Source of the DNA: Macrotis lagotis
Taxonomy: Eukaryota; Chordata; Mammalia; Peramelemorphia; Peramelidae
Reading direction: 5' to 3'
Length of the DNA stretch: 64,000 bases
Assembly: GCF_037893015.1 (NCBI RefSeq)
Contig: NC_133662.1
Location: 273,058,444 to 273,122,443, forward strand
A program made the position numbers and the translations under genes. Positions 1-64,000 of the stretch are shown here, piece by piece. The notes beneath the pieces are model-generated. The model ran no database searches and had not been told where the DNA came from. It was given only the letters and a program-made list of their open reading frames with translations. Every line of letters starts with the position of its first letter. The first letter of the stretch is position 1.

Positions 1-960
1 CTGTCCTCTTCATTTCCATTCCTTCCTTGCTGACTTTTTGGGCCTCCAATTGTTTCAAGTTGGCACAAATTTATCTTCAGAATGGTAATAAGGAAAATCC
101 TGCTTTGACGATAAGCATCATGCATCTATTCTTATTAAATGGAGATGAACGAAATCCTATTTTGGGCTACAAACGCCAAGGAATGTGTCTTTGAAGACAC
201 ACAGAGGTTCTTTAGAAAATTATTGTTTCCAACACAAATGGCAGCTTTCATTGTAATTTAGGAGGAATTTAGGGTCTGCTAGTCTCTTAATAACATATTT
301 TGAGAGATATTGTGGGGTATCAGCTAGACTTGGCTTCAGGGTCAGTATAGACTCAGTTCAGGTGCTCCTTTTGTGGCATCTTGGCCATGTGACTTTGGGC
401 AAGTTGAAGGTGACTTCTAGAACCCTTCAGCTTCAGAGTAAGAGGTGACTTGCATTGATAAAGAGAGCTTTCTCTCTGGGATAAATGGATGAAATCATAG
501 ATCTGGCCTGAAAAAAGAGTGCACTCATTCTTTGGTTTATAGTTCCTGCTTCTGTAAGGCTTTCATCTACAAACTAGCTGAATTCCCTTGAGGAGTGAGG
601 GGCTATTGAGTCTTACTTTCTATTCTCAAGATCGAGGCTGGGGTCAATGGTTGACTGATTTTATTGGCAGGAGCAGAAGGCAGAGCTTGGTGCATTTGCC
701 TTAACCTTGACTTCCTGGTCTCCTAGCTTCCCTTCCTCAATAGAGGGCATGGACACTCCATCCTCATCATCCTTGGTGAGAGAAACCACAGAGTTGCCAT
801 TTCCCTGGACTGCTCAGCCAGAGAGAGTAGGTCAAAATGCAAATGGTGAGAAGTCAAGATGAAAAAAGATCATCCCATGTACAAGCGTGTCCATCTGCAG
901 GCTCCCAAGTGGGACTTGTCTAAGCTTAGAAAAATTGGATTTGGAATTTGGAAAGCCCCA
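1..960. other. Unassigned left flank
   Basis: I see no gene, splice-flanked exon or clear repeat here. The open frames are short and lack recognisable domains. If human gene order holds, this side faces UBE2G2, but nothing of that gene is visible. Confidence 0.4.
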
Positions 961-983
961 AGTTCATTTAAAAGTGGTTTTTG

Positions 984-1162
984 TGGGCAGCTATGTGGCA
1001 CAGTGGATAGAGCACCAGCCCTGGAGTCAGGAAGACCTGAGTTCAAAGTCTGCCTCAGACACCTAATAATGACCTAGCCGTGTGGCCTTGGGCAAGCCAC
1101 TTAACCCCATTGCCTTGCAAAAAAATCTAAAAAAACAAAAAAGAAAACCAAAACAATAACCA
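984..1162 (+). repeat. Marsupial tRNA-derived SINE (SINE1/WSINE1 type)
   Basis: A full-length copy starts with the 'gggcagct' head, carries the tRNA-like 'gagttcaaa' B-box region and ends in 'ccttgcaaaaaaatctaaaa' followed by an A-rich tail. It is flanked by a perfect 14-bp target duplication, aaaagtggtttttg, at 970-983 and 1163-1176. The intact duplication and low divergence suggest a fairly recent insertion. Confidence 0.9.
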
Positions 1163-1364
1163 AAAAGTGGTTTTTGGAAAGTAGGAAAACCTTCCTCAAG
1201 TACTTCAACTGATAATCTAAGAAATCCCCCAGCCTTGGCTTGAACACCTGCCAACAGCCTTGTCACAGAGGGAGGTCCCAATTAGGCTACCCACAGCAGC
1301 AGGAGAACTAGAAGTAAGCCCCCTTCCTGTCTCACTGATTTTTTGAAATTAGAGTCACATGTTC

Positions 1365-1545
1365 CCAGATCTTGAGCTGTTGGCAGGGACCTCTGAAGTG
1401 ACCTAACAAGAATCTAATTTTACACCCTAATTCCAGGTCTGGAAGGCTAATTTTACAAAGGGAGAAACTGAGGCCCAGAGTGAAGTGACTTGCCCAAGAT
1501 AATACAGGGAGTATCAGAGACAGATCTGGGACCTGGTCTTTGGAA
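1365..1545 (+). repeat. MIR/CORE-SINE fragment
   Basis: The text 'gggagaaactgaggcccaga', then 'gtgacttgcccaagat', matches the conserved tRNA-SINE/MIR body common to therian genomes. It is old and diverged, with no target duplication visible. Confidence 0.6.
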
Positions 1546-1974
1546 AGACGTTGTTAATTCAGGTAAAAGATTGAACAATTAAGTCATTTTTAAAATTAAT
1601 GTTGTTTATTTATTATCCGTCCGAGTCCACCTTAAGCATTCCTTTGCATTTTGGACGAGTCCTTCCAACTTCCGATGGTCCCACTGATAAGCATAGCTAC
1701 CTTTTCTCCCCAGTCTTCATTTCTCTCTTAGCATCCTTCTCCCATTCCCCCTCCCCATCCCCCCACCCCATTCTCATCTTTTTTGGAGTTCCACCTGGAG
1801 AAGAAAGCCTCATCCTGAGTGGGCATCTTCCTTCACCCATCTGCCATGTTTTCTTGTCATTGGTGCCGTTCCTCACCCCCATCCCTTCCTGCTTTTAGGG
1901 AGTGACACAATTTTCTGTCATAAAAGAAAAGAGCATCAAAACCCTTATATGGGGGAGGGAACAAATAAGTGGCT
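1546..1974. other. Unassigned, C/T-rich
   Basis: A pyrimidine-rich stretch runs from about 1690 to 1900. I recognise no gene or repeat family in it. Confidence 0.4.
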
Positions 1975-2150
1975 TCCTTTGACACTTAATTATGTGACCC
2001 TGGGCAAGTCACTTCACTTTGTTGATCTCAGTTTCCTTATCTGTAAAATGAACTGGAGAAGGAAATGATAAACCACTCCAGTGTTTTTGCCAAGAAAACT
2101 TCAAACAGGGTCATGGAGAATCGGACAAGCCCCCAGGCTTGTTGTGAGAA
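1975..2150 (+). repeat. Mar1-type CORE-SINE
   Basis: Hallmarks in order are 'tgtgaccctgggcaagtcac', 'tctgtaaaatgaactggaga' and 'ccactccagtgtttttgcca'. This is the 3' part of the Mar1 marsupial CORE-SINE. An oppositely oriented copy lies immediately to the right. Confidence 0.75.
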
Positions 2151-2189
2151 TCAGATGAATCCTTTTTGTCCGACCCTTAGCCTGGCACA

Positions 2190-2380
2190 TTGGTGTTATT
2201 CAGTTTGGTTGTATTCTCTTCTTCGTAGGGTTTTCTTGGCACAGACACTGGAGGGTTCACCATTTCCTTTTCCAGTGAAATAAAGCAGAGGCAAAGGGAC
2301 TTGTCCAAGGTCACTGAGCAAGGGTCTGAGACTATTTGAACTCAGGTCTTCCAGACTCCGGACCCAGCCCTCTCTCCTCG
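2190..2380 (-). repeat. Mar1-type CORE-SINE, inverted neighbour
   Basis: The reverse complement of the Mar1 body is visible: 'ttttcttggcacagacactg', 'ccatttccttttccagtga' and 'gacttgtccaaggtcac', then 'tttgaactcaggtcttcc'. With the + copy at 1975-2150 it forms a tail-to-tail inverted pair with a short spacer. Confidence 0.7.
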
Positions 2381-2711
2381 AGGGAGGCCCTCAGTAGGTT
2401 TCTCCCCCCTCACTTCTCACACACCCACCCAGCTCCCCCTCAGTTGTCTCTGCACTGGGGCAGGTGTGACCAAGTCTCCCAGGGGCCCTTTGCTCACTAA
2501 GACAAAGAAAGTTCTTGTTAAGTAAGAGTGGAGGGGGAGGTTCTGGTTTGGGCCTGTAGGATGTGTCCCCGTCCTCCCTCCTCTCCTGGGCAGCCCCCAC
2601 CCTGCCCCTCCTCAGCTCTTTGAGATGGGGAAGAAGCAAACAGCAATAACCTGGAACCCTGAGAACAAAGCCTCCCTTTCCTGCTTCCCCACTCCTCCCT
2701 CCCTCCCTTGG

Positions 2712-2803
2712 CTCAGGTGAGCCAGGTGAGGCCCAGGTGAGGCCCAGGTGAGGCCCAGGTGAGGCCCAGGTGAGGCTCAGGTGAGGCTCAGGTGAGGCTC
2801 CTG
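2712..2803 (+). repeat. 12-bp minisatellite, CAGGTGAG-containing
   Basis: About seven head-to-tail units of a 12-mer close to 'aggcccaggtga' are present. The first units read ..gcccaggtgag and the last three read ..gctcaggtgag. Each unit contains CAGGTG (an E-box) and CAGGTGAG (a 5' splice-site look-alike). No exon is evident around it. Confidence 0.9.
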
Positions 2804-4299
2804 CTTTCCCTGATCAGGTGGCATAGACTGACTGAAGGGGTGACTGCCTCTGGGGCCTCTTCTGCCCAGGTTTGGATTTTGTGGATAGTGTTGTTTCCTG
2901 ACTTTTCCCTTCTAGGGATGTTGGTATAGGGAACTTCCAGCAAGGAAATTCCCTCCACTGACGCAGTCAGCGCCTTCTCTGAACTTCAAGGCTTGAGGAG
3001 TTGCCTACAATGAGGGTGCCACCGGTGTGGCCACTGAGCCAGGCACCAGGCTCATTCCTGTTGTTTGCAGATCGACTTAGAGAATCACCCATTTGCATTA
3101 ACTATGTTCTAGGGCACTGAATGTGATTCAGTCTCAAGAGCATTATTGGCCACAGGCATCTGACACGTCCAGGGCAAGCCACCCCAGGTCTTCCTGAGCA
3201 GCCCTCCCTTTCTTTTTATTTATTTTTTTAAGATTTCTTAAAAAAAAGGTGGGAGAGGTGTAGGGTCATGGCAATGCTGGGCTTTATATGCACTTTGAAA
3301 GGCTTCCTCCCCCCCATGCCAATCATTGGCTGGGGTCACAATCTAATTGATATATTTGCCCCCATACATTTCCCCCACCCTGCTCATTCTATTAATGGGC
3401 AAGAGCACTGAGCATGCCCAGAGGAGAAGCACAGTCCCTGGGTTAACTCAGAAGTCCGAACCTCATTTTTGCTCAGGTTGAGGCCACCTGCCCATACGTA
3501 GACCCCAGTCTTTGTGATGTAAACTAACAATTCTCCCTTTGCATTATTGTGGAACCCAAACACCCCCATATTCCTCACAAACACCCCCAATTCCTCCAGT
3601 TCCTCCATTTTCTCTTGCCATCTTGGGCAGGGAGGCAAAGGAGGTGGGAGAAGGAATCATGGTTATCTCTGTCACGTTCCCCTGGAGAGAATAAGTCTTC
3701 GTACAGCTCCTACTGAGGGCCAGGCATCGCAGCATTTACAAATCCCCACTTCTGGAGGAGGCAGCTTGGGCCTGCGGGCGAAGTGACTTGCCCAGGGTCA
3801 CACAATCTGGACGTATGAAAGTGTGACACGTGAGCTGGGTGGAGGAACTGCAGAGGTGGGGAGAGGACAGAGGCAGAGGGACAGGTCTGAAGAAGCGTGG
3901 GGGCCTCCTGATCAACGTCTGGAAGTGGGGGGTGCCTGGAGGAGGAGGGAGTGGAGCCGCCTGCACCACCTGCTGAGGCCTGGAGTCCAGCTCTGCAGGA
4001 AAGGCTCCTCCTGCCTCTCAACTGAGACCCTCGGGACAGCCCCCGAGTCACTGAGGCAGTTTGATGGGAGCCCCCTTGCTCCCCTTCTTTTCAACCATCT
4101 CTTCCCTCCTCCCCCACATCTCATTATTCTAGTCTGTGGCAAGGAGGGGGGGCTTCTCCTGGTCAAGGTCAGCCCTCCCACAAGTGCTGTGGCCCTCGTT
4201 CCCTCCCCTGCCCCATCCTGGTGCTGGATGGGCAGCTCATTTCCTTTTCTGAGCCTTGGTTTCTTTATCTGCATAACAAGGACCCTCCTCTGGGCACTA

Positions 4300-4450
4300 G
4301 CTTCTTCACAGAGGTGTGGGGTTTGGGCTTAGAGGCCATGGGGAGCCACGGAGGGCTTTTGAGTAGGGGTTGATCCAGTCAGACCCTGGAGTCGAGAAAA
4401 TTCCCTTGCCTGCAGATGGGAGGAGGAAAGAGGAGAGAGGAAAGGCCGGA
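4300..4450 (+). repeat. Ancient interspersed repeat, class not assigned
   Basis: The text 'ccatggggagccacggaggg' followed by 'cttttgagtaggggttga' and 'cagtcagaccctgga' is a familiar therian repeat motif in which a note on graft-like 'ggagccactggaggtttttg' recurs across mammals. I do not remember its class. A related copy lies at about 15485-15840. Confidence 0.45.
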
Positions 4451-5449
4451 GGCCCAAGGAGGAGGCCCCTGCAGGGGAGAGGCCAGGAGGGGAGGCAGAG
4501 GGGGGCTGAAGTAGATGTGATGTGCAGTGGAGGGAAAAGGGAGAGGCCCAGAGGAGGGGGCATGAGGGAAACTTGAGGGGGGCCTCGGAGTCAGGCAGTC
4601 TGGGCTGGAATCCCGGCTCAGGCCTACTGCTGCCTGGATAACCTTCCACCACTGGGCCTACCGTGCAATTATGCTCACTCTGCAGGATTAGCAAAGCAAG
4701 GCTGGGGAATGGGTTTTGGGGAAAAGATGACCCCTCCTGAGGTGAGAGGGTGCCCCACAGATCACCAAGGGAGAGAAAGACTTGGCGATTTCTCTGTTCC
4801 ACCCCTCTCCCCCTCTGAGCACACACAGGAGCTAGAAGATCCTGCCAAGCTTGAGACCTCCCCCTCCAACCTTGGGTATCAGAGTGGGGCAGGAGGCTTA
4901 GTTCTCTTGGCTCGGCCTGGGGAGGAGATGAGGGCCTTGGAGCTCCGAGAGCCCGTGGGGCCAGACCATGGGTATTGGGGATGAGCCCCACACTGGGAGC
5001 ACTAATTACATCCCTTCCTTGGGAGGCCCCACATGCCCCCCCCCCCCGCTGCCTTGGAAGAGCTTTGAAGCTGGGAGCCCCAAGAAACAGGCCCTGCTAA
5101 TTGCAGGGAGAAGGAGCTCTTTGGGGGCCCCAGTTTGGTCCTTGGGGCAATGAAGCAGCAGCAGCAGCAGCGGCGGCAGCAGGGGCAGCTCCTGGAGCCC
5201 GGAGAAAACCTGGGAGAAAGTCCCAGGCTGCTCTGAGACACATTTAGGCATTCACCTCCCTGCCCAAGAACCTCCTGGAGAGCTTGGAGGCTGCTGGGGC
5301 CTTCCACCAAGGACGCTCAGATAGGGGAGGGCAGGGACCCAGGGAGGGGAGGCTCTCCTCTCTCTCTTTTCGGAGGCAGAATCTGAGGCTCAGAGTAGTC
5401 CCCTACAGATGGTCCCAGAGCTAGGCCTGGAAGCAGCTCCAACAACTGG

Positions 5450-5640
5450 CAGCAGTCAGTCCATGGGCGCTTTGGAGGCTGAGGTCCAGGGTTCAAATCC
5501 TACTTTTTCCACTCGCTTATTCCCTGGGCCTCATCCTGGCATGGATCTTTGGGGTTGTTGTGAGGATCCAATGAGATAGTCTTTGTTACAGGGCCTAGTA
5601 TACAGGAGGAGCTTAATAAATGGCTTGTTCCTACTTTCCT
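5450..5640 (+). repeat. MIR SINE
   Basis: The tRNA-like 'ggttcaaatcctac' is followed by 'ggttgttgtgaggatccaat' and the MIR end 'taataaatggcttgttcc'. It is an old, near full-length MIR-class element. Confidence 0.75.
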
Positions 5641-6644
5641 GATTCTTCGACTTCTTCTAGTTCAGATTGGAGACCACAAGCCAACAATGGAATCTGCCCT
5701 AAGTATGAATCAGGTCATTAGTGCCGGGGGTGACATCCTGGACTGGAGGCTCTCAGGAAAGTGGGGGGAGGTCAGTCCCTGGGTGGTGAGCTGTGAGCGA
5801 GGGTGGTTTTTGGCTGGTCTGAATGAGGGAGGCCCAGAAATATCTCATCTTTGAACAAGCCACCAAGGACCTCCAGGGACCACTGTTTCCATTTTGTTTT
5901 GGCCCAAGGAAGAGGCTCCTGCTGAACTGGGGCTTTGGATCTTGCCCAAGCAACCATTTGGGTCTGGATGGGGGGGGCAGAGAAACAGTGACCAGGGGCC
6001 TGGCACAGGGGCATACATGGCTCATCTCAGTGTTGACTTGGCTCCCAGGACAACAGAGCTGGAGGAGCTCGACTGGGAGAACCTTCAAAGCGAGGCCTGC
6101 AGGCCTTTCTCTTTGAATCTGCAAGGATGGCTCATCCTACAGACTTGTAAAGAGTTGGCCTGGGTGTGGCCCACAATCCAGACTTTTATAGCCATCTCTG
6201 GAGAATCCCATCGGGCAGCAGCTGCTCCAGGAAAAGGGCTGATGGGCCGTCAGTCTCCTTCCTGTGAACAGAATGGAGGTGAGGGTGCTCCCTGAGGCAG
6301 GGGCTGCTCAGCCGGGGGGCTGGCTCCGGTACCCTCCTCCAGGATCTCTTCTGAATCTCAGACTGGCCAAAGGGACCCATTTCCTTGGTGGGGACTGGGG
6401 TGGGAAATTCCCCCAGATGAGGAGCTTTAGTAGATTGGGGTATGCACATTTAGGGGAGCCCAGACCTGAGCTGCACTCTGGTTAAGAGCCTCCCATGGAG
6501 GGTTGTATTTTGGGGTGAGGCCAGCATGGTCACCTTCAGGGTTGACTAGGTTCCCAGTTCTTTCCTGTGGTGACAACTGAATGTGTCTTCTTCAGAAGAG
6601 AGAAAATGTCCACCTGGCTGAGGGCCAAACCAGGGGAAATGTTA
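5641..6644. other. Unassigned intergenic DNA
   Basis: I see no recognisable gene, RNA or repeat. Overlapping frames on both strands have no domain or splice context. Confidence 0.35.
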
Positions 6645-7090
6645 TTATCATTTGCTCTTGTTTTCAGAGGACCAATGGCATCATGGGTGACATCCCGACT
6701 TGTGAGTGAATAGGACTGAAGAGAGGCAGAGCTGTGCAAGGTCATCAGCCTAGATCTTTCTTCAAGAGTCATCAAAGTCCAGTGACAAGAGAAAGATCAG
6801 GACTACTGGAGTTGGTCAGGGATGCAGCGGATGTCCTTGGGGTCTCTGATGTCTGACCAACCTCTCAACGCCCAACAGAACATGCTTCAGTCAACTTCAT
6901 GGTTGTTGGAACATGGCTGTTCTCATCTGCCCATTCTACTCATGGAAGTCTTTACATCTTTGGGGTAGACAGCCCCAAAACTCACCAATGAGTTTGAGAT
7001 CCCTTGGTTTAGCTAACCAGCTGAAAAGGTTTTGCCAGGGTGTGACTGCTGCTCATGCTCCAATTTCCTGGAGCCAAAGGTAAGAGTTGG
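6645..7090 (-). repeat. Unclassified ~430-bp interspersed repeat, copy 1
   Basis: This segment and 34855-35235 align along their length. Shared landmarks are 'ttggaacatggctgttctca'/'ttggaatgaattgttctca', 'gtctttacatctttggg'/'gtcttcacagacttggg', 'aactcaccaatgagtttga'/'aactcaccgatgggtttga' and a common end at 'ggagccaaaggtaagag'/'ggagccacaggtgagag'. The left end carries 'ttttcagaggaccaatggca', resembling the reverse complement of a LINE/SINE 3' tail, so I read it on the minus strand. The family name is not known to me. Confidence 0.65.
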
Positions 7091-7429
7091 GCCCAGAGGT
7101 TCACCAAAGGTGGATGAGCCCCTCCCTACCAGAGGGGCTGGTTTGCTTTTAATACCCCATAAATACTTTCCTTTCCAAGCAATTGGACAAGTATGCAGCC
7201 AGGGCCACAGGGACCTGGGAGACTCTCTCCTGAGAGCTTGGAGGATGGAGGTGAACGGTCCAGAAACCCTTCCTGGGCTTCATTTCAGTTCAATGAAGGA
7301 AGCAGATATCGAGTACCTACTGCCTGCAGGTCACTGGGGGCACCATTCCCCTAACTCTGCTTTCTCTCCCTGGGAGTGGTGACTCCCAGGTTTGGGAGGG
7401 TTTCAAAAATAGGGTTGGAGTGATGGACT
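7091..7429. other. Unassigned
   Basis: No gene or repeat is recognised. Confidence 0.3.
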
Positions 7430-7770
7430 TTATTTTCACCTTAGTTTGAAGATGAATTCTGGGCTATTTTGGTGCGTAGTGAATATATTGCGTATTATGG
7501 AAATATTATGGATGGGATTCAAGACAAATACATTAAAGCAGACTTTGTTTACCTTATTTTTCTTCTTATTGTTTTTTGGGTCTGGGCTTTCATTCACAAC
7601 ATGACTAATATAGAAACATGACTCGCACGACCGCACTTGTAGCATCTGTATCAAATTACCTGCCTTCTCAAGAAGGGGGAGGGTAGAGAGACTTTGGAAC
7701 CCAAACCTTTTTAAAGTGAATGTCAAAATTGTTTATGTGTAATTGGAAAGAAGATAAAATAATTGAAGCC
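7430..7770 (+). repeat. L1 LINE 3' end fragment
   Basis: The order 'cacaacatgactaatataga', 'tatcaaattacctgcc', 'aagggggagggtagagaga', 'ttggaacccaaacc' and 'gtttatgtgtaattgg' is the marsupial L1 3'UTR. The same order recurs at 10150-10385, and reversed at 10795 and later loci. Confidence 0.75.
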
Positions 7771-8169
7771 TGCTTAAACCCTGTGTCCCCAAGAGAGACC
7801 TTGGGACCTGGGCCAGTGGTTGTTGAAATGAGGACTCTGTTCTCAGGATCAGATTTGGACATGAACTCAGTGGGGCCAGTGCTCTGTTGAAACTGAATTA
7901 AATCTGAGGCCAGAGACCAAGGAGATAGAAGGAAGACGGCATGTAAGTGCAGGAATGGTCTTTATAGGTCTTTTTGCAACAACATTGAGATTAATTGATT
8001 AGTAGAACTGGGATACTAATCCCAGTTCCTACTGGTTAACAGTGGGGAGGAGGACCAACTCAAAGGAGGAGCTGAAGTGAAAGGCATGAGTAGAGACACC
8101 CAACGCTTTAGCAGTACCCCTAGAACCCAGAGCGCTGGCATGTTGAAGCCCAAGGCTACTCACTTCAAA

Positions 8170-8530
8170 AAAGAAATCATTTCTATTGAAACAATGACCA
8201 AAATGTTAAAGCAGATGGATCCTAGGGCAAGAATGGACTGGGATGGGCTGGGAACTTAAGCCAATCAGAGACTAGATCATGAAGGATAAAATTCACCATT
8301 TTGACTACATAAAATTAAAAAGGTTTTGCACAAATGAAGTCAATGAAAGTAATAATAAGAGAAACGATTGGGTGGGAAAACAATCTTTGCATCAAATAGC
8401 ACCAGTAAAAAGCAGTGCCATGTCACAGATATGTGACCCCAAGAGACATTCCTCAAAGACACATTTGTTTATAGCGCTTTTAAAAGACAAATCAGAGAAT
8501 TGTAAATTAGAATACTCGGAAACTGGGCAA
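8170..8530 (+). repeat. L1 ORF2 C-terminal remnant
   Basis: The + strand encodes a peptide with 'FDYIKLKRFCTNEVNE', then 'WVGKQSLHQIA'. It matches the arrangement of the L1 ORF2 protein C-terminus (a ..D.IKLK.FCT.. block followed by a W-containing block). It is a fragment of a dead LINE, not a host gene. Confidence 0.65.
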
Positions 8531-8837
8531 AGCTCAGTTGGTCAATCAGTCAACATCTCTCATTGGTTCAACCACTCTGTTAAGCACCAGTAATGCAAGC
8601 AGGGAAAAGATGGCCCTTCCATCTAGGACTGAGTAACTAGTGGGGAAGAGGAGCTGACCTGGGACCCCTCCTTCAGGGGAGATTTGGGGGGGCACTTACT
8701 GCTCCATTCTTCATCAGAAGGACAGAGAGTGCCGCTGAACTGGGTACACCAAGGCTGACTTGATGGTACAGGAAAATGAGATTCCCAAATTCTGAAGTGG
8801 AGGGACTATGGAAAATTGGAACTCTGACAGCTGTTAG

Positions 8838-9150
8838 TGGAGATGAACGTGGTACGGTGGCTAGAGCACTGGCCTTGGAGTCAGGAGGACAGGAGTTCAA
8901 ATTCTGTCTCAGACATTGCCAATTATTAGCTGTGTGACCTTAGACAAGTCACTTAACCCTGATTGCCTCAAATCCTGGGCCACTGAACCCAGATGGTCCC
9001 AGAGGAGAAAGTGAAGCTGGTGACTTAGCCCAGAACCCCCTCCTTCTCCCCACCCCTCGCCCCGACTTAAAACAATTCATGTTCTTGTCATGGTAAACAC
9101 CTTCCTGATGTCGTGGCCTTCTTTGAGAATGAAGGACAGACATCATCAGA
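8838..9150 (+). repeat. Composite SINE: tRNA head plus LINE-like tail
   Basis: The first ~115 bp are a tRNA-SINE head ('ggctagagcactggccttgg', 'cacttaaccctgattgcctc'). The body follows ('cactgaacccagatggtccc', 'gctggtgacttagccc', 'aacaattcatgttcttgtca'), and then a tail, 'cttctttgagaatgaaggac'. The tail matches the 3' end of the LINE seen at 31660 and 53036. Related copies are at 15971-16248 (-), 35896-36090 (+) and 56001-56158 (-). Confidence 0.75.
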
Positions 9151-9770
9151 GTGGCCTAGCCAAGAGGCAGGAGTGGGAGCAGCAGCGCCCTCCCCAGGGT
9201 GCCAGTTCTGCTTCAGCCTGGAGCCCCTCGCATTCTCCTGGCCAGATGTCCCTGGGGAGATACTGTCTGGGAACTCCCTGCACCCCTGGGAGCTGCAGCT
9301 TCCGAACACCCAGAGATTCTTGTCTCCAAAGTCATTGAGCCTGTCAGATGGTTCAACATCAAAAAGGGATGGAATAACATGGAAGCAGACTGTCTGCTTT
9401 GAGGTCACCCTCTCTTTTGGCTTTTCTTTGTGTCCCCAGGAGGTAGCACATGACTTGGCCCTCAGCCCCTTCAAGGAATGGTCACACGATGAGACCCAGG
9501 ACCTTCACCGTGCCATCCTCTTGACTCTCCAGTTCATCAATATTCATCCCAAAGTGTGGCAATCCTAAATGGATCCCAGCACTCCTGAGGGGGTCTGACC
9601 AGGGCAGAGTATGACCAGAGTTAGCTCCTTCTTACTGAATATTCTCCCCACCAGTGCAGAGCTAAAATACGGGCTCTTTTTGGTTCACACTGGCACTTTC
9701 TCAAGACCGTTCTGTGGTCCTCAAGATGGCACAGCCTTCGGATCCTTTCTGCTTACTTTGTTGTTGTTGT
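9151..9770. other. Unassigned intergenic DNA
   Basis: Overlapping open frames on both strands cover this stretch. None shows a domain or splice context, so I call no gene. No repeat is recognised. Confidence 0.35.
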
Positions 9771-9911
9771 TCTTTTAGTTTTTGCAAGGAAATGAGGTCA
9801 AGTTGACTTGCCCAAGTCTGGGTAATTATGAAGTGTCTGAGGCTGCATTTGAACTCGGGTCCTCCTGACTCCAGGGCTGGTGCTCTATCCGCTGCCCCAT
9901 CCAGCTGCCCC
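9771..9911 (-). repeat. Marsupial tRNA-derived SINE
   Basis: Reverse orientation: 'tttttgcaagg' tail first, then 'gacttgcccaag', 'tttgaactcgggtcctcctg' and the terminal 'cagctgcccc'. It abuts an L1 3' end on its right, suggesting insertion into that L1. Confidence 0.85.
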
Positions 9912-10385
9912 ACCTCAGATTCTGTTGCCGAGATGCTGAGTGACATAAGCAGAAGCAGGAGAAGATTGTCCACATGAACGGCAACACTGAGATGACGAAC
10001 CATGACGAACTCTTAGCAGTTCAATGATAAAGGACAATCCTGACAGAAGTGCTGTGGACAGTGTCGTCCCCATCCAGGGGAAAACTACGAGGTGTGCACG
10101 CGGAGCCGAGCAAACTCCGTTCACTTTTTCAAACTCCTTTTATGGTTTTCCCCCTTAGTTCGAATTCTTCTTTCACAACGTGACTAATACGGAAACAGGT
10201 AAACACAATTCGACATGTATTGCCTATGTCAGATTACTTGCTACCCTGGGGAGGGGGGAGAAAAGGAAGGGAAGGAGACAGAAAGGGTGTGGAACTCAAA
10301 AGTTTGCAAAAAGGTGAATGTTGAAAACTACCTTTGCATGTAATTGGGAAAAAACTCAACAAAATAAATAAGTAAATAAATAGAA
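9912..10385 (+). repeat. L1 LINE 3' end
   Basis: The segment starts near 'gagatgctgagtgacataag', continues through 'cacaacgtgactaatacgga' and 'gattacttgctaccctgggg', and ends in 'ttgcatgtaattgggaaaaa' with a (TAAA)-like A-rich tail. It is an L1 3'UTR in sense orientation. Confidence 0.75.
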
Positions 10386-10794
10386 AGAAAAATTACTGCC
10401 AAGCCCCACCCATCTCCCCCTCCCCCAGCTAGTTATCTTTATTGATTCAGTTTCTTCCAATCTGGAACTTTGCTCTGGCTTTCAGAATGTCAGCTCTCCT
10501 CCTCACTCTTGTGTTATCCTGCAAGTGAAAAGCATGACCCAAGGCCATCACTGCCAACTACTTCTCAAATCCTCTTAAGTATATTAATATCTTACCTCCA
10601 TCTCTCTTTTTCACAAGAAGAACAAGAGAGACCTGAAATGTTTGCTGGACTTTTGATAAACCACCTTCACATTGTTGTCCTGATCCAGCAGGGTTTAGTA
10701 ACTCCGGTAAAAATCAAAATGAGAGTCAGGCATGGCCTGTTTTCTTTTTAAAAGTTTAGTTGATGTCTTAAAAATTTTTATACTTCACTTTTAT

Positions 10795-11585
10795 TTCTAA
10801 ATATATATCCTTTCCTTGTGACAAAGACATTTTTAATATATATTTTATTTCCCCCCAATCACATGTTAAAACAATTTTTAACATTTCTTTACAGAAAAAA
10901 TTTGAGTTCCAAATTCTCTCTCTCCCTTTTTCCTTCTGTCTTTCCTCCCTGAGATGGTAAGCAATCAGCTATAACCAATATATGTGCAATTGTGTAGAAC
11001 ATTTTCATATTAGTCATTTTGTATAAGAAAATGTGAATAAAAGAAAAAGAATGAAAGAAAGTGAATAATCTGCTTCAGTCTGGATTCAAACAATATCAGT
11101 TCTTTCTCTGATGGAATTGTCTGTTTCATCATTAGTCCTTTGGGATTGCCTTGGATCATTGTGTGACTGAGAATAGTTGTCATTCTTAGTTCATCACACA
11201 CTGTTACTGTGAAAAACATTCTCCTGGTTCTGTTCACTTCACTTTGCATCAGTTCATGTAAGTCTTTCCAGATTTTTTCTGAAATTATCCTGCTTGTCAT
11301 TTTTTTATAGCACAAGAATATTGCATCACAATCCTATACCACAACTTGCTCAGCAATTAACCAATTGTCGGGCATCCTTTCGATTTCCAATTCTTAAACA
11401 CCACCAAAAAAGTTGCTATAAATATTTTTGTTCAAATAGGTCCTTTCCTCTTTTTGGGATGGATGCAGACCTAGCAGTGGCATTATTAAAATAAAGGGTT
11501 TGAACATTTTTATTGCCCTTTGGTCATAGTTCCAAATTACTCTCTAGAATGGTTAGATCAATTCATAACCCCACCAACAATGCAT
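10795..11585 (-). repeat. L1 ORF2/3'UTR fragment
   Basis: Reverse complement of the L1 end: 'cccccaatcacatgttaaaa', 'gagttccaaattctctctct', 'ttctcctggttctgttcac', 'ctataaatatttttgttcaa' and 'agttccaaattactctctag'. It covers the 3'UTR and the part antisense to the ORF2 C-terminus. Another L1 end in the same orientation follows directly. Confidence 0.8.
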
Positions 11586-11589
11586 TAGA

Positions 11590-12005
11590 CCACAAAGTTT
11601 TTTTGTTGAGTTATTTTATTTTCTAATTCCATGCAGAGATAGTTTTCAACACTCATTTTTTGTAAGCTTTTGAGTTCCACATTTTTCCATCTCCCTCCCT
11701 TCCCTCCCCTCCACCTCATGACATCCAGTAATCTATCCTACATGTACAATAATGTTCAACATAGTTCCATATTAGTCATATTGTGAAAGAAGAATCAGAA
11801 TGAAGGAAAGAAAAATCATGAGAAAGAAAAAAACACAAGGCAGACTTTAAAAAATGAAAATAATATGCTTTGGACTCCATCATTTTTTTCCTCTGAATAG
11901 AAAATCAGTGGCAAAGATTTTTTAATAGAAACAATCAAATGGTAGATCATGAACCACTCCGCCTTGCTCCTTAGCAGCTTTTTCCAGTATATACAGTACT
12001 TCACA
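11590..12005 (-). repeat. Second L1 3' end, same orientation
   Basis: A new 3' terminus starts at 'tttattttctaattccatgc' and repeats the landmarks 'gagttccacatttttccat' and 'cacctcatgacatccagtaa'. This shows an independent insertion to the right of the previous fragment. It degenerates by about 12 kb. Confidence 0.65.
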
Positions 12006-14829
12006 CCCAGAATCCCCCACCTTTGTCATGGGGGTGAAGCATGGCCATGCCTATCAGACAGTTCCCAGTTTCATTTTATGGACATGGTTTGCCCTCCATG
12101 CTGACTTCTCTGACTCTTCCATGTGATCACGGCCTGCTTCTCTGTGGTCCTGCTCTTTTAGGAATAGGCTTATGACATTTTACCCTGACAGGCTTCTCTA
12201 GGACCCTGAAGGGGTTGGAGGGTCTCTTTTCTGCAATTGACTTCAGCCCCCACCAATTGTGTCCCCCTCTTTTTAAAGGCTCAGCAGCATTACTTCAAAT
12301 GTAGAGCAAGAACAAATGAGTAAACATTTCCCCCAACACCTTGGGGTATAATTTCACCATCACTACTTTGGCCTCCATGGAGGAAAAGATGATTCAACTG
12401 AAATCTTAGCTCAATTTCCACATAACATCAGTCCCCACCAAGTTCAAATTCAATGTCCACTTGGGCTGGTATCATGGACCCCTTGGGTCTCAGGGCTTTG
12501 CAGCTGGCTGTGTCATCAGGCATAAATTCCTGAGCTGAACCCCATGATTCCTGCTCTGGGGAAGAAATGAAGCAGCATTGAGGAGAACTGTGTTCTTAGC
12601 CTCTGGTTTGGGGGCCAGTGAACAGTGAAGGATTAAGGTAATTGAGTCTGGGAGCCCTCTTACTGAGATGCACTGTGGAAATTCTTAAATGTGTCTTTGT
12701 GTTCCACTTTGTTCCACTGTTACTAAGTTGTGTAGCCAGTTACACTAATGCTTAGTGAAGTCTTTGAAAGGAAGCAGTTTGATAGAGAAAGTTAAGCAAA
12801 AGCTTACAGTTTAATATTTTGTTGGATACTGTTTAGGAATTTATTTAATATTAAATAAACTAAGGTGTGGTCAGAGCCACCAAAATAAATTATTAGTTAA
12901 TTGGTGATTAATTTACCACAAAGATTGTGTATTAAAGCACATACTTCATCATTTCTTTGGACCCAGGAATGAGAACTGATAAGGTAATGACCCTGCCTGG
13001 ATCAAGTACCAGGCAGGCATGGCCATCCTATGTACATGCTGGCATACACACCACACCCGCAGAGACTATCCATGTGGGCATCATCTCTAAATCTGGTTAC
13101 AAAGATCCAGGATGTTGGTTTACCTTGGGTAGACTCCATTCTCTTGTTTAGGATGATATTTGCCCTTGCCCAGGCCAGCAGAACCTCCCTCATTCTCTAT
13201 AGTCTTTAAAATATCACTGACAGAGTCAGTTCAGGAATCACATCTGTCAGACCTCACGGGGCTGGATAATGGAGTGAGTTTGTCTGGGCCAAGCGAGTTG
13301 AACTCAGCAAACTGGTGTTGTTGTCTTTTGCTCATTAACTTAGGCAGTGGCTTGACATTAGCTAGCTTCATCTGTTCTCAAAGTTCCAAGACAATTCTCC
13401 TTGGCAGAGGAAAGGGAAGTGGAATAAGCACCTGGACAACTTTCTCTTCTCTCTGTCATCCCTATCCTGTCTCCTTGCCAGTTTGGGGGTAACTCCTTGG
13501 AGATCTCTTTCTTCTGATCAAACAGTTAAAGAATCCTCACCCAGATGCTCTTTCATGGGTGGCTTTCTCTAGATTGTGGCTTCCCCCACAGATGGATGTA
13601 TCTTGACATTCCAACTCAGTTGTTCCTTCTGAATGTCCATTGACTCCCATCCCACTAAATCAGGAGCTCTGGATCTTTTGGCAGCAAGACATCAAGTTTG
13701 CCCTCTGACCCAGACCCTGCACTGGAATAGTGAGGTCTGAGAGAGTAAGTTTCATTTTTTTGTCCATATGGCTGGAATTTCCTTCTTTTCATGTCTGGAA
13801 GCTCCTCCCACCCACTTTTAATAACTTATTGTTGGTATCAGCTTGAATAGTTGGGCCACAGTCACACAGACACAAGAGCAGGGTTTGTATGGGGACAGGT
13901 TTAAGGGGCTACCCAACTTTAAGGGGGTACCTGGACTTGAGACCACTCAACATGTATGTGTCACACACTTGTTATGGGGCAGAAATGTACAAAGACAAAG
14001 GCCACAACAACTTCTTTCCTCAAGGAACTTCCATTTTACTGGGAGGGGGTGAGAAGTCCCAGGTAAGCAAATCCAGAAATATGTCAATGAAGTCTAGACT
14101 TCGATCTTGCCTTTTCATCTCTGTGGGGACTTAAAGAAAGGGCCAGGATGTTTCCACAGTGAACCAGAATGGTGATGCCTCATTGGAAGTGAGATGGTCT
14201 CAAATCTCCACAGGACAACAGGAGAACAATGGGAACTGCCTGTGCCACTGCATTCTGGAAAAGAAGTCATATGGAAAGAGGAAAGGGATAGAGTCTATGC
14301 TGGTCCCGGCCCATCTCACCCAACTGCTGCTCACATTTCTGGCCACAGCATCAGTGGCACCAAGTTCAGCCAATTTGTTACCCTCCATGGAAGCCTGGCA
14401 ATCCTCATCCAGTGGTAGTCACTGCTCACCTCCATGGCCTTCATGGTAGCTTGGAAGTCTAAATACAAGGTCATCAGAAAGGAAACTCAACTCTGGACAG
14501 GGGAGAGTCAGAACCTGGGACAGAGATGGAAAGAGGAGTCATGAGGATCCTGAGTGTTTAGACTCCCCCGGGACTGAGCGGGGGACTTCCATGTCTATAT
14601 CCCAAGCTTTCCTTTGTTTATGGTTCAGAAACTACAGTGGGTAGAGGCCTTCTTTCATTATTCTTTTCCATTAAGTTGAAGGTCTTTGTGGTGTGGGAAT
14701 TCCCCATCTCTATCCATAGATTGGGGAGGGCAAGTGGGAGGAGGTTTAAGAGAGGCTTTAAGCAGATACTCAATTAATTTTATTCTCCTTCATGCTATAT
14801 TCAGGTATGTAATTACAGGATGATAATGG
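12006..14829. other. Mostly unassigned intergenic DNA
   Basis: No gene is supported. A MIR/L2-like piece is suggested at about 13950-14060 ('ctttcctcaaggaacttcca'). The rest, including an AT-rich patch at 12790-12930, matches nothing I recognise. Confidence 0.35.
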
Positions 14830-15030
14830 CAGCAGCTAGAAAGTTCCATGGTTAGAAGTAGACCTGAGTTTGAATTTGACCTCAGTCATTCACTAACTGC
14901 ATGACCTTGGGCAGGTCACGTAACCTCTATTTGACTTAATTCATTGGAGGAGGAAACAGCAAGCCACTCCAGTGTTTTTGCCTGGAAAACCTCGAAATGG
15001 TCAATAAAGAGTTGGAGAGCAACTGGACTA
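14830..15030 (+). repeat. Mar1-type CORE-SINE, near full length
   Basis: Ordered landmarks are 'agacctgagtttgaatttga', 'gcatgaccttgggcaggtca' and 'ccactccagtgtttttgcct', then 'gagttggagagcaactgga'. The copy is diverged but complete in order. Confidence 0.75.
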
Positions 15031-15484
15031 GTCTGTGAGCTTGTAAACTGAGAGATGCCCCAGATGGGTTGGAAGCTCATGAACTGTGTTTAGACTGGGC
15101 TTTATAGTTTCCTGTTCTGAGTACATCATCGGGCCATACTGGTAGAGTCAGTGGATTTAGAGTCACTGAACCTATGGGTTTGGAAGTCGAAGGAATCCTC
15201 CAACTGTCTGAGGCTGAGCACCTCCTAGAGGCCAAGAGGGGTGCTGCATCCAGGATATCGGGGAGAAATCGGGAGAGCCTGGGCTAGTCCCTTAAGTGAA
15301 GTGCCTTCTGGGGGGCCACCTCCACCACGGCACTCCCTTGTTGGACAGTTAATACAGCCACATGCTCTTGCTGGGTTCTTCTCAACTTAATGGAGGTGGC
15401 TGATGGAGCCACATTCACAGATGGTACAAAGGGAGGGAAATAACAACTGGGGAATCAGAGAAGTCCTCCTGGTACTGGAGGGTC
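15031..15484. other. Unassigned
   Basis: I see no recognisable element or gene. Confidence 0.3.
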
Positions 15485-15840
15485 CTAGAGTGCAACCTTG
15501 AAGGAGGAGGAGGCTCCAAGAGGTAGAAATGAGGGCAGGGAGTATTCCAGGCATGGGGAACAAGAAGATCCAGTCAGCAGGAGCATGGAGGGTGGGCAAC
15601 CAGCCTGGAAGGAAGATCTGGAGGCAGATGGAGAGGGACTTTTGAAGTCCCCCAAGGACCTGGTATTTGTTCCTCTGAACAGGAAGCCCTGAGGCTCCAG
15701 GAGCAAGCAGTGACATGGTCAATGACGTGGTCCGATCACTGTGGCAGGTGGATAGACTGGAGTAGGGAGAGCTCTGGGGTGAGGATGATGACCAGCACCA
15801 GGGTGGGGGCTGCAAGCTGATGTGAAAGGAGAATTGATTA
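15485..15840 (+). repeat. Ancient therian repeat, class not assigned
   Basis: The run 'tccaggcatggggaacaa', 'gagcaagcagtgacatggtc' and 'tggatagactggagtaggga' has the look of an old therian interspersed repeat related to the segment at 4300-4450. Open frames here run on both strands but look like chance frames. Confidence 0.4.
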
Positions 15841-15970
15841 GGTTTGGCAACTGGTTAAATTTGTGAGGTGAGGGAAAGGGAGGAATTGAGTATGGCTCTT
15901 CAGAGGGAAACTTGTGAGCTCTGAAAGTTTTGAAGAGAACTGAAAGAGAAGAAATGCCATAATGTTTAAT

Positions 15971-16248
15971 GATTGTCCTTCATTCTTTAAGAAGACATCA
16001 GGGAGGAGATACCATGAAATGGATTTGAGGGGGGGGACTGGGGTCTCACTTTCTCCTTCAGAACCAACTGGATCCAGTGACCAGATGTGAATCAGGATGA
16101 CTGGAGATGGCCCTGGATATGAGGCAATCAGGGTTAAGTGACTTGCCCAAGGCCACTAAGCAAGTAAATGTCTGAGGCTGGATTCGAAATCTCATCCTTC
16201 TGACTCCAAAGTCAGTGCTCTATTCACTGAACCATCTAGCTGCCCTGA
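15971..16248 (-). repeat. Composite SINE (tRNA head plus LINE-like tail), reversed
   Basis: Read on +, the tail comes first ('gattgtccttcattctttaa'), then the body ('ggatccagtgaccagatgtg'), then the tRNA-SINE head reversed ('gttaagtgacttgcccaagg' to 'ccatctagctgccc'). It is nearly complete and the same family as 8838-9150. Confidence 0.75.
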
Positions 16249-19099
16249 GGGGAAAAGGACAAGGAGGAGAAAGTGGCCGATGGGTCTGAGAAGACCCAGT
16301 CAATCTAGAGGATGTGACTGGATACCACTGAGCCCCAAAACACAATGCTGCTTCTTCAGACCTGGGCAGGGAGGCGCCTGGACTGGGACCAGACTGCAAG
16401 ATGGCACTGCATGTTGTGGAGGAGGGAGTCCTGGGCTATGGATAACCAAGTAGCTGCTGCCTGATTTTAATTCTTTGTGAATGTTCTTTTGCCTTACTGT
16501 GCTTGTGGGTGTTTTTGTGTCTTCCATTCAAGTGTAAGCCACTCTGGTTGGGGTTCTGAGAGAACATAGAAGCTTGGGAGGTAGTAGAGAGCAGCAGTAG
16601 GTTCCACTTCTGGGATCCCCTCCTTGAATCTTCTCCCTCCCCCTCAGGCTCCTTCTTGTCTCTGACTCTAGCTCCATAGTGGACATTGTATTTGTCCATA
16701 GGCTTCTGGGGAGTGGGATCCATGACCTTCATGCTGGAACCCCCATCATTACTGCTCCTCAAAGAAAAGATGTTCTTCAGAAACAATGTGCTCTTTTGGC
16801 AATGACTGCCATTAGCCTCCCTCTTCATAATTCATCTCTTTTTTCCTCCCAAAGGGAGTGAAGTGATTTCAAAATCCAGACATGATTTATGTCTACTTCA
16901 GTCACATGTTCTCAGTCTAATTTGTAACCAACAGGATGGGAGGATAATTAATTCTAAGATATTTTCAGCATTCTTCAGGAATTGCCCTGGCATTTAGCTG
17001 GACGGGGGATCCGAGCTCACCATCCACCCCAAATTCTCCTTGCTGACTGAAAAGGAAAACTACAAGGAGGTTATTGTAATAGTATATGTTCCACAAAGCT
17101 TTCAAAGGCAGGTGGAGACAAGGGTCCTGGCAATTCAGTTCTCTAAGTGTGTTTCTAATCTTAATGGCTAGAAGGACATTTCCTAGCTGAACAAATCATG
17201 GTCTATGGACGTAATGGAAACTTCTCATGCCACATGAATGATGAAAATCACAATTTTAGAGAATCCTGAAATAAGGCATATTAACTGATGCTGAGTAAAG
17301 GGAACGGAATCGGGAGAAGGTTGGACACCAGGGTGGCAGGATTGCAAAGCAAAATAACTCTGAATGACTTCATAACTCTGGTCAGGGCAATGGTCAGCTG
17401 CAGCCCCAGAAGACCAAGAAGGAAGCAGGCAGAGGCAGTGGAAGAGGCAGGGGCAGCTTGGACATGGCCATCAAGGGATTTATTGTGATGACATGTTTTA
17501 CAAAATTTTCCTTCCTTCTCTCCCTGTCTCTGTCTCTGTCTCTCTCCCTTTTCCCCTTTCTTCCTTCCTCTCAAGTTTTAATGGGGGGGGGGGGGGGATT
17601 TGAGAGAGTGAAAGAGACAGAGAGATTCAGAGACTTCTGTTTTTAAATGCACAGACAAGAAGAGACAGAAGTTCAGAAAGAAGCCAAGACAAAGCAGGAC
17701 AGACTTGAAAGAAATATGTAGGACTGATCCTATATTTTCTTAAACATGAGGAGTAATGATATGGTGAACCACAGTCTCATGGAGAAATCTCTGTTCTCAG
17801 TGTCTGTAAATGTTTTCATTTGGCTTGAAGTTCAACATTTTAAAAGTTTTAAAAAAGAAATGACATCTCACTCTTTTCCAAGGATATAATAAAAAGGAGA
17901 AACAAAACAAAGCAGCAGGTACACTATGCCTTTGTATCCTCAGCCCCTAGATGTTCAATTAAATGCTTGCAGAATGAAGCAGAATCCTAGCCATATTCCC
18001 TGCTTGGTGTGGGTCTGTGATTGCATTAGTGAGGGAAAGTCCAGTATGAAAATTCCCTGCACTGTTGCTGAACCACCAGTTTTCTGTAACCCAAGAGTTG
18101 GTCAAGTTACTGTGAGGTTAAAAAACTGTCGGGGATGAGAGAAGACTCCCTGGTCTTCTCTTTCCTTTTTGTTGTTCCTCCTGAAGTTAAGGGGAAAAGT
18201 CTAATTGATGGTCAGGAGTTAAATGAAATTGGGCTTGCTCATCACTGGGGGAGCGCTGAACACAACTGGGGGATTCTTGAGTTAATGGCAGAGAAAAGAG
18301 CGGACCCACAAACTCCGTCAGGGTATCCTGGAGCTTATCTGACCCTGAGAGAGTGGGGGCAGAGTGTCCCCCTACACTGGGGACAGCTGTGTTCTTGGGG
18401 GCCTACCTCAGAAGAGATTTATTTCAGTGATAGCCTAGCTTCACGATGTTTGATGTTATCAAATGCTAAGGGTGTGTCTGTGTTTGTGTGTATCTGTGTG
18501 TGTGTGATTGATGTCTGCTGTTGCTCTTGTAATTAAAAAAAAAAGGACCCAACTGTTCCATTGGTCCAAGTCTGTCTGTTCCCATTTCTGCCTTTGTGAC
18601 TTTGCTGTCCTCATTGGAAAGTGGAGGAGCTGATAGAGGGAAATTAGAGGCAAGCCCAGGCTGGTATCCTCGAATTCCAGAATGGGGGGGTGTATGAGGG
18701 ACACCTGCATTCTTCTCCCACACAGGTGTCCATGGGAAACTACAATGAAGAGCAGGCTCTCTTCAGGACAAGTTCCGCCATCTGGCTTTTAACTTCTCAC
18801 CTGGAATTCCCTGCCTAGAGTTTGAGACAGCTAGAATGGCCTGAAGAGAATTCAGAGCTGGCCAGTGACCTCCTTCCCAGGCTGGCTCAGAGGAGTCCAG
18901 GTCTCTTTGGAGACCCTCCCTCCATGGGGACATGGGAGGAAGATCAGGAATGTGACTGGAGGCTCTACCTATGCGTGCTAGATGCTCAGGGGAAGAGAGT
19001 GGGGAAAGCAGGGCGTCCTGTGTCCTCTGGATTCCCATTTACAGCAGGGATGTGGCCAAATTGAGCCAATAACCGGTTCCACGATCACATCTAGTGCAT
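16249..19099. other. Unassigned DNA upstream of the TSPEAR promoter
   Basis: No gene or classified repeat is recognised. A run of 15 G lies at 17583-17597, preceded by a CT-rich tract at 17510-17575. A short TG-rich run lies at 18476-18508 next to an A-run. Confidence 0.35.
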
Positions 19100-20065
19100 G
19101 GAAACTGTTCCTGGCAAGGGGAGCCATTCCAAAGCTGGCTCATCTTGGGACGGGGAGGTAGGCGGCTTCAAAATGCCACGGCTCTCTCCCTTTCTCAGCT
19201 AGAACTCCGGGGGCAGCTCAGGAAACAGAGGTGATCCGCCTAGGTGGCCAGTGCTAGGAAGGCCCCAAGAGTGAGTGCCCAGGTGCCCTGGCCCCTGGTT
19301 CTTGGCCTCTGGCCGGAAGGGTATTCCCCTTCCCTTTGGCTGACCCGCTGAGTGGAAGTCTGCCCTAAAGAGAAGGGGGGTGGTTGGGGAACGAGAGCCT
19401 CCAAGGAGCCCGAGTTAAGTGGAAACCTCTTGAAAAGCGCTCCGCAGGGGTTGTTGGAGTTGCATGCGCCAAGTCCCATGATGGGGACCCTCGAGGGCCC
19501 CAAGGAAGCCTCCCAGGAAGCTGCTGGGCCTGGGACTAGTCTGGCTAGTTCGGAACAGACGCCAAAGCTGCTGGTAATGGGGGCACAGCCCTGTCCCCAC
19601 TGGGCTCCCCCTCCAGGGCGGGGCTACCTCGTCCCGCTGCCTTCTCATCTTCAGACCTGGGGCAGGGCAGGCACCTTGCCCACGAATCTGCACCCCCCCC
19701 CCCCCAAGCTGGCTGCGATCTGGACTTTCTTTGGGGCCTAGAGCTGGGAGAGACCTCCAAGCTGCCTCCCCCGAAGTCCCGAAGGCCGGCAAGCAGATCT
19801 TGGGCTGGGGAGGGGGCGCAGGGCACAGCCCGCACCTCGGCCCCAAGGCGGGGTGCGGACAAAGCTCCCAGGTGCAAGTTGAGCCTGGGGGGGCTGGAGA
19901 GGTGGCGCGGGGAGCCCCCGGCCAGGGCCCGCCCCACTCCGCGCGCCTCCTCCTCCCCCGGCATTCTCTTTGAGGGCTGACTTCCCTGAAGAGGGAAATT
20001 CCTCCCCCCGCCCCCCCCCCCCCAGAGGGCCGGGCAAAAGATGAAAGGATCCCAAGGGAGCTGGA

Positions 20066-20164
20066 CTCCTCCTCCTCCTCCTCCTCCTCCTCCCCCTCCC
20101 CTCCTCCCCCCCTCCCTCCCCTCCCTCCCCTCCCCTCCCCCCTCCCCTCCTCCTCCTCCTCCTC
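20066..20164 (+). repeat. 99-nt uninterrupted polypyrimidine tract
   Basis: Every base in this span is C or T, built from (CTC)n, CCCCTCCC-type and (CCT)n blocks that are roughly mirror-symmetric. It lies ~340 bp upstream of the TSPEAR start codon. The minus strand is correspondingly G-rich with many GGG runs. Confidence 0.95.
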
Positions 20165-20457
20165 GACAACGGACTTCTTTCTCATTTAAATGTCTGCCGC
20201 CCCCGCCCCTGCCAGGCTCGTCCTCTGGAGGATGCGCCAGGGGAAGGCGGCTCCCGGGGGGCTCGCAACGCCAGGGAGCGGCCGCAGCCCCCAGCCTCTC
20301 GGCCCGGGCCCGGCAGAGGGAGGGGCCCCGCGGAGGAAGGGGAGGGGGCCGGCCCGGGGTGTGCCCCCACCCCCAGGGCATGAGGAGCTGCCCCCCCCGC
20401 AGGCTCCACCTGAGCCGGGGCGGGCGAGGGACGGGGAGAGCCCGGGCTCGCCGGCCC

Positions 20458-20493
20458 GCAGCCTCCCTGGCAGCCTCCCTGGCAGCCTCCCTG
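20458..20493 (+). repeat. Three perfect copies of a 12-mer in the TSPEAR leader
   Basis: The unit gcagcctccctg occurs three times in a row and is followed by a partial unit (cctccctg, 20494-20501) that abuts the ATG at 20502. It would lie in the 5' untranslated region. Confidence 0.9.
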
Positions 20494-20501
20494 CCTCCCT
20501 G

Positions 20502-20598
20502 ATGGCTGCGGCCCTGTGCCTGCTGCTGCTGCTGCTGCTGCGGGCCGGCCCCCTGCGCAGCACCGCCCGAGGCTGGAGGTCCTGGGACCATTGCACTG
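20502..20598 (+). CDS. TSPEAR: TSPEAR, first coding exon (signal peptide)
   Basis: This exon encodes 32 residues plus one base: M-A-A-A-L-C, seven leucines, then a short polar stretch ending G-W-R-S-W-D-H-C-T. The leucine core after a short start is a signal peptide. The tail corresponds to the human TSPEAR sequence G-W-E-P-C-T-D, where the protein continues into its laminin-G/thrombospondin-N-like domain. The exon ends at a consensus donor, G|GTAAGG, in phase 1, so the next exon must begin by completing a codon starting with G (Asp in human). The ATG is followed by G, giving a fair Kozak context. The frame is open upstream, so the start rests on the signal peptide. TSPEAR is a secreted EAR-repeat protein linked in humans to ectodermal dysplasia and deafness. 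Identification relies on this short match, the CpG island and the KRTAP genes downstream. Confidence 0.72.
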
Positions 20599-20900
20599 GT
20601 AAGGCTGGCCCCGGGCCGGGCGGGGGAGGGCAAACAATGCCACCCGGGGGGGGGAGGCCCCCGGGATCGGGCCAGTGCCCTCAGCCTACGCGGGTGGCAG
20701 TGCGGCAGGAGTAGAGCGGGGCTCCGGCCCCCCAGGACTCAGGTCTGGCTTCCTCTGCTGAGGCTTGGCGAGGAGCAGCCCGGTGCCCGGGGCTGCCACC
20801 TGCCCCGCCGCGCCTAGGCGGGGGAAGTGGGGCGCTCCCTGCGGCGGGGAGGGGGGGCAAGCGCCCCAGGTGGTCATTAGTGCCAGACGCCAGTGAAAGG

Positions 20901-21894
20901 CAGCATGTAATTGGGGAGGGGGGAGCTGGCTCTGCCTCTGCTCAGCGCTCCTTCCCCTCCCTCACCCCCCTCTCCGGCCAGCAGAGGGGAAAGGGAGTTG
21001 ACCCAAAGGCCCGAGGCCCGGCCTGCTGACCGGTGCTAAGAGGGTGGATTTCTCCCACCTGTGATTCCAGACCTGGAAAACTCCAAGCAGCCGGCCTGGC
21101 AAGGGGTGATGGCAAGAAATGAGTCCGGCACTGTGGGCAGCACCCGGGGGATTGGAATGGCATAAATACTCCCCTTGGATCTGGGGGAGGAGGCCAGCTC
21201 CTGGCCAGGTGGAAAGGATCAATCATTTCTATTAAGAGCCTGCATTTCTCTAAGACCCTGGAGGGGGTGGGGTACTTTGTAAAGAGGAAACACATACACG
21301 TGTGAGAATGCAAATGGCACCCTGGTTGGGCAGGGCTACCCCAAGTCTGGCTTGGAAGGACTGTCCTCCAGAGCTGATCAGTGGGTCATGGGGGTCTGCC
21401 ACTGGCCTTTTGGAGTCAGAAATCACATTTATCACAAGGTTTAGAGCTGAAGGGTGGCTTGGCAGCCAGAGCCCCAACTTCTCATTTTATGGGTGATGGC
21501 ACGGAAGTCAAGGGACTTGCCTAGATGGCCGAGGGAATGCCTCATCAGACTTGGACATGGGATTGGGTGAGCCCCTTGCTCACTGAGGGCAAGTTGGATA
21601 AAAGGGCACCCAGAAGCACCCTTCTACTCACCCACGGGAAGCTACGGGCTTCTTTTATGACCATTATTGTTAGGGTTACACGGCTTGATGTTCCATGTGT
21701 GTCCTGGGAAGCTCCTGGGCTTTCCCTGGTACTTGGTTCTTCCAGATAATCAGCTGCTTTGGGATAGAGATTCGTCTCTGTTCCTCCGCTTCATGGTCAG
21801 TCTTCCGGAATGCTGCATGGTCACTTCAGGGAGCATAGTTGTTTGGTTTTACACTGTGGTCCTTAGGTAAATGCTCCTCATTCTGCAGTACTTC
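20901..21894. other. Unassigned start of intron 1
   Basis: No exon or repeat is recognised. GC content falls steadily away from the CpG island. Confidence 0.35.
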
Positions 21895-23165
21895 CCACCC
21901 ATCTCAGGTTTCTCTGAAGCTGCCCCTTTGCCCCCTCTCCTTTGTCACCACAGCACTCCATTATATCCATATGCTCTAAGCTGTTCAGCCATTCCACAGC
22001 CGATGGACACTTGTGTTTTCCAGTTAGTTCGAGTTAGTTCTCCAGCACAACAGAAAGAGCTGCTGTCAGATGTATTTTTCCCTATCAGGTCCTTATTTCT
22101 TTGATCTCTTTGGGGTTTAGTTCTAATAGTGGTACTGCCAGATCATAAATTGTTATTCAACTATAACTTTCGAGAATTTATAGAAACTCCTTCCCAGGGG
22201 TGTTCCAGGGGTTAGGGATCAGGTTTCCCTGATCTGGAAAATCTGCTTAAATTTTTCTGACTCTCCCTTCACAGCAGAGAAGTCTGAGTTATTGTGGTAT
22301 TAAGAGATAAAAGACATTTATATCATGTATTTTATGCATTTCTGAATTTCTAAACTTTTTCTGTGTTGCCTGCTGGTCTTCCAAGGGTCCTCCATGGCTT
22401 CCACAAAACTGCCCCAAATTACCATTTAATTTCTCAGGCTGGTCTGCCATATATGGAAACCTTGATGGGGAAAGTTATCTTATGGAAGGGATAGTTTCAA
22501 GGTGCTTTCCAGAGTGACTGGATCATTTTGAAACTCCACAAGCAGTATACCTTTCCCCACCACTCCCTCTACCTTTTGACAAGTCAACTTCACTGATTTG
22601 ATGAGTGTGAGATGGCACCTCTGAACTTTTTAAATTTCCCTTTCTCAAATGAGTATTTTTTTTCACAGGATTACTGCTAGCTTGGGAAGCCTAGTGGCCC
22701 ATCATAGTGGCTCATAGAGTACCAGACCTGGAGTCAGGAAGACTAGAGTTCAAATATGACCTCAGACACTTACTGGCTGGGTGACCCTGGATGGGTCACT
22801 TAATCCTGTGTGCCTCCATTTCATTTATAAAATGAGCTGGAGCAAGAAATGGCAAACACTCCAGCATCTTTGCCAAGAAAACATCAAATAGACTGACTTA
22901 ACAACAAATGAACAGGTTGAATTCATTTCTCAGAAAACTATTCTTCATATCTTTGATCATCTATCAACTGGAAGATGGCTCTTATTGTTATAAATTTGAA
23001 TCAGTTCCTTATAAATCTTGGAAAAGAATCTTTTATCAGAGAAACTTGCTACAAATATTTTTCCAGCTTATTTGCTTCCATTTTAGCTGCATTGGTTTTC
23101 TTTTTTAAAAAACTTTCATTTTTTTGTATTTAAAATTGTCCGTTTTATGTGCTAATCTCATGAAT
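21895..23165 (-). repeat. L1 ORF2 fragment, split by a Mar1 SINE
   Basis: Antisense L1 landmarks are 'gttcagccattccacagccg', 'ctctttggggtttagttcta', 'gatgagtgtgagatggcacc', 'gaatcagttccttataaatc' and 'ttttatcagagaaacttgct'. Order and orientation are consistent with the ORF2 C-terminal half. A Mar1 copy at 22684-22908 interrupts it. Confidence 0.75.
22684..22908 (+). repeat. Mar1-type CORE-SINE nested in L1
   Basis: Landmarks are 'gagtaccagacctggagtca', 'gtgaccctggatgggtcact', 'ataaaatgagctggagcaag', 'ccagcatctttgccaagaaa' and an 'aacaacaaatgaac' tail. It is full length and younger than the L1 it splits. Confidence 0.8.
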
Positions 23166-23424
23166 GACTATTTTTAATTTTAAAGTACATACACGATGCC
23201 CTGTTCTGCATCCAGTCCAACTCATTCTGAAACAATACAAATTCTATTCCATCTCCTTTTTACTCCAACTCTATGATCATCTCTCCAATTTTTGGTCATT
23301 GCCTTTTTTCCTAGTCACAGATCTAAAAGGTCACTTCTTTCTTGCTCCTCTAACTTGTTCATGCTGGAGCCCCTTTCTGTCTAATTCATGTGCCCATTTA
23401 GAGTTTCTTTGGACTTGAAGGTGT
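23166..23424. other. Unassigned AT-rich DNA
   Basis: Probably more degraded LINE sequence, judging by its composition and position after the L1. No clear landmark supports it. Confidence 0.3.
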
Positions 23425-23610
23425 GAGTAGCTAGGTGCTGCTGTGGATGGAGCACAAGGTTAGCTGTATGATGTTGGGCAAGCCCCTTAACCTTTGTTTG
23501 CCCATTTCTTCTTCTTCTGAAAAGTGAGGTGAATAGCATCTGCCTCCCAGAGTGGTGGAGAGGTTCCATTAAGACCATATTTGTAAAGGGTTTTAGCATA
23601 GATTTAGGTG
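23425..23610 (+). repeat. MIR-class SINE
   Basis: A diverged tRNA-like head ('gtagctaggtgctgctgtgg') is followed by 'ttgggcaagccccttaacct', 'gtggagaggttccattaaga' and an end resembling 'taggtgct'. It is old and lacks target duplications. Confidence 0.6.
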
Positions 23611-24671
23611 CTCTTGAAATATCTTGATCCTTGCTGTTGTGTTGGTGGTTGTTGGGGCTCCTTGTTTCTGCCAGACTCTAGCAGCTTTTGTGGATTGCAG
23701 AATTTTTACCTGAGTAACTGCGATCTTTATAGTTGATCCTTTTCCCTTTTGGCTTCTGTGCAGGATATTTCCAGGATACGGGAACCTCCTTGTTTTATGG
23801 CAGGCTTGAAGCCAACACCCAGGGAATTACTGAGCAACATGTCTCCTGGGGCTTCGTTGACTAAGTAGTCTTCCACAATCGTAATATGTCCATGGGATAC
23901 GCCTCATCAGAGGAGAACTTGGAAACCTAGGCTTTGTTTTATTCTGGACATTTCTGGGGGAATGGATCTTGTATATCTGCCCTCTTCCCTCAATTATGTG
24001 GCTGGGAAGAGGTAGTCAGTTACATAAAATCATCAGTGAAAGCCTCCCTCTTCTCTTCCAACATTTTTATGGAGAAAATCCTAGATACATGTGTACATAG
24101 ATTTTTCTTAGGAAGATTTAGTAGAAAAATTTAAAAACCACGTTTGTGGGTTGATAGTTGCTGGTTTCCTGTCAGTTACATTTTATTGTAGTGAGAGATT
24201 TTTTTTGTTTGGTGTTTTCCCCTCATTGAGCTCTCTTGATCTGCCTCCAGCCTGGGATTCTTTGGCATGCACTTAGTCTGCACCAGCTGCTTTTCCTACC
24301 TCCAAATTCATCCTTTTCATTTGCTTTCTCTTCAAGTGCATGGCTCTTGACCTGTTAGACTTGAGGGGATCTTGGAAATGTGATGATCCCCTGTGGTCCA
24401 GGATGGATTGCTCCTCCAAATTGTAGCAGATCTGGACCTTTTTCTGTCTGCCTTGTGGGTCTGCTGCCCCTCTATTCTGGAAGAGGCCTGGGGAGGTTCC
24501 AGCTTGGCTGGGTCTCATGCCAAGTGGATTTCTCCCTCATTTTAGCATGCTTTGCTCTTTTGAAAGGTGATGCTACTTGTAATCTGCTTTCCTCTTTCAC
24601 AATATTTTGAAATGAGTTTATATCCTAAACCACTATTGGTTTTGGTTGCCAGATTTCTTCATTTCAGGGGT
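23611..24671. other. Unassigned intron DNA
   Basis: No gene or repeat is recognised up to the HAL1-like insertion. Confidence 0.35.
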
Positions 24672-24898
24672 TGACTGACTGAGTTCTTTTTTTTTTATAT
24701 TTGACTCTTTTTTATTTAATATTTCTTTATTCTCATTTTGTACAAATAACTTTTTTATACATTAATAAAATATTACTGTTTAAGAGTAAACAAAATACCC
24801 CTCCCCCCAAAATTATAGACTTGCTTGAGCAATAAAGTAAAGGGGAGAGAAAAAATTAAATTAAAATTAAAATAAAAAAATAATAGCAATAATTGTAG

Positions 24899-25080
24899 GT
24901 ATGGCCAGGTGGCGCAGTGGACAGAGCACCAGCCCTGGAGCCAGGAGCACCCAAGCCCATATCCGGCCCCATATACCCAACAGTCACCCAGCCGTGTGAC
25001 ATGCAAGCCACCCCAACCCCACTGCCTGGTAAAAACCAAAAAGAGAAAAAAAAAGACCTAAAATAAAATAAAATAAAATA
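24899..25080 (+). repeat. GC-rich SINE variant inside HAL1 3' region, unit 1
   Basis: The head 'ccaggtggcgcagtggacag' is followed by 'ccctggagccaggagcaccc' and 'cagccgtgtgacatgcaag', with an A-rich (AAAAT)n tail. It shares the odd 'gccaggagcacc' variant with unit 2. Confidence 0.75.
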
Positions 25081-25092
25081 GTGATAATAGTA

Positions 25093-25280
25093 GGGGTGGC
25101 TGGGTGGCAGACAGAGCACTGGCCCTTGAGCCAGGAGCACCCGGGTCCACATCTGGCCTCAGACACCCAATGATCACCCTGCTAGGCGGCCCCCCGGCAG
25201 GCCGCCCAGCCCCATTTGCCCTGCACCCCCTCCAAATAATAATAATAATAATAACAACAACAACAATAATAATAATAATA
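25093..25280 (+). repeat. GC-rich SINE variant inside HAL1 3' region, unit 2
   Basis: The head 'ggggtggctgggtggcagac' is followed by 'cttgagccaggagcacccgg' and 'ctggcctcagacacccaatg'. It ends in an (AAT)n/(AAC)n tail at 25215-25282. It is only ~13 bp from unit 1 and in the same orientation. Confidence 0.75.
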
Positions 25281-25480
25281 ATACTAAAATGTGCTTCAGT
25301 CTGTGTTCCAACACCACCAGCTCTGTCGCGGGTGGATCACCTTCTTTAGGATAAGTCCATCACAAAAGTTACTTCCATATTTTTCCACCGTTGCCATTGC
25401 TGATTGCAACTCCCTCCCTTCATACTTCTCCACTACCATGTACTCTATTTTCTCTCTCCTTTCACTCTGACTCTGCTGTA

Positions 25481-25632
25481 GGGTCGCTGAGTGGTGCAGC
25501 AGACAGATCCCTGGCCCTGGGGCCAAGAGGCCCCGGGCCCACATACCACCCTTAAGCCCAGCATCCACCTGGCCCTATGGTCCTGGACAGGCCATCCAAT
25601 CCCAGCCCCTTGCAAGAAGTAAAAAAAGAAAA
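25481..25632 (+). repeat. GC-rich SINE variant inside HAL1 3' region, unit 3
   Basis: The head 'gggtcgctgagtggtgcagc' is followed by 'ccctggccctggggccaaga' and 'ccagccccttgcaagaagta', with an A-rich tail. It has the same orientation as units 1 and 2 but is more diverged. Confidence 0.65.
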
Positions 25633-26214
25633 TGTGTTATATCTGACCACTCTCCCCCCACGGTCCATCCTTTCCTCCTTCATTCACATCTCTACCCCTT
25701 ACCCCTGCCCCCCCTTCTTACTCCAGATGTCTATACCCCATTGAGTATATATGCTGTTTCTTCTCCTAGCCACCTCTGATGAGAGCGAAGATTCCCTCAT
25801 TCCCCCTTGCCTTCCCCCCTTCCATGTCATTGCAATAGCTCATTGTAATAAAGAAAAATCTTATTATATGAAACATCTTGGCCTATTCCCCCTCTCCTTT
25901 TTCTTTCTCCCATTACATTTCCTTTTTTTTCTATTGACTCTATTTTTACACCATAGGTTATCTTCAAATTCAGCTTTCTCCTGTGCTTCATCTATAAAAT
26001 CTCCTTTTACCTGCTCTGTTAATTAACAAGGTTCATATGAGTATTATCAGTGTCATTTTTCTATGTGGGAATACATGCAGTTCATCATCATCAAGTCCCT
26101 CATATTTTCCCCTTCTCCTCCAATCTCTATGCTTCACCTGAGTCCTGTATTTGAAGATCAAACCTTCTGTTCAGCTCTGGCCATTCCAACAGGAACATTT
26201 GAAATTCCCCTGGT

Positions 26215-27216
26215 TCATTGAAAATCCATCTTTTTCCCCTGGAAGAGGACATTCAGCCTTGCTGGGTAGTTGATTCTCAGCTGCATTCTAAGCTCTTTTG
26301 CCTTCCGGTATATTATATTCCAAGCCCTATGAGCTTTTAATGTAGTAGCTGCTAAGTCCTGTGTGATCCTGACTGCAGCTCCGTGATATTTGAACTGTGT
26401 CCTTCTGGCTGCTTGTAATATTTTCTCTTTGACTTGGGAGTTCTGGAATTTGGCTATAATATTCCTGGGGGTTGGTTTTTTGGGATCTCTTTCTCTGGGG
26501 GATCGGTGGATTCTCTCCATTTCTATTTTGCCCTCTGCTTCTAGGATATCAGGGCAATTTTCCTGTAGTAATTCTTTGAAAATGATGTCAAGGCTTTTTC
26601 CTGATCATGACTTTCAGGTATTCCAATAATTTTTAAATTATCTTTCCTAAATCTGTTTTCCATATCAGTTGTTTTTTCAATGAGATGTTTCACATTTTCT
26701 TCTAATTTTTCATTCTTTTGGTTTTGAAGTATTGAGTCCTGATTTCTTGTAAACTCAGCAATCTCCATGCGTTCTATTCTTTGTCTGAAGTATTTCTTTT
26801 CCTCAGAGAGCTTTCTTATCTCTTTTTCTATCTGGCCAATTCTGCTTTTTAAAGCATCCTTCTCCTCAATAACTTTTTGAACTGTTTTATCCATTTGACC
26901 TAAGCTGGTTTTTAGCATGCTATTTTCTTCAGCATTTTTTTTTTTGGATTTCCTTGACTAAGCTGTTGACTTCATTTTCATGTTTTTCCTGCATCTCTCT
27001 CATTTCTTTTCCCAGTTTTTCTTCTAACTCCCTCAGTTGATTTTCAAAGTCTTTTTTGAACTCTGTCATAGCCTGAGCCCAATTTCTGTTTTTCTTGGAG
27101 TCTTTAGATTCAGGAGCTTGTGCTTCCTTATCTTCAGACTGAGTATTTTGATCTTTCTTAGGCTCATATGCAAAATATTTCTCAATGGTATTCCTCTTTT
27201 TTCTCTGCTTGCTCAT
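26215..27216 (-). pseudogene. L1-type ORF1 protein gene of the HAL1-like element, frame-broken
   Basis: Three successive minus-strand frames (27216-26929, 26918-26541, 26520-26215) together follow the L1 ORF1p order. First comes a charged N-terminus (MSKQRKKRNTIEKYF..) leading into a heptad-rich coiled coil rich in E, K and L. Next is an RRM-like block with 'NLKIIGIPES'. Last is the C-terminal domain with 'PRNIIAKFQNSQVKEKILQ' and 'AARRTQ', then 'LKAHRAWNIIY'. ORF1p is an RNA-binding chaperone that trimerises through the coiled coil. There are two breaks between frames. The first coincides with a long A-run on the coding strand near 26935-26944, a common slippage site; the second lies near 26530. 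Confidence 0.85.
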
Positions 27217-27989
27217 TTTCCCAGTCTAAGCCTGTTTTGGGGGCACTTCCTGAGCTTTTGGGACACTCCCACAAGGATCTCAGTGTGTAAGGCTCTGTCC
27301 TCCCTCCTGGTCTGTGAATGACCATAAGCGACCCCTTCTGCCACAGGGCTGAGATGGGGGGTCCCTGCTGTTCTATGGGGGGGCCCAGACTGCAAGCAGG
27401 ATCTGACTGTGGTCAGAACCCCAGCTTTCTGTTCTAGGGGCAGAGGACTGAGCTCTGAAATCTCTCTTCACTTCCCTCCCTAGGTTCAATGGGCTCATGC
27501 CCTGGGGGCTCTTGCTTACCGGCTCCACCTACTTCTGTTTCCTGAATCTGGGCTGCCTTGGCCAAGCTGCTCTGCTCACTGCTCACTGTGTGCCCTGAGG
27601 GCTGGGCTTCACATTCTCACTCTGGCAGAGGTTCCCCGCTGTTCTCCCAAGTTGTGCCCAGTGCTCCCCAGGGCGCAGCTCAAGAAACTCCCCCTGCTGC
27701 TGTGAGCCTTGGCTCCCAGAGCCCTGGGGCTGCCTCTGGGAGGTTGAAGTTCTTTCGCTTTGTCAGGCCACCCCTCTGGTGGCCGCCCTTCCAACCCTGG
27801 GGAGCAGAGCCTTTCTGCTCTTTTCCAGGTTACCTTGAGTAGGAGAACTACCTCATTGGGTCCCTCTGTGAGTTCTGTCTCTCGAAAATTTAGAGTCCTT
27901 AGTTTTTAAGTTTTATGAGAGAGCACCTAAGACACGATCAGTTCTTGTCACCATCTTGGCTCCATCCCCTCTGACTGACTGAGTTCTTT

Positions 27990-28735
27990 CTTGGACTCCT
28001 AGCTTCCCCATTATAGACCTGGATTTACATGGACTAACCATCTTTTAGAACGAGTGATGGTAAGGGGCAGGAACTTTCCATTTAGTCATTTTTCATAGTT
28101 AACTTGCTTGAAAAGGGGATCTTGGGACTTTTGTAATTTTATACAGAACCCTCTCATTCTTTTAATTGATCTTTGTTTTAGCTAGTCTATGGTTTGCATA
28201 TAACTAATTCTCAGAAATAACTCCTTCACTGGTAACCAGTTGTTTCCTGTCATAATAGTTTGTGTGTGTGTGTGTGTGTGTTGCTGCTTGTCATTCTAAG
28301 TTTCAAGTGTCTTCTTCAAGAAAGTCTTCATGACAGATGGACTTTGAAGCTCCTGCATAGATTGTGAGCCTTTAATTTCTATCATTTCTTATTATCAAAC
28401 CATATCTTTTTAGCATTTGAGTGACTCCTTTTTAGTATCCTTTCCACAGTGATGTTACTTATTATCAAGGGATATGCTGTCTTAGGTCCAGATTTTTGTC
28501 AAGATTTTCATAGATTTTCTCTACTCTGATTCTTTGCCAGAGAGTGGCACAGAAACTGCAATGATTTTTTGTGGGGGATTTGTTTATTATGTTCATCAAG
28601 CCACACACAATGAGGTCAGATGATCAAGGCTCCCATGAACTTACTTCTTGGTAAGTTTTTTTGGGGGGTGATGAAGGGTGTCTGTTCTTCCAAGGAGAAT
28701 CTGGACACCATTTTCCTTCTGCTGAGCTGTGATTT
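27990..28735. other. Unassigned intron DNA with a (TG)n run
   Basis: The pre-insertion sequence continues after the HAL1 target duplication. A (GT)n microsatellite spans about 28259-28281. Nothing else is recognised. Confidence 0.35.
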
Positions 28736-28876
28736 TTTTTGCAAGGCATTGGGGTTAAGTGGCTTGCCCAAAGGCCACACAGCTAGGTAATTATTATGTG
28801 TCTGATGCTGGATTTGAACTCAGGTCCTCCTGAGTCCAGGGTCAGTGCTCTGTCTACTGCGCCACCTAGCCACCCC
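28736..28876 (-). repeat. Marsupial tRNA-derived SINE with perfect target duplication
   Basis: A reversed full copy runs from its T-rich/'tttgcaaggc' end to 'ccacctagccacccc'. A perfect 13-bp duplication, tgagctgtgattt, lies at 28723-28735 and 28877-28889. Confidence 0.9.
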
Positions 28877-28889
28877 TGAGCTGTGATTT

Positions 28890-29269
28890 GTGATATCGTG
28901 TAGCTCCATTTAAACCACAATCTTAATGTGGTTTAGATTTTTTCAGTAGTATTCCAACTCAATGGTGAGTGGACAAAAATCTCATGTGTAGAGAGGCCCC
29001 AGTGGTTGGTATTCTCAGGATGTACGAGTTCCTTCTATTCAGATGTTGCAACAGAGAGTCAAAAAAGTGGGGAGGTCGGGGATCATGATGACTGACAAAA
29101 AGAAAGAAGTCAGAGTTGCTCAGTTCTTGACTTTTTCTCTTTTCTCTGCCAAGGACAAATACCCTTTGCACTGAAAAAGACTGAGCAATGGAAAGATAAG
29201 TAACAATATAGAAAGAAAGCCCCTCATTGCCATTGATGGATTCAGGTTTCCTTCTCAGATAAACTGCAT
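28890..29269. other. Unassigned intron DNA
   Basis: A long minus-strand open frame crosses this stretch but has no recognisable domain and no signal of being a gene. Confidence 0.35.
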
Positions 29270-29720
29270 CCTGGGGCACTGGAACACAGTAACAACAACA
29301 ATTGGTGCATGTGATTGGTGAGTCACTCAAGGTCACCAATATTTCAAAGACCATGGAGAATAGGAGAGGGGCCTCAAGACTAGAAGAGAGTAAAAAGGAA
29401 GAGTATTGGATCTGAAACCTACAGACCAATGAACCTGACTTCAATTTCTAGAAACTTCTAGAGTGAATCATTAAAGAGCTGGTTAGTGAACATCAGTAAA
29501 AGGGAGCAGTGATTGCCTAAAGTCAGTAGAGCAAACCCCCAGAATGTCCCAGGGAGCAAATGAAGACTTTTTTGTGGGGGAAAAAACCTTTCTTGGCCAT
29601 AGAGCTGTACAAAAGTCTCAGGGAGTGGTAGATTCTTCCTAGATATCTTCAAGCTCTTGTCAAGTACGTGAGTGAGGACTGCTTTCAAGTATGGCTTGGA
29701 TCAAACGGCCACTGGGGTCT
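29270..29720 (+). repeat. CR1/L3-like LINE remnant
   Basis: Sense landmarks of an old CR1-class reverse transcriptase are visible. 'acagaccaatgaacctgact' is followed by 'ttcaatttctagaaacttct' (the ..YRPVSLTSI.. region), then 'gaacatcagtaaaagggagc' and 'agtgattgcctaaagtcagt'. The tail-like 'gtagattcttcctagatatc' and 'ttcaagctcttgtcaagta' follow after an internal loss. It is heavily decayed. Confidence 0.5.
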
Positions 29721-30079
29721 TTTCAAATCATGTGAATCTGCGAATTGTGTGATTCTTGGCATCCTCTGGCCCCTTTTCTGCTACATAAGCATAGCCACAG
29801 TGGAAGCCAAAGGGAACGTGAAAGATCAGCACAATTTTGTATTTTCCATTATTTTAGCAGCGGGTGTGAGGAAAGATTTCATTGCCTTGTAACCAACCTC
29901 CTGGTGATAAGACTAAGTTAGTTAGACTGGCACCGGGACAGCTGATGCTATCTGTTCCTGAAGTCTTTCTAACATGGTTCTCTGCTGACCTAGCCGAGAA
30001 GATTAAGGATTTTTGTGGAGTACAAATACCTAATTGAAGAAAGAGATTAAACACTTGTCTTAATTAAAAAAAATGTTCA

Positions 30080-30745
30080 TGCTGATTCACCTAACACCTC
30101 CATAGACATGATCACTGTGTTAAGTAAAGGAAATTGTAATGCAAAAGGACAACTTGAGTCCAAGCATCAGGTGAAACATAAAACAGTGAGATGTTTGCAC
30201 CCCAGAGGAGCTCACAGGGCCTTACCTGTGACCCCGGGGAGGTCCTCTAGTTGCTCTTGTTTACAGATGAGATTGTGTTCGTTGCAAAAAAGGTCTCTAA
30301 CCCTAAAGAGCCCCAGTGAGAACGTGGACACTCCAAAGTGAGTGGCCTAACAATTCACACAGGAAAAAACAAAATGATGGAGAAATGTCTGTTGTAAAGA
30401 TTATGGCATGCAAGTGCATGGGCAGTCCGTTGAGTCAATCATTAGCACACAATTCTTGGATGGTCATTGCAGATTGGATGTGATCTAGAACCATCATTGA
30501 AGAGGGAAAGAATAGGCTGGGTTGCATAGTCTGTGTAGTTCTTTTGATATTACTATGCTGCAATCTGGTGTACAACCTATGGGACTGCAAGACTGCAACT
30601 CCTAGAACTCCATGAAATCAGAAGAAATGCAATAATGTGGATAATCAAAGAGTTGGGAAGAGGCATGGCAGGCCACAAATGATGACCCAAGAGGCCATGT
30701 CTAGCTAGAAAAGGACTGATCTGGCTAGGTCTCTTGCTTCACTAC
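30080..30745 (+). repeat. LINE reverse-transcriptase remnant, RTE-like
   Basis: Translating + across 30260-30300 gives F-T-D-E-I-V-F-V-A, a decayed form of the catalytic FADDIVL box. It is followed by G-L-T-I-H-T-G-K-N-K-M-M, matching the ..GLKINxxKTKVM.. motif that follows it in RTE-like elements. Downstream text at 30500-30740 fits the C-terminal region in the same orientation. Many breaks. Confidence 0.5.
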
Positions 30746-31341
30746 CTTTGACAGGCAGATTCAGTCATGAGGGAGCTGCAGCCTGGGAGAGGGGCTGGGG
30801 CAGTGGCCATGTAAGAAACCACCCAGAACCATGAGCTGGGACACAGACCCAGGGCAGAAGTGCCTGCACTGAGGAGATGATGAGCTTTCAACCTCAAACT
30901 TGAAAAGACATTGGTCACCACCCATTTTGGAAGATGAAAAGAAGGCCCAGAGAGTGGGAGGAGCTTGACCAAGATCTCAGAACTACTGAATGAGACACTT
31001 GCAGGGTCAGCATTCTGGGGGTTATAAGAACTTCTGAACCTTATGGTCAGCAAGCTTTGTAAAAAGAAACTAAAAAATATAAAATGAGTTATAGGGCATC
31101 AAACTATATCAAAATGATGGGGAGGATGCTAAGATACTCTGAGAAAAGAAATACACTCAAAGAGATATTTCAGGTACATAAGAAACCTCCTCGTTTTGTC
31201 TCCCCACCTTTTCACAAACTCTCTTCTATGGCTCCTCACTGTGTGGCAGATGATTCAGGATCATATTGTTCCAGCTGCAAAGGGTTTGAGAATGGACCCC
31301 AAGGCAGTCAGTACCTACTAGGCATAAAACTGGAGCTTGCA
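30746..31341. other. Unassigned intron DNA
   Basis: No recognisable gene or repeat. It contains a weak MIR-like 'gaaggcccagagagtgggag' near 30940. Confidence 0.3.
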
Positions 31342-31548
31342 GTTGGTTGTTGTTGTCGTCTTTCACTTGTAGCCAACTCTTCATGACTCCATGCTTGGAA
31401 TGATTTGCCATTTCCTTCTCAATTCATTTTGCAGATGAGGAAACTGAGGCAAACAGGGTAAAGTGATTTGCCCAATGCCACAATTAGTGAGTGTCTGAGG
31501 TCAATAAATCTTCCTGTTCCAAACTTATTGCCCTGTCCACTATACCAC
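31342..31548 (-). repeat. Mar1-type CORE-SINE, reversed
   Basis: The reversed tail 'ttgttgttgtcgtctttcac' is followed by 'ttgccatttccttctcaatt', 'gcagatgaggaaactgaggc' and 'ccctgtccactataccac'. Confidence 0.75.
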
Positions 31549-31659
31549 GCCTAACCACTTGCTAAGCCTGTGCTAAGGGGGCACAAAAAGACAGTTCTTA
31601 TCTGCAGGAGTCTAAAGGGAAGACAACAAGCCAAGGGCTAGTTATAAATTAGCTGCTGA

Positions 31660-34600
31660 TTGGTTGGTTCTTGTCCTTCATTATCGCAGATCAAAATGAC
31701 ATCATATTTTAGAGATAAGTTACAGTGTGTCCAACTGTGACTAATTAGATCAATATGAGCCCAGATCCTCTATCACAGGTTGGGCATATAGTCCATAGTG
31801 AACTCTCTCATGTATGCATCTCATGTTTCCTTCTGCTTGCCCATGGAGAACAGCACCCTCTCTAATGAGGGTACACCACACTGGGTGGTCCTGTGCCAGT
31901 GTCTTCCATGCTACACAATCAATTCCAAAGTTCTTAAGAGAGACCTTCAGGGTGTCCCAGTATCGCTTCTTCTTACCCCCTTGTGTGAGTTCTCCATAAA
32001 ATAGTCTTTTTGGCAAGCATACTCCTGGCATTTGAACAACATGGCCAGTCCATTATATTGGTGCTCTCTGAAATAATGTTTGAATTTTTGGCAGTGCTGT
32101 GAGTAATGGTTCCACATCTGGATGGGGTGGTGCTGGCTGATGGAGCACCTGGGTTTTCTTGCTGTTCATTGTTAGACCAAAGCGAGCACAGAATCCATCC
32201 AGACTCTGTTGCATCTCAGTTTCAGAGGCTGCATTGAGGGCACTATCATCTGCAAACAGAAGATTCTGCGCCAACACTTCCTTCACTTTGATCTTGGCTT
32301 GTAACCTCTTCAAGTTGAAGAATTTGATATCAGTGTGATAGCTGCCCTTGGCCATGTTCATCCTCAGTGAAGGTGTTTGATAAGATAGTTGAAAACATTA
32401 TGCTATAAGGCATGGGAGCAGGGACACACTTTGTTTCATTCCATTGGTGACTGGGAAATCTCAAGAATCCAGGCAAGCACACCAACATGAGATTTACATA
32501 CGATACTAATGAACTTCTCTGGGAAACCGGATTTGGACGTACTTTTTCCCTGAGGCCTTACTACTGAAGGAATCAAAGGCCTTGGTCAAATTTACAAACA
32601 TTAAATACAGACCTCTGTTCAGTTCTGGCATTTTTCCTGGAGGTGTTGGGCAGCAAATACCATATCAATTGTTCCTTGACTCTTTCTGAAGTCACACTGG
32701 CTTTCAAGTAGGTTATGACCATCTTCCAGGTGGAGGATCAACCTATTTAGGAGGATTATCAAGAATCCTGCCAGCAATGACTAAGAGAGAAACACACCTG
32801 TGATTGTCTCAGCAAAATATATTCCCTTTACCTTTATAGAGATGGGCAATGGAGGCATCCTTGAACACTGGGAGATAACTTCCTCATGCTCACATAACCT
32901 GGAAAATTTCAGTCAGCTTTTGTATGAGTAATGGAATCCCCACTTTGTAAATCCCAGATGGAATAAAATTAGCACCAGGTGCTTTGCCACTTGCAAGAAG
33001 CCTAACGGCATTCAAAACTTCTTCAGTTGGTGCTTCAGCTAAGGATGAATTGATTTCAACTAGAGGTAAATGGTCAATGGCTTCCGCATTGACTGATGAT
33101 GATCTGTTAAGAACACTATGGAAGTGTTCAGCTCATCTCCCTAGGATCGTGTCCCGATCACTAATCAATGGTACTCCATCAGCACTAAGTAGTTGAGAAG
33201 TACATGTGTTGGCCATAAATAGCCTTTAGGGCATCATAAAAATACTTTAGATTATTATTATCCTGTGGATAAAACAAAATTTCATCCACCTTTATGAACC
33301 TAAGCATCTCTTGTAATTTACTTTTGAGGGAATTAAGTGCTTCCTTCTTAGAAACGGATGAGCTATTCTCCATCATTGTCTTCAAACCAGTTTTGATGTT
33401 TGTGAGGGTTCTCACCCAGGTGAACTAATGCAGTGCTGCACGCCTCTGAAAGCTGCCCCAACCTTTTCTGCTCCACTGATACCAACTGGGTGTTGGCTCA
33501 ACTGTTCCCTCTTGGAGAAGCACTCTAATCTCTTGACATTAATTCTTCTGGAAGTCATTTTACCTTGGGTTTCAGCTGAATGTGAATATTTAACTTGGAG
33601 AGGATGAGTTTTTGATCAGCCCAGCACTCTGCACCACGCACTGCCTTTGACACTTTCACATCTTGTCTGCTCTTCTCCTTATAATCACATGGTCTGTCAG
33701 ATGCCAATGTTTGCTACAAGGGTGCATCCACCAAGTTTTATTGCATTTAGGTAAACAAAAGGCAGTGTTTGTGATGAGAAGGTCATGAGATGCACAAGAC
33801 TTCAATAGTAGGTGACCATTGCAGTTGCTGTTTCCAACTCTATTCTTCCTGAGGACTCCCTGCCATATCTGGTAGTCTGAGTCTAATAAATTCTAATAAT
33901 AAACAGAATTATAAGTTTTTCCTCTTTTGGTCATTGATGATAGGTGTCTCCAGGTCTTCATCACATTTTTTTCTTGACTTCAAGATTTGTCATGGTGGGA
34001 GCATGGGCACTGATGATGGTGGCTTTGTATTTTCCTGGAAGTGGCAATTGCATTGACATGAGCCTGTTTACTCTTTTTGGTAGGCACACAAGCTTGTTGA
34101 CTGGATCAGTTGGGTATTTTTTTAGGTTTTTGCAAGGCAAATGGGGTTAAGTGACTTGCCCAAGGCCACACAGCTAGGTCATTATTAAGTGTCTGAGGCT
34201 GGATTTGATCTCAGGTACTCCTGACTCCAGGGCTGGTACTTTATCCACTGCACCACCTAGCCACCCCTGGATTAGTTTTGATTGCAAAACCTACCCCAGT
34301 TTCACGGTGCTCCCCCTTCATCACAGGAAAACATGGATCTAGCTCTGACTTCAGTGAGCTGGCCTTCATTTGCCAGCCTTGTTTCACTCAGAGCTGCTAT
34401 TTCGGTGTGATATCTGCTGAGTTCTCTTGCAATAAGAGTTGTGTTGCCTGTGAGTGTGTACACATTTTAGGCTCCAGTGGTGAGTGGAATCTTCTTTGAA
34501 GAAGTTTTTGCACTTTTTGGATATGTTTCAACCACAGGGTGGGCTCCCCACCTGCCCAGGTAATCAGGACAGGGTTGGGTAAGCAGACAGTTTTTACCTT
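31660..34600 (-). repeat. Long degraded non-LTR retrotransposon (APE endonuclease plus RT)
   Basis: Reading the minus strand from right to left gives the order of an endonuclease/RT LINE. Endonuclease pieces lie near 34440-34300 and 34100-33950 ('LPGKYKATIISAHAPTMTN' type). The block with W/C-A-D-x-K-L-I-L-S-K-L-N-I lies at 33700-33570. The pre-RT helix 'FYDALKAIYG' is at about 33210. The RT catalytic box 'QNLLFADDSALNAASETEM' with 'GLTMNSKKTQVLHQPAP' is at 32361-32053. The C-terminal '..PKRLFYGELTQGGKKKRYW' and 'DTLKVSLKNFGID' are at 32031-31750. The 3' tail is at 31660-31700. The family resembles elements often annotated as craniofacial-development-protein-2-like; I do not assign the clade. 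Many breaks; nearly full length. Confidence 0.8.
34112..34266 (-). repeat. SINE inserted into the LINE endonuclease region
   Basis: A reversed tRNA-derived marsupial SINE from 'aggtttttgcaaggcaaatg' to 'ccacctagccacccc'. It is flanked by ctggatcagtt (34101-34111) and ctggattagtt (34267-34277), an 11-bp duplication with one mismatch. It is younger than the LINE at 31660-34600. Confidence 0.88.
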
Positions 34601-34854
34601 TTCCAACCCCTTCCTCTCACCAAGTGAACAGTGCAAGCTTTAAAAGGTTGCTCAGATTCCCAATGGACTGCCAAATCCCACTGCTACTTCCAGTGGGGAA
34701 ACAAACCTTTGAGCAGGGTTGCCTATTTGTGGGCTTGTGACTACAGCTCCCAGTGTTTCTGTACCTGCTACTTCACTACTTCCTTTTTGACACAAGACTT
34801 TGAAATAGGTAATAATAGTGAAAAATAGAATTTTAAGAATAGATTTCTTTTGAC

Positions 34855-35235
34855 AAATTGGATTTAAGTGAGGCAGAACTGCATGAAGTCATGGACCTCA
34901 CTTCTCTCTAACAAATTCAGTGGCAAAACAGAGTCAAGACAATTGGGCTGGCTCTGGATCCAGGGATGACCTTGGTGTCTTCCATGCCTCGCAGAGCTCC
35001 AAATGTTCCACAACTTCTGCTTCAGCTGTATTCATGGCTGTTGGAATGAATTGTTCTCATCTACTTCTTCCACTGGGAGAAGTCTTCACAGACTTGGGAT
35101 AGACATCCCCCCAACTCACCGATGGGTTTGACACCCCCCTCGATTACCTTCAACCTGATTTAGCCTGTCTGGTGAAATGGTTTACTGGGTGTGGCCACAT
35201 GCTCCAGCTTCTTGGAGCCACAGGTGAGAGTTACA
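34855..35235 (-). repeat. Unclassified ~430-bp interspersed repeat, copy 2
   Basis: Aligns with 6645-7090 (see there for shared landmarks) but lacks that copy's left tail. Both end at 'ggagccac/aaggtgagag'. Confidence 0.65.
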
Positions 35236-35895
35236 TGGCTCAGGTAGACATCAAAGGCAGAAAGCAGCCCTAAAAATTAGCTTTGGACAGGATAATTCAG
35301 AGATAATCATCAAAAGCAAAGTGTTAGCTTTAAGAAGGTTTAATTGCAGTATGTTTCTTGCCTGAAGGATAGACACCATTTTGCCTAGGGGAAGTTGGTT
35401 ATTTGGCCACTACAATTCTTGAATACTGTCAAGCAAATCACTGAGGAGTTGCCTTCTGCTCTGGTGGAGGGAAGCATCCACACTGATCAAATGATGGCCC
35501 ATTGAAGTCTTCAGTGCCTTGAAGAGAAATCAGATGCTTTACCCAAAGGAATGTCAGTTTAGATTGCTGAAACCTCACAAGATAGTTGGAGTTTATGTGT
35601 TATATTTCCTTCTTCAACTCAAATCACTCAGGTTCTCATTGATTGGCCAATGATATGTTCCAGATCAAGTCACACTTGGTCATAGTTTGGGCCCAAATTA
35701 CTTTAGAGTAAATGCAAATAGCAAATATTTTTGTTGCGGACAGAAAACCTATCCCCTCCCAGATAGATTTATTTTGATTAAGTAAAAGAGGACATTCTCT
35801 GCCTCATTTTCTAACCTAGCTAAATCACTGAATGGCCATTGTCTCAGTGGAGACCTGGGAAAAACTTTAACTTAAAAACCCCTAGGTCTTCTACT
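35236..35895. other. Unassigned intron DNA
   Basis: No gene or repeat is recognised. Confidence 0.3.
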
Positions 35896-36090
35896 GCATC
35901 CAGGACCATCTTCAGTTGTCCTGATTCACATCTGGCCACTGGATCCAGATGGTTCTGGGGGAAAAGTGAGTCTGGTGACTTAGCCCAGCCCCCCCCCCCC
36001 CAAACCAATTCAAATGCTTGTCATGACATCATCTCCCTAACATCACGGTCCTCTTCCAGAATGAAGATCAAACAAACAACAACAGCCTTT
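35896..36090 (+). repeat. Composite SINE, 3' part
   Basis: Body landmarks are 'tctggccactggatccagat', 'ctggtgacttagcccagc' and 'gcttgtcatgacatcatct', then the LINE-like tail 'ttccagaatgaagatcaaac' with (AAC)n. It lacks the tRNA head. Confidence 0.7.
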
Positions 36091-36724
36091 AACAGGAATC
36101 GGTGGAACCTTCCTGTCCCTGTCCCCATGCTGTCGGGGAAGCAAGCCAAGCCCTCTTCTGTTGGGTGATGAGTCACAAACTTGTATTTTCATGTTCCTAC
36201 CAGGGCTGGGAAGGGGACGAACTATTCATACAATAAAAAGTGGTATTTAAAAAGTCTGTCCCCCTTCCCCAGGGCTCTTAGCAAATCGTGAAATGATGAC
36301 CCAGCTGCAAAACTTGAGAAAGAAAGACACAAGCGAGTGATCCTGAGCGGCTGTTCTGGCTCCCATTTGGAAAGGCGCCAGGGAAGTTGCATCATCTGGC
36401 TCTGGAAGGCCTGGCGGGCTTCGTTTGTTCTGAGTACATTGGGAAAGCACATCTTGGCTCCAGGCCCTGCAGGCTTCCCTGGTGAACCCTAGACCATAAG
36501 GGGCAGAGCCTTCCCTTGGCTCTGCCCCAGAGTTCCTGTTCTGATAGTGTTGGATGAAGGAGCCCAATTTGGCGAGGCCTCTTGGGTCGATTCTGCCTTG
36601 GAGACACTGGTCTTTTGGGACAAACTGAAGATGGTCAAATGGCCATGGCTGAACTGAGCCAACCCTTGGGACTTAGTAATAACAACTGTGATGTTTAGGT
36701 TCACAGCAATGCTTCAACAATCCC
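36091..36724. other. Unassigned intron DNA
   Basis: Overlapping minus-strand frames cross this stretch without recognisable domains. No repeat is recognised. Confidence 0.3.
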
Positions 36725-37095
36725 ATGAATGAGGCCCTGCTGGACTGGGAAACTGAGGCTCTTTAGAGTCAAGCTGCCCGTGACCAGATGGCTAATCAAT
36801 GTTGGAGGTAGGATTCAAACCCAAGCCTGCCTCATTTATGGCACCAGTCATTCTCTTAGCCTATCATGCCAGGGAGTTCTACATGTCTGAAGATGTCAGA
36901 CCCTTGACCACAATCTGGAAAAGCTTTCAAGCAGAAACCTAGCAGAAGCTGTGAGATTTTAGTGACTCTAGGACTGTAACACCCTCAGATTCCTCATCTG
37001 GACAATGGGGATTGTACACAGCAGGAGCAATTCCCTCATGGGGCTCTGGTGGACAGGAGATAGTTATCATTAATGATGGTGACAATAGCAATAAA
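36725..37095 (+). repeat. MIR-class SINE fragments
   Basis: Diverged text 'gggaaactgaggctctttag' and 'gtaggattcaaacccaag' (36750-36830), then 'ctcagattcctcatctggac' and 'aatggggattgtacac' (36980-37020). These are typical MIR/tRNA-SINE phrases. Confidence 0.5.
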
Positions 37096-37236
37096 CCTGT
37101 TCTCTGCCCTCTCTTGTGCCTGTCTTCAAAACCCCACTAGAACCCACTGTGGTAGGGAAGGACTGGCAAGATGTGGGCTATAGGAGTTGAGATTTAGAGC
37201 CAGTCAATGAATTCTCAGGCATTAATTGTCTGCCTG

Positions 37237-37237
<1 letters not shown>

Positions 37238-37271
<34 letters not shown>
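37238..37271 (+). repeat. (GT)n microsatellite
   Basis: About sixteen uninterrupted GT units, followed by ATGTAGC. Confidence 0.95.
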
Positions 37272-37274
<3 letters not shown>

Positions 37275-37499
37275 AGCACTAGAGACCTCAGGGTTTAAGG
37301 AGGGGAAGGAAGGCTGGGAAACCTAGATATCAGGGCTCCAGTTTTACCACCCACCATCTTGTCTCCAACTAGAGCAATGGTAAGAGCAGTAGAATAGTCA
37401 GAGAATGCCCAAGTGAAATTGCAGATTTGTGACTCGTCCAAGGTCAAAAGGCCAGTTCATAATGATACCTTATGGTTGGTGGAAAACAATATAGAATGT

Positions 37500-37870
37500 C
37501 AACTCATTGAATCCTCAGGATGATCCCCACTTAACAAGTGAGCACATGGAGGCAGACAGACTTGCCCGGAATCACACAGCTAGGAAGTGTTTGAGGTAGT
37601 ATGCTAATTCAGGTCATCTCCCCTCCAAGTTCCAGGGCTTTCCACTATGGCACTGCCCATCTGCCAGTGCTCTGGGCTCATGGCAGGGATGAAAGTTTAA
37701 GTCTCTTTCATCCTTCTCTGGGGATGTAGGGTCCAAGACCTCAGGACTTGTCAAGGTGTCTAGTTTCCAACTTAGCCATTTACTAGTCCATCCCCCAAGA
37801 AAAATCACCACCCCTCTCTTGGGTTCAGTTTCTTTATCTGTCAAATGAAGCAATTGAATCAGATGATTTC
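37500..37870. repeat. MIR-class SINE fragments
   Basis: The text 'cttgcccggaatcacacagc', then 'taggaagtgtttgaggtag', near 37560-37600, and 'cagtttctttatctgtcaaa' near 37830 are diverged MIR phrases. Element boundaries are unclear. Confidence 0.5.
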
Positions 37871-38574
37871 AGTGGTGTATAAGATTGGGAAGACTTCCTC
37901 TGGTCAGTTGGAGCCCCAGCACTTTGTCTAGAGGACATGGCCTGTTCCTCCTTGATTTCCAGGGATTGACCTACCCCCAAGATGCCAGGTTGGCTGGGAC
38001 TCTGAAGAATGGGCTCATTGTACCTAGAAAGAAGAACAGCAGGTACCTTGGCCTTATTTTGGCCATCTCTTTTCCCTCCTTTACTTCATGTCTTTTTTTG
38101 GGAGTATCTCTGGGTTTTCTCTCTCCCTTCCCTCCAGGATCTATTGCTTGCAGTCAAAGCTTATCATAAAGGAAGCATCTGAGATTGCAGAGTTCACAAG
38201 GTGACCTGAAGGCAATGTGTTCAAGTAGGAAATGGGGATCTGAGTTTCTGAAGAAATCCATGAACAGAGGGCCCCTAAGTAGAAGTCATGGAATATTCCA
38301 CCCCTCCCCCCAACTTGAGGAGGTAGACCCAGCATCTTGCCTTTCATTCAGAGGAGAAGACTTGCTGGACAGCCCCAGACATGGAGATGGCCTGGGGAGG
38401 ATCCAAGGGAGAGTTCACCCAGGCCATGGAGAAGGAAGGGACTGGACCCCTCATACCCCACTCCTGGGAGGCCCTTGAATACTTTCTAGTTTCTGGACCT
38501 AATGATGACCTCTTGGAATTCCTTTGCATTTCCTAGATTTTTCTAGGTGATGTTATTCTAAATTACTCCATATT
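37871..38574. other. Unassigned intron DNA
   Basis: No gene or repeat is recognised. Confidence 0.3.
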
Positions 38575-38990
38575 TGTCTGTGACATGCTTGATAAAGGGC
38601 TAACCTGACCTTATAAAGACCTGAGTTCAAGCTCGGCCTCAAACTTTTTTTTTTAGGTTTTTGCAAGGCAGATGGGGTTAAATGGCTTGCCCAAGGCCAC
38701 ACAGCTAGGTAATTATTAAGTGTCTGGGACCGGATTGGAACTCAGGTCCTCCTGACTTCAGGGCCGGTGCTTTATCCACTGTGCCACCTAGCCACCCCCT
38801 CAAACTTTTACTAGCAGTATGACCCTAAACAAATCACTAAAGCTCTCAGGCTCAGTTTCCTAATATATAAAATGGGGATAATATCACCCCTTACCTCCTG
38901 GATTGTTGTGAGGATGAAAGAAGGAACTATCTTGAAAGCACTTACCCCATTGCCTTGCCTTTGGGTGTGCTATGGAAGTATTAGCTGGAG
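38575..38990 (+). repeat. MIR SINE split by a younger SINE
   Basis: The left half 'aaagacctgagttcaagctc' and the right half 'cagtatgaccctaaacaaat', 'aaaatggggataatatcacc' and 'ggattgttgtgaggatgaaa' form one MIR. It is interrupted at 38649-38797 by a reversed tRNA-derived SINE. Confidence 0.75.
38649..38797 (-). repeat. Marsupial tRNA-derived SINE nested in MIR
   Basis: A reversed copy from the T-run and 'aggtttttgcaaggcagatg' to 'ccacctagccacc'. The flanking direct repeat cctcaaactttt lies at 38637-38648 and 38798-38809. Confidence 0.9.
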
Positions 38991-39858
38991 TGATGCTTAG
39001 ATGAAAAGTAGGGGTCTGCTCACCCACATCTGGGATGAGCTCCACTTAATCTAGATGAGGAAATGGTTCCAGAATCCATTCCAGGTGAGAGGGGAGGGGG
39101 AGAGAGAGAGAGAGAGAATTATAGAGAGACAGAGAAGCAGAGAGAGGGACAGAGACAGAGGCAGAGAGATAGAGACAGAGAGAGCGAGTGCATTTCTAGA
39201 CGAGACCTCTGTTTAAATTCAGAAATTTATACCAACAGATCCTGGAAGATAATCCCACCCCCCACCCCCTCAAAAAATTGGGCGAGTTATCTTGTTAGAG
39301 AACTACAAGGAGAGTGAATCTGAGAGCAGAGTCAACACAGTCTGTGGACTAAAGAAAACCCAGTAGAGATTGCTATATACTCATCTCTTCCACCTTGTCC
39401 TCTTGGGTTGGGGAGGGTGGGCTTGGGGAAATAAAGATGGAATGCGGCTGCCCCCTGCTGGCAGCATGGGCAAACGAGAGGCTCTTTCCTTGGTGCCCCT
39501 GCCTCCTCGGGTACTTAACTGTCCCACTCCCAGGAGTAAGACCATAGAATCCTAGCTGGAGTCAGAGCCCTCCTGCTTCCCTCCTTCCCTGAAATGAGGT
39601 GCAGAAGGAGAAAGGCAGCAGTCCTCCCAGGCCCTAGGTGAACATAAGTCCACCGTGGACCGTTAGGTTCTTGTTACTTGTGAAATGGATTGGAATAGGA
39701 AGGGCCCTCAACCTACTGGGAGCACTTCCATTGCAGGGATAGAATGATGCCTATCTAGACAGGAACCAAAAAGAAATTCGGCCTTCTTGTGGGCCAGACA
39801 CAGCCAGGGGCACCCAAAACGGATGCAACAATAGAATGAGGCCTGGTCACCACTCTTT
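38991..39858. other. Unassigned, with GA-rich tract
   Basis: A purine-rich (GA)n/(GACAGA)n tract spans about 39090-39190. No gene or other repeat is recognised. Confidence 0.4.
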
Positions 39859-40023
39859 TTTTTTTTTTTTTTTTTTTTAGGTTTTTGCAAGGCAAATGGG
39901 GCTAAATGGCTTTCCCAAGGCCACACAACTAGGTCATTATTAAGTGTCCAAGGCTGGATTTGAACTCAGGTCCTCCTGACTCCAGGGCCGGTGCTCTATC
40001 CACTGCACCACCTAGCTGCCCCT
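39859..40023 (-). repeat. Young marsupial SINE with long T-run
   Basis: A reversed SINE preceded by about 22 T (its poly(A) tail). Flanking repeats ctggtcaccactcttt (39843-39858) and ctggtctccactcttt (40024-40039) differ at one of 16 positions. The long intact tail suggests recent insertion. Confidence 0.9.
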
Positions 40024-40319
40024 CTGGTCTCCACTCTTTAGAAGCATGTCTTCAACAAGGGCAGACAACACATTGAATCCTCTTGTTCATGCCTCTCTGG
40101 GCCCACCTCCCAGCAGACCAGACTTGCTTCTACCCTTTGTTTTCTCACTCTCTCCCTAGAATAGCTCTCCACTTCTGGGGCTGGACCTTTCTCTGATTGT
40201 CAGTTGTTTCTGGAAGTTCCACTTGAAGAAAGGGCCTTGACTAACTATGTTCACTGTATCCCTTTTGCAGTTCCACCATGATCATGGGAGACCCATTTCT
40301 CATTCTTCTGTTGACTTCA

Positions 40320-40415
40320 TTTCACCTGCTGCTTGTTCCTACTAGAATGGAAGCTTTTTGAGGATGCCAACTGTCTTTTTATCTTATCGCATTTACAATC
40401 TTAGGACAAAATCAT
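40320..40415 (+). repeat. L2 LINE 3' end fragment
   Basis: The text 'actagaatggaagctttttg' then 'aggatgccaactgtctttt' is the conserved L2 3' end phrase. A SINE has inserted just to its right. Confidence 0.6.
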
Positions 40416-40430
40416 TAGAAAATACCTCTT

Positions 40431-40578
40431 GGGGCAACTAGGTGGTACAGTGGATAGAGCACCGGCTCTGGAGTCAGGAGGACCTGAGTTCAAATCTGGT
40501 CTCAGACATTTAATGCTTACTTAACTATGTGACCTTGTACAAGTCACTTAACCCATTGTCTTGCACAAAACAAAAAAA
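40431..40578 (+). repeat. Marsupial tRNA-derived SINE
   Basis: A full copy from 'ggggcaactaggtggtacag' to 'cacttaacccattgtcttgc' with an A-rich tail. The flanks agaaaatacctctt (40417-40430) and agaaaatacttttt (40579-40592) form an imperfect target duplication. Confidence 0.85.
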
Positions 40579-41049
40579 AGAAAATACTTTTTGAATTCCC
40601 TTGAAATAGAGAAGAGTGGTTGCCAGTGAGGGAATTGTGATTGGAAAAATTCTTAGGTGGTGATTGAAGTCAGAGAGGAGGAGACCAATTTTTTTGGAGG
40701 AAAATGGGGGAAATGATGGGATTATGTTTTCCCAAATGGAAATCAAGACTAAGAGGCAAAAAGGTACCCAGAATGACTAGACATTGAATAAAAGGAACAT
40801 GCCTAGAAGAGGCAGAATGGTGCAGGGGTATGCGAGGCTGTAGGGAACTGGAAGGGGGGTTACAACATAAAGGGGCTTAGGGATTAAGGAGGTGTTCAGT
40901 GAACCAATGAAAAAACAAGGTTATCAGTTCAATGAGAAAAGAGAGCTGAAATACAAGGACAAATTCATTGTTCAATTCAGAATTCTTGGATAGGATGCAG
41001 AAGACATTTTAAAGTCAACATAGCCAAATCTGAAATCATTCTATTTCCA

Positions 41050-41510
41050 CACAAAACTTCTCTCTCCAAGTTTCTCTATTATTATAGAGGATAACCCCTC
41101 AGTCCCTCAGACTCACCTCTGAGGAGTCATCCTGGACCCACTCACTTCTAATATGATGCCAGGGCCTGTTGAATTCCCCTCTGCCCCCTTAGTATGGTAT
41201 CTTGTCTCTTCTGATATCATCATTGCCATGGCCTAGAGACATACTATCTCATGCCTCGAGGATTGTACATGCCTGCTGATTGGTCAGCCTTTCTTAAGTC
41301 CCTCCCCACTCCAATCCCACCTCCATTCAGACCCTAAAGTCATTCTTCTCAAGCACAGGTCCAATCATGTCACTTCAGATTCAATAAAATACATAGGCCT
41401 CCTAAGGCCTTCGAGATAAGATGTCAAACGTTCTGTTTTATCTTTAAAGTCCTTAAAACCCGGCCCCCATCTACTCTTCAAATCTCATGACTCATTCCTT
41501 CCTAAAATGT
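41050..41510 (+). repeat. L2 LINE remnant
   Basis: Phrases such as 'cacaggtccaatcatgtcac', 'tttatctttaaagtccttaa' and 'aacccggcccccatctactc' are old L2 3'-region text in sense orientation. Confidence 0.6.
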
Positions 41511-41955
41511 TTTCTTTGATGCAATAGCTGGTTTTCTGGTTGATTCAGAGACAAACAACTATATCTCTCAGGTCTGGACATTTTCCCGGATGCTCTCCTT
41601 CCTTGTCTCTGAATCTTGGGTTTAGGTCAAAACTACAAGAAACCTTTCCAAAAACCTCCTAATTCTAGGATTTCCCTTGATTCGTTATTTCTTATTTATC
41701 CACTACATAGATATCTAAGGCATACTGGCTTACATCTCTTCATTTGAATGTAAAGTTTTAGAAAACTAAGACTCTCTTTTGCCTTCTGATCAAAACAATA
41801 AAGTAGAAGAAAATGTTTGCAGTTGAAAGAACAGAAAAACGAGTTGTGATCAAAGTATCCCATGTCCAGGGCCATGGGCAAAGGAAGTCGTGTCAGAAGA
41901 TGATGAAAAGCCCTGCTTGTATTCCAAATGTATATGAGAAAAGACATTAAAAGGC
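41511..41955. other. Unassigned intron DNA
   Basis: A minus-strand open frame extends across this stretch without recognisable domains. Confidence 0.3.
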
Positions 41956-42100
41956 AGATGTCCTGCCTGGACTCTTTAAAACAAGCATCTGTGGCTGAGG
42001 TGGATGTGTTGGAATGTCTATGGGCATGGGAGTAGTTTCTTACCATGTGGACCTACCCATTCAGAAATGCCCAATAGAGCAGGAAGAGACACATTCCTAG
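41956..42100. repeat. Locus-specific duplicate of 45578-45720
   Basis: The stretch 'gtcctgcctggactct' plus 'caagcatctgtggct' is shared almost exactly with 45588-45632. Weaker similarity follows ('accatgtg', 'gcccattgc'/'gcccaatag'). The copies lie on either side of the first KRTAP10-like gene. They match no dispersed repeat I know and look like a local duplication. Confidence 0.5.
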
Positions 42101-43739
42101 TGAGGTGGGGAAACGAGCAAGTGTGCCCATGGCAAAGTGTGGATTGCAAGATAAAAGTGAATTTGCAAAGTGCCAGGTAGCTAGGGACAGACCAGGGCCA
42201 TGTCAAGGAAGTGCCTCCCTTTTAGGTAGAGGGCAGGGGGCTGCCTCAGGCACTTTCCTGGGCCTGCCCCTTGGGAGGGTATATGTTTTGAGCTGTTCTG
42301 AATTGGGCAGTTCTGTGCCTCATGGTCCTCTGTGACCAGTGGTCTGGATTCACCACTCTGCCAAGAGGGCCTCCCACAACCATGGGAGCAGTTGGGGATG
42401 AGGGATGGATGCTGCAGGAAGGGCCCATCCCAGGAAGGGCTGGACAATCAGATGCTTCCACAAGGCCATTCCAGCAGGGCAGTCAATGTCATGCACAGTG
42501 CAGAGGGGACAAAGGGTGCTGATTCTCATAGCATGGTCTGGCCTCCTAGCTGGAGGGCACCAGGAAGCACAGAGGACCTGCTGAAGGCCACTCCCTAAGT
42601 TAGTTGATGAACCTCATGGAGCTTGGCTTGAAGGTGCCACAGAGTGCTGGCTGGAGAACTGGCTGCCCCTGACCCTTCCCAGGGCTCACTGTGACAGTGT
42701 GGCCCCTTGGTCAGGAGCTAGGGAGAGTTTTTAGTCAGACAGCATTGCTCCTCCTGCCATGGTGATCTTCCCCTGGCCCTGCCTGTTGCCGCCAAGGCGG
42801 CTTTCTGATAGCTAGAAGCTATGCGGTCCTATGGGAGCTGGGGTGGACGATAAGGTTCAGGAAGCCAGTGGCAGGCTGAGGTTTTCAGTGTCATGGCTGG
42901 TAACAAGACTGTCCGGATCCCCTCCCCTGGACCTCAGGTGGTTCATGTTCAGAGGTCACTGGTGCCATGAGCCAGGTCCTTTAGGAAAGTGCAGCTGGCC
43001 CTGGGGTAGCATTGGCTAGAGGGGAGAGCATGCTGGCATGCATGCGGGTCACCCTCCCATTGGCATCTGGACTGAGAGGTCTGGTTTTGGGTGAGACCCA
43101 TGGGATCCAGAGGTGCAGGATCCTCCTCAGTCCAAGGATCAAGAGGCCTGCTGTGAGGAAGGGCTTTGCATTCCCTAAATCTGTCCTGGAGACAGAAATC
43201 TTGCCCCATTGCTTGAGGGTATGCTACTTGCCCAGGACATTTCTCCACACAAAGGTGTGTGCACCTGGATGTGGGCATACCACATGTTCCTTGTGCTCTG
43301 GGCCCCAGCCCCACCCATTAACTGGTTGGCGGCCCAAGGAGCAAGATGTCCAGTGATGGAGGGCAAAGAGTGGAGGGTTCCTGGGTCCATGTAAGCCCTG
43401 CTTGTGATCCTGTTATGAATGGCCGGGGGGGGGGGGGGCCCAAACTCCAAAGACATATTCATTGGCACTTGACCCTAGAAAGCCTTGTGCTGAGGGACAG
43501 GAAGGGCATTCCTCAGAAATACGTGTAGAAGAGGGTGATGTCCTTCCCAGGAGCTTGCGAGCCTTCCGCTGGGTGCTGGTCTCTTGAATGGTGATGTTGG
43601 TGGATGCAGGTTTAAAGGCAGTGGCTTGTAGGAGGGGGGATGGGCATCGCATGGCCCAGTGAGGATTGAGAAAGGATGTGTCGGGCATGATAAGGTGTGT
43701 GCGATGGGTGCAGTGTTGGTTCCTGTACTGTCTCCCTCG
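42101..43739. other. Repeat-poor, GC-rich stretch flanking the KRTAP cluster
   Basis: No SINE or LINE is recognisable in over 1.6 kb, unlike the surrounding intron. Several medium frames on both strands have no cysteine-repeat character, so I call no KRTAP here. A run of about 14 G lies near 43423-43437. Confidence 0.45.
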
Positions 43740-43839
43740 GCCTTGTGCCCCGCCCCAGCTCTCCAAGCTCCCCCAGCCCCGGTGGGCCCAGAATAAGGCA
43801 AAATGGTGAGTGAGAAGCCAGGAAGGTGAGTTAATGTGG

Positions 43840-43845
43840 TTTATT
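43840..43845 (-). terminator. Poly(A) signal AATAAA of KRTAP10-like gene A
   Basis: Minus-strand AATAAA in the context CTGGCAATAAACC, 263 bp past the stop codon. The same context is conserved at 53775-53780 behind the paralogue. Confidence 0.8.
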
Positions 43846-44107
43846 GCCAGGCCCATGACCGGGACCGTCCCCACACACTCTGGGCTCGGACAGAACCTGA
43901 GAGCCAGGATGATGCCAGCTGAGCTGAGTGCATCTGGAAGCAGGAGCCGTGGCTGGGGTCAGCCCTGGTGTGGCCGAGGCCTGGCGGGGGCCTGGGGGAG
44001 AGGGGGTGGGGCTGGGAGGCTCTATGATACTGGCCAGTTGTTCAGATGGACATTTGTGGAGGCTGACAGCAGTTTGGCAGGGTTTGAGAGGAACAAATGA
44101 CCTATGG

Positions 44108-44845
44108 TCAACAGGAAGACTTTTGGCCAGAGGAGGTACTGCAGCAGGCAGGTTTGCAGCAGGCAGGTTTGCAGCAGACAGGCCGGCAGAGGAGGGACAC
44201 GCTGGAGGTGGGGCGGCAGCAGGTGGAGGAGGGACAGCAGGACGGGGCGCAGCAGCAAGAGGAGGAGGACGTGGTGGTGCAGCAAGAGGGTTTGCAGGAG
44301 AGGGGCACACAGCAGGGGGCCGGACTGCACACAGGCTGGCAGAGAAAAGAGATGCAGGAGGCAGGGCGGCAGCAGCTGGAGGTCGGACAACAGGCTGTGG
44401 TCACACAGCAGCTGGGCTTGCAGCACACGGGCAGGGCCAGGCAGCAGCTGGGCTGGCAGCAGAGAGGGGTGCAGCAGCAGGACTGCACCGCACAGGGAGA
44501 GACAGAGCAGCTAGGGGCTTGGCAGCAGGAAGAACCACAGCCAGAGGTGCAGGTGGCCTGGCAGGGGCTTGGTTCACAGGCTGGCTGGCAGGAGGCAGGC
44601 AGGCAGCAGACCGGGTGGCACACGAGGGTCAGGCAGGAGGCTGGCTGGCAGCAGGGGGCTGGGCAGCAGGAGGGCCCGCAGCAGCTGGGTTCACAGCAAC
44701 TCTCCGGGCAGTTTTCCAGCTGCCAGTTTGAACCAATGCAGGAACTGGGCAAGCAGACATTGCTGCCACAGCTCACATCACTGGAGCACACCGAGGTGGC
44801 TGAGGCTGTGGGCATGCAGGGTCTGGAAAAGCAGGTGTCTGCCAT
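44108..44845 (-). CDS. KRTAP10-like: Keratin-associated protein, KRTAP10-like (copy A)
   Basis: A single-exon 245-residue protein with about 66 cysteines (27%). This is the high-sulfur hair-matrix type that cross-links keratin intermediate filaments by disulfides in the hair shaft. The N-terminal block [19 protein letters not shown], then [13 protein letters not shown], is the KRTAP10 family signature. The rest is CC-x-PxCC pentapeptide-type repeats (QPSCC, KPSCC, KPACC), with R-P-A-S-C and [10 protein letters not shown] motifs near the end. The start at 44845 is chosen because the paralogue begins identically ([10 protein letters not shown]) and an upstream in-frame ATG at 44962 lies at or above the predicted transcription start. 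It has a TATA box at 44977-44982 and a poly(A) signal at 43840. It sits antisense inside the TSPEAR intron. Orthology to a numbered human KRTAP10 cannot be resolved. Confidence 0.93.
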
Positions 44846-44856
44846 GGTGGGAGCAG

Positions 44857-44857
<1 letters not shown>

Positions 44858-44931
<74 letters not shown>
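44858..44931 (-). repeat. Compound (TG)n(GA)n microsatellite in the 5'UTR of KRTAP10-like A
   Basis: About 16 TG units and about 21 GA units on +, which read as (CT)n(CA)n in the mRNA, lie between the TATA box and the start codon, starting 12 bp before the ATG. The paralogue has only a short, imperfect TG stretch in this position. Confidence 0.95.
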
Positions 44932-44933
<2 letters not shown>

Positions 44934-44976
44934 AAGATGTGGGACTGGGATGAAGATGGCATAGCCTGGTGGGCTC

Positions 44977-44982
44977 TTATAT
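44977..44982 (-). promoter_or_regulatory. TATA box of KRTAP10-like A
   Basis: Minus-strand GGATATAAGAG is conserved with the paralogue's GATATAAGAA at 54954-54959. It implies a transcription start near 44950 and a 5'UTR of about 105 nt. Confidence 0.75.
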
Positions 44983-45270
44983 CCCTCTGGCAGGAGGATG
45001 TGCCAAGGGGAGCCTGAGCCTTCTTCCTTGTTGTTCTGTAGGGCTGTTTCCCTCAGAGCCCATCATTAGAAGATGGTGCCATTATCTATGAGCTGACCAG
45101 TGGCCCCTAAACAAATATGAGTGTAAGCATGAGTATGAGTGTGCTTGTATTGGTGTGTTTGTTTATGTGGGCAGGTTAATGTTTTGAAATGATGGTATTT
45201 TGACTTGGCTTCTGTTGGGTCTCTGAAAGTTCAAGTTGATGCTGAAAGTCAGTAGTGGGTTTGGCTTCCA

Positions 45271-46430
45271 TTGAGAGGGGAGGAAGAGTCAGAATGAATG
45301 AAGGGGTGCAGCCACCTGCCTGAAAGTGATCTCCATGGTGGTCACTCTGTCACGTGCTCTGGCTCTTGTGGCATGAGGCAACAGGACCTGTGACAGGTTG
45401 TCATACGTGTGTGATTGATTGTTCTTGTCCGAATGAATCCGTGTGCTTGTGGCAGGGAGGCCCCGTGGGTCATTTCAGAGACCCTGGCGATGAGGCCTGG
45501 CTTGATCCAATGTAGGATGGTGGGGGCCTCTCAAAGTTGGCAGAGGAAGTGCCAGTGGTGATGGTGGCAAAGAGGACTGGAGGGCAGGTGTCCTGCCTGG
45601 ACTCTGTGAAGCAAGCATCTGTGGCTTACTTGCATGTGTGTTGGGGTATCTGGGTGCTGGTGCTCTGTCTGCCATGTGAGTTGTTGCAGTGGGGCCTTCT
45701 GGAGTGCCCATTGCTTCTCAGTGAAAGAAGATAGACAGCCCCTCAAGGAGTCAAGTAGCAATGGGGAGACAAGGATGGAGCTGAGAACATGCCTCACATC
45801 CCAGGCAAGCAGATACAAGTCTTTGTCAGAAGGTACATCCAATGTAAGGAGCTATGATTCCATTCCTGCTAGGCAACAAGACTTCATTAGTAGGGTCAGA
45901 CTATCTTAACCTGTCTCACGGTGGTCTATTCTATTCAGTGCTGCAACCACACTCCCCACAGAACCCAGGGAACCGTGGAAGTTGCTGGCGGGTCATGGCT
46001 GCTGGATCGCTAGTTGGCATTGTTTATGGTTGAGACTATGACAGTAGCTGATTGTCTTTGAACCTCCAATTTTCATTCTTGAATTATGAAAACACTCTTG
46101 GCAAGTGCTCTCACTCTGGTCCATCTTAGGATGGTCTAAGAATTTCACCTCTAGTGACACAATATGAGTGTCCCTGGCTGTCCCTCTTAATTATGGCCCC
46201 AGTTCTGAAAACCAACAAATAGAACTGGGGAACTAGTCCATTATTTCTAACTGGGATGTCCAGGCAACTCAGATCTACTTTGAACACTAATTTTTTCAAA
46301 GTAAATGCTTCAGGCCCCACAGGACACTCAACTAAGAGCATGGAGGGGGCCCTGAGAACAGTGACTAGGATAGGTAGTGGCTCACTTCGTGGCAGATCAC
46401 CAGCTCAATACCAAGATCCAACTATGAGAC
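45271..46430. other. Unassigned intergenic DNA within the KRTAP cluster
   Basis: Contains the duplicate patch 45578-45720 (see 41956). No further gene or dispersed repeat is recognised. Confidence 0.35.
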
Positions 46431-48045
46431 ATTTATTTATTTATTTATTTATTTATTTAAAGATTTTATTTATTTTGAGTTTTCCAATTTTCCCCCTAAT
46501 CTTACTTCCCTCCCCCTACCCCCACAGAAGGCAATCTGTCAGTCTCTACTTTGTTTCCATGTTGTACATTGATCCAAATTGAGTGTGATGAGAGAGAAAT
46601 CATATCCTTAAGGAAGAAACATAAAGTATAAGACATAGTAAGATCAGACAATAAGATATCAGTTTTATTTTCTAAATTAAAGTTAATAGTCCTTGGTCTT
46701 TGTTCAAACTCTACAGTTCTGTCTCTGGATACAGATGGCCTTCTCCATTGCAGACAGCCTCAAATTATCCCACATTGTTGCACTGCTGGAATGAGCAAGT
46801 CCTTCAGGGTTGACCTTCACCCCCATGTTGCTGTTAGGGTGGACAGTGTTCTTCTGGTTCTGCTCATCTCCCTCAGCATCAGCTCATGCAAATCCCTCCA
46901 GGCTTCCCTGAGTTCCCGTCCCTCCTGGTTTCTAATAGAACAATAGTGTTCCATCACATACATAGACCACAGTTTGTTCAGCCATTCCTATGAGCCTTTT
47001 AACTGCGGCAACTTTAATATATGCTATCAGGACTGGAATTATCGTAGCTACTGGTACCAGACTTGATCACCAATGGATCCTCATGAAAGGATGTACTCAT
47101 TCCAATGACAGAGCCTCAAAAGAGTCTTACATTGTTGTTTCTTTGTCACCACCTCTCTGGGTCAGGAGTGGGTAATTTGTTACTCCTGCTGCCTTCCTTG
47201 GATGCAGAAGTCCTTTCCTAGAATTCTAGTCTGCTTTGTGTCCTATTAGCATTTTTCTTAGAGGTTTTGTTTGTAGCTCTTCATATGTTGCTGTCTTCCG
47301 TTTGTGTGCCTTGGTCTTCCCTGCCGCTGCAGTAGCTTTTTATGGTCAAGTTGCTTTTTCTTTATCGTTTGCTCCTTTTCCCAGTCTATTTCTTGACTTT
47401 GATTTTATGTTAAAGTTGGGCTCTGCTCAGCTGGGGGCAGTGAAGCAGTGTCCCAAACTCCAGGCTTTTTCATGCTGCCGGTTTCAGAACAAGTTCTGGG
47501 GGATGTGTAAGTTTTGGTGCTTCCAAGGTGGGGGGCCTGGAAGAGGTATGGTCGCTGCTCTCTTGGTCTGTGTTTTGGTCTTTACCCAGGAAGGGCTCCT
47601 TCTTTCCTGTAACCCTAAGAGCTAGTACCTTTCTGGACCCTGAACTATGACCAGGCCCCTGCTCCCTTGTGACTGACCTCCAGAATTTCTCTTTACTCTA
47701 GAACTGCAACCCAGAATGGCATGTGGGAAGGAGAGCTGCCAGTCAGTGCCAGGAAAGAATCCCTTCTGATTTCTTTCTGACCAGTCATCCTACTCCCTTA
47801 CGATATCGTGAATCCTCTACTGGGGCTGCCTCAGTTTTCACTATGGACCAACCCTTACCTGGAATCACAAATCTCTTCTGCTGATCTGATGAGTTGTCTG
47901 GGACTGGAAAAATGTCTCACCCTGACCTTTTGTTGGCTCTTACCTTTCAAAATTTTACTTGAGGGTTATTTTAAAGTTGTTTGGAGGGAAACATTAGGAA
48001 AGTTTGGCTGAGTTACTGTTTTTACTCTGCCACTTTGCCTCTGCC
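46431..48045 (-). repeat. Internally deleted L1: 5' region joined to 3' end
   Basis: Minus strand: from 48045 the sequence starts 'aggggaggcagaggcaaagt' and resembles an L1 leader down to about 47010. From 47005 to 46431 it is the L1 ORF2 end and 3'UTR (antisense landmarks 'gttctgctcatctccctcag', 'aacaatagtgttccatcaca' and 'acagtttgttcagccattcc') ending in a (TAAA)n tail. The middle of the element is missing. The 3' part is less diverged than other L1 ends here. Confidence 0.65.
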
Positions 48046-48059
48046 TCCCCTAATTTCCT

Positions 48060-48265
48060 TTAAGATTTAACCAGTGTCAGACTTGACTCTAATTTGTATT
48101 AATTTTATGTATTATTTGCATGTGTTGTCTCCCTCAATAAAATGTAAGCTCCCTAAGGAGAAAGACTGTTTAACCACTTTGGTTTTTGTATAACATACAC
48201 TTGGCACCGGAGCTGGTCCATAGTGGGGGCTTAAAAAATACTTGCCTATCAATTGAACCTTTTGA
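48060..48265 (+). repeat. L2 LINE 3' end
   Basis: 'aataaaatgtaagctcccta', 'aggagaaagactgttt' and 'ggtccatagtgggggcttaa' are the conserved L2 3' terminus. Confidence 0.65.
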
Positions 48266-48830
48266 TCACATGATTAGTTCCTCACCCTGGGATGGTCTAG
48301 AAGTTTGTGTGTAAAGATGGGTGGAAGGAATTCTGATGAAAGAAAAAATGAGCTGTATTATGAGCATCATGTCCCATCTATTTTGTAGTAAGTTGATAAC
48401 AGTTTTTGTATCCTGTCTTAGCCAACAGGAAAGGCTTCTGTGAGAGAGGAGAACTTTTCTGGGAAGGGAGGGGTATTATGAGGATTGATTCTTTTGACAT
48501 TGAGGGTTGTCTCCACAGAGGTTTCAAGGAAGTGAAAGATTGAAATCATCTGCTAGAATGATGTCTCTTTTGAGTTCCCAGAAAAATCCTCAGAATTGGA
48601 TTTGGCAAAACTGACCTACCTAGTGATCCATGGATAGTAGCTCTATGAAGGGATGGTTTAGAGGAAGGACACTCAGCAGTGCTTTCCACCCCCATCCTGC
48701 CTTATTCAACCCTGGAAGAAAACTGGATTCTAACCCCTCTGGGACTTCTGGGGACTTCCCAGTGGGGAACCATTAAGGCTCTTAAGGAAGAGCTTTAGGG
48801 AAAGAAAAGATTGAGGACTAGATGTTTATA
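48266..48830. other. Unassigned flank of KRTAP12-like A
   Basis: No repeat or gene is recognised. Confidence 0.35.
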
Positions 48831-48846
48831 TGGCAGCTCACATCAA

Positions 48847-48852
48847 TTTATT
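48847..48852 (-). terminator. Poly(A) signal AATAAA of KRTAP12-like A
   Basis: Minus-strand CCAATAAATTG lies 296 bp past the stop codon. The second KRTAP12-like gene has the same CCAATAAATT context at 60753-60758. Confidence 0.8.
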
Positions 48853-49147
48853 GGTTTACCATTGCTTCTGGCCAAGGCTGATTCCAACAGCAAATGTGCA
48901 ATGAGACAACCCCTTGAGAGAGACCCACCCTCAGGTGAAGTGACCAATGAATGGGCAGAGCCAAGGTATCTGCCTGTGAAGATCTTTGCTCCATGAATTT
49001 CAGGGAGGGGATGGGGGAAACGGAAGCTCGTGTTGACTGGATCAGTAGCCCTTCTTTGTGTGACTACTGAAGGTGGACAAAGCTCCAGAGGAACTAGGAG
49101 AGCTGAGGCTTCAATGACCAAAGATGCCTTGGAGAATTCACTCTTGT

Positions 49148-49600
49148 TCAGGAGCAGGAGGAGGGGGCACAAGTGGGTCTGCAGACCAGGGTTGTGTAGG
49201 AGACTGGTTTGCAGCAGGAGATCTGGCAGGAGGGCATCCCACAGATCATAGGCTTGCTGCACACGGGCACACACAGAGCAGGTTTGCAGCAGACTGGCAT
49301 GCAGCAGGCAGACTGGCCGGGGCTGGACACACAGCCGGAAGAAGGGCAGGGACTAGACACACAGCAGGAGGGAGAGCAGGGACCAGCCTGGCAGCAGGTG
49401 GGTGGACAGGGGCTACTGCCACAGCAGGAGGGGGAGCTGCTGCTAGCTCCACAGACGTCCTGGCAGCTGGTTACCACAGGACATGCAGGGCGGCAGAGCA
49501 GGGTCACACAGGAGGTTGGGCGGACACAACAGACGGGCTTGTAGTAGACTGGCACTGAGCAGGTGGACTGGCAGCCAGTGGAGCAGTTGGTGGTACACAT
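49148..49600 (-). CDS. KRTAP12-like: Keratin-associated protein, KRTAP12-like (copy A)
   Basis: An intronless 150-residue protein with about 34 cysteines (23%). It starts M-C-T-T-N-C-S-T-G-C-Q, the KRTAP12 form (human M-C-H-T-S-C-S-S-G-C-Q). It continues with CVTLLCRPACPVV, serine-rich spacers with GSSPCPPTCC and CVSSPCPSSGC, then CVPVCSKPMIC and a C-terminal S-Y-T-T-L-V-C-R-P-T-C. High-sulfur KRTAPs of this type are deposited among keratin filaments in the hair cortex or cuticle. A TATAAAAG box is 87 bp before the ATG and an AATAAA lies downstream. Its paralogue is at 60998-61363. KRTAP10-like genes lie on both sides, so the order alternates. The assignment to family 12 rather than another short high-sulfur family rests on the N-terminus and location. 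Confidence 0.9.
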   Translation of the reverse strand: MCTTNCSTGCQSTCSVPVYYKPVCCVRPTSCVTLLCRPACPVVTSCQDVCGASSSSPSCCGSSPCPPTCCQAGPCSPSCCVSSPCPSSGCVSSPGQSACCMPVCCKPALCVPVCSKPMICGMPSCQISCCKPVSYTTLVCRPTCAPSSCS

Positions 49601-49686
49601 GGTGTCTGGGAATGGGTGGTTTCTTCAGGAGAGGATCAGTGGAGGAGGAAGGGCTTTGAATGGCTCCTTCCACTCTGACCAAGGCT

Positions 49687-49692
49687 TTTATA
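49687..49692 (-). promoter_or_regulatory. TATA box of KRTAP12-like A
   Basis: Minus-strand TATAAAAGCC. It implies transcription start near 49660 and a short (~60 nt) leader. Confidence 0.8.
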
Positions 49693-49743
49693 CTCATTTA
49701 AGGAGTGGCACTGCCATACCCAACACCTTATTATCTTGTGCCA

Positions 49744-49763
49744 GTTGACTCAGATCACCCAAG
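49744..49763 (-). promoter_or_regulatory. Conserved block with AP-1 consensus upstream of KRTAP12-like A
   Basis: The 20-bp block agttgactcagatcacccaa (+ strand reading, from 49743) contains TGACTCA at 49746-49752, a perfect AP-1 site. The identical block lies upstream of the second KRTAP12-like gene at 61562-61581, while neighbouring sequence has diverged. Function is inferred. Confidence 0.5.
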
Positions 49764-49984
49764 CTGCTTCTTGAGGGTAATTGGGGCCTCCATTTATTAA
49801 CCTGCATTGCTTGGCAAAAGGGATATCTAAGTTCAAATATCTCTAACATATTTGTTCTCTCTAGTAAGAGCTGGCTGAACTCTTTAAAAAATGAAGTCAT
49901 TCCGATCTAAAAGAATCCCAAGAGAAATCTCACGGCCAGGCCTGATGACCATTTATTGTTTTAAGGTGTCACCCTTCTACTCTC

Positions 49985-50830
49985 AAACTGCTGGTTTTTT
50001 AAAAGCATTTCTTTTCTTGCATTTTGTTTTTCCAATGAGCAAATGTTTATTTTTCTCCTTCCCTCCTACCTTCCTGTTGTCTAAATGAAAGAGGAAGGAA
50101 AAAAAAGGAAGGAAGGAAGGAAAGAAAGAAGAGCCTTCATGTGACACAATTATAGCCAAACAAAACAAATTCCCATGTTGTTCACATTCAACACTGTTTC
50201 CCCTACTGCTTTTTAGTCATTTCTCTCAGTCATTGTTCCTCATGAACCTTTTGGAACCATGCTTGTTTATTTATCAGAGTTCTTTATTTTTCTTAACTGT
50301 TTTTATTGACAATATTGATACTATAGTATAAACTGACTCAGTCTTCTTAAGTCTCTTTGAAATGGTCTTTTTCTTTCTTTCTTTCAGCACAATAGCATTC
50401 AATCATGTCACACAGCACAATTTGTTCAACCATTCCTCAGTTGAAAGCATCCCTTTAATTCCTGAATCTTTGCTGCCACAAAAAAAGAACTTCTCTAAAT
50501 TTTTATTTTTGCAAGGCAATGGGGTTACATGGCTTGCCCAAGGCCACACAGCTAGGTAATGATTAAGTGTCTGAGGTCGGATTTGAATTCAGATCCTCCT
50601 GACTACAGGGCCAGTGCTCTAAACACTGCACCACCTAGCTGCCCCTTCTTTAAATATTTTTATATACCTAGAACTGTTCCCTCTTTCTCTGATCTCTTTG
50701 GAGAACAGACCTAACAATGACATCCCTGGGTCAAGGAGTATGCACAGTTTAATTACTTTGGGGGCATAGTTCCAAATGACTTCCACAATGTATATTTCCA
50801 TTTACAACTCTATCAAGCCTGGTATCAGCA
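49985..50830 (-). repeat. L1 ORF2/3'UTR fragment with nested SINE
   Basis: Antisense L1 landmarks are 'gttcacattcaacactgttt', 'cacaatttgttcaaccattc', 'atctctttggagaacagacc' and 'gcatagttccaaatgacttc'. A (GAAG/GAAA)n run lies at 50094-50131. A SINE interrupts it at 50501-50644. Confidence 0.75.
50501..50644 (-). repeat. Marsupial tRNA-derived SINE nested in L1
   Basis: A reversed copy with flanking repeats cttctctaaat (50490-50500) and cttctttaaat (50645-50655), one mismatch in 11. Confidence 0.88.
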
Positions 50831-52224
50831 TGCCTGTTGCCCCACAGCTCCACCAGCAGTCATATCCCTCTTTTTGTCATGAGTGTGGGGGAACCTCAGA
50901 GCTGCTTTATTGGTCGGTTCTCTAATTAGTGATTGGGAGTAATTTAAAAATCATGGCTCCATATAGCCTGGATTTCTTCCTTTCTCACTTCTTCATGGCT
51001 TAGAAAAGAATCTTTTATATAAAAAAGAGTGTGAAGATTCCCACCCCTACACCCCAGTTGCTTGTTTCCTTTAAATCTTAATCCATAAATATTCTTTCCC
51101 TATGGAATGAAATCCATTCTCTGTTAGTCTGGTATTAGGAATATGTTTCCATTGTCTGTTGACAGCATAAAAAACATGCTATATTGAGAGTCACAGAATC
51201 TGGGCTCAAATCCTAACACTCCCACTTGATCTCTTAATTTGATGCCATTCAGCTGTCAGTCTATGATTCTGTAATTCCCTCCAGCCTACCAGGTACTAAG
51301 TGACTTAGAATGAGTTGGGGATCTTTGCTTTCCTCCTAAGTTTGCTCATGGGATTCCCCTTCCTATGATAGTGTCACTCACTTCCACCTCTCTGAAGTCC
51401 TGTGGCGCCTTTGTTGAAATGGATGCTAGTGTCATAATACCAGAACTGAGAGGAAGCTGGTAGATGTCATCTCCACCATCCTGAAGACTCAGATTGGCAA
51501 TAAATAGACTAGAACATGCCCTCCTACTTTGGCAAAGTGAGCACAATCTCGTGTCACCATCTTGGGTGGGCAGAGCAAGATGGGATTGCTGAATATAAGA
51601 GTAAGATTGTTGGACATACTTTTAGAGAGGACCTTGAGATTGGTCATGACAATGATGAGGTCCAGACTTTTGGATAGTGGATTAAAATCTCAAATTGCAG
51701 ACATACAGAGGAAGCCAACCCCCACCAGGCCCCTTAATATCCATTGTTACAACAATAAAGACAATTGAGAGCAGATTCTGCCTAACTCCTTGTTTGAGTG
51801 GATCTTACCTCCCTCCAAGCTCCAGAACTCCTTTACTCTCGTTTTTTTGACTTAGTCTAACATAATGACTCTTTCTCTATTGCTTTCTCTGATAAGAAAA
51901 TTCACAATGGTTTTTTATAAATACCATTTCGTAAGAAACTGTTAAGCCAGTGAGTATAAACTGAGGGATACCTGCCCCCCACCCCCTGCAATAAGAGAAA
52001 GGGGTTGTTGTCCCAGACTTGAGACACTTGTGGTGTGATATATCAACAGTTCTAGTTTAATAGTTTTCTGGAGAGAAGAGCTATCTCCCAACTTCAAAAG
52101 TCCTGGATCCTGCCTCCCCTTGTTCTTTCTAGAATAGTTCTCTTTCTACTTTGTAAAGGTGGTACAGACACCAGATTATACTCTCTATTTACCTTTTGTA
52201 TTAGAACAAAAGGCATTTTAAGGT
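50831..52224. other. Unassigned intergenic DNA
   Basis: A weak SINE-like phrase, 'gagagtcacagaatctgggc', then 'tcaaatcctaac', lies near 51187. Otherwise no gene or repeat is recognised. Confidence 0.35.
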
Positions 52225-52945
52225 GCAAATCCTTTTAAATTCATTTTATAGTATTTTCCCAACTACTTGTCAAGACTTTTTAGCATTCAATTTTACAATA
52301 TTTTGAGTTTCAAAATTTTCTCCTCTTTCCCTCTCCTCTTCCTAAAATGGTAGGCAATTTGATATAGGTTATATTTGTTCAGTTATGTAAAACATATATC
52401 CGTATTACTCACATTTGTGAAAGAAAAAACAGATCAAAAGGAAAAAAAGGAAAAAAATAAAGTGAAAAAAGTATTCAATTTGCATTCAGAGTTCATCAGT
52501 TCTTTATCTGGATATGGATAGCATTTTTCATGACGAGTCCTTTGCACTTGTCTCAGATTATTGTGTTGCTGAGAAGAGCTGAGTCTTTCATTAGGTGATT
52601 ATCACACAATGTGGTGATCATCACACTATAGATAAGTTCTCCTGGTTCTGTTTATTTCATTTTGCATCAGTTCATTTCCAGTGTTTTGAAAAATCCAGCT
52701 TTTTCTAAAATTTGCCTGCTCATCATTTTTATTGCAGGATAGGATTCCATTACATACATCACAGCTTGTGCAACTACTCCCCAATAGATTGGCATCCCCT
52801 CAATTTTCAATATTTTGCCACCATGATGCTACTATAAATATTGCATATATGGATCCTTTCCCTTTTTTTTGGATCTCTTTGGGATACAGAACTAGTGATA
52901 TTGTTGGATCAAAGGGTACACATAGTTCAATTGCTCTTTGCATAT
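52225..52945 (-). repeat. L1 ORF2/3'UTR fragment
   Basis: Antisense landmarks are 'gagtttcaaaattttctcct', 'ttctcctggttctgtttatt', 'gctactataaatattgcata' and 'ttggatcaaagggtacacat'. It is the same region and orientation as 10795-11585. Confidence 0.78.
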
Positions 52946-53035
52946 AAAACATATATCTCATAGCAGAACTGGAGTTTGAACCCAGGTCTTCTGAGATCTA
53001 GTCTTTCCATTAAATGGTTCTGTTTCCATCAAGAC

Positions 53036-53290
53036 ATTGGTTGGTTCTTGTCCTTCATTATTGAAGAAGACTAAAGTGACATCACAAGTTACTTTGTGTC
53101 TAACTGTGGCTGCTCAGACCAATATGAGCTCAGAATATTCTACCACAATAGAGTAGTACAAATCCTTGAACGCCTGGGGTGGGTTCTCTAAAACATGCAT
53201 TCCACATTTCCTTTGAGTTGCTTCCATTCTGCCTTGCTCATAGAGCACAGCCCCTTCTTTGTTGAGGGCATGCCATTCTCTCTAAGAACT
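53036..53290 (-). repeat. 3' end of the 31660-type LINE, second copy
   Basis: Aligns with 31665-31900: 'ggttggttcttgtccttcat', 'accaatatgagctcagaata' and 'agagcacagccccttctttg' match in order. It corresponds to the C-terminal coding end and 3' tail of that LINE. Confidence 0.7.
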
Positions 53291-53640
53291 AAGGTTTGGG
53301 AAGTGGGTTGTTGGGAAGAAAAGAGCAAAATCTATTTATGGTCTGAATCAAAAATCTGGTTTATGTGATGGAAGACATGGAAGGTACAAAATTGGCTTGA
53401 AACCGTGAAAAGTTTGCAATCAGATGATCAGAAAAATTCTCATGAGAAAACATTGTCAAGAAAACACTACCACAAAGTTTTGGAAGGAGAACTGGAAAAA
53501 ATGAAAATGGCCAGAAGATGGCTAAAGGAATTTTATGGAGCTTTTCTCCATACACAGCTCCTTCCTGTCCAACTGGAAATCTACTCTGATCCTGAAAGTC
53601 CTGCCGGACCCTGGGGAGGTGTGTGATCAGTACTGTTGTC
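53291..53640. other. Unassigned
   Basis: An AT-rich gap between the LINE tail and the duplicated KRTAP10 unit. Nothing is recognised. Confidence 0.3.
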
Positions 53641-53774
53641 TTCGTTGTAGCCTCATAGACCCACCTCACCCCCCAGGCTACCTCCAGTGGGACTTCTGCT
53701 TCCCCTCCCCTTGGTGGGCCCAGAATAATACAAAAAAAGGGCAAGGGAGAAACCAGCAAGGAGAGCTGATGCAG

Positions 53775-53780
53775 TTTATT
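53775..53780 (-). terminator. Poly(A) signal AATAAA of KRTAP10-like B
   Basis: Minus-strand CTGGCAATAAACTG, 302 bp past the stop codon. Conserved with 43840-43845. Confidence 0.8.
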
Positions 53781-54081
53781 GCCAGGTGGGTCCCTGCATG
53801 GGGTTATCCCTGCACACTTTGATCCTAGAGAGAGCCTGAGATCTGGCAGCAGTGCCAGGAGGGTACAGGCCGAGCTGGGAGCAGGAGCTATGGCTGGGGT
53901 CAGCCATGGTTTGGAGTAGCTTTATCAGTGACTTCATCTGCACTTGGGGTGGGTGGGGAGGTCAGTTGGTGGACTGAATGTTTGTGGCCTTGTTGGCCTG
54001 TTGTTCAGGCTGATGTTTGTGGATGGACCCAGGAGACCAAGGGTAGGTTGGTAAGGTTTGAGAGGAGCATTTGGCTTGTGT

Positions 54082-54879
54082 TCAGCAGCAAGACTTCTGA
54101 CCACAGGAGGTAGTGCAGCAGGCGGGTTTGCAGCAGACGGGCCGGCAGAGGAGGGACACGCTGGAGGTGGGGCGGCAGCAGGTGGAGGCCGGGCAGCAGG
54201 ACGGGGTGCAGCAGCAAGAGGAGGAGGACGTGGTGGTGCAGCAAGAGGGCTTACAGGAAAGGGGCACACAGCAGGGGGGTGGACCACACACGGGCCGGCA
54301 GAGGAGGGTGATGCAGGAGGCCGGACGGCAGCAGCTGGGCTGGCAGCAGCTGGAGGCTGGACAACAGGCTGTGGTCACACAGCAGCTGGGCTTGCAGCAC
54401 ACGGGCAGGGCCAGGCAGCAGCTGGGCTGGCAGCAGAGTGGGGCACAGCAGCAGGACTGCACCACACAGGGAGAGGCAGCACAGTTAGGGGCTTGGCAGC
54501 AGGACTGCTGGCAGCTGGAAGACCCGCAGCCAGAGGACTGGCAGCAAGACTGCTGGCAGCAGGCTGGGGAGCAGGAGGCGGTGCAGGTGGCCTGGCAGGA
54601 GACGGGTACACAGGTTGGCTGACAGGAGGCAGGCAGGCAGCAGACTGGGCGACACACAAGTGTCAGGCAGGAAGCTGGTGGGCAACAGGGGGTTGGGCAG
54701 CAGGAGGGTTCGCCGCAGCCGGGTTCACAGCAGCTCTCTGGGCAGTCATCCAGCTGCCAGGACGAGCCCATGCAGGAACTGGGCAAGCAGACATTGCTGC
54801 TACAGCTCACGTCACTGGAGCAGACCGAGGTGGCTGAGGCTGTGGGCACGCAGGGCCTGGAAAAGCAGGTGTCTGCCAT
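54082..54879 (-). CDS. KRTAP10-like: Keratin-associated protein, KRTAP10-like (copy B)
   Basis: An intronless 265-residue high-sulfur hair protein with about 73 cysteines (28%). The N-terminus [10 protein letters not shown], then S-V-C-S-S-D-V-S-C and [13 protein letters not shown], matches human KRTAP10 proteins (..[13 protein letters not shown]) even more closely than copy A does. The repeat body of xPxCC units follows, including [20 protein letters not shown] around residue 110, a ~20-residue block missing from copy A. The tail is [20 protein letters not shown]. The start at 54879 is chosen by paralogue alignment and because the frame's more distal ATG at 55041 lies upstream of the TATA box (54954-54959). 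The product is expected in the differentiating hair shaft, bound to keratin filaments by disulfide bonds. Confidence 0.94.
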
Positions 54880-54953
54880 GGTGGGAGCAGCTGTGTGTGG
54901 GTATGAGGGAAGGTGTGGGGCTGGGTGTGAAGGTGACACAACCTGGTGGGTTC

Positions 54954-54959
54954 TTATAT
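54954..54959 (-). promoter_or_regulatory. TATA box of KRTAP10-like B
   Basis: Minus-strand GATATAAGAACC, 75 bp before the ATG, giving a predicted leader of about 50 nt. It lies at the equivalent position to that of copy A once the latter's microsatellite is discounted. Confidence 0.75.
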
Positions 54960-55270
54960 CCCTCTGATCAGGAGGATGTGCCAAGGGGAGCCCGAGGCTT
55001 CTTCCTTGTTGTGCAGGGCTGCTTCCCTCAGAGCTCATCATTTGGTGATGTTGTCATTTTCCAGGAGATGGTCAATGACCATAAACATCTCTATCAGTGT
55101 AAGTATAAGTGTGACTTTGCTTATATGTGTGTTTATGTGTGTGTGCACACTTGTATGGGCAGGCTAGTGGTTTGAAATGTTGATATCCTAACTTGGGTTC
55201 TACTAGGTCTCTGAAGTCAAAGTAGATGCTGAAAGTCAGTGAGTGGCTCTGACTGCCTTGAAGGGTAGGC

Positions 55271-56000
55271 CAGCCATGGTCCTGCATTCAGGTGCTGTGA
55301 CTTCTGTTTTCTTTGGTTCTTTGTTGTAGAGTCTAGGACTTGAAGTTTCATTATTTTGCCTTATTTGGCCTGGCTTAGGCCATGGCCTTAAGTAGGAGGG
55401 CAGATGATAGGGTAGAAACTGGATTTACCAAAGAGGGAGATCAAGACCTTTAATGATGATGCTTCTCTTGACATGTAATACGGACATTTTGACCCCACTC
55501 TCTTAGGGCTGGGCCTACTCTAGCTCCTCCTCAGAGTTCATAGGATTTCTCTTTCCTCTGCCATTTGCTGTGTTCCCTTATTTTTATGGGCCCAGTAACT
55601 AGTACCTCTACCTCAGCTCCATTAATTACTTAATGTTAATTGGCTTTTGAAAAAATATTTACTTTAAAGTTATGGCACGAAGAAGCATGAGGACACCCTC
55701 CCCCAACACTTCCAGGGCAAAATTCCCTCCTATACCGAAGTTGGCTTCACCAAAATCCCATCTATAGGAAGCAATAGTGCAGGATGGATTTTCCCACTTT
55801 GCTGGGATCCCAAGCCTGATACTTGTGATAATGGATACTGGGCTGACCAACTCCAAAGCCATCCTGGATTCCAATTTGTAGATGACCATAATTTATATTT
55901 TGACTTAGTTTGAGACTCTGCTCCCTACTGTTAGCAAAGAAAAATAAAGCATCTGGAGTCTGAGGAGGCCCCGTTCCTCGGGGGTTATACTGTCTTGGAG
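55271..56000. other. Unassigned intergenic DNA
   Basis: No gene or repeat is recognised. Confidence 0.35.
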
Positions 56001-56158
56001 TTGTTGTTGATGTTGCTTGTCCTTCATTATTATTGAAGAGAACCCTGAATCAGGGATATGATGCCATGACATGCATGTGACTTGAATTTGTGCAAAGTCA
56101 CTGGTTTTACTCTCTTCCAGGGCCATCCGGGTCCAGTGGCCAGATGTGGATGGGGACT
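56001..56158 (-). repeat. Composite SINE, 3' part, reversed
   Basis: The tail 'cttgtccttcattattattg' comes first, then 'aagtcactggttttactctc' and 'ccgggtccagtggccagatg'. It is the 3' half of the family at 8838-9150. Confidence 0.6.
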
Positions 56159-57569
56159 ACTAGCGTCTAGGAGTAGAAGCAGAGACGTCCCGTAACCCTT
56201 TAGAGTTTGATTCTCTTGTCAAATGCTTTTATATCCTCAAAGCTTCTCTAAACATGAGGAAGCAAAAAATTATAAAAAGGGAACAGAGAAAAATTGATCG
56301 ATATCGAATGACATTTTGGAATGTCTCCTAAACTGATCCAAGAGCCTTTCCTACTCTACTCAGTTACAGGATGGTCACTCAGGTTCTAGTCTCTCCCAGA
56401 GATGGCCACAGTTCTCCTGGAAGCAGGTCTCCAGACTCCTTCATGTGGAAGGACTTTTTTGGGAATTGGATTTTTTTGGGAAGAGGGCAGAAAACAAGTT
56501 ATTTGGGGCTTAGGATGTCAATTGACAAGCAGTTTGAAATGTCAGATTTAAAAGTGATGAAGTAGGACTAATGATGAAAGGAGACATTGGGATTAGATTT
56601 ATGAGGGGAGATTATAGGATTAGATTTATGGCCATCATGGAGATGATGGCCAAGTCCATGAGAACTGGTGGCTACTATTAGAGAGAACAGAGAGAGAATG
56701 GTTGAAGAGGTTGAACTGAGCTTTGGAATCACTGATGGTCCTATAGGAGCATGATAAGTCAACAGAGGAGTAAGAGTTTCACAAAAACCTAGAAAGGAGA
56801 AAGTGTTCAGGAGGAAAGACTAGTCAAAAGTCTCCAATGCACTGGAGAAGGAAGAACAATGAGGACGTATGATCTGAGTGGTTGGAGGGGGGGTAGTCTT
56901 ACTTCCATGATATTGGAGCTTGAACATAGGGGTTAAGAAATGAGGGAAAAAATACAAATTGGCCAGGAAGACAATCAACTTTCTCTCAGAGTCTGACTAT
57001 TACTGAGAGGAGAAGAAGACCGAGGATGATGTGAGGGGACAATAAAGCTGGGGGAAGCTTTGAACTAGCAGGAAGAAGGAAAAGACTGAGACCTGATTGT
57101 GGAGGTGATGTGTTCCAGGAGACAGGAGGTGATGGGATCCAAGCAGCATGAAATGGGGCTGCTCCATCCATGTCCAGATTCCATGAGCAGAGAGGTTTTG
57201 GAAGCAAAGAGATTGGAGAAGAGGGGCCTCAAAGCTAATGGTCTCATGTCCTCAGCATTTTATTGAGAGAAAGTCCTCATTTGAAAGGAGTGATGGAGGA
57301 GTTGGAGAAAGTTTGAGGAAAAAGGAAATGCCCAGGTTTGGGGTGGTTGGGCAGGAAAAAGGCTTCCCATACTTGATCTCTTTGGTTTGGATTGCATAGA
57401 GGTTGGAGAATCAGAATGGGATGGGATGAAAGACAATGGAGTTGCATCTCCTCTCATTGTTTCTAGTAGGAACCAACAGGTAGACTAGAACAAAATCACG
57501 TGCGAATTATGGCTCCAGGCCTTGATGAGGGACAGGAGGAAACCTTTACAGTTTTACTGTTCTCTTTTA
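56159..57569. other. Unassigned, purine-rich
   Basis: From about 56560 to 57350 the + strand is strongly purine-rich (many 'gaggagaagaag'-like phrases), reminiscent of old interspersed repeats, but I cannot name one. No coding evidence. Confidence 0.35.
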
Positions 57570-57870
57570 TTCCCATATCTGGAAACCCAGCCAGATGCTT
57601 TCTGTATCCCTACCACCTGATGATCCATCCCTCACTTCCAGGCCTTTGTACCAGCAGTCTTCCTGACTGGGATGCCCTCCCTCCTTCCACTGTATAAGGT
57701 CTCTTTTCTCCTCGTCTCATCTTTTGCAGGAAACCTTTTCTGATCCTCCACTTGCTAGTTCTTTCACTCCAAGTGAATAAGAGTAATACATGTTTTTATT
57801 CTTGTTATACCTAAACTATGTATTTGTATTTATGTCCTTCTTGACACCCCATTAGAATGAGTGGCTAAAG
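57570..57870 (+). repeat. L2 LINE 3' region
   Basis: 'ggcctttgtaccagcagtct', 'tgactgggatgccctccc', 'aggaaaccttttctgatcct' and 'ccccattagaatgagtgg' are the L2 3' region in order. Confidence 0.75.
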
Positions 57871-58392
57871 TGACAGGCACAGTGTTAAGCACCGAGCATC
57901 CAAGAAAAAGGCAAGCTGGCCAGGAGCTCCCCTTCTAGTGGGTGAAGCAGCTGTCAGGAAGCAAGAAAGGTCCCAAGGGCCCCAGGGGCAGCAGCAAAGC
58001 TGTTGCCCTATTGATGTTAAACAATTTCATACCAGCTCTGGTGACAGGGACTTTCCTTTCAGGGTCCCCGGGCTGCATGTGCCCAGGGCCTTCTTATAGG
58101 AGGCTGCTCTTGGGCCTGGGGACCTGGACTGTTTCCACCAGGCTTGGAGGAGAGACAGTGGTCAAGGTCATGCTGCTGATCTGCTCTGCCTCTCCTCTAG
58201 CTGCCTTGCTGTTCAGTTCTCACATGAACTGGGAGGGCTGAGCTAGAAGAAGGCCTGGTGTTCGGGGGGCTGCTTTCACTCCTGGGCACTTGCTCCTCAT
58301 GAGTAAAGTTGGGGTTTTGGTTTTTTAATTCTTTGTCTTTATGTGTCTTGTGCCTGGCCTTTGAATTCTTGGCAAAAGGGTTGTTTTAAAAA
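57871..58392. other. Unassigned
   Basis: A MIR/L2-like phrase at 57880-57960 ('cagtgttaagcaccgagcat') is followed by unrecognised DNA. Confidence 0.35.
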
Positions 58393-58531
58393 GTTTTTTG
58401 CAAGGCAATGGGGTTAAGTGGCTTGCCCAAGGCCACACAGCTAGGTAATTAAGTGTCTGAGGTCGGATTTGAACTCAGGTCCTCCTGACTCCAGGGCCGG
58501 GGCTCTATCCACTGAGCCACCTAGCTGCCCC
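58393..58531 (-). repeat. Marsupial tRNA-derived SINE
   Basis: A reversed copy from 'ttttttgcaaggcaatgggg' to 'cacctagctgcccc'. The target duplication is unclear. Confidence 0.85.
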
Positions 58532-59048
58532 AGTAAAAGGTTTTTTGATGGAATGTGTGTCTGGAACATTTAAAGGAAATATTTTTTTCCTCAGGGAATT
58601 CCCCCTCCTATTAATGACATCAAAGTTACAACCAAAGAGAGACCAGAAACCACCTAATTGTGCAAACTCAGGTCAGGATCTCTAGGTCACTCTTGACTGT
58701 TGAGAAGCGGTTTGGGGTTTGCTATCCCTGGAATGGGATTAGGAAAACTCTTCCAGTCTTGTGATTGGCTTGGCCATTCCCCCTTTGTAATGGATTCCCT
58801 AAGGGCTCCCCTGCACATCCTGCGAAGACCAACACCCTATATTCCTCACACTCATCCATCCCTTTCTATTCCTATAGCCACTGGCCAATCCCAACCCTCA
58901 AGGATGCTGGGGGAAAATGTAGTCAGCTAAAGATTCAGGGTTGGGGTGAACATGAAAGAATTCATTTAAAAGACTGACTTTGATCCAGAAGAAATTTTGG
59001 GGACCAAAAGGTCTATTGAAGTATTGTTGTGGTTAGTATAAGCTAAGG

Positions 59049-59105
<57 letters not shown>

Positions 59106-59639
59106 AAGGCAGTTGAAAGGAGATCAGCAGCAGCAGCTGTATGGACAGCAGCATCGGCAGCAATATAAGCAGCCATGAGGAAATGAACAATGAGGTATAC
59201 AATCATGAGAGGTTACCTGGGAAATCACACTCAAGAGTGGGCTAGCTTCACCAGAAGACAAGCAACTCAGCTGAGTAGAGGGTGAACATTTAAGGGAAAC
59301 AGATATGGGGGGGTTAATTCAGAGAGCAGAGAAATGGTAATATGTTGAGGGATACTGGCTCAAAGACTCAATCCCAGGGCAGAAATCCATTGTTTTGTTG
59401 ATAGGGACTTGTCCTTGCCAGGGAGCAGGGTAAAATACTTTATTAAAAGTTCATTGAACTCATCTCAATAACTTGAACAATGGGATGGTTTTAGGGACAC
59501 ATATTGCATCTACAGTGTTAAATATAGTGGTCAGTGCAGAGGAAATAAATTAATTATAAAACATTTTTTCTCTTCAATTTTTCCACTACTTCATTATCAC
59601 CTCACACTTGGTTAGAAGTAATAGTTACCCCTCATCTCT
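58532..59639. other. Unassigned intergenic DNA around the (GA)n run
   Basis: Apart from the microsatellite, nothing is recognised. Confidence 0.35.
59051..59103 (+). repeat. (GA)n microsatellite
   Basis: About 26 uninterrupted GA units preceded by a short G-run. Confidence 0.95.
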
Positions 59640-60000
59640 CCCCACTCCGAGCCACCTACCTCTCACCAGGCAGTGTGGTTTTCCTTTAGTACAAGTCTGA
59701 GTCTCTCCCTTATTCAATACATTTTAATGGTTACCTCTTTCCTTCCAGGTCAGACAGAAATCCCTGTTGGGCACTGAAAGTTCTTTCAATGGGGTCCCTT
59801 CCTGTCTTCCCATCACACATAAGTACTAATTAGCACACTCTGCTATCTAGCTCCTCTGGAAGGCTTTTGTTTCCTGGAATATAGCTCTTCATTTTTTTTG
59901 TCTCTCATCTGCCTGGGTTCCTTCAAGACAGCTTGAGTCCCACCCTCTGAAGGCAACCTTTCCTGTTTCCCTCTGCTGCTAGCACTCCATGAAAATGTCT
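59640..60000 (+). repeat. L2 LINE remnant
   Basis: 'ttggttacctctttccttcc'-like text at 59725, 'cctggaatatagctcttcat' and 'ggttccttcaagacagcttg' followed by 'ggcaacctttcctgtttccc' are L2 3'-region phrases. Confidence 0.6.
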
Positions 60001-60740
60001 TTAGCTCAGCCCTCAATGGAAGTTTATTGACTGCTTCACTATGCCTCCTTTCTCCCAACCTTGGACCCTGTCTCTCAGTGCTGAAGAAGAAAATACATCC
60101 TATAGACATCTGATTTCCATCTCATTGTTATCCAGATAAATAGCCCCATTGTGGACCAAAAAGATCTTACCAAAATGTAAAGGCCCTAGATTCTTTCCCA
60201 AGCATACCCACCTAAAGACCCCATGAGAATGTAAATTTATAGGTCAGCTTTTACCCAACCCTCCCCGCACCATCACTTTGCCATAAAAACTGGGAACTGA
60301 GATGTAGGTTGGAATTACCTCAATGCCTTTCCCAAAACTTTGCCTAAGACTAAGCAAAATACCTGTTTTTTTTTCTTAAAAGACCTGACATTCCCTCCTA
60401 GTTTTTCTAGATTTCCTTAAGAAATCTAGCCCTCACTACTTGGTTCATTAACTTCTTTCCTTGATTCTTTTAGTAGTCATGGTAGGAAGTGATAAACTTT
60501 GTCCCTATGCCTCTAGTCAAGACTTGTTATGTGGAATTCATTCCTGACTTTCCAAAGAATCCAGCCTTTCCTGAGTCTACACCCCTTCTAAGACTCCTCA
60601 TCACATTTCAACACCAGCAGATTGAGATTGTCCACCCAAATAGGAGTGGCATGGAGTTGGCATAGGTTCCTTTTGGAGGTACAAGTCTTTGGACCTCATG
60701 GAAGTGAAAGAAAAGTATGAGAACTGCATGTATATGTGGC
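60001..60740. other. Unassigned flank of KRTAP12-like B
   Basis: No gene or repeat is recognised. Confidence 0.35.
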
Positions 60741-60752
60741 AGGTCACATTAA

Positions 60753-60758
60753 TTTATT
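60753..60758 (-). terminator. Poly(A) signal AATAAA of KRTAP12-like B
   Basis: Minus-strand CCAATAAATTAATG, 240 bp past the stop. Context is shared with copy A. Confidence 0.8.
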
Positions 60759-60997
60759 GGCCAAGGCATACTCCAGTAGCAAATGTGCAATGAGATAAAC
60801 CCTCTTTGCTCCCTGGGTTTCAGGGAAGGGGTGGGGGAAATGGAAGCTCTTGTGGACTGGATCACCAGCCCTGCTTTGTGTGGTTACGTACAATGTTCCG
60901 GAGAGATCAGTAGACTTGTGGCTGCAAGGACCCGAATCCGAGTCTCCAGTCTCATCCCATCTGAACTCTGAGTGAATACCTTGGAAGACTCTCCTGT

Positions 60998-61363
60998 TCA
61001 GCAACAGGAACAGGGGGGACAGGGAGTTCTGCAGATGGCTGGATAGGAACCTGGCTTGCAGCATGAGACTTGGCAGGGCACACACAGAGAGGGTTTGCAG
61101 CAGATGGACACACTGCAGGATGATGAGCAGGGGTTGGACACACAGCAGGCAGATGACCAGGGGTTGAACATACAGCAGGAAGGGCTGCAGGGGCCAGCCT
61201 GGCAGCAGGTGGATAGGCAGGGCCCACCTCCACAGCAAGAGTGATGAGACACTATGGCCACAGAGGTCGGGTGGCAGCAAGGACAGACACAGTGGAGAGG
61301 GTTGCAGCAGATGGGCACAGAACAGTTGGGCTGGCAGCCACTGGAACAGGTGGTGAGGCACAT
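60998..61363 (-). CDS. KRTAP12-like: Keratin-associated protein, KRTAP12-like (copy B)
   Basis: An intronless 121-residue protein with about 33 cysteines (27%). The start M-C-L-T-T-C-S-S-G-C-Q-P-N-C is close to human KRTAP12 (M-C-H-T-S-C-S-S-G-C-Q-P-A-C). The blocks CCQAGPCSPSCC, CCVSNPCSSSC and LCVPCQVSCCKPGSY match copy A in order. It is 29 residues shorter, mainly through losses around the middle repeats and the C-VTLLCRP region, which is replaced by a histidine-containing stretch (H-P-T-S-V-A-I-V-S-H-H). The frame is open and cysteine density is kept, so it may still encode a hair protein. However, the TATA element seen in copy A is altered here, so expression may be weak. Flanks on both sides are paralogous to copy A. 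Confidence 0.85.
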   Translation of the reverse strand: MCLTTCSSGCQPNCSVPICCNPLHCVCPCCHPTSVAIVSHHSCCGGGPCLSTCCQAGPCSPSCCMFNPWSSACCVSNPCSSSCSVSICCKPSLCVPCQVSCCKPGSYPAICRTPCPPCSCC

Positions 61364-61447
61364 GGTGTCTGGATGGATGGAACCTTTGGGAGAGGAGCGG
61401 AGCGGGAGGACTGGGTTTGAACAACTTCTTCCAAAACTGGCTGAGAC

Positions 61448-61453
61448 TTTTAC
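61448..61453 (-). promoter_or_regulatory. Degenerate TATA position of KRTAP12-like B
   Basis: Minus-strand GTAAAAG lies where copy A has TATAAAAG, within alignable flanks. It is a weak match to TATA. Confidence 0.5.
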
Positions 61454-61561
61454 TCTCTTCTACTGAGTGTCACAGTCACACACTGGCTTTTCTTCCATCT
61501 TCTTGTGTCCTCCATGTTCTCTCCCAATGATTTAGTGCTCTGATGTATAACTTCCTATAAG

Positions 61562-61581
61562 AGTTGACTCAGATCACCCAA
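61562..61581 (-). promoter_or_regulatory. Conserved AP-1-containing block upstream of KRTAP12-like B
   Basis: Identical 20-bp block to that at about 49743-49762, with TGACTCA at 61565-61571, about 200 bp before the ATG. Confidence 0.5.
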
Positions 61582-61619
61582 ACTGGTATCTCTATTTATC
61601 AGCTTCATTTCTGGGGAAA

Positions 61620-62609
61620 AAGAGATCTTGGTTCAAGTACTTTCTGAGAAAGCCAAATTTTCTGCGAGATCAATGTTCAACCCTCAATTATCTCAGCAAA
61701 CTCCCCCCCATCTCTTTTCTGCCTGTTCACCAAATCCCTGCCAATCCAACAGTTCCTTCAATGGATCTGTATGTGTGTTCTGACTCTACCCTACCCAGAC
61801 TCCACCTTTTCTATTCATGTTCTCCCCCATAACTTTCAAACCAGAGTCCACCCTCCTGCTTCTGGAGGTCCTTCTTCATGTCTTCCTCAGTCCTCAGGTA
61901 CTGGAGACCATCTAATTCCAACCCCTTCTGGCTAAATCACCCAGCACCAAAGGGCTGTCACCACTTCCACTTACATTTAGGCCATCACTGGAAGGCACGC
62001 AGCTCCTGCTTCCAATGTTCCTGCCTTTTCCCCTTTAAGTCCTAGGACATTTTGATTCTTTGGTTGATGGGCTGTTGCTAGGTATTACAGGGTGATGTCA
62101 CAAAGACAAGAAAGATGGAAAAGATGGGGTTTGGAGTCAGACATTGGATTGGGATCCTTGAAAAAAGCCCCTAAATAACTTCATGACTGAAACCACAGGC
62201 ATCTTTCATTACAAAGAGGGGCCAGCTACGTTTCCCAATGACCACAGAAAACCATCTTTTCAAGACCCCTCCTGACTCAATGGTGCAGAAAACAAAGGGT
62301 GTCCCCAGCTTCTGACTTGCTCATCACAAAAGAGGCATTTGACTTTGTAAAGGCTTTCCCCTAAGCCAAAGGCTCTGTCAGTGACTGTCTGATCCTGCAT
62401 GGGAAGCCTGGTAGAGACCCTGGCGTGTGTTGCACTTGGTCCTGGTATCAGAGTGGTGCTGACCCCAGCTCTAGAGCAGTGCAGACAAGTGGAATGGATG
62501 GAAGTGAGAGTCATGACGGGGAAATGTGACTGGTTTGGGAAACAGGAAAGAATTGGCTTAAGAGTCCAACTCAGACCTAGAAGAATTCAAGGACTTTTAA
62601 AAAAGGTTT
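61620..62609. other. Unassigned intron DNA
   Basis: No gene is recognised. A weak MIR-like phrase, 'accatctaattccaacccct', lies at about 61908. Confidence 0.35.
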
Positions 62610-62624
62610 AAGAATTACTTTGGT

Positions 62625-62790
62625 GGGGCAGCTAGGTGGTATAGTGGGTAGCACCAGCCCTGGAGTCAGGAGGACCTGAGTTCAAATTTGACCTAAGACA
62701 CTTAATAATAATTGCCTAGCTGTGTGGCCTTGGGCAAGTCACTTAACCCCATTGCCTTGCAAAAATCTAAAAAATTAATAAATAAAAAAA
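62625..62790 (+). repeat. Marsupial tRNA-derived SINE, recent
   Basis: A full copy from 'ggggcagctaggtggtatag' to 'cattgccttgcaaaaatcta' plus an A-rich tail. The flanks aagaattactttggt (62610-62624) and aagaattactgtggt (62791-62805) differ at one base of 15. Confidence 0.92.
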
Positions 62791-62805
62791 AAGAATTACT
62801 GTGGT

Positions 62806-64000
62806 AAGCAGAAGCCAAAGGAAAGAGGAATCAGAAGGAGTAAAGGCAGATCCCAGGAGGGAGGAGCAGCTGGACAGTCAGACAGTAAAGGGGGAAGGAG
62901 GGGAAGGGCAGGAATTAGGAACAGCTGCCTGTAAGGGCTGGATTTATATAGGGAAGGCACATACGTGGTACTGGATAGAGGTACTGGGAAAGGTGTGTGA
63001 GGTGGATTTGCATCTCAGAAGGGGGCTGAGGTTTTTTCCTACCCCCCCCCCATCTCAGGAGCAGCTTCACAGAGGTAGGTTTGAGAAACACTAAGACATT
63101 TAAATTCCAGTAGTATCTCTGTGTCCCACCAGGGGTTATTTATTTAGATAATATTGGGATGGAAATCTGAAGCCCACGGCATGTGCTCAAGGGTACCCCA
63201 GGGAGCACAATCATATTTTTTCTTAATTCATCTTCATCAGGAGAGATTACTGATTTAATGTCCTCAGAACCTGACAGAGGTCTCTCAGAGAGATCAGTGA
63301 TTACTCCAAAGACAGCAATTGGAAATCCATGCAGGAAAAGTCAATTATGACATGTCCAACTCCAGAAGGCTAGTCTACTGAGTTGGAACATCAAAACTCA
63401 AGATAGCAATGCCATGGAACCCTGGTCGGCCTTGCCCTGGCCACCCTACTGGCCTCCCCCACCCAAACCCTCTCCCCCCACCCTGGGAAATTAGTTTCCT
63501 TCCAGGTCCCACTCGGAGACTGCTTCCCAAAGAATCCTCTGCTTTTTCCTAGTTGGCAGGGTTTCTGAAAGCCGGAGAATCCAGGCTTCAATTCCTCCTT
63601 GGCTGAGTGGCCAAGCCCCTCAACAACTCGATGCTCAGCATCACAGTTCCTTGTCCAGTGTATTGTGTTGTCAGCCCAAATCTGAAATTGAAATAAAGCT
63701 ATTTTATGGGAAAAAGAATACCCTCTCATATTTTAAAGGTGGTGAAAGAGAGCCAGATTCCAAACCATTGATTTGAAAGGATTCCTCTTTGTACCCTGGG
63801 GTGCAATTTCCCTGAAACCTTTCCCAAGACCCTAGTAGCTGCCATATTGGTGCCAGACATCACCTAGCTGAGATGGCTATAGCTAATACAGGGAATGTCC
63901 CAGTTCACCCTCCAGTCTGGAAGGGAGGTGCTTTTGTATCGGGTCCCTTGTTCTGTTTTTGATTCTATACCATGACCCCCAAACCTAGGGTAAGATGAAT
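62806..64000. other. Unassigned right flank
   Basis: No TSPEAR exon, KRTAP gene or clear repeat is recognised up to the window edge. Confidence 0.35.

Follow-up and report, generated by a model that had tools for sequence, protein, structure and literature searches.

The window (the whole stretch of 64,000 nucleotides that was analysed) almost certainly holds the probable promoter and exon 1 of TSPEAR, a gene of hair and teeth, and then the first 43 kb of that gene's intron 1, which is 170 kb long. In this intron at least 27 single-exon loci make up KRTAP cluster 3. Each of them runs antisense to TSPEAR, the array probably grew by copying a two-gene unit, and the nesting is probably older than the split between marsupials and placentals. 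The features of the window are as follows.

19501..21200, no strand assigned: CpG-rich stretch around TSPEAR exon 1, probable TSPEAR promoter
20502..20598, + strand: coding part of TSPEAR exon 1, signal peptide; phase-1 donor GTAAGG at 20599; joins exon 2 in frame
20599..64000, + strand: first 43.4 kb of TSPEAR intron 1 (170,281 bp); next exon at C5:273249323
44108..44845, − strand: KRTAP10-like gene 1, 245 aa; TATAAGAG 136 bp upstream, AATAAA downstream
49148..49600, − strand: KRTAP12-like gene 2, 150 aa; TATAAAAG 92 bp upstream, AATAAA downstream
54082..54879, − strand: KRTAP10-like gene 3, 265 aa; TATAAGAA 79 bp upstream, AATAAA downstream
60998..61363, − strand: KRTAP12-like gene 4, 121 aa, open; TAAAAG-type TATA box only; below the Pfam cut-off

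The sequence from 20502 to 20598 is MAAALCLLLLLLLRAGPLRSTARGWRSWDHCT followed by G, and then the donor GTAAGG. It is the sole + strand place in the window where an ATG and a hydrophobic core precede a strict phase-1 GGTRAG donor; one place on the minus strand satisfies the same pattern, without a CT ending, and a looser GGTRRG donor adds two + strand places (34079 and 37151), neither of which is TSPEAR-like. In 150 block-wise dinucleotide shuffles of the window, read on both strands, signal-like exons appeared at 0.51 per shuffle (at least one in 59 of the 150), and none of them ended in CT or W[DE]xCT, the latter pattern having been picked after the match was known. The signal peptide was detected by a hydropathy threshold only. 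When the window alone was searched by tblastn with human TSPEAR, exon 1 was matched at a non-significant E of 4.7, one other match lay on the minus strand (E 1.2), and exon 2 was not found inside the window; exon 1 is also missing from the E 1e-3 match list of the wider search of the downstream genome. Since the match within the window is not significant, the identity of exon 1 is settled only by the exon 2 found downstream. The start context is weak, with C at −3, and an in-frame ATG lies upstream at 20190. The surrounding CpG-rich stretch is the only one with GC of at least 0.6 and CpG observed/expected of at least 0.4 (500-bp windows, over the window and the 264 kb examined); the latter ratio reaches 0.52 here against a median of 0.11 in the window, and by its composition the stretch is probably the TSPEAR promoter.

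TSPEAR exons 2 to 12 lie on the + strand of the same chromosome, at C5:273249323-273280589. The first-pass annotation had proposed a TSPEAR-like signal exon with a clean donor at 20598 and had called for a phase-1 exon 2 on the + strand with an LRPL-like start. Both proposals hold, because exon 2 begins at C5:273249323 (window-equivalent 190880) behind the acceptor ctacag, followed by ATCTGCGTCCC, and the junction made in silico is in phase 1, with G and AT forming Asp, and reads WDHCT-D-LRPLDIL. The border between exons 1 and 2 in human TSPEAR presumably has the matching form CT-D-LRPL. Ten more exons follow up to the stop codon, and the 12-exon model encodes 677 aa with no internal stop, although the open frame is partly a matter of construction, as splice sites were chosen to keep the frame and the match to the human protein. 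The model is identical to human TSPEAR at 494 of 668 aligned residues, and the human query agrees with five published residues, namely G17, S223, G475 and E596 (PMC9222913) and S325 (PMC10290489). Intron 10 requires a GC donor. Five EPTP (EAR-repeat) matches over the Pfam cut-off are found on C5, all within these exons, and the other 22 of the 27 listed matches are on other contigs. The model thus combines a signal peptide, a TSP-type laminin G region, known through alignment only, and EAR (EPTP) repeats. Exons of UBE2G2, which we take to be the upstream neighbour of TSPEAR in humans too, lie upstream of exon 1 on the + strand; no credible match to UBE2G2 or SUMO3 is present within the window.

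The four minus-strand KRTAP genes that had been placed more than 20 kb into the intron are indeed there, with 23.5 kb between the donor and the nearest of them. The probable starts of genes 1 and 3 are internal to their longest open reading frames (at 44845 instead of 44962 in gene 1, and at 54879 instead of 55041 in gene 3), and they are preferred because each has ACCATGG and lies 136 or 79 bp, respectively, below a TATA box. Starts in the longest frames running through a CT repeat, or in those ahead of genes 1 and 3, were discarded. AATAAA occurs 239-301 bp past the stop codon in all four genes. When the longest frames were scanned, Pfam Keratin_B2_2 exceeded its cut-off in three of the four, gene 4 scoring 14.6 bits against a cut-off of 27. 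Genes 1 and 3 are single-exon genes over this cut-off that carry SVCSSD..PESCCEP at the N terminus and GQKS[SC]C at the C terminus, which we take to be the signatures of human KRTAP10. Genes 2 and 4, also of a single exon and located in the KRTAP10 cluster, begin with what is presumably the KRTAP12 signature, MC.TSCSSGCQP; this provisional name can be given more securely to gene 2 than to gene 4. Composition agrees with both assignments, with Cys at 26.9 and 27.4% and Ser at 19.2 and 17.7% in genes 1 and 3 (KRTAP10 averages of 25.92 and 18.86%), and Cys at 22.7 and 27.3% and Ser at 18.7 and 17.4% in genes 2 and 4 (KRTAP12 averages of 22.54 and 17.94%; PMC4180150 Table 3). The dN/dS ratio is 0.23 for gene 3 against gene 1 and 0.41 for gene 4 against gene 2.

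These four are the first of at least 27 KRTAP10/12-like loci between TSPEAR exons 1 and 2, found with the four proteins as queries (E 1e-3) over a fetched 264 kb. KRTAP10 and KRTAP12, the members of cluster 3, thus sit between exons of TSPEAR, and all 27 loci are on the minus strand with none on the plus strand, antisense to TSPEAR. At the same threshold neither the 60 kb before exon 1 nor the 33 kb after exon 2 yielded such a locus. There are 14 KRTAP10 and 13 KRTAP12 loci, broken ones included; long open frames remain in 21 of the 27, and 20 of these 21 have a TATAA box within 160 bp, the other having TAAAAG only. The two types alternate, like neighbours numbering 2 of 26 against 12.5 expected (as few in 12 of 1,000,000 permutations). 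A run of 5,000 N directly after the window could conceal genes or mark a misjoin. Other Keratin_B2_2 matches are found elsewhere in the genome, on C2 and C3.

A 7.95-kb unit of KRTAP12 and KRTAP10 occurs three times in tandem, the last copy being incomplete, with a self-alignment of 13.6 kb (91%) at an offset of 7,951 bp and another of 5.6 kb (87%) at 15,877 bp. Among the 45 listed of 113, no other long self-alignment (up to 3.9 kb) contains both gene types. The three copies show that the array grew by duplication of a two-gene unit. Distances among KRTAP10 copies follow those among the next KRTAP12 copies (Mantel r 0.84; 10 of 5000 permutations; 10 pairs) more closely than those among the previous ones (r 0.42; 203 of 5000), the broken KRTAP12 loci 17, 23 and 24 and their pairs having been excluded beforehand and the broken loci 14, 18 and 19 kept. 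In the clear unit copies KRTAP12 comes before KRTAP10, yet it is the previous KRTAP12 that correlates more weakly, so the borders of the unit vary along the array. The two end copies of KRTAP10, 1 and 27, are each other's nearest relatives, and the interior copies are mostly more alike. Growth may have proceeded by unequal crossing-over of one such unit, from which all copies would have inherited a single orientation; gene conversion or crossing-over might homogenise the interior while the ends diverge. An alternating unit offers a way for two hair-protein subfamilies to expand in step. Host gene structure, nesting, the strand of each copy, the alternation and the three-copy unit can all be read directly from the assembled sequence.

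The human KRTAP cluster on 21q22.3 was reportedly placed inside TSPEAR/C21orf29 by Shibuya et al. in 2004. In human cluster 3, KRTAP10 and KRTAP12 lie within TSPEAR introns as they do here; however, the human genes are presumably grouped in blocks with both orientations, whereas all 27 loci found here are in intron 1, antisense and alternating between the two types. The human nesting is cited in PMC8657448, and subfamilies 10 and 12 make up cluster 3 in placentals and marsupials according to PMC2528016. Published counts, with disrupted genes in brackets, are 5(1) KRTAP12 genes in humans (PMC2528016 Table 1), 13(0) KRTAP10 and 6(2) KRTAP12 in opossum (PMC2528016), and 5(3) and 7(0) in wallaby (PMC4180150), against the 14 and 13 loci here, broken included. 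The earliest appearance of KRTAP12 is reported in therians (PMC4180150). The earlier suggestion that the nesting is common to humans is supported by the shared location and the cited human nesting; because humans share it, the arrangement dates to before the split of marsupials and placentals, if the genome is a marsupial's. No description of TSPEAR nesting, strand or alternation of marsupial KRTAP10/12 was found in the literature searched, which mostly excluded subscription journals, and the uniform antisense orientation and the alternation are possibly new. Automatic annotations of marsupial genomes may already show the nesting.

Mouse Tspear is active in hair follicles (PMC5065119). Each KRTAP gene would be driven in hair cells by its own TATA promoter, while TSPEAR pre-mRNA would traverse the array in antisense, and sequence complementary to KRTAP mRNAs would leave the TSPEAR transcript with the spliced-out intron 1. 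A long follicle-active host gene crossed by a row of oppositely facing hair genes offers a clean setting in which to test head-on transcription.

Transcription through the array would be avoided if the first exon of TSPEAR lay instead between the array and exon 2, the exon at 20502 then belonging to another gene. This is very improbable, although a non-coding or other-form first exon would evade the donor scan. The fetched stretch contains 328 phase-1 GGTRRG donors before exon 2. Seven of these come with an ATG and a hydrophobic core, and one of the seven is UBE2G2 coding sequence; among the remaining six, only that at 20598 has a WxxCT end and lies in the sole CpG-rich stretch, and just one other (window-equivalent 81370) lies between the first gene of the array and exon 2. 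Gly17 of human TSPEAR is, we presume, near the end of the signal peptide. PMC9222913 assigns a change of this residue to human exon 1, in keeping with a first exon that ends after codon 27. Entry of the KRTAP array into TSPEAR separately in marsupials and placentals is scarcely credible: KRTAP genes sometimes reach new sites, as in a new dog cluster on chromosome 31 with one KRTAP10 and two KRTAP12 (PMC2528016), but the same two subfamilies occupy the same host gene, and a double insertion of one pair is improbable.

The orientation itself might be kept by selection, if promoters and AATAAA signals of sense copies shortened TSPEAR transcripts within the intron so that only antisense copies survived. 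The antisense strand of every locus and the AATAAA past the stop codon of each KRTAP gene in the window accord with this, but tandem duplication alone gives one orientation, and the human genes presumably face both ways within TSPEAR, so that we hold such selection to be unlikely. A broader reading, only slightly less doubtful, makes the intron a tandem machine of KRTAP12 and KRTAP10, in which duplication and conversion keep the register of at least 27 alternating antisense loci and orientation is held because sense copies would truncate TSPEAR; were it true, hair cells would transcribe TSPEAR in coupling or competition with an entire array of hair-shaft genes. The preferred reading remains an ancient nested cluster, probably enlarged by unit duplication.

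As for the rest of the window, a tRNA scan found none. The label 'marsupial' for this genome comes from a SINE that is presumably marsupial-specific; two stretches of it have 7 and 5 matches with at most 3 mismatches, none being expected in shuffles. Of 32 open reading frames of 100 aa or more, the four KRTAP genes and ten others were scanned with Pfam; among these ten, one has L1 ORF1 domains over the cut-off, one a reverse-transcriptase match below it, two weak chance-like matches and six none. The L1 piece matches the solved L1 ORF1p.

The first coding exon of TSPEAR, placed by the first-pass annotation at 20502-20598 (+), is strongly supported by its predicted in-frame junction to a TSPEAR exon 2 downstream on the same strand. 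It codes for MAAALCLLLLLLLRAGPLRSTARGWRSWDHCT and one extra base, followed by GTAAGG. Exon 2 begins at the acceptor ctacag followed by ATCTGCGTCCC (C5:273249323, on the contig that carries the window), and therefore the final G of exon 1 together with AT gives Asp at the junction; the predicted phase-1 LRPL junction was found exactly, on the plus strand. The human protein starts MSALLSLCFVL...GWEPCT-DLRPLDIL. The human sequence used for comparison agrees with five published residues (G17, S223, G475 and E596, PMC9222913; S325, PMC10290489). Within the window alone, its match to exon 1 spans from Met to the donor at a non-significant E of 4.7, and exon 1 is absent among its matches at E 1e-3 in 264 kb (the window and 200 kb of neighbouring C5 DNA). 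Signal-like exons with a phase-1 donor occurred 0.51 times per shuffled window, and none ending in CT was found in the 150 shuffles. Exon 1 is surrounded by a CpG-rich stretch (19501-21200); no other stretch of the window or of the 264 kb reaches both GC of at least 0.6 and CpG o/e of at least 0.4.

The window occupies C5:273058444-273122443 of a 3.66-Gb genome. Of the 27 Pfam EPTP matches listed for this genome, five are on C5, all on the plus strand at 273255313-273276970, and the remaining 22 are on contigs C1, C3, C4 and C9. In the window and 200 kb of adjoining DNA, 11 more plus-strand exons match human TSPEAR at E 1e-3 or better. Splice sites were chosen by eye in the exon flanks, guided by frame and human alignment, and thus the open frame of the resulting model (12 exons totalling 2034 bases that encode 677 residues and a terminal stop, without internal stops) is partly by construction. 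The model is identical to the human protein at 494 of 668 aligned residues. Its donors are GT in 10 of 11 cases, the other being the in-frame GC (gcaggt) of intron 10 (C5:273275045), a GC-AG intron. Intron 1 measures 170,281 bp in a gene of about 201.6 kb. Exons of UBE2G2, the neighbour of TSPEAR in human as well, lie upstream on the plus strand (C5:273021353-273024777).

Four minus-strand KRTAP10/KRTAP12 genes had been claimed more than 20 kb into this intron, and open, cysteine-rich genes indeed lie there between exons 1 and 2:

44108-44845, minus strand, gene 1, KRTAP10-like
49148-49600, minus strand, gene 2, KRTAP12-like
54082-54879, minus strand, gene 3, KRTAP10-like
60998-61363, minus strand, gene 4, KRTAP12-like

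All are single-exon genes with 22.7-27.4% Cys and an AATAAA 239-301 bp downstream. Genes 1-3 have a TATAA box 79-136 bp above the ATG and exceed the cut-off for Pfam Keratin_B2_2; gene 4 scores below it, with TAAAAG as its sole TATA-type box. The four genes were named by human signatures and location, besides Cys and Ser contents, which are near the KRTAP10 and KRTAP12 averages in Table 3 of PMC4180150 except for Cys in gene 4 (27.3 vs 22.5%). The dN/dS values of the KRTAP10-like pair (0.23, 240 codons) and the KRTAP12-like pair (0.41, 121 codons) suggest constraint, with the caveat that gene conversion may distort them. Gene 4 is open, but its degenerate TATA box and low Pfam score indicate that it may be in decay.

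When the four proteins were used as queries at E 1e-3 in the 264 kb, 27 KRTAP loci were found, every one on the minus strand between TSPEAR exons 1 and 2; the 60 kb before exon 1 and the 33 kb past exon 2 contained none. Match length and sequence assign 14 of them to the KRTAP10-like type and 13 to the KRTAP12-like type. Long open frames (thresholds of 240 and 120 aa, respectively) are retained in 12 and nine of these, including KRTAP10 loci 10 (shifted C-terminus) and 16 (early end), and the other six of the 27 are broken or partial. Exactly 5,000 N directly follow the window within the array (C5:273122444-273127443, or 64001-69000 in window numbering), and thus 27 is a lower bound.

This nest is a known kind of arrangement, since the location of human cluster-3 KRTAPs within TSPEAR introns is cited in PMC8657448 and named among the references of PMC2528016, and cluster 3 (subfamilies 10 and 12) is reported in placental and marsupial genomes (PMC2528016). 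Opossum has 13(0) KRTAP10 and 6(2) KRTAP12 genes (PMC2528016) and wallaby 5(3) and 7(0) (PMC2528016; PMC4180150), with disrupted genes in brackets. KRTAP12 reportedly first appears in therians (PMC4180150), and chicken reportedly has the genes flanking KRTAP clusters without KRTAP-like genes (PMC2528016). No description of an alternating, all-antisense KRTAP10/12 array was found in the literature searched.

The two types alternate along the array, with like neighbours in 2 of 26 cases; two or fewer occurred in 12 of 1,000,000 permutations (mean 12.5). One two-gene unit is clear:

92967-114301 (C5, window numbering), KRTAP12+KRTAP10 unit of 7.95 kb in three tandem copies, the third partial, 87-91% identity in self-alignments

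The self-alignments concerned are 13.6 kb (91%, offset 7,951 bp) and 5.6 kb (87%, offset 15,877 bp), and the comparison gave no inverted match of 1.2 kb or longer. Among the matches listed (45 of 113), further long self-alignments reach at most 3.9 kb and none of them contains both gene types; for the older copies, a two-gene unit is therefore inferred from gene order. Distances among KRTAP10 loci correlate with those among the next KRTAP12 loci (r 0.84, 10/5000 permutations, 10 pairs) and more weakly with those among the previous ones (r 0.42, 203/5000, 10 pairs). The KRTAP10 end copies, 1 and 27, are closest to one another, and most interior copies resemble each other more; window copies 3 (KRTAP10), 2 and 4 (KRTAP12) are likewise divergent. 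Such relatedness is as expected if exchange were commonest within the array.

The most likely route of expansion is unequal crossing-over of this two-gene unit; it would account for the alternation and the uniform orientation alike. Each KRTAP would have its own independent TATA promoter, and TSPEAR transcription would start at the CpG-rich promoter and run across the array in antisense. In mouse, the hair matrix, hair shaft and root sheaths all express Tspear, and both Notch1 expression and the diameter of the hair bulb decrease when it is knocked down (PMC5065119). Because of this expression in hair tissues, the host and its nested KRTAPs are probably active in one organ.

The TSPEAR intron also holds ordinary retroelement remains:

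26215-26520, minus strand, L1 ORF1 fragment
32053-32361, minus strand, reverse-transcriptase fragment

Two stretches taken as marsupial SINE sequence gave seven and five matches with at most three mismatches (0 expected), which is compatible with the marsupial genome proposed in the first-pass annotation. Between KRTAP genes 1 and 2 lies an 18S rRNA pseudogene (45959-47300, minus strand; Rfam RF01960, 215 bits), interrupted by an element with an AAAT tail; CTCATAG occurs at both junctions and resembles a target-site duplication.
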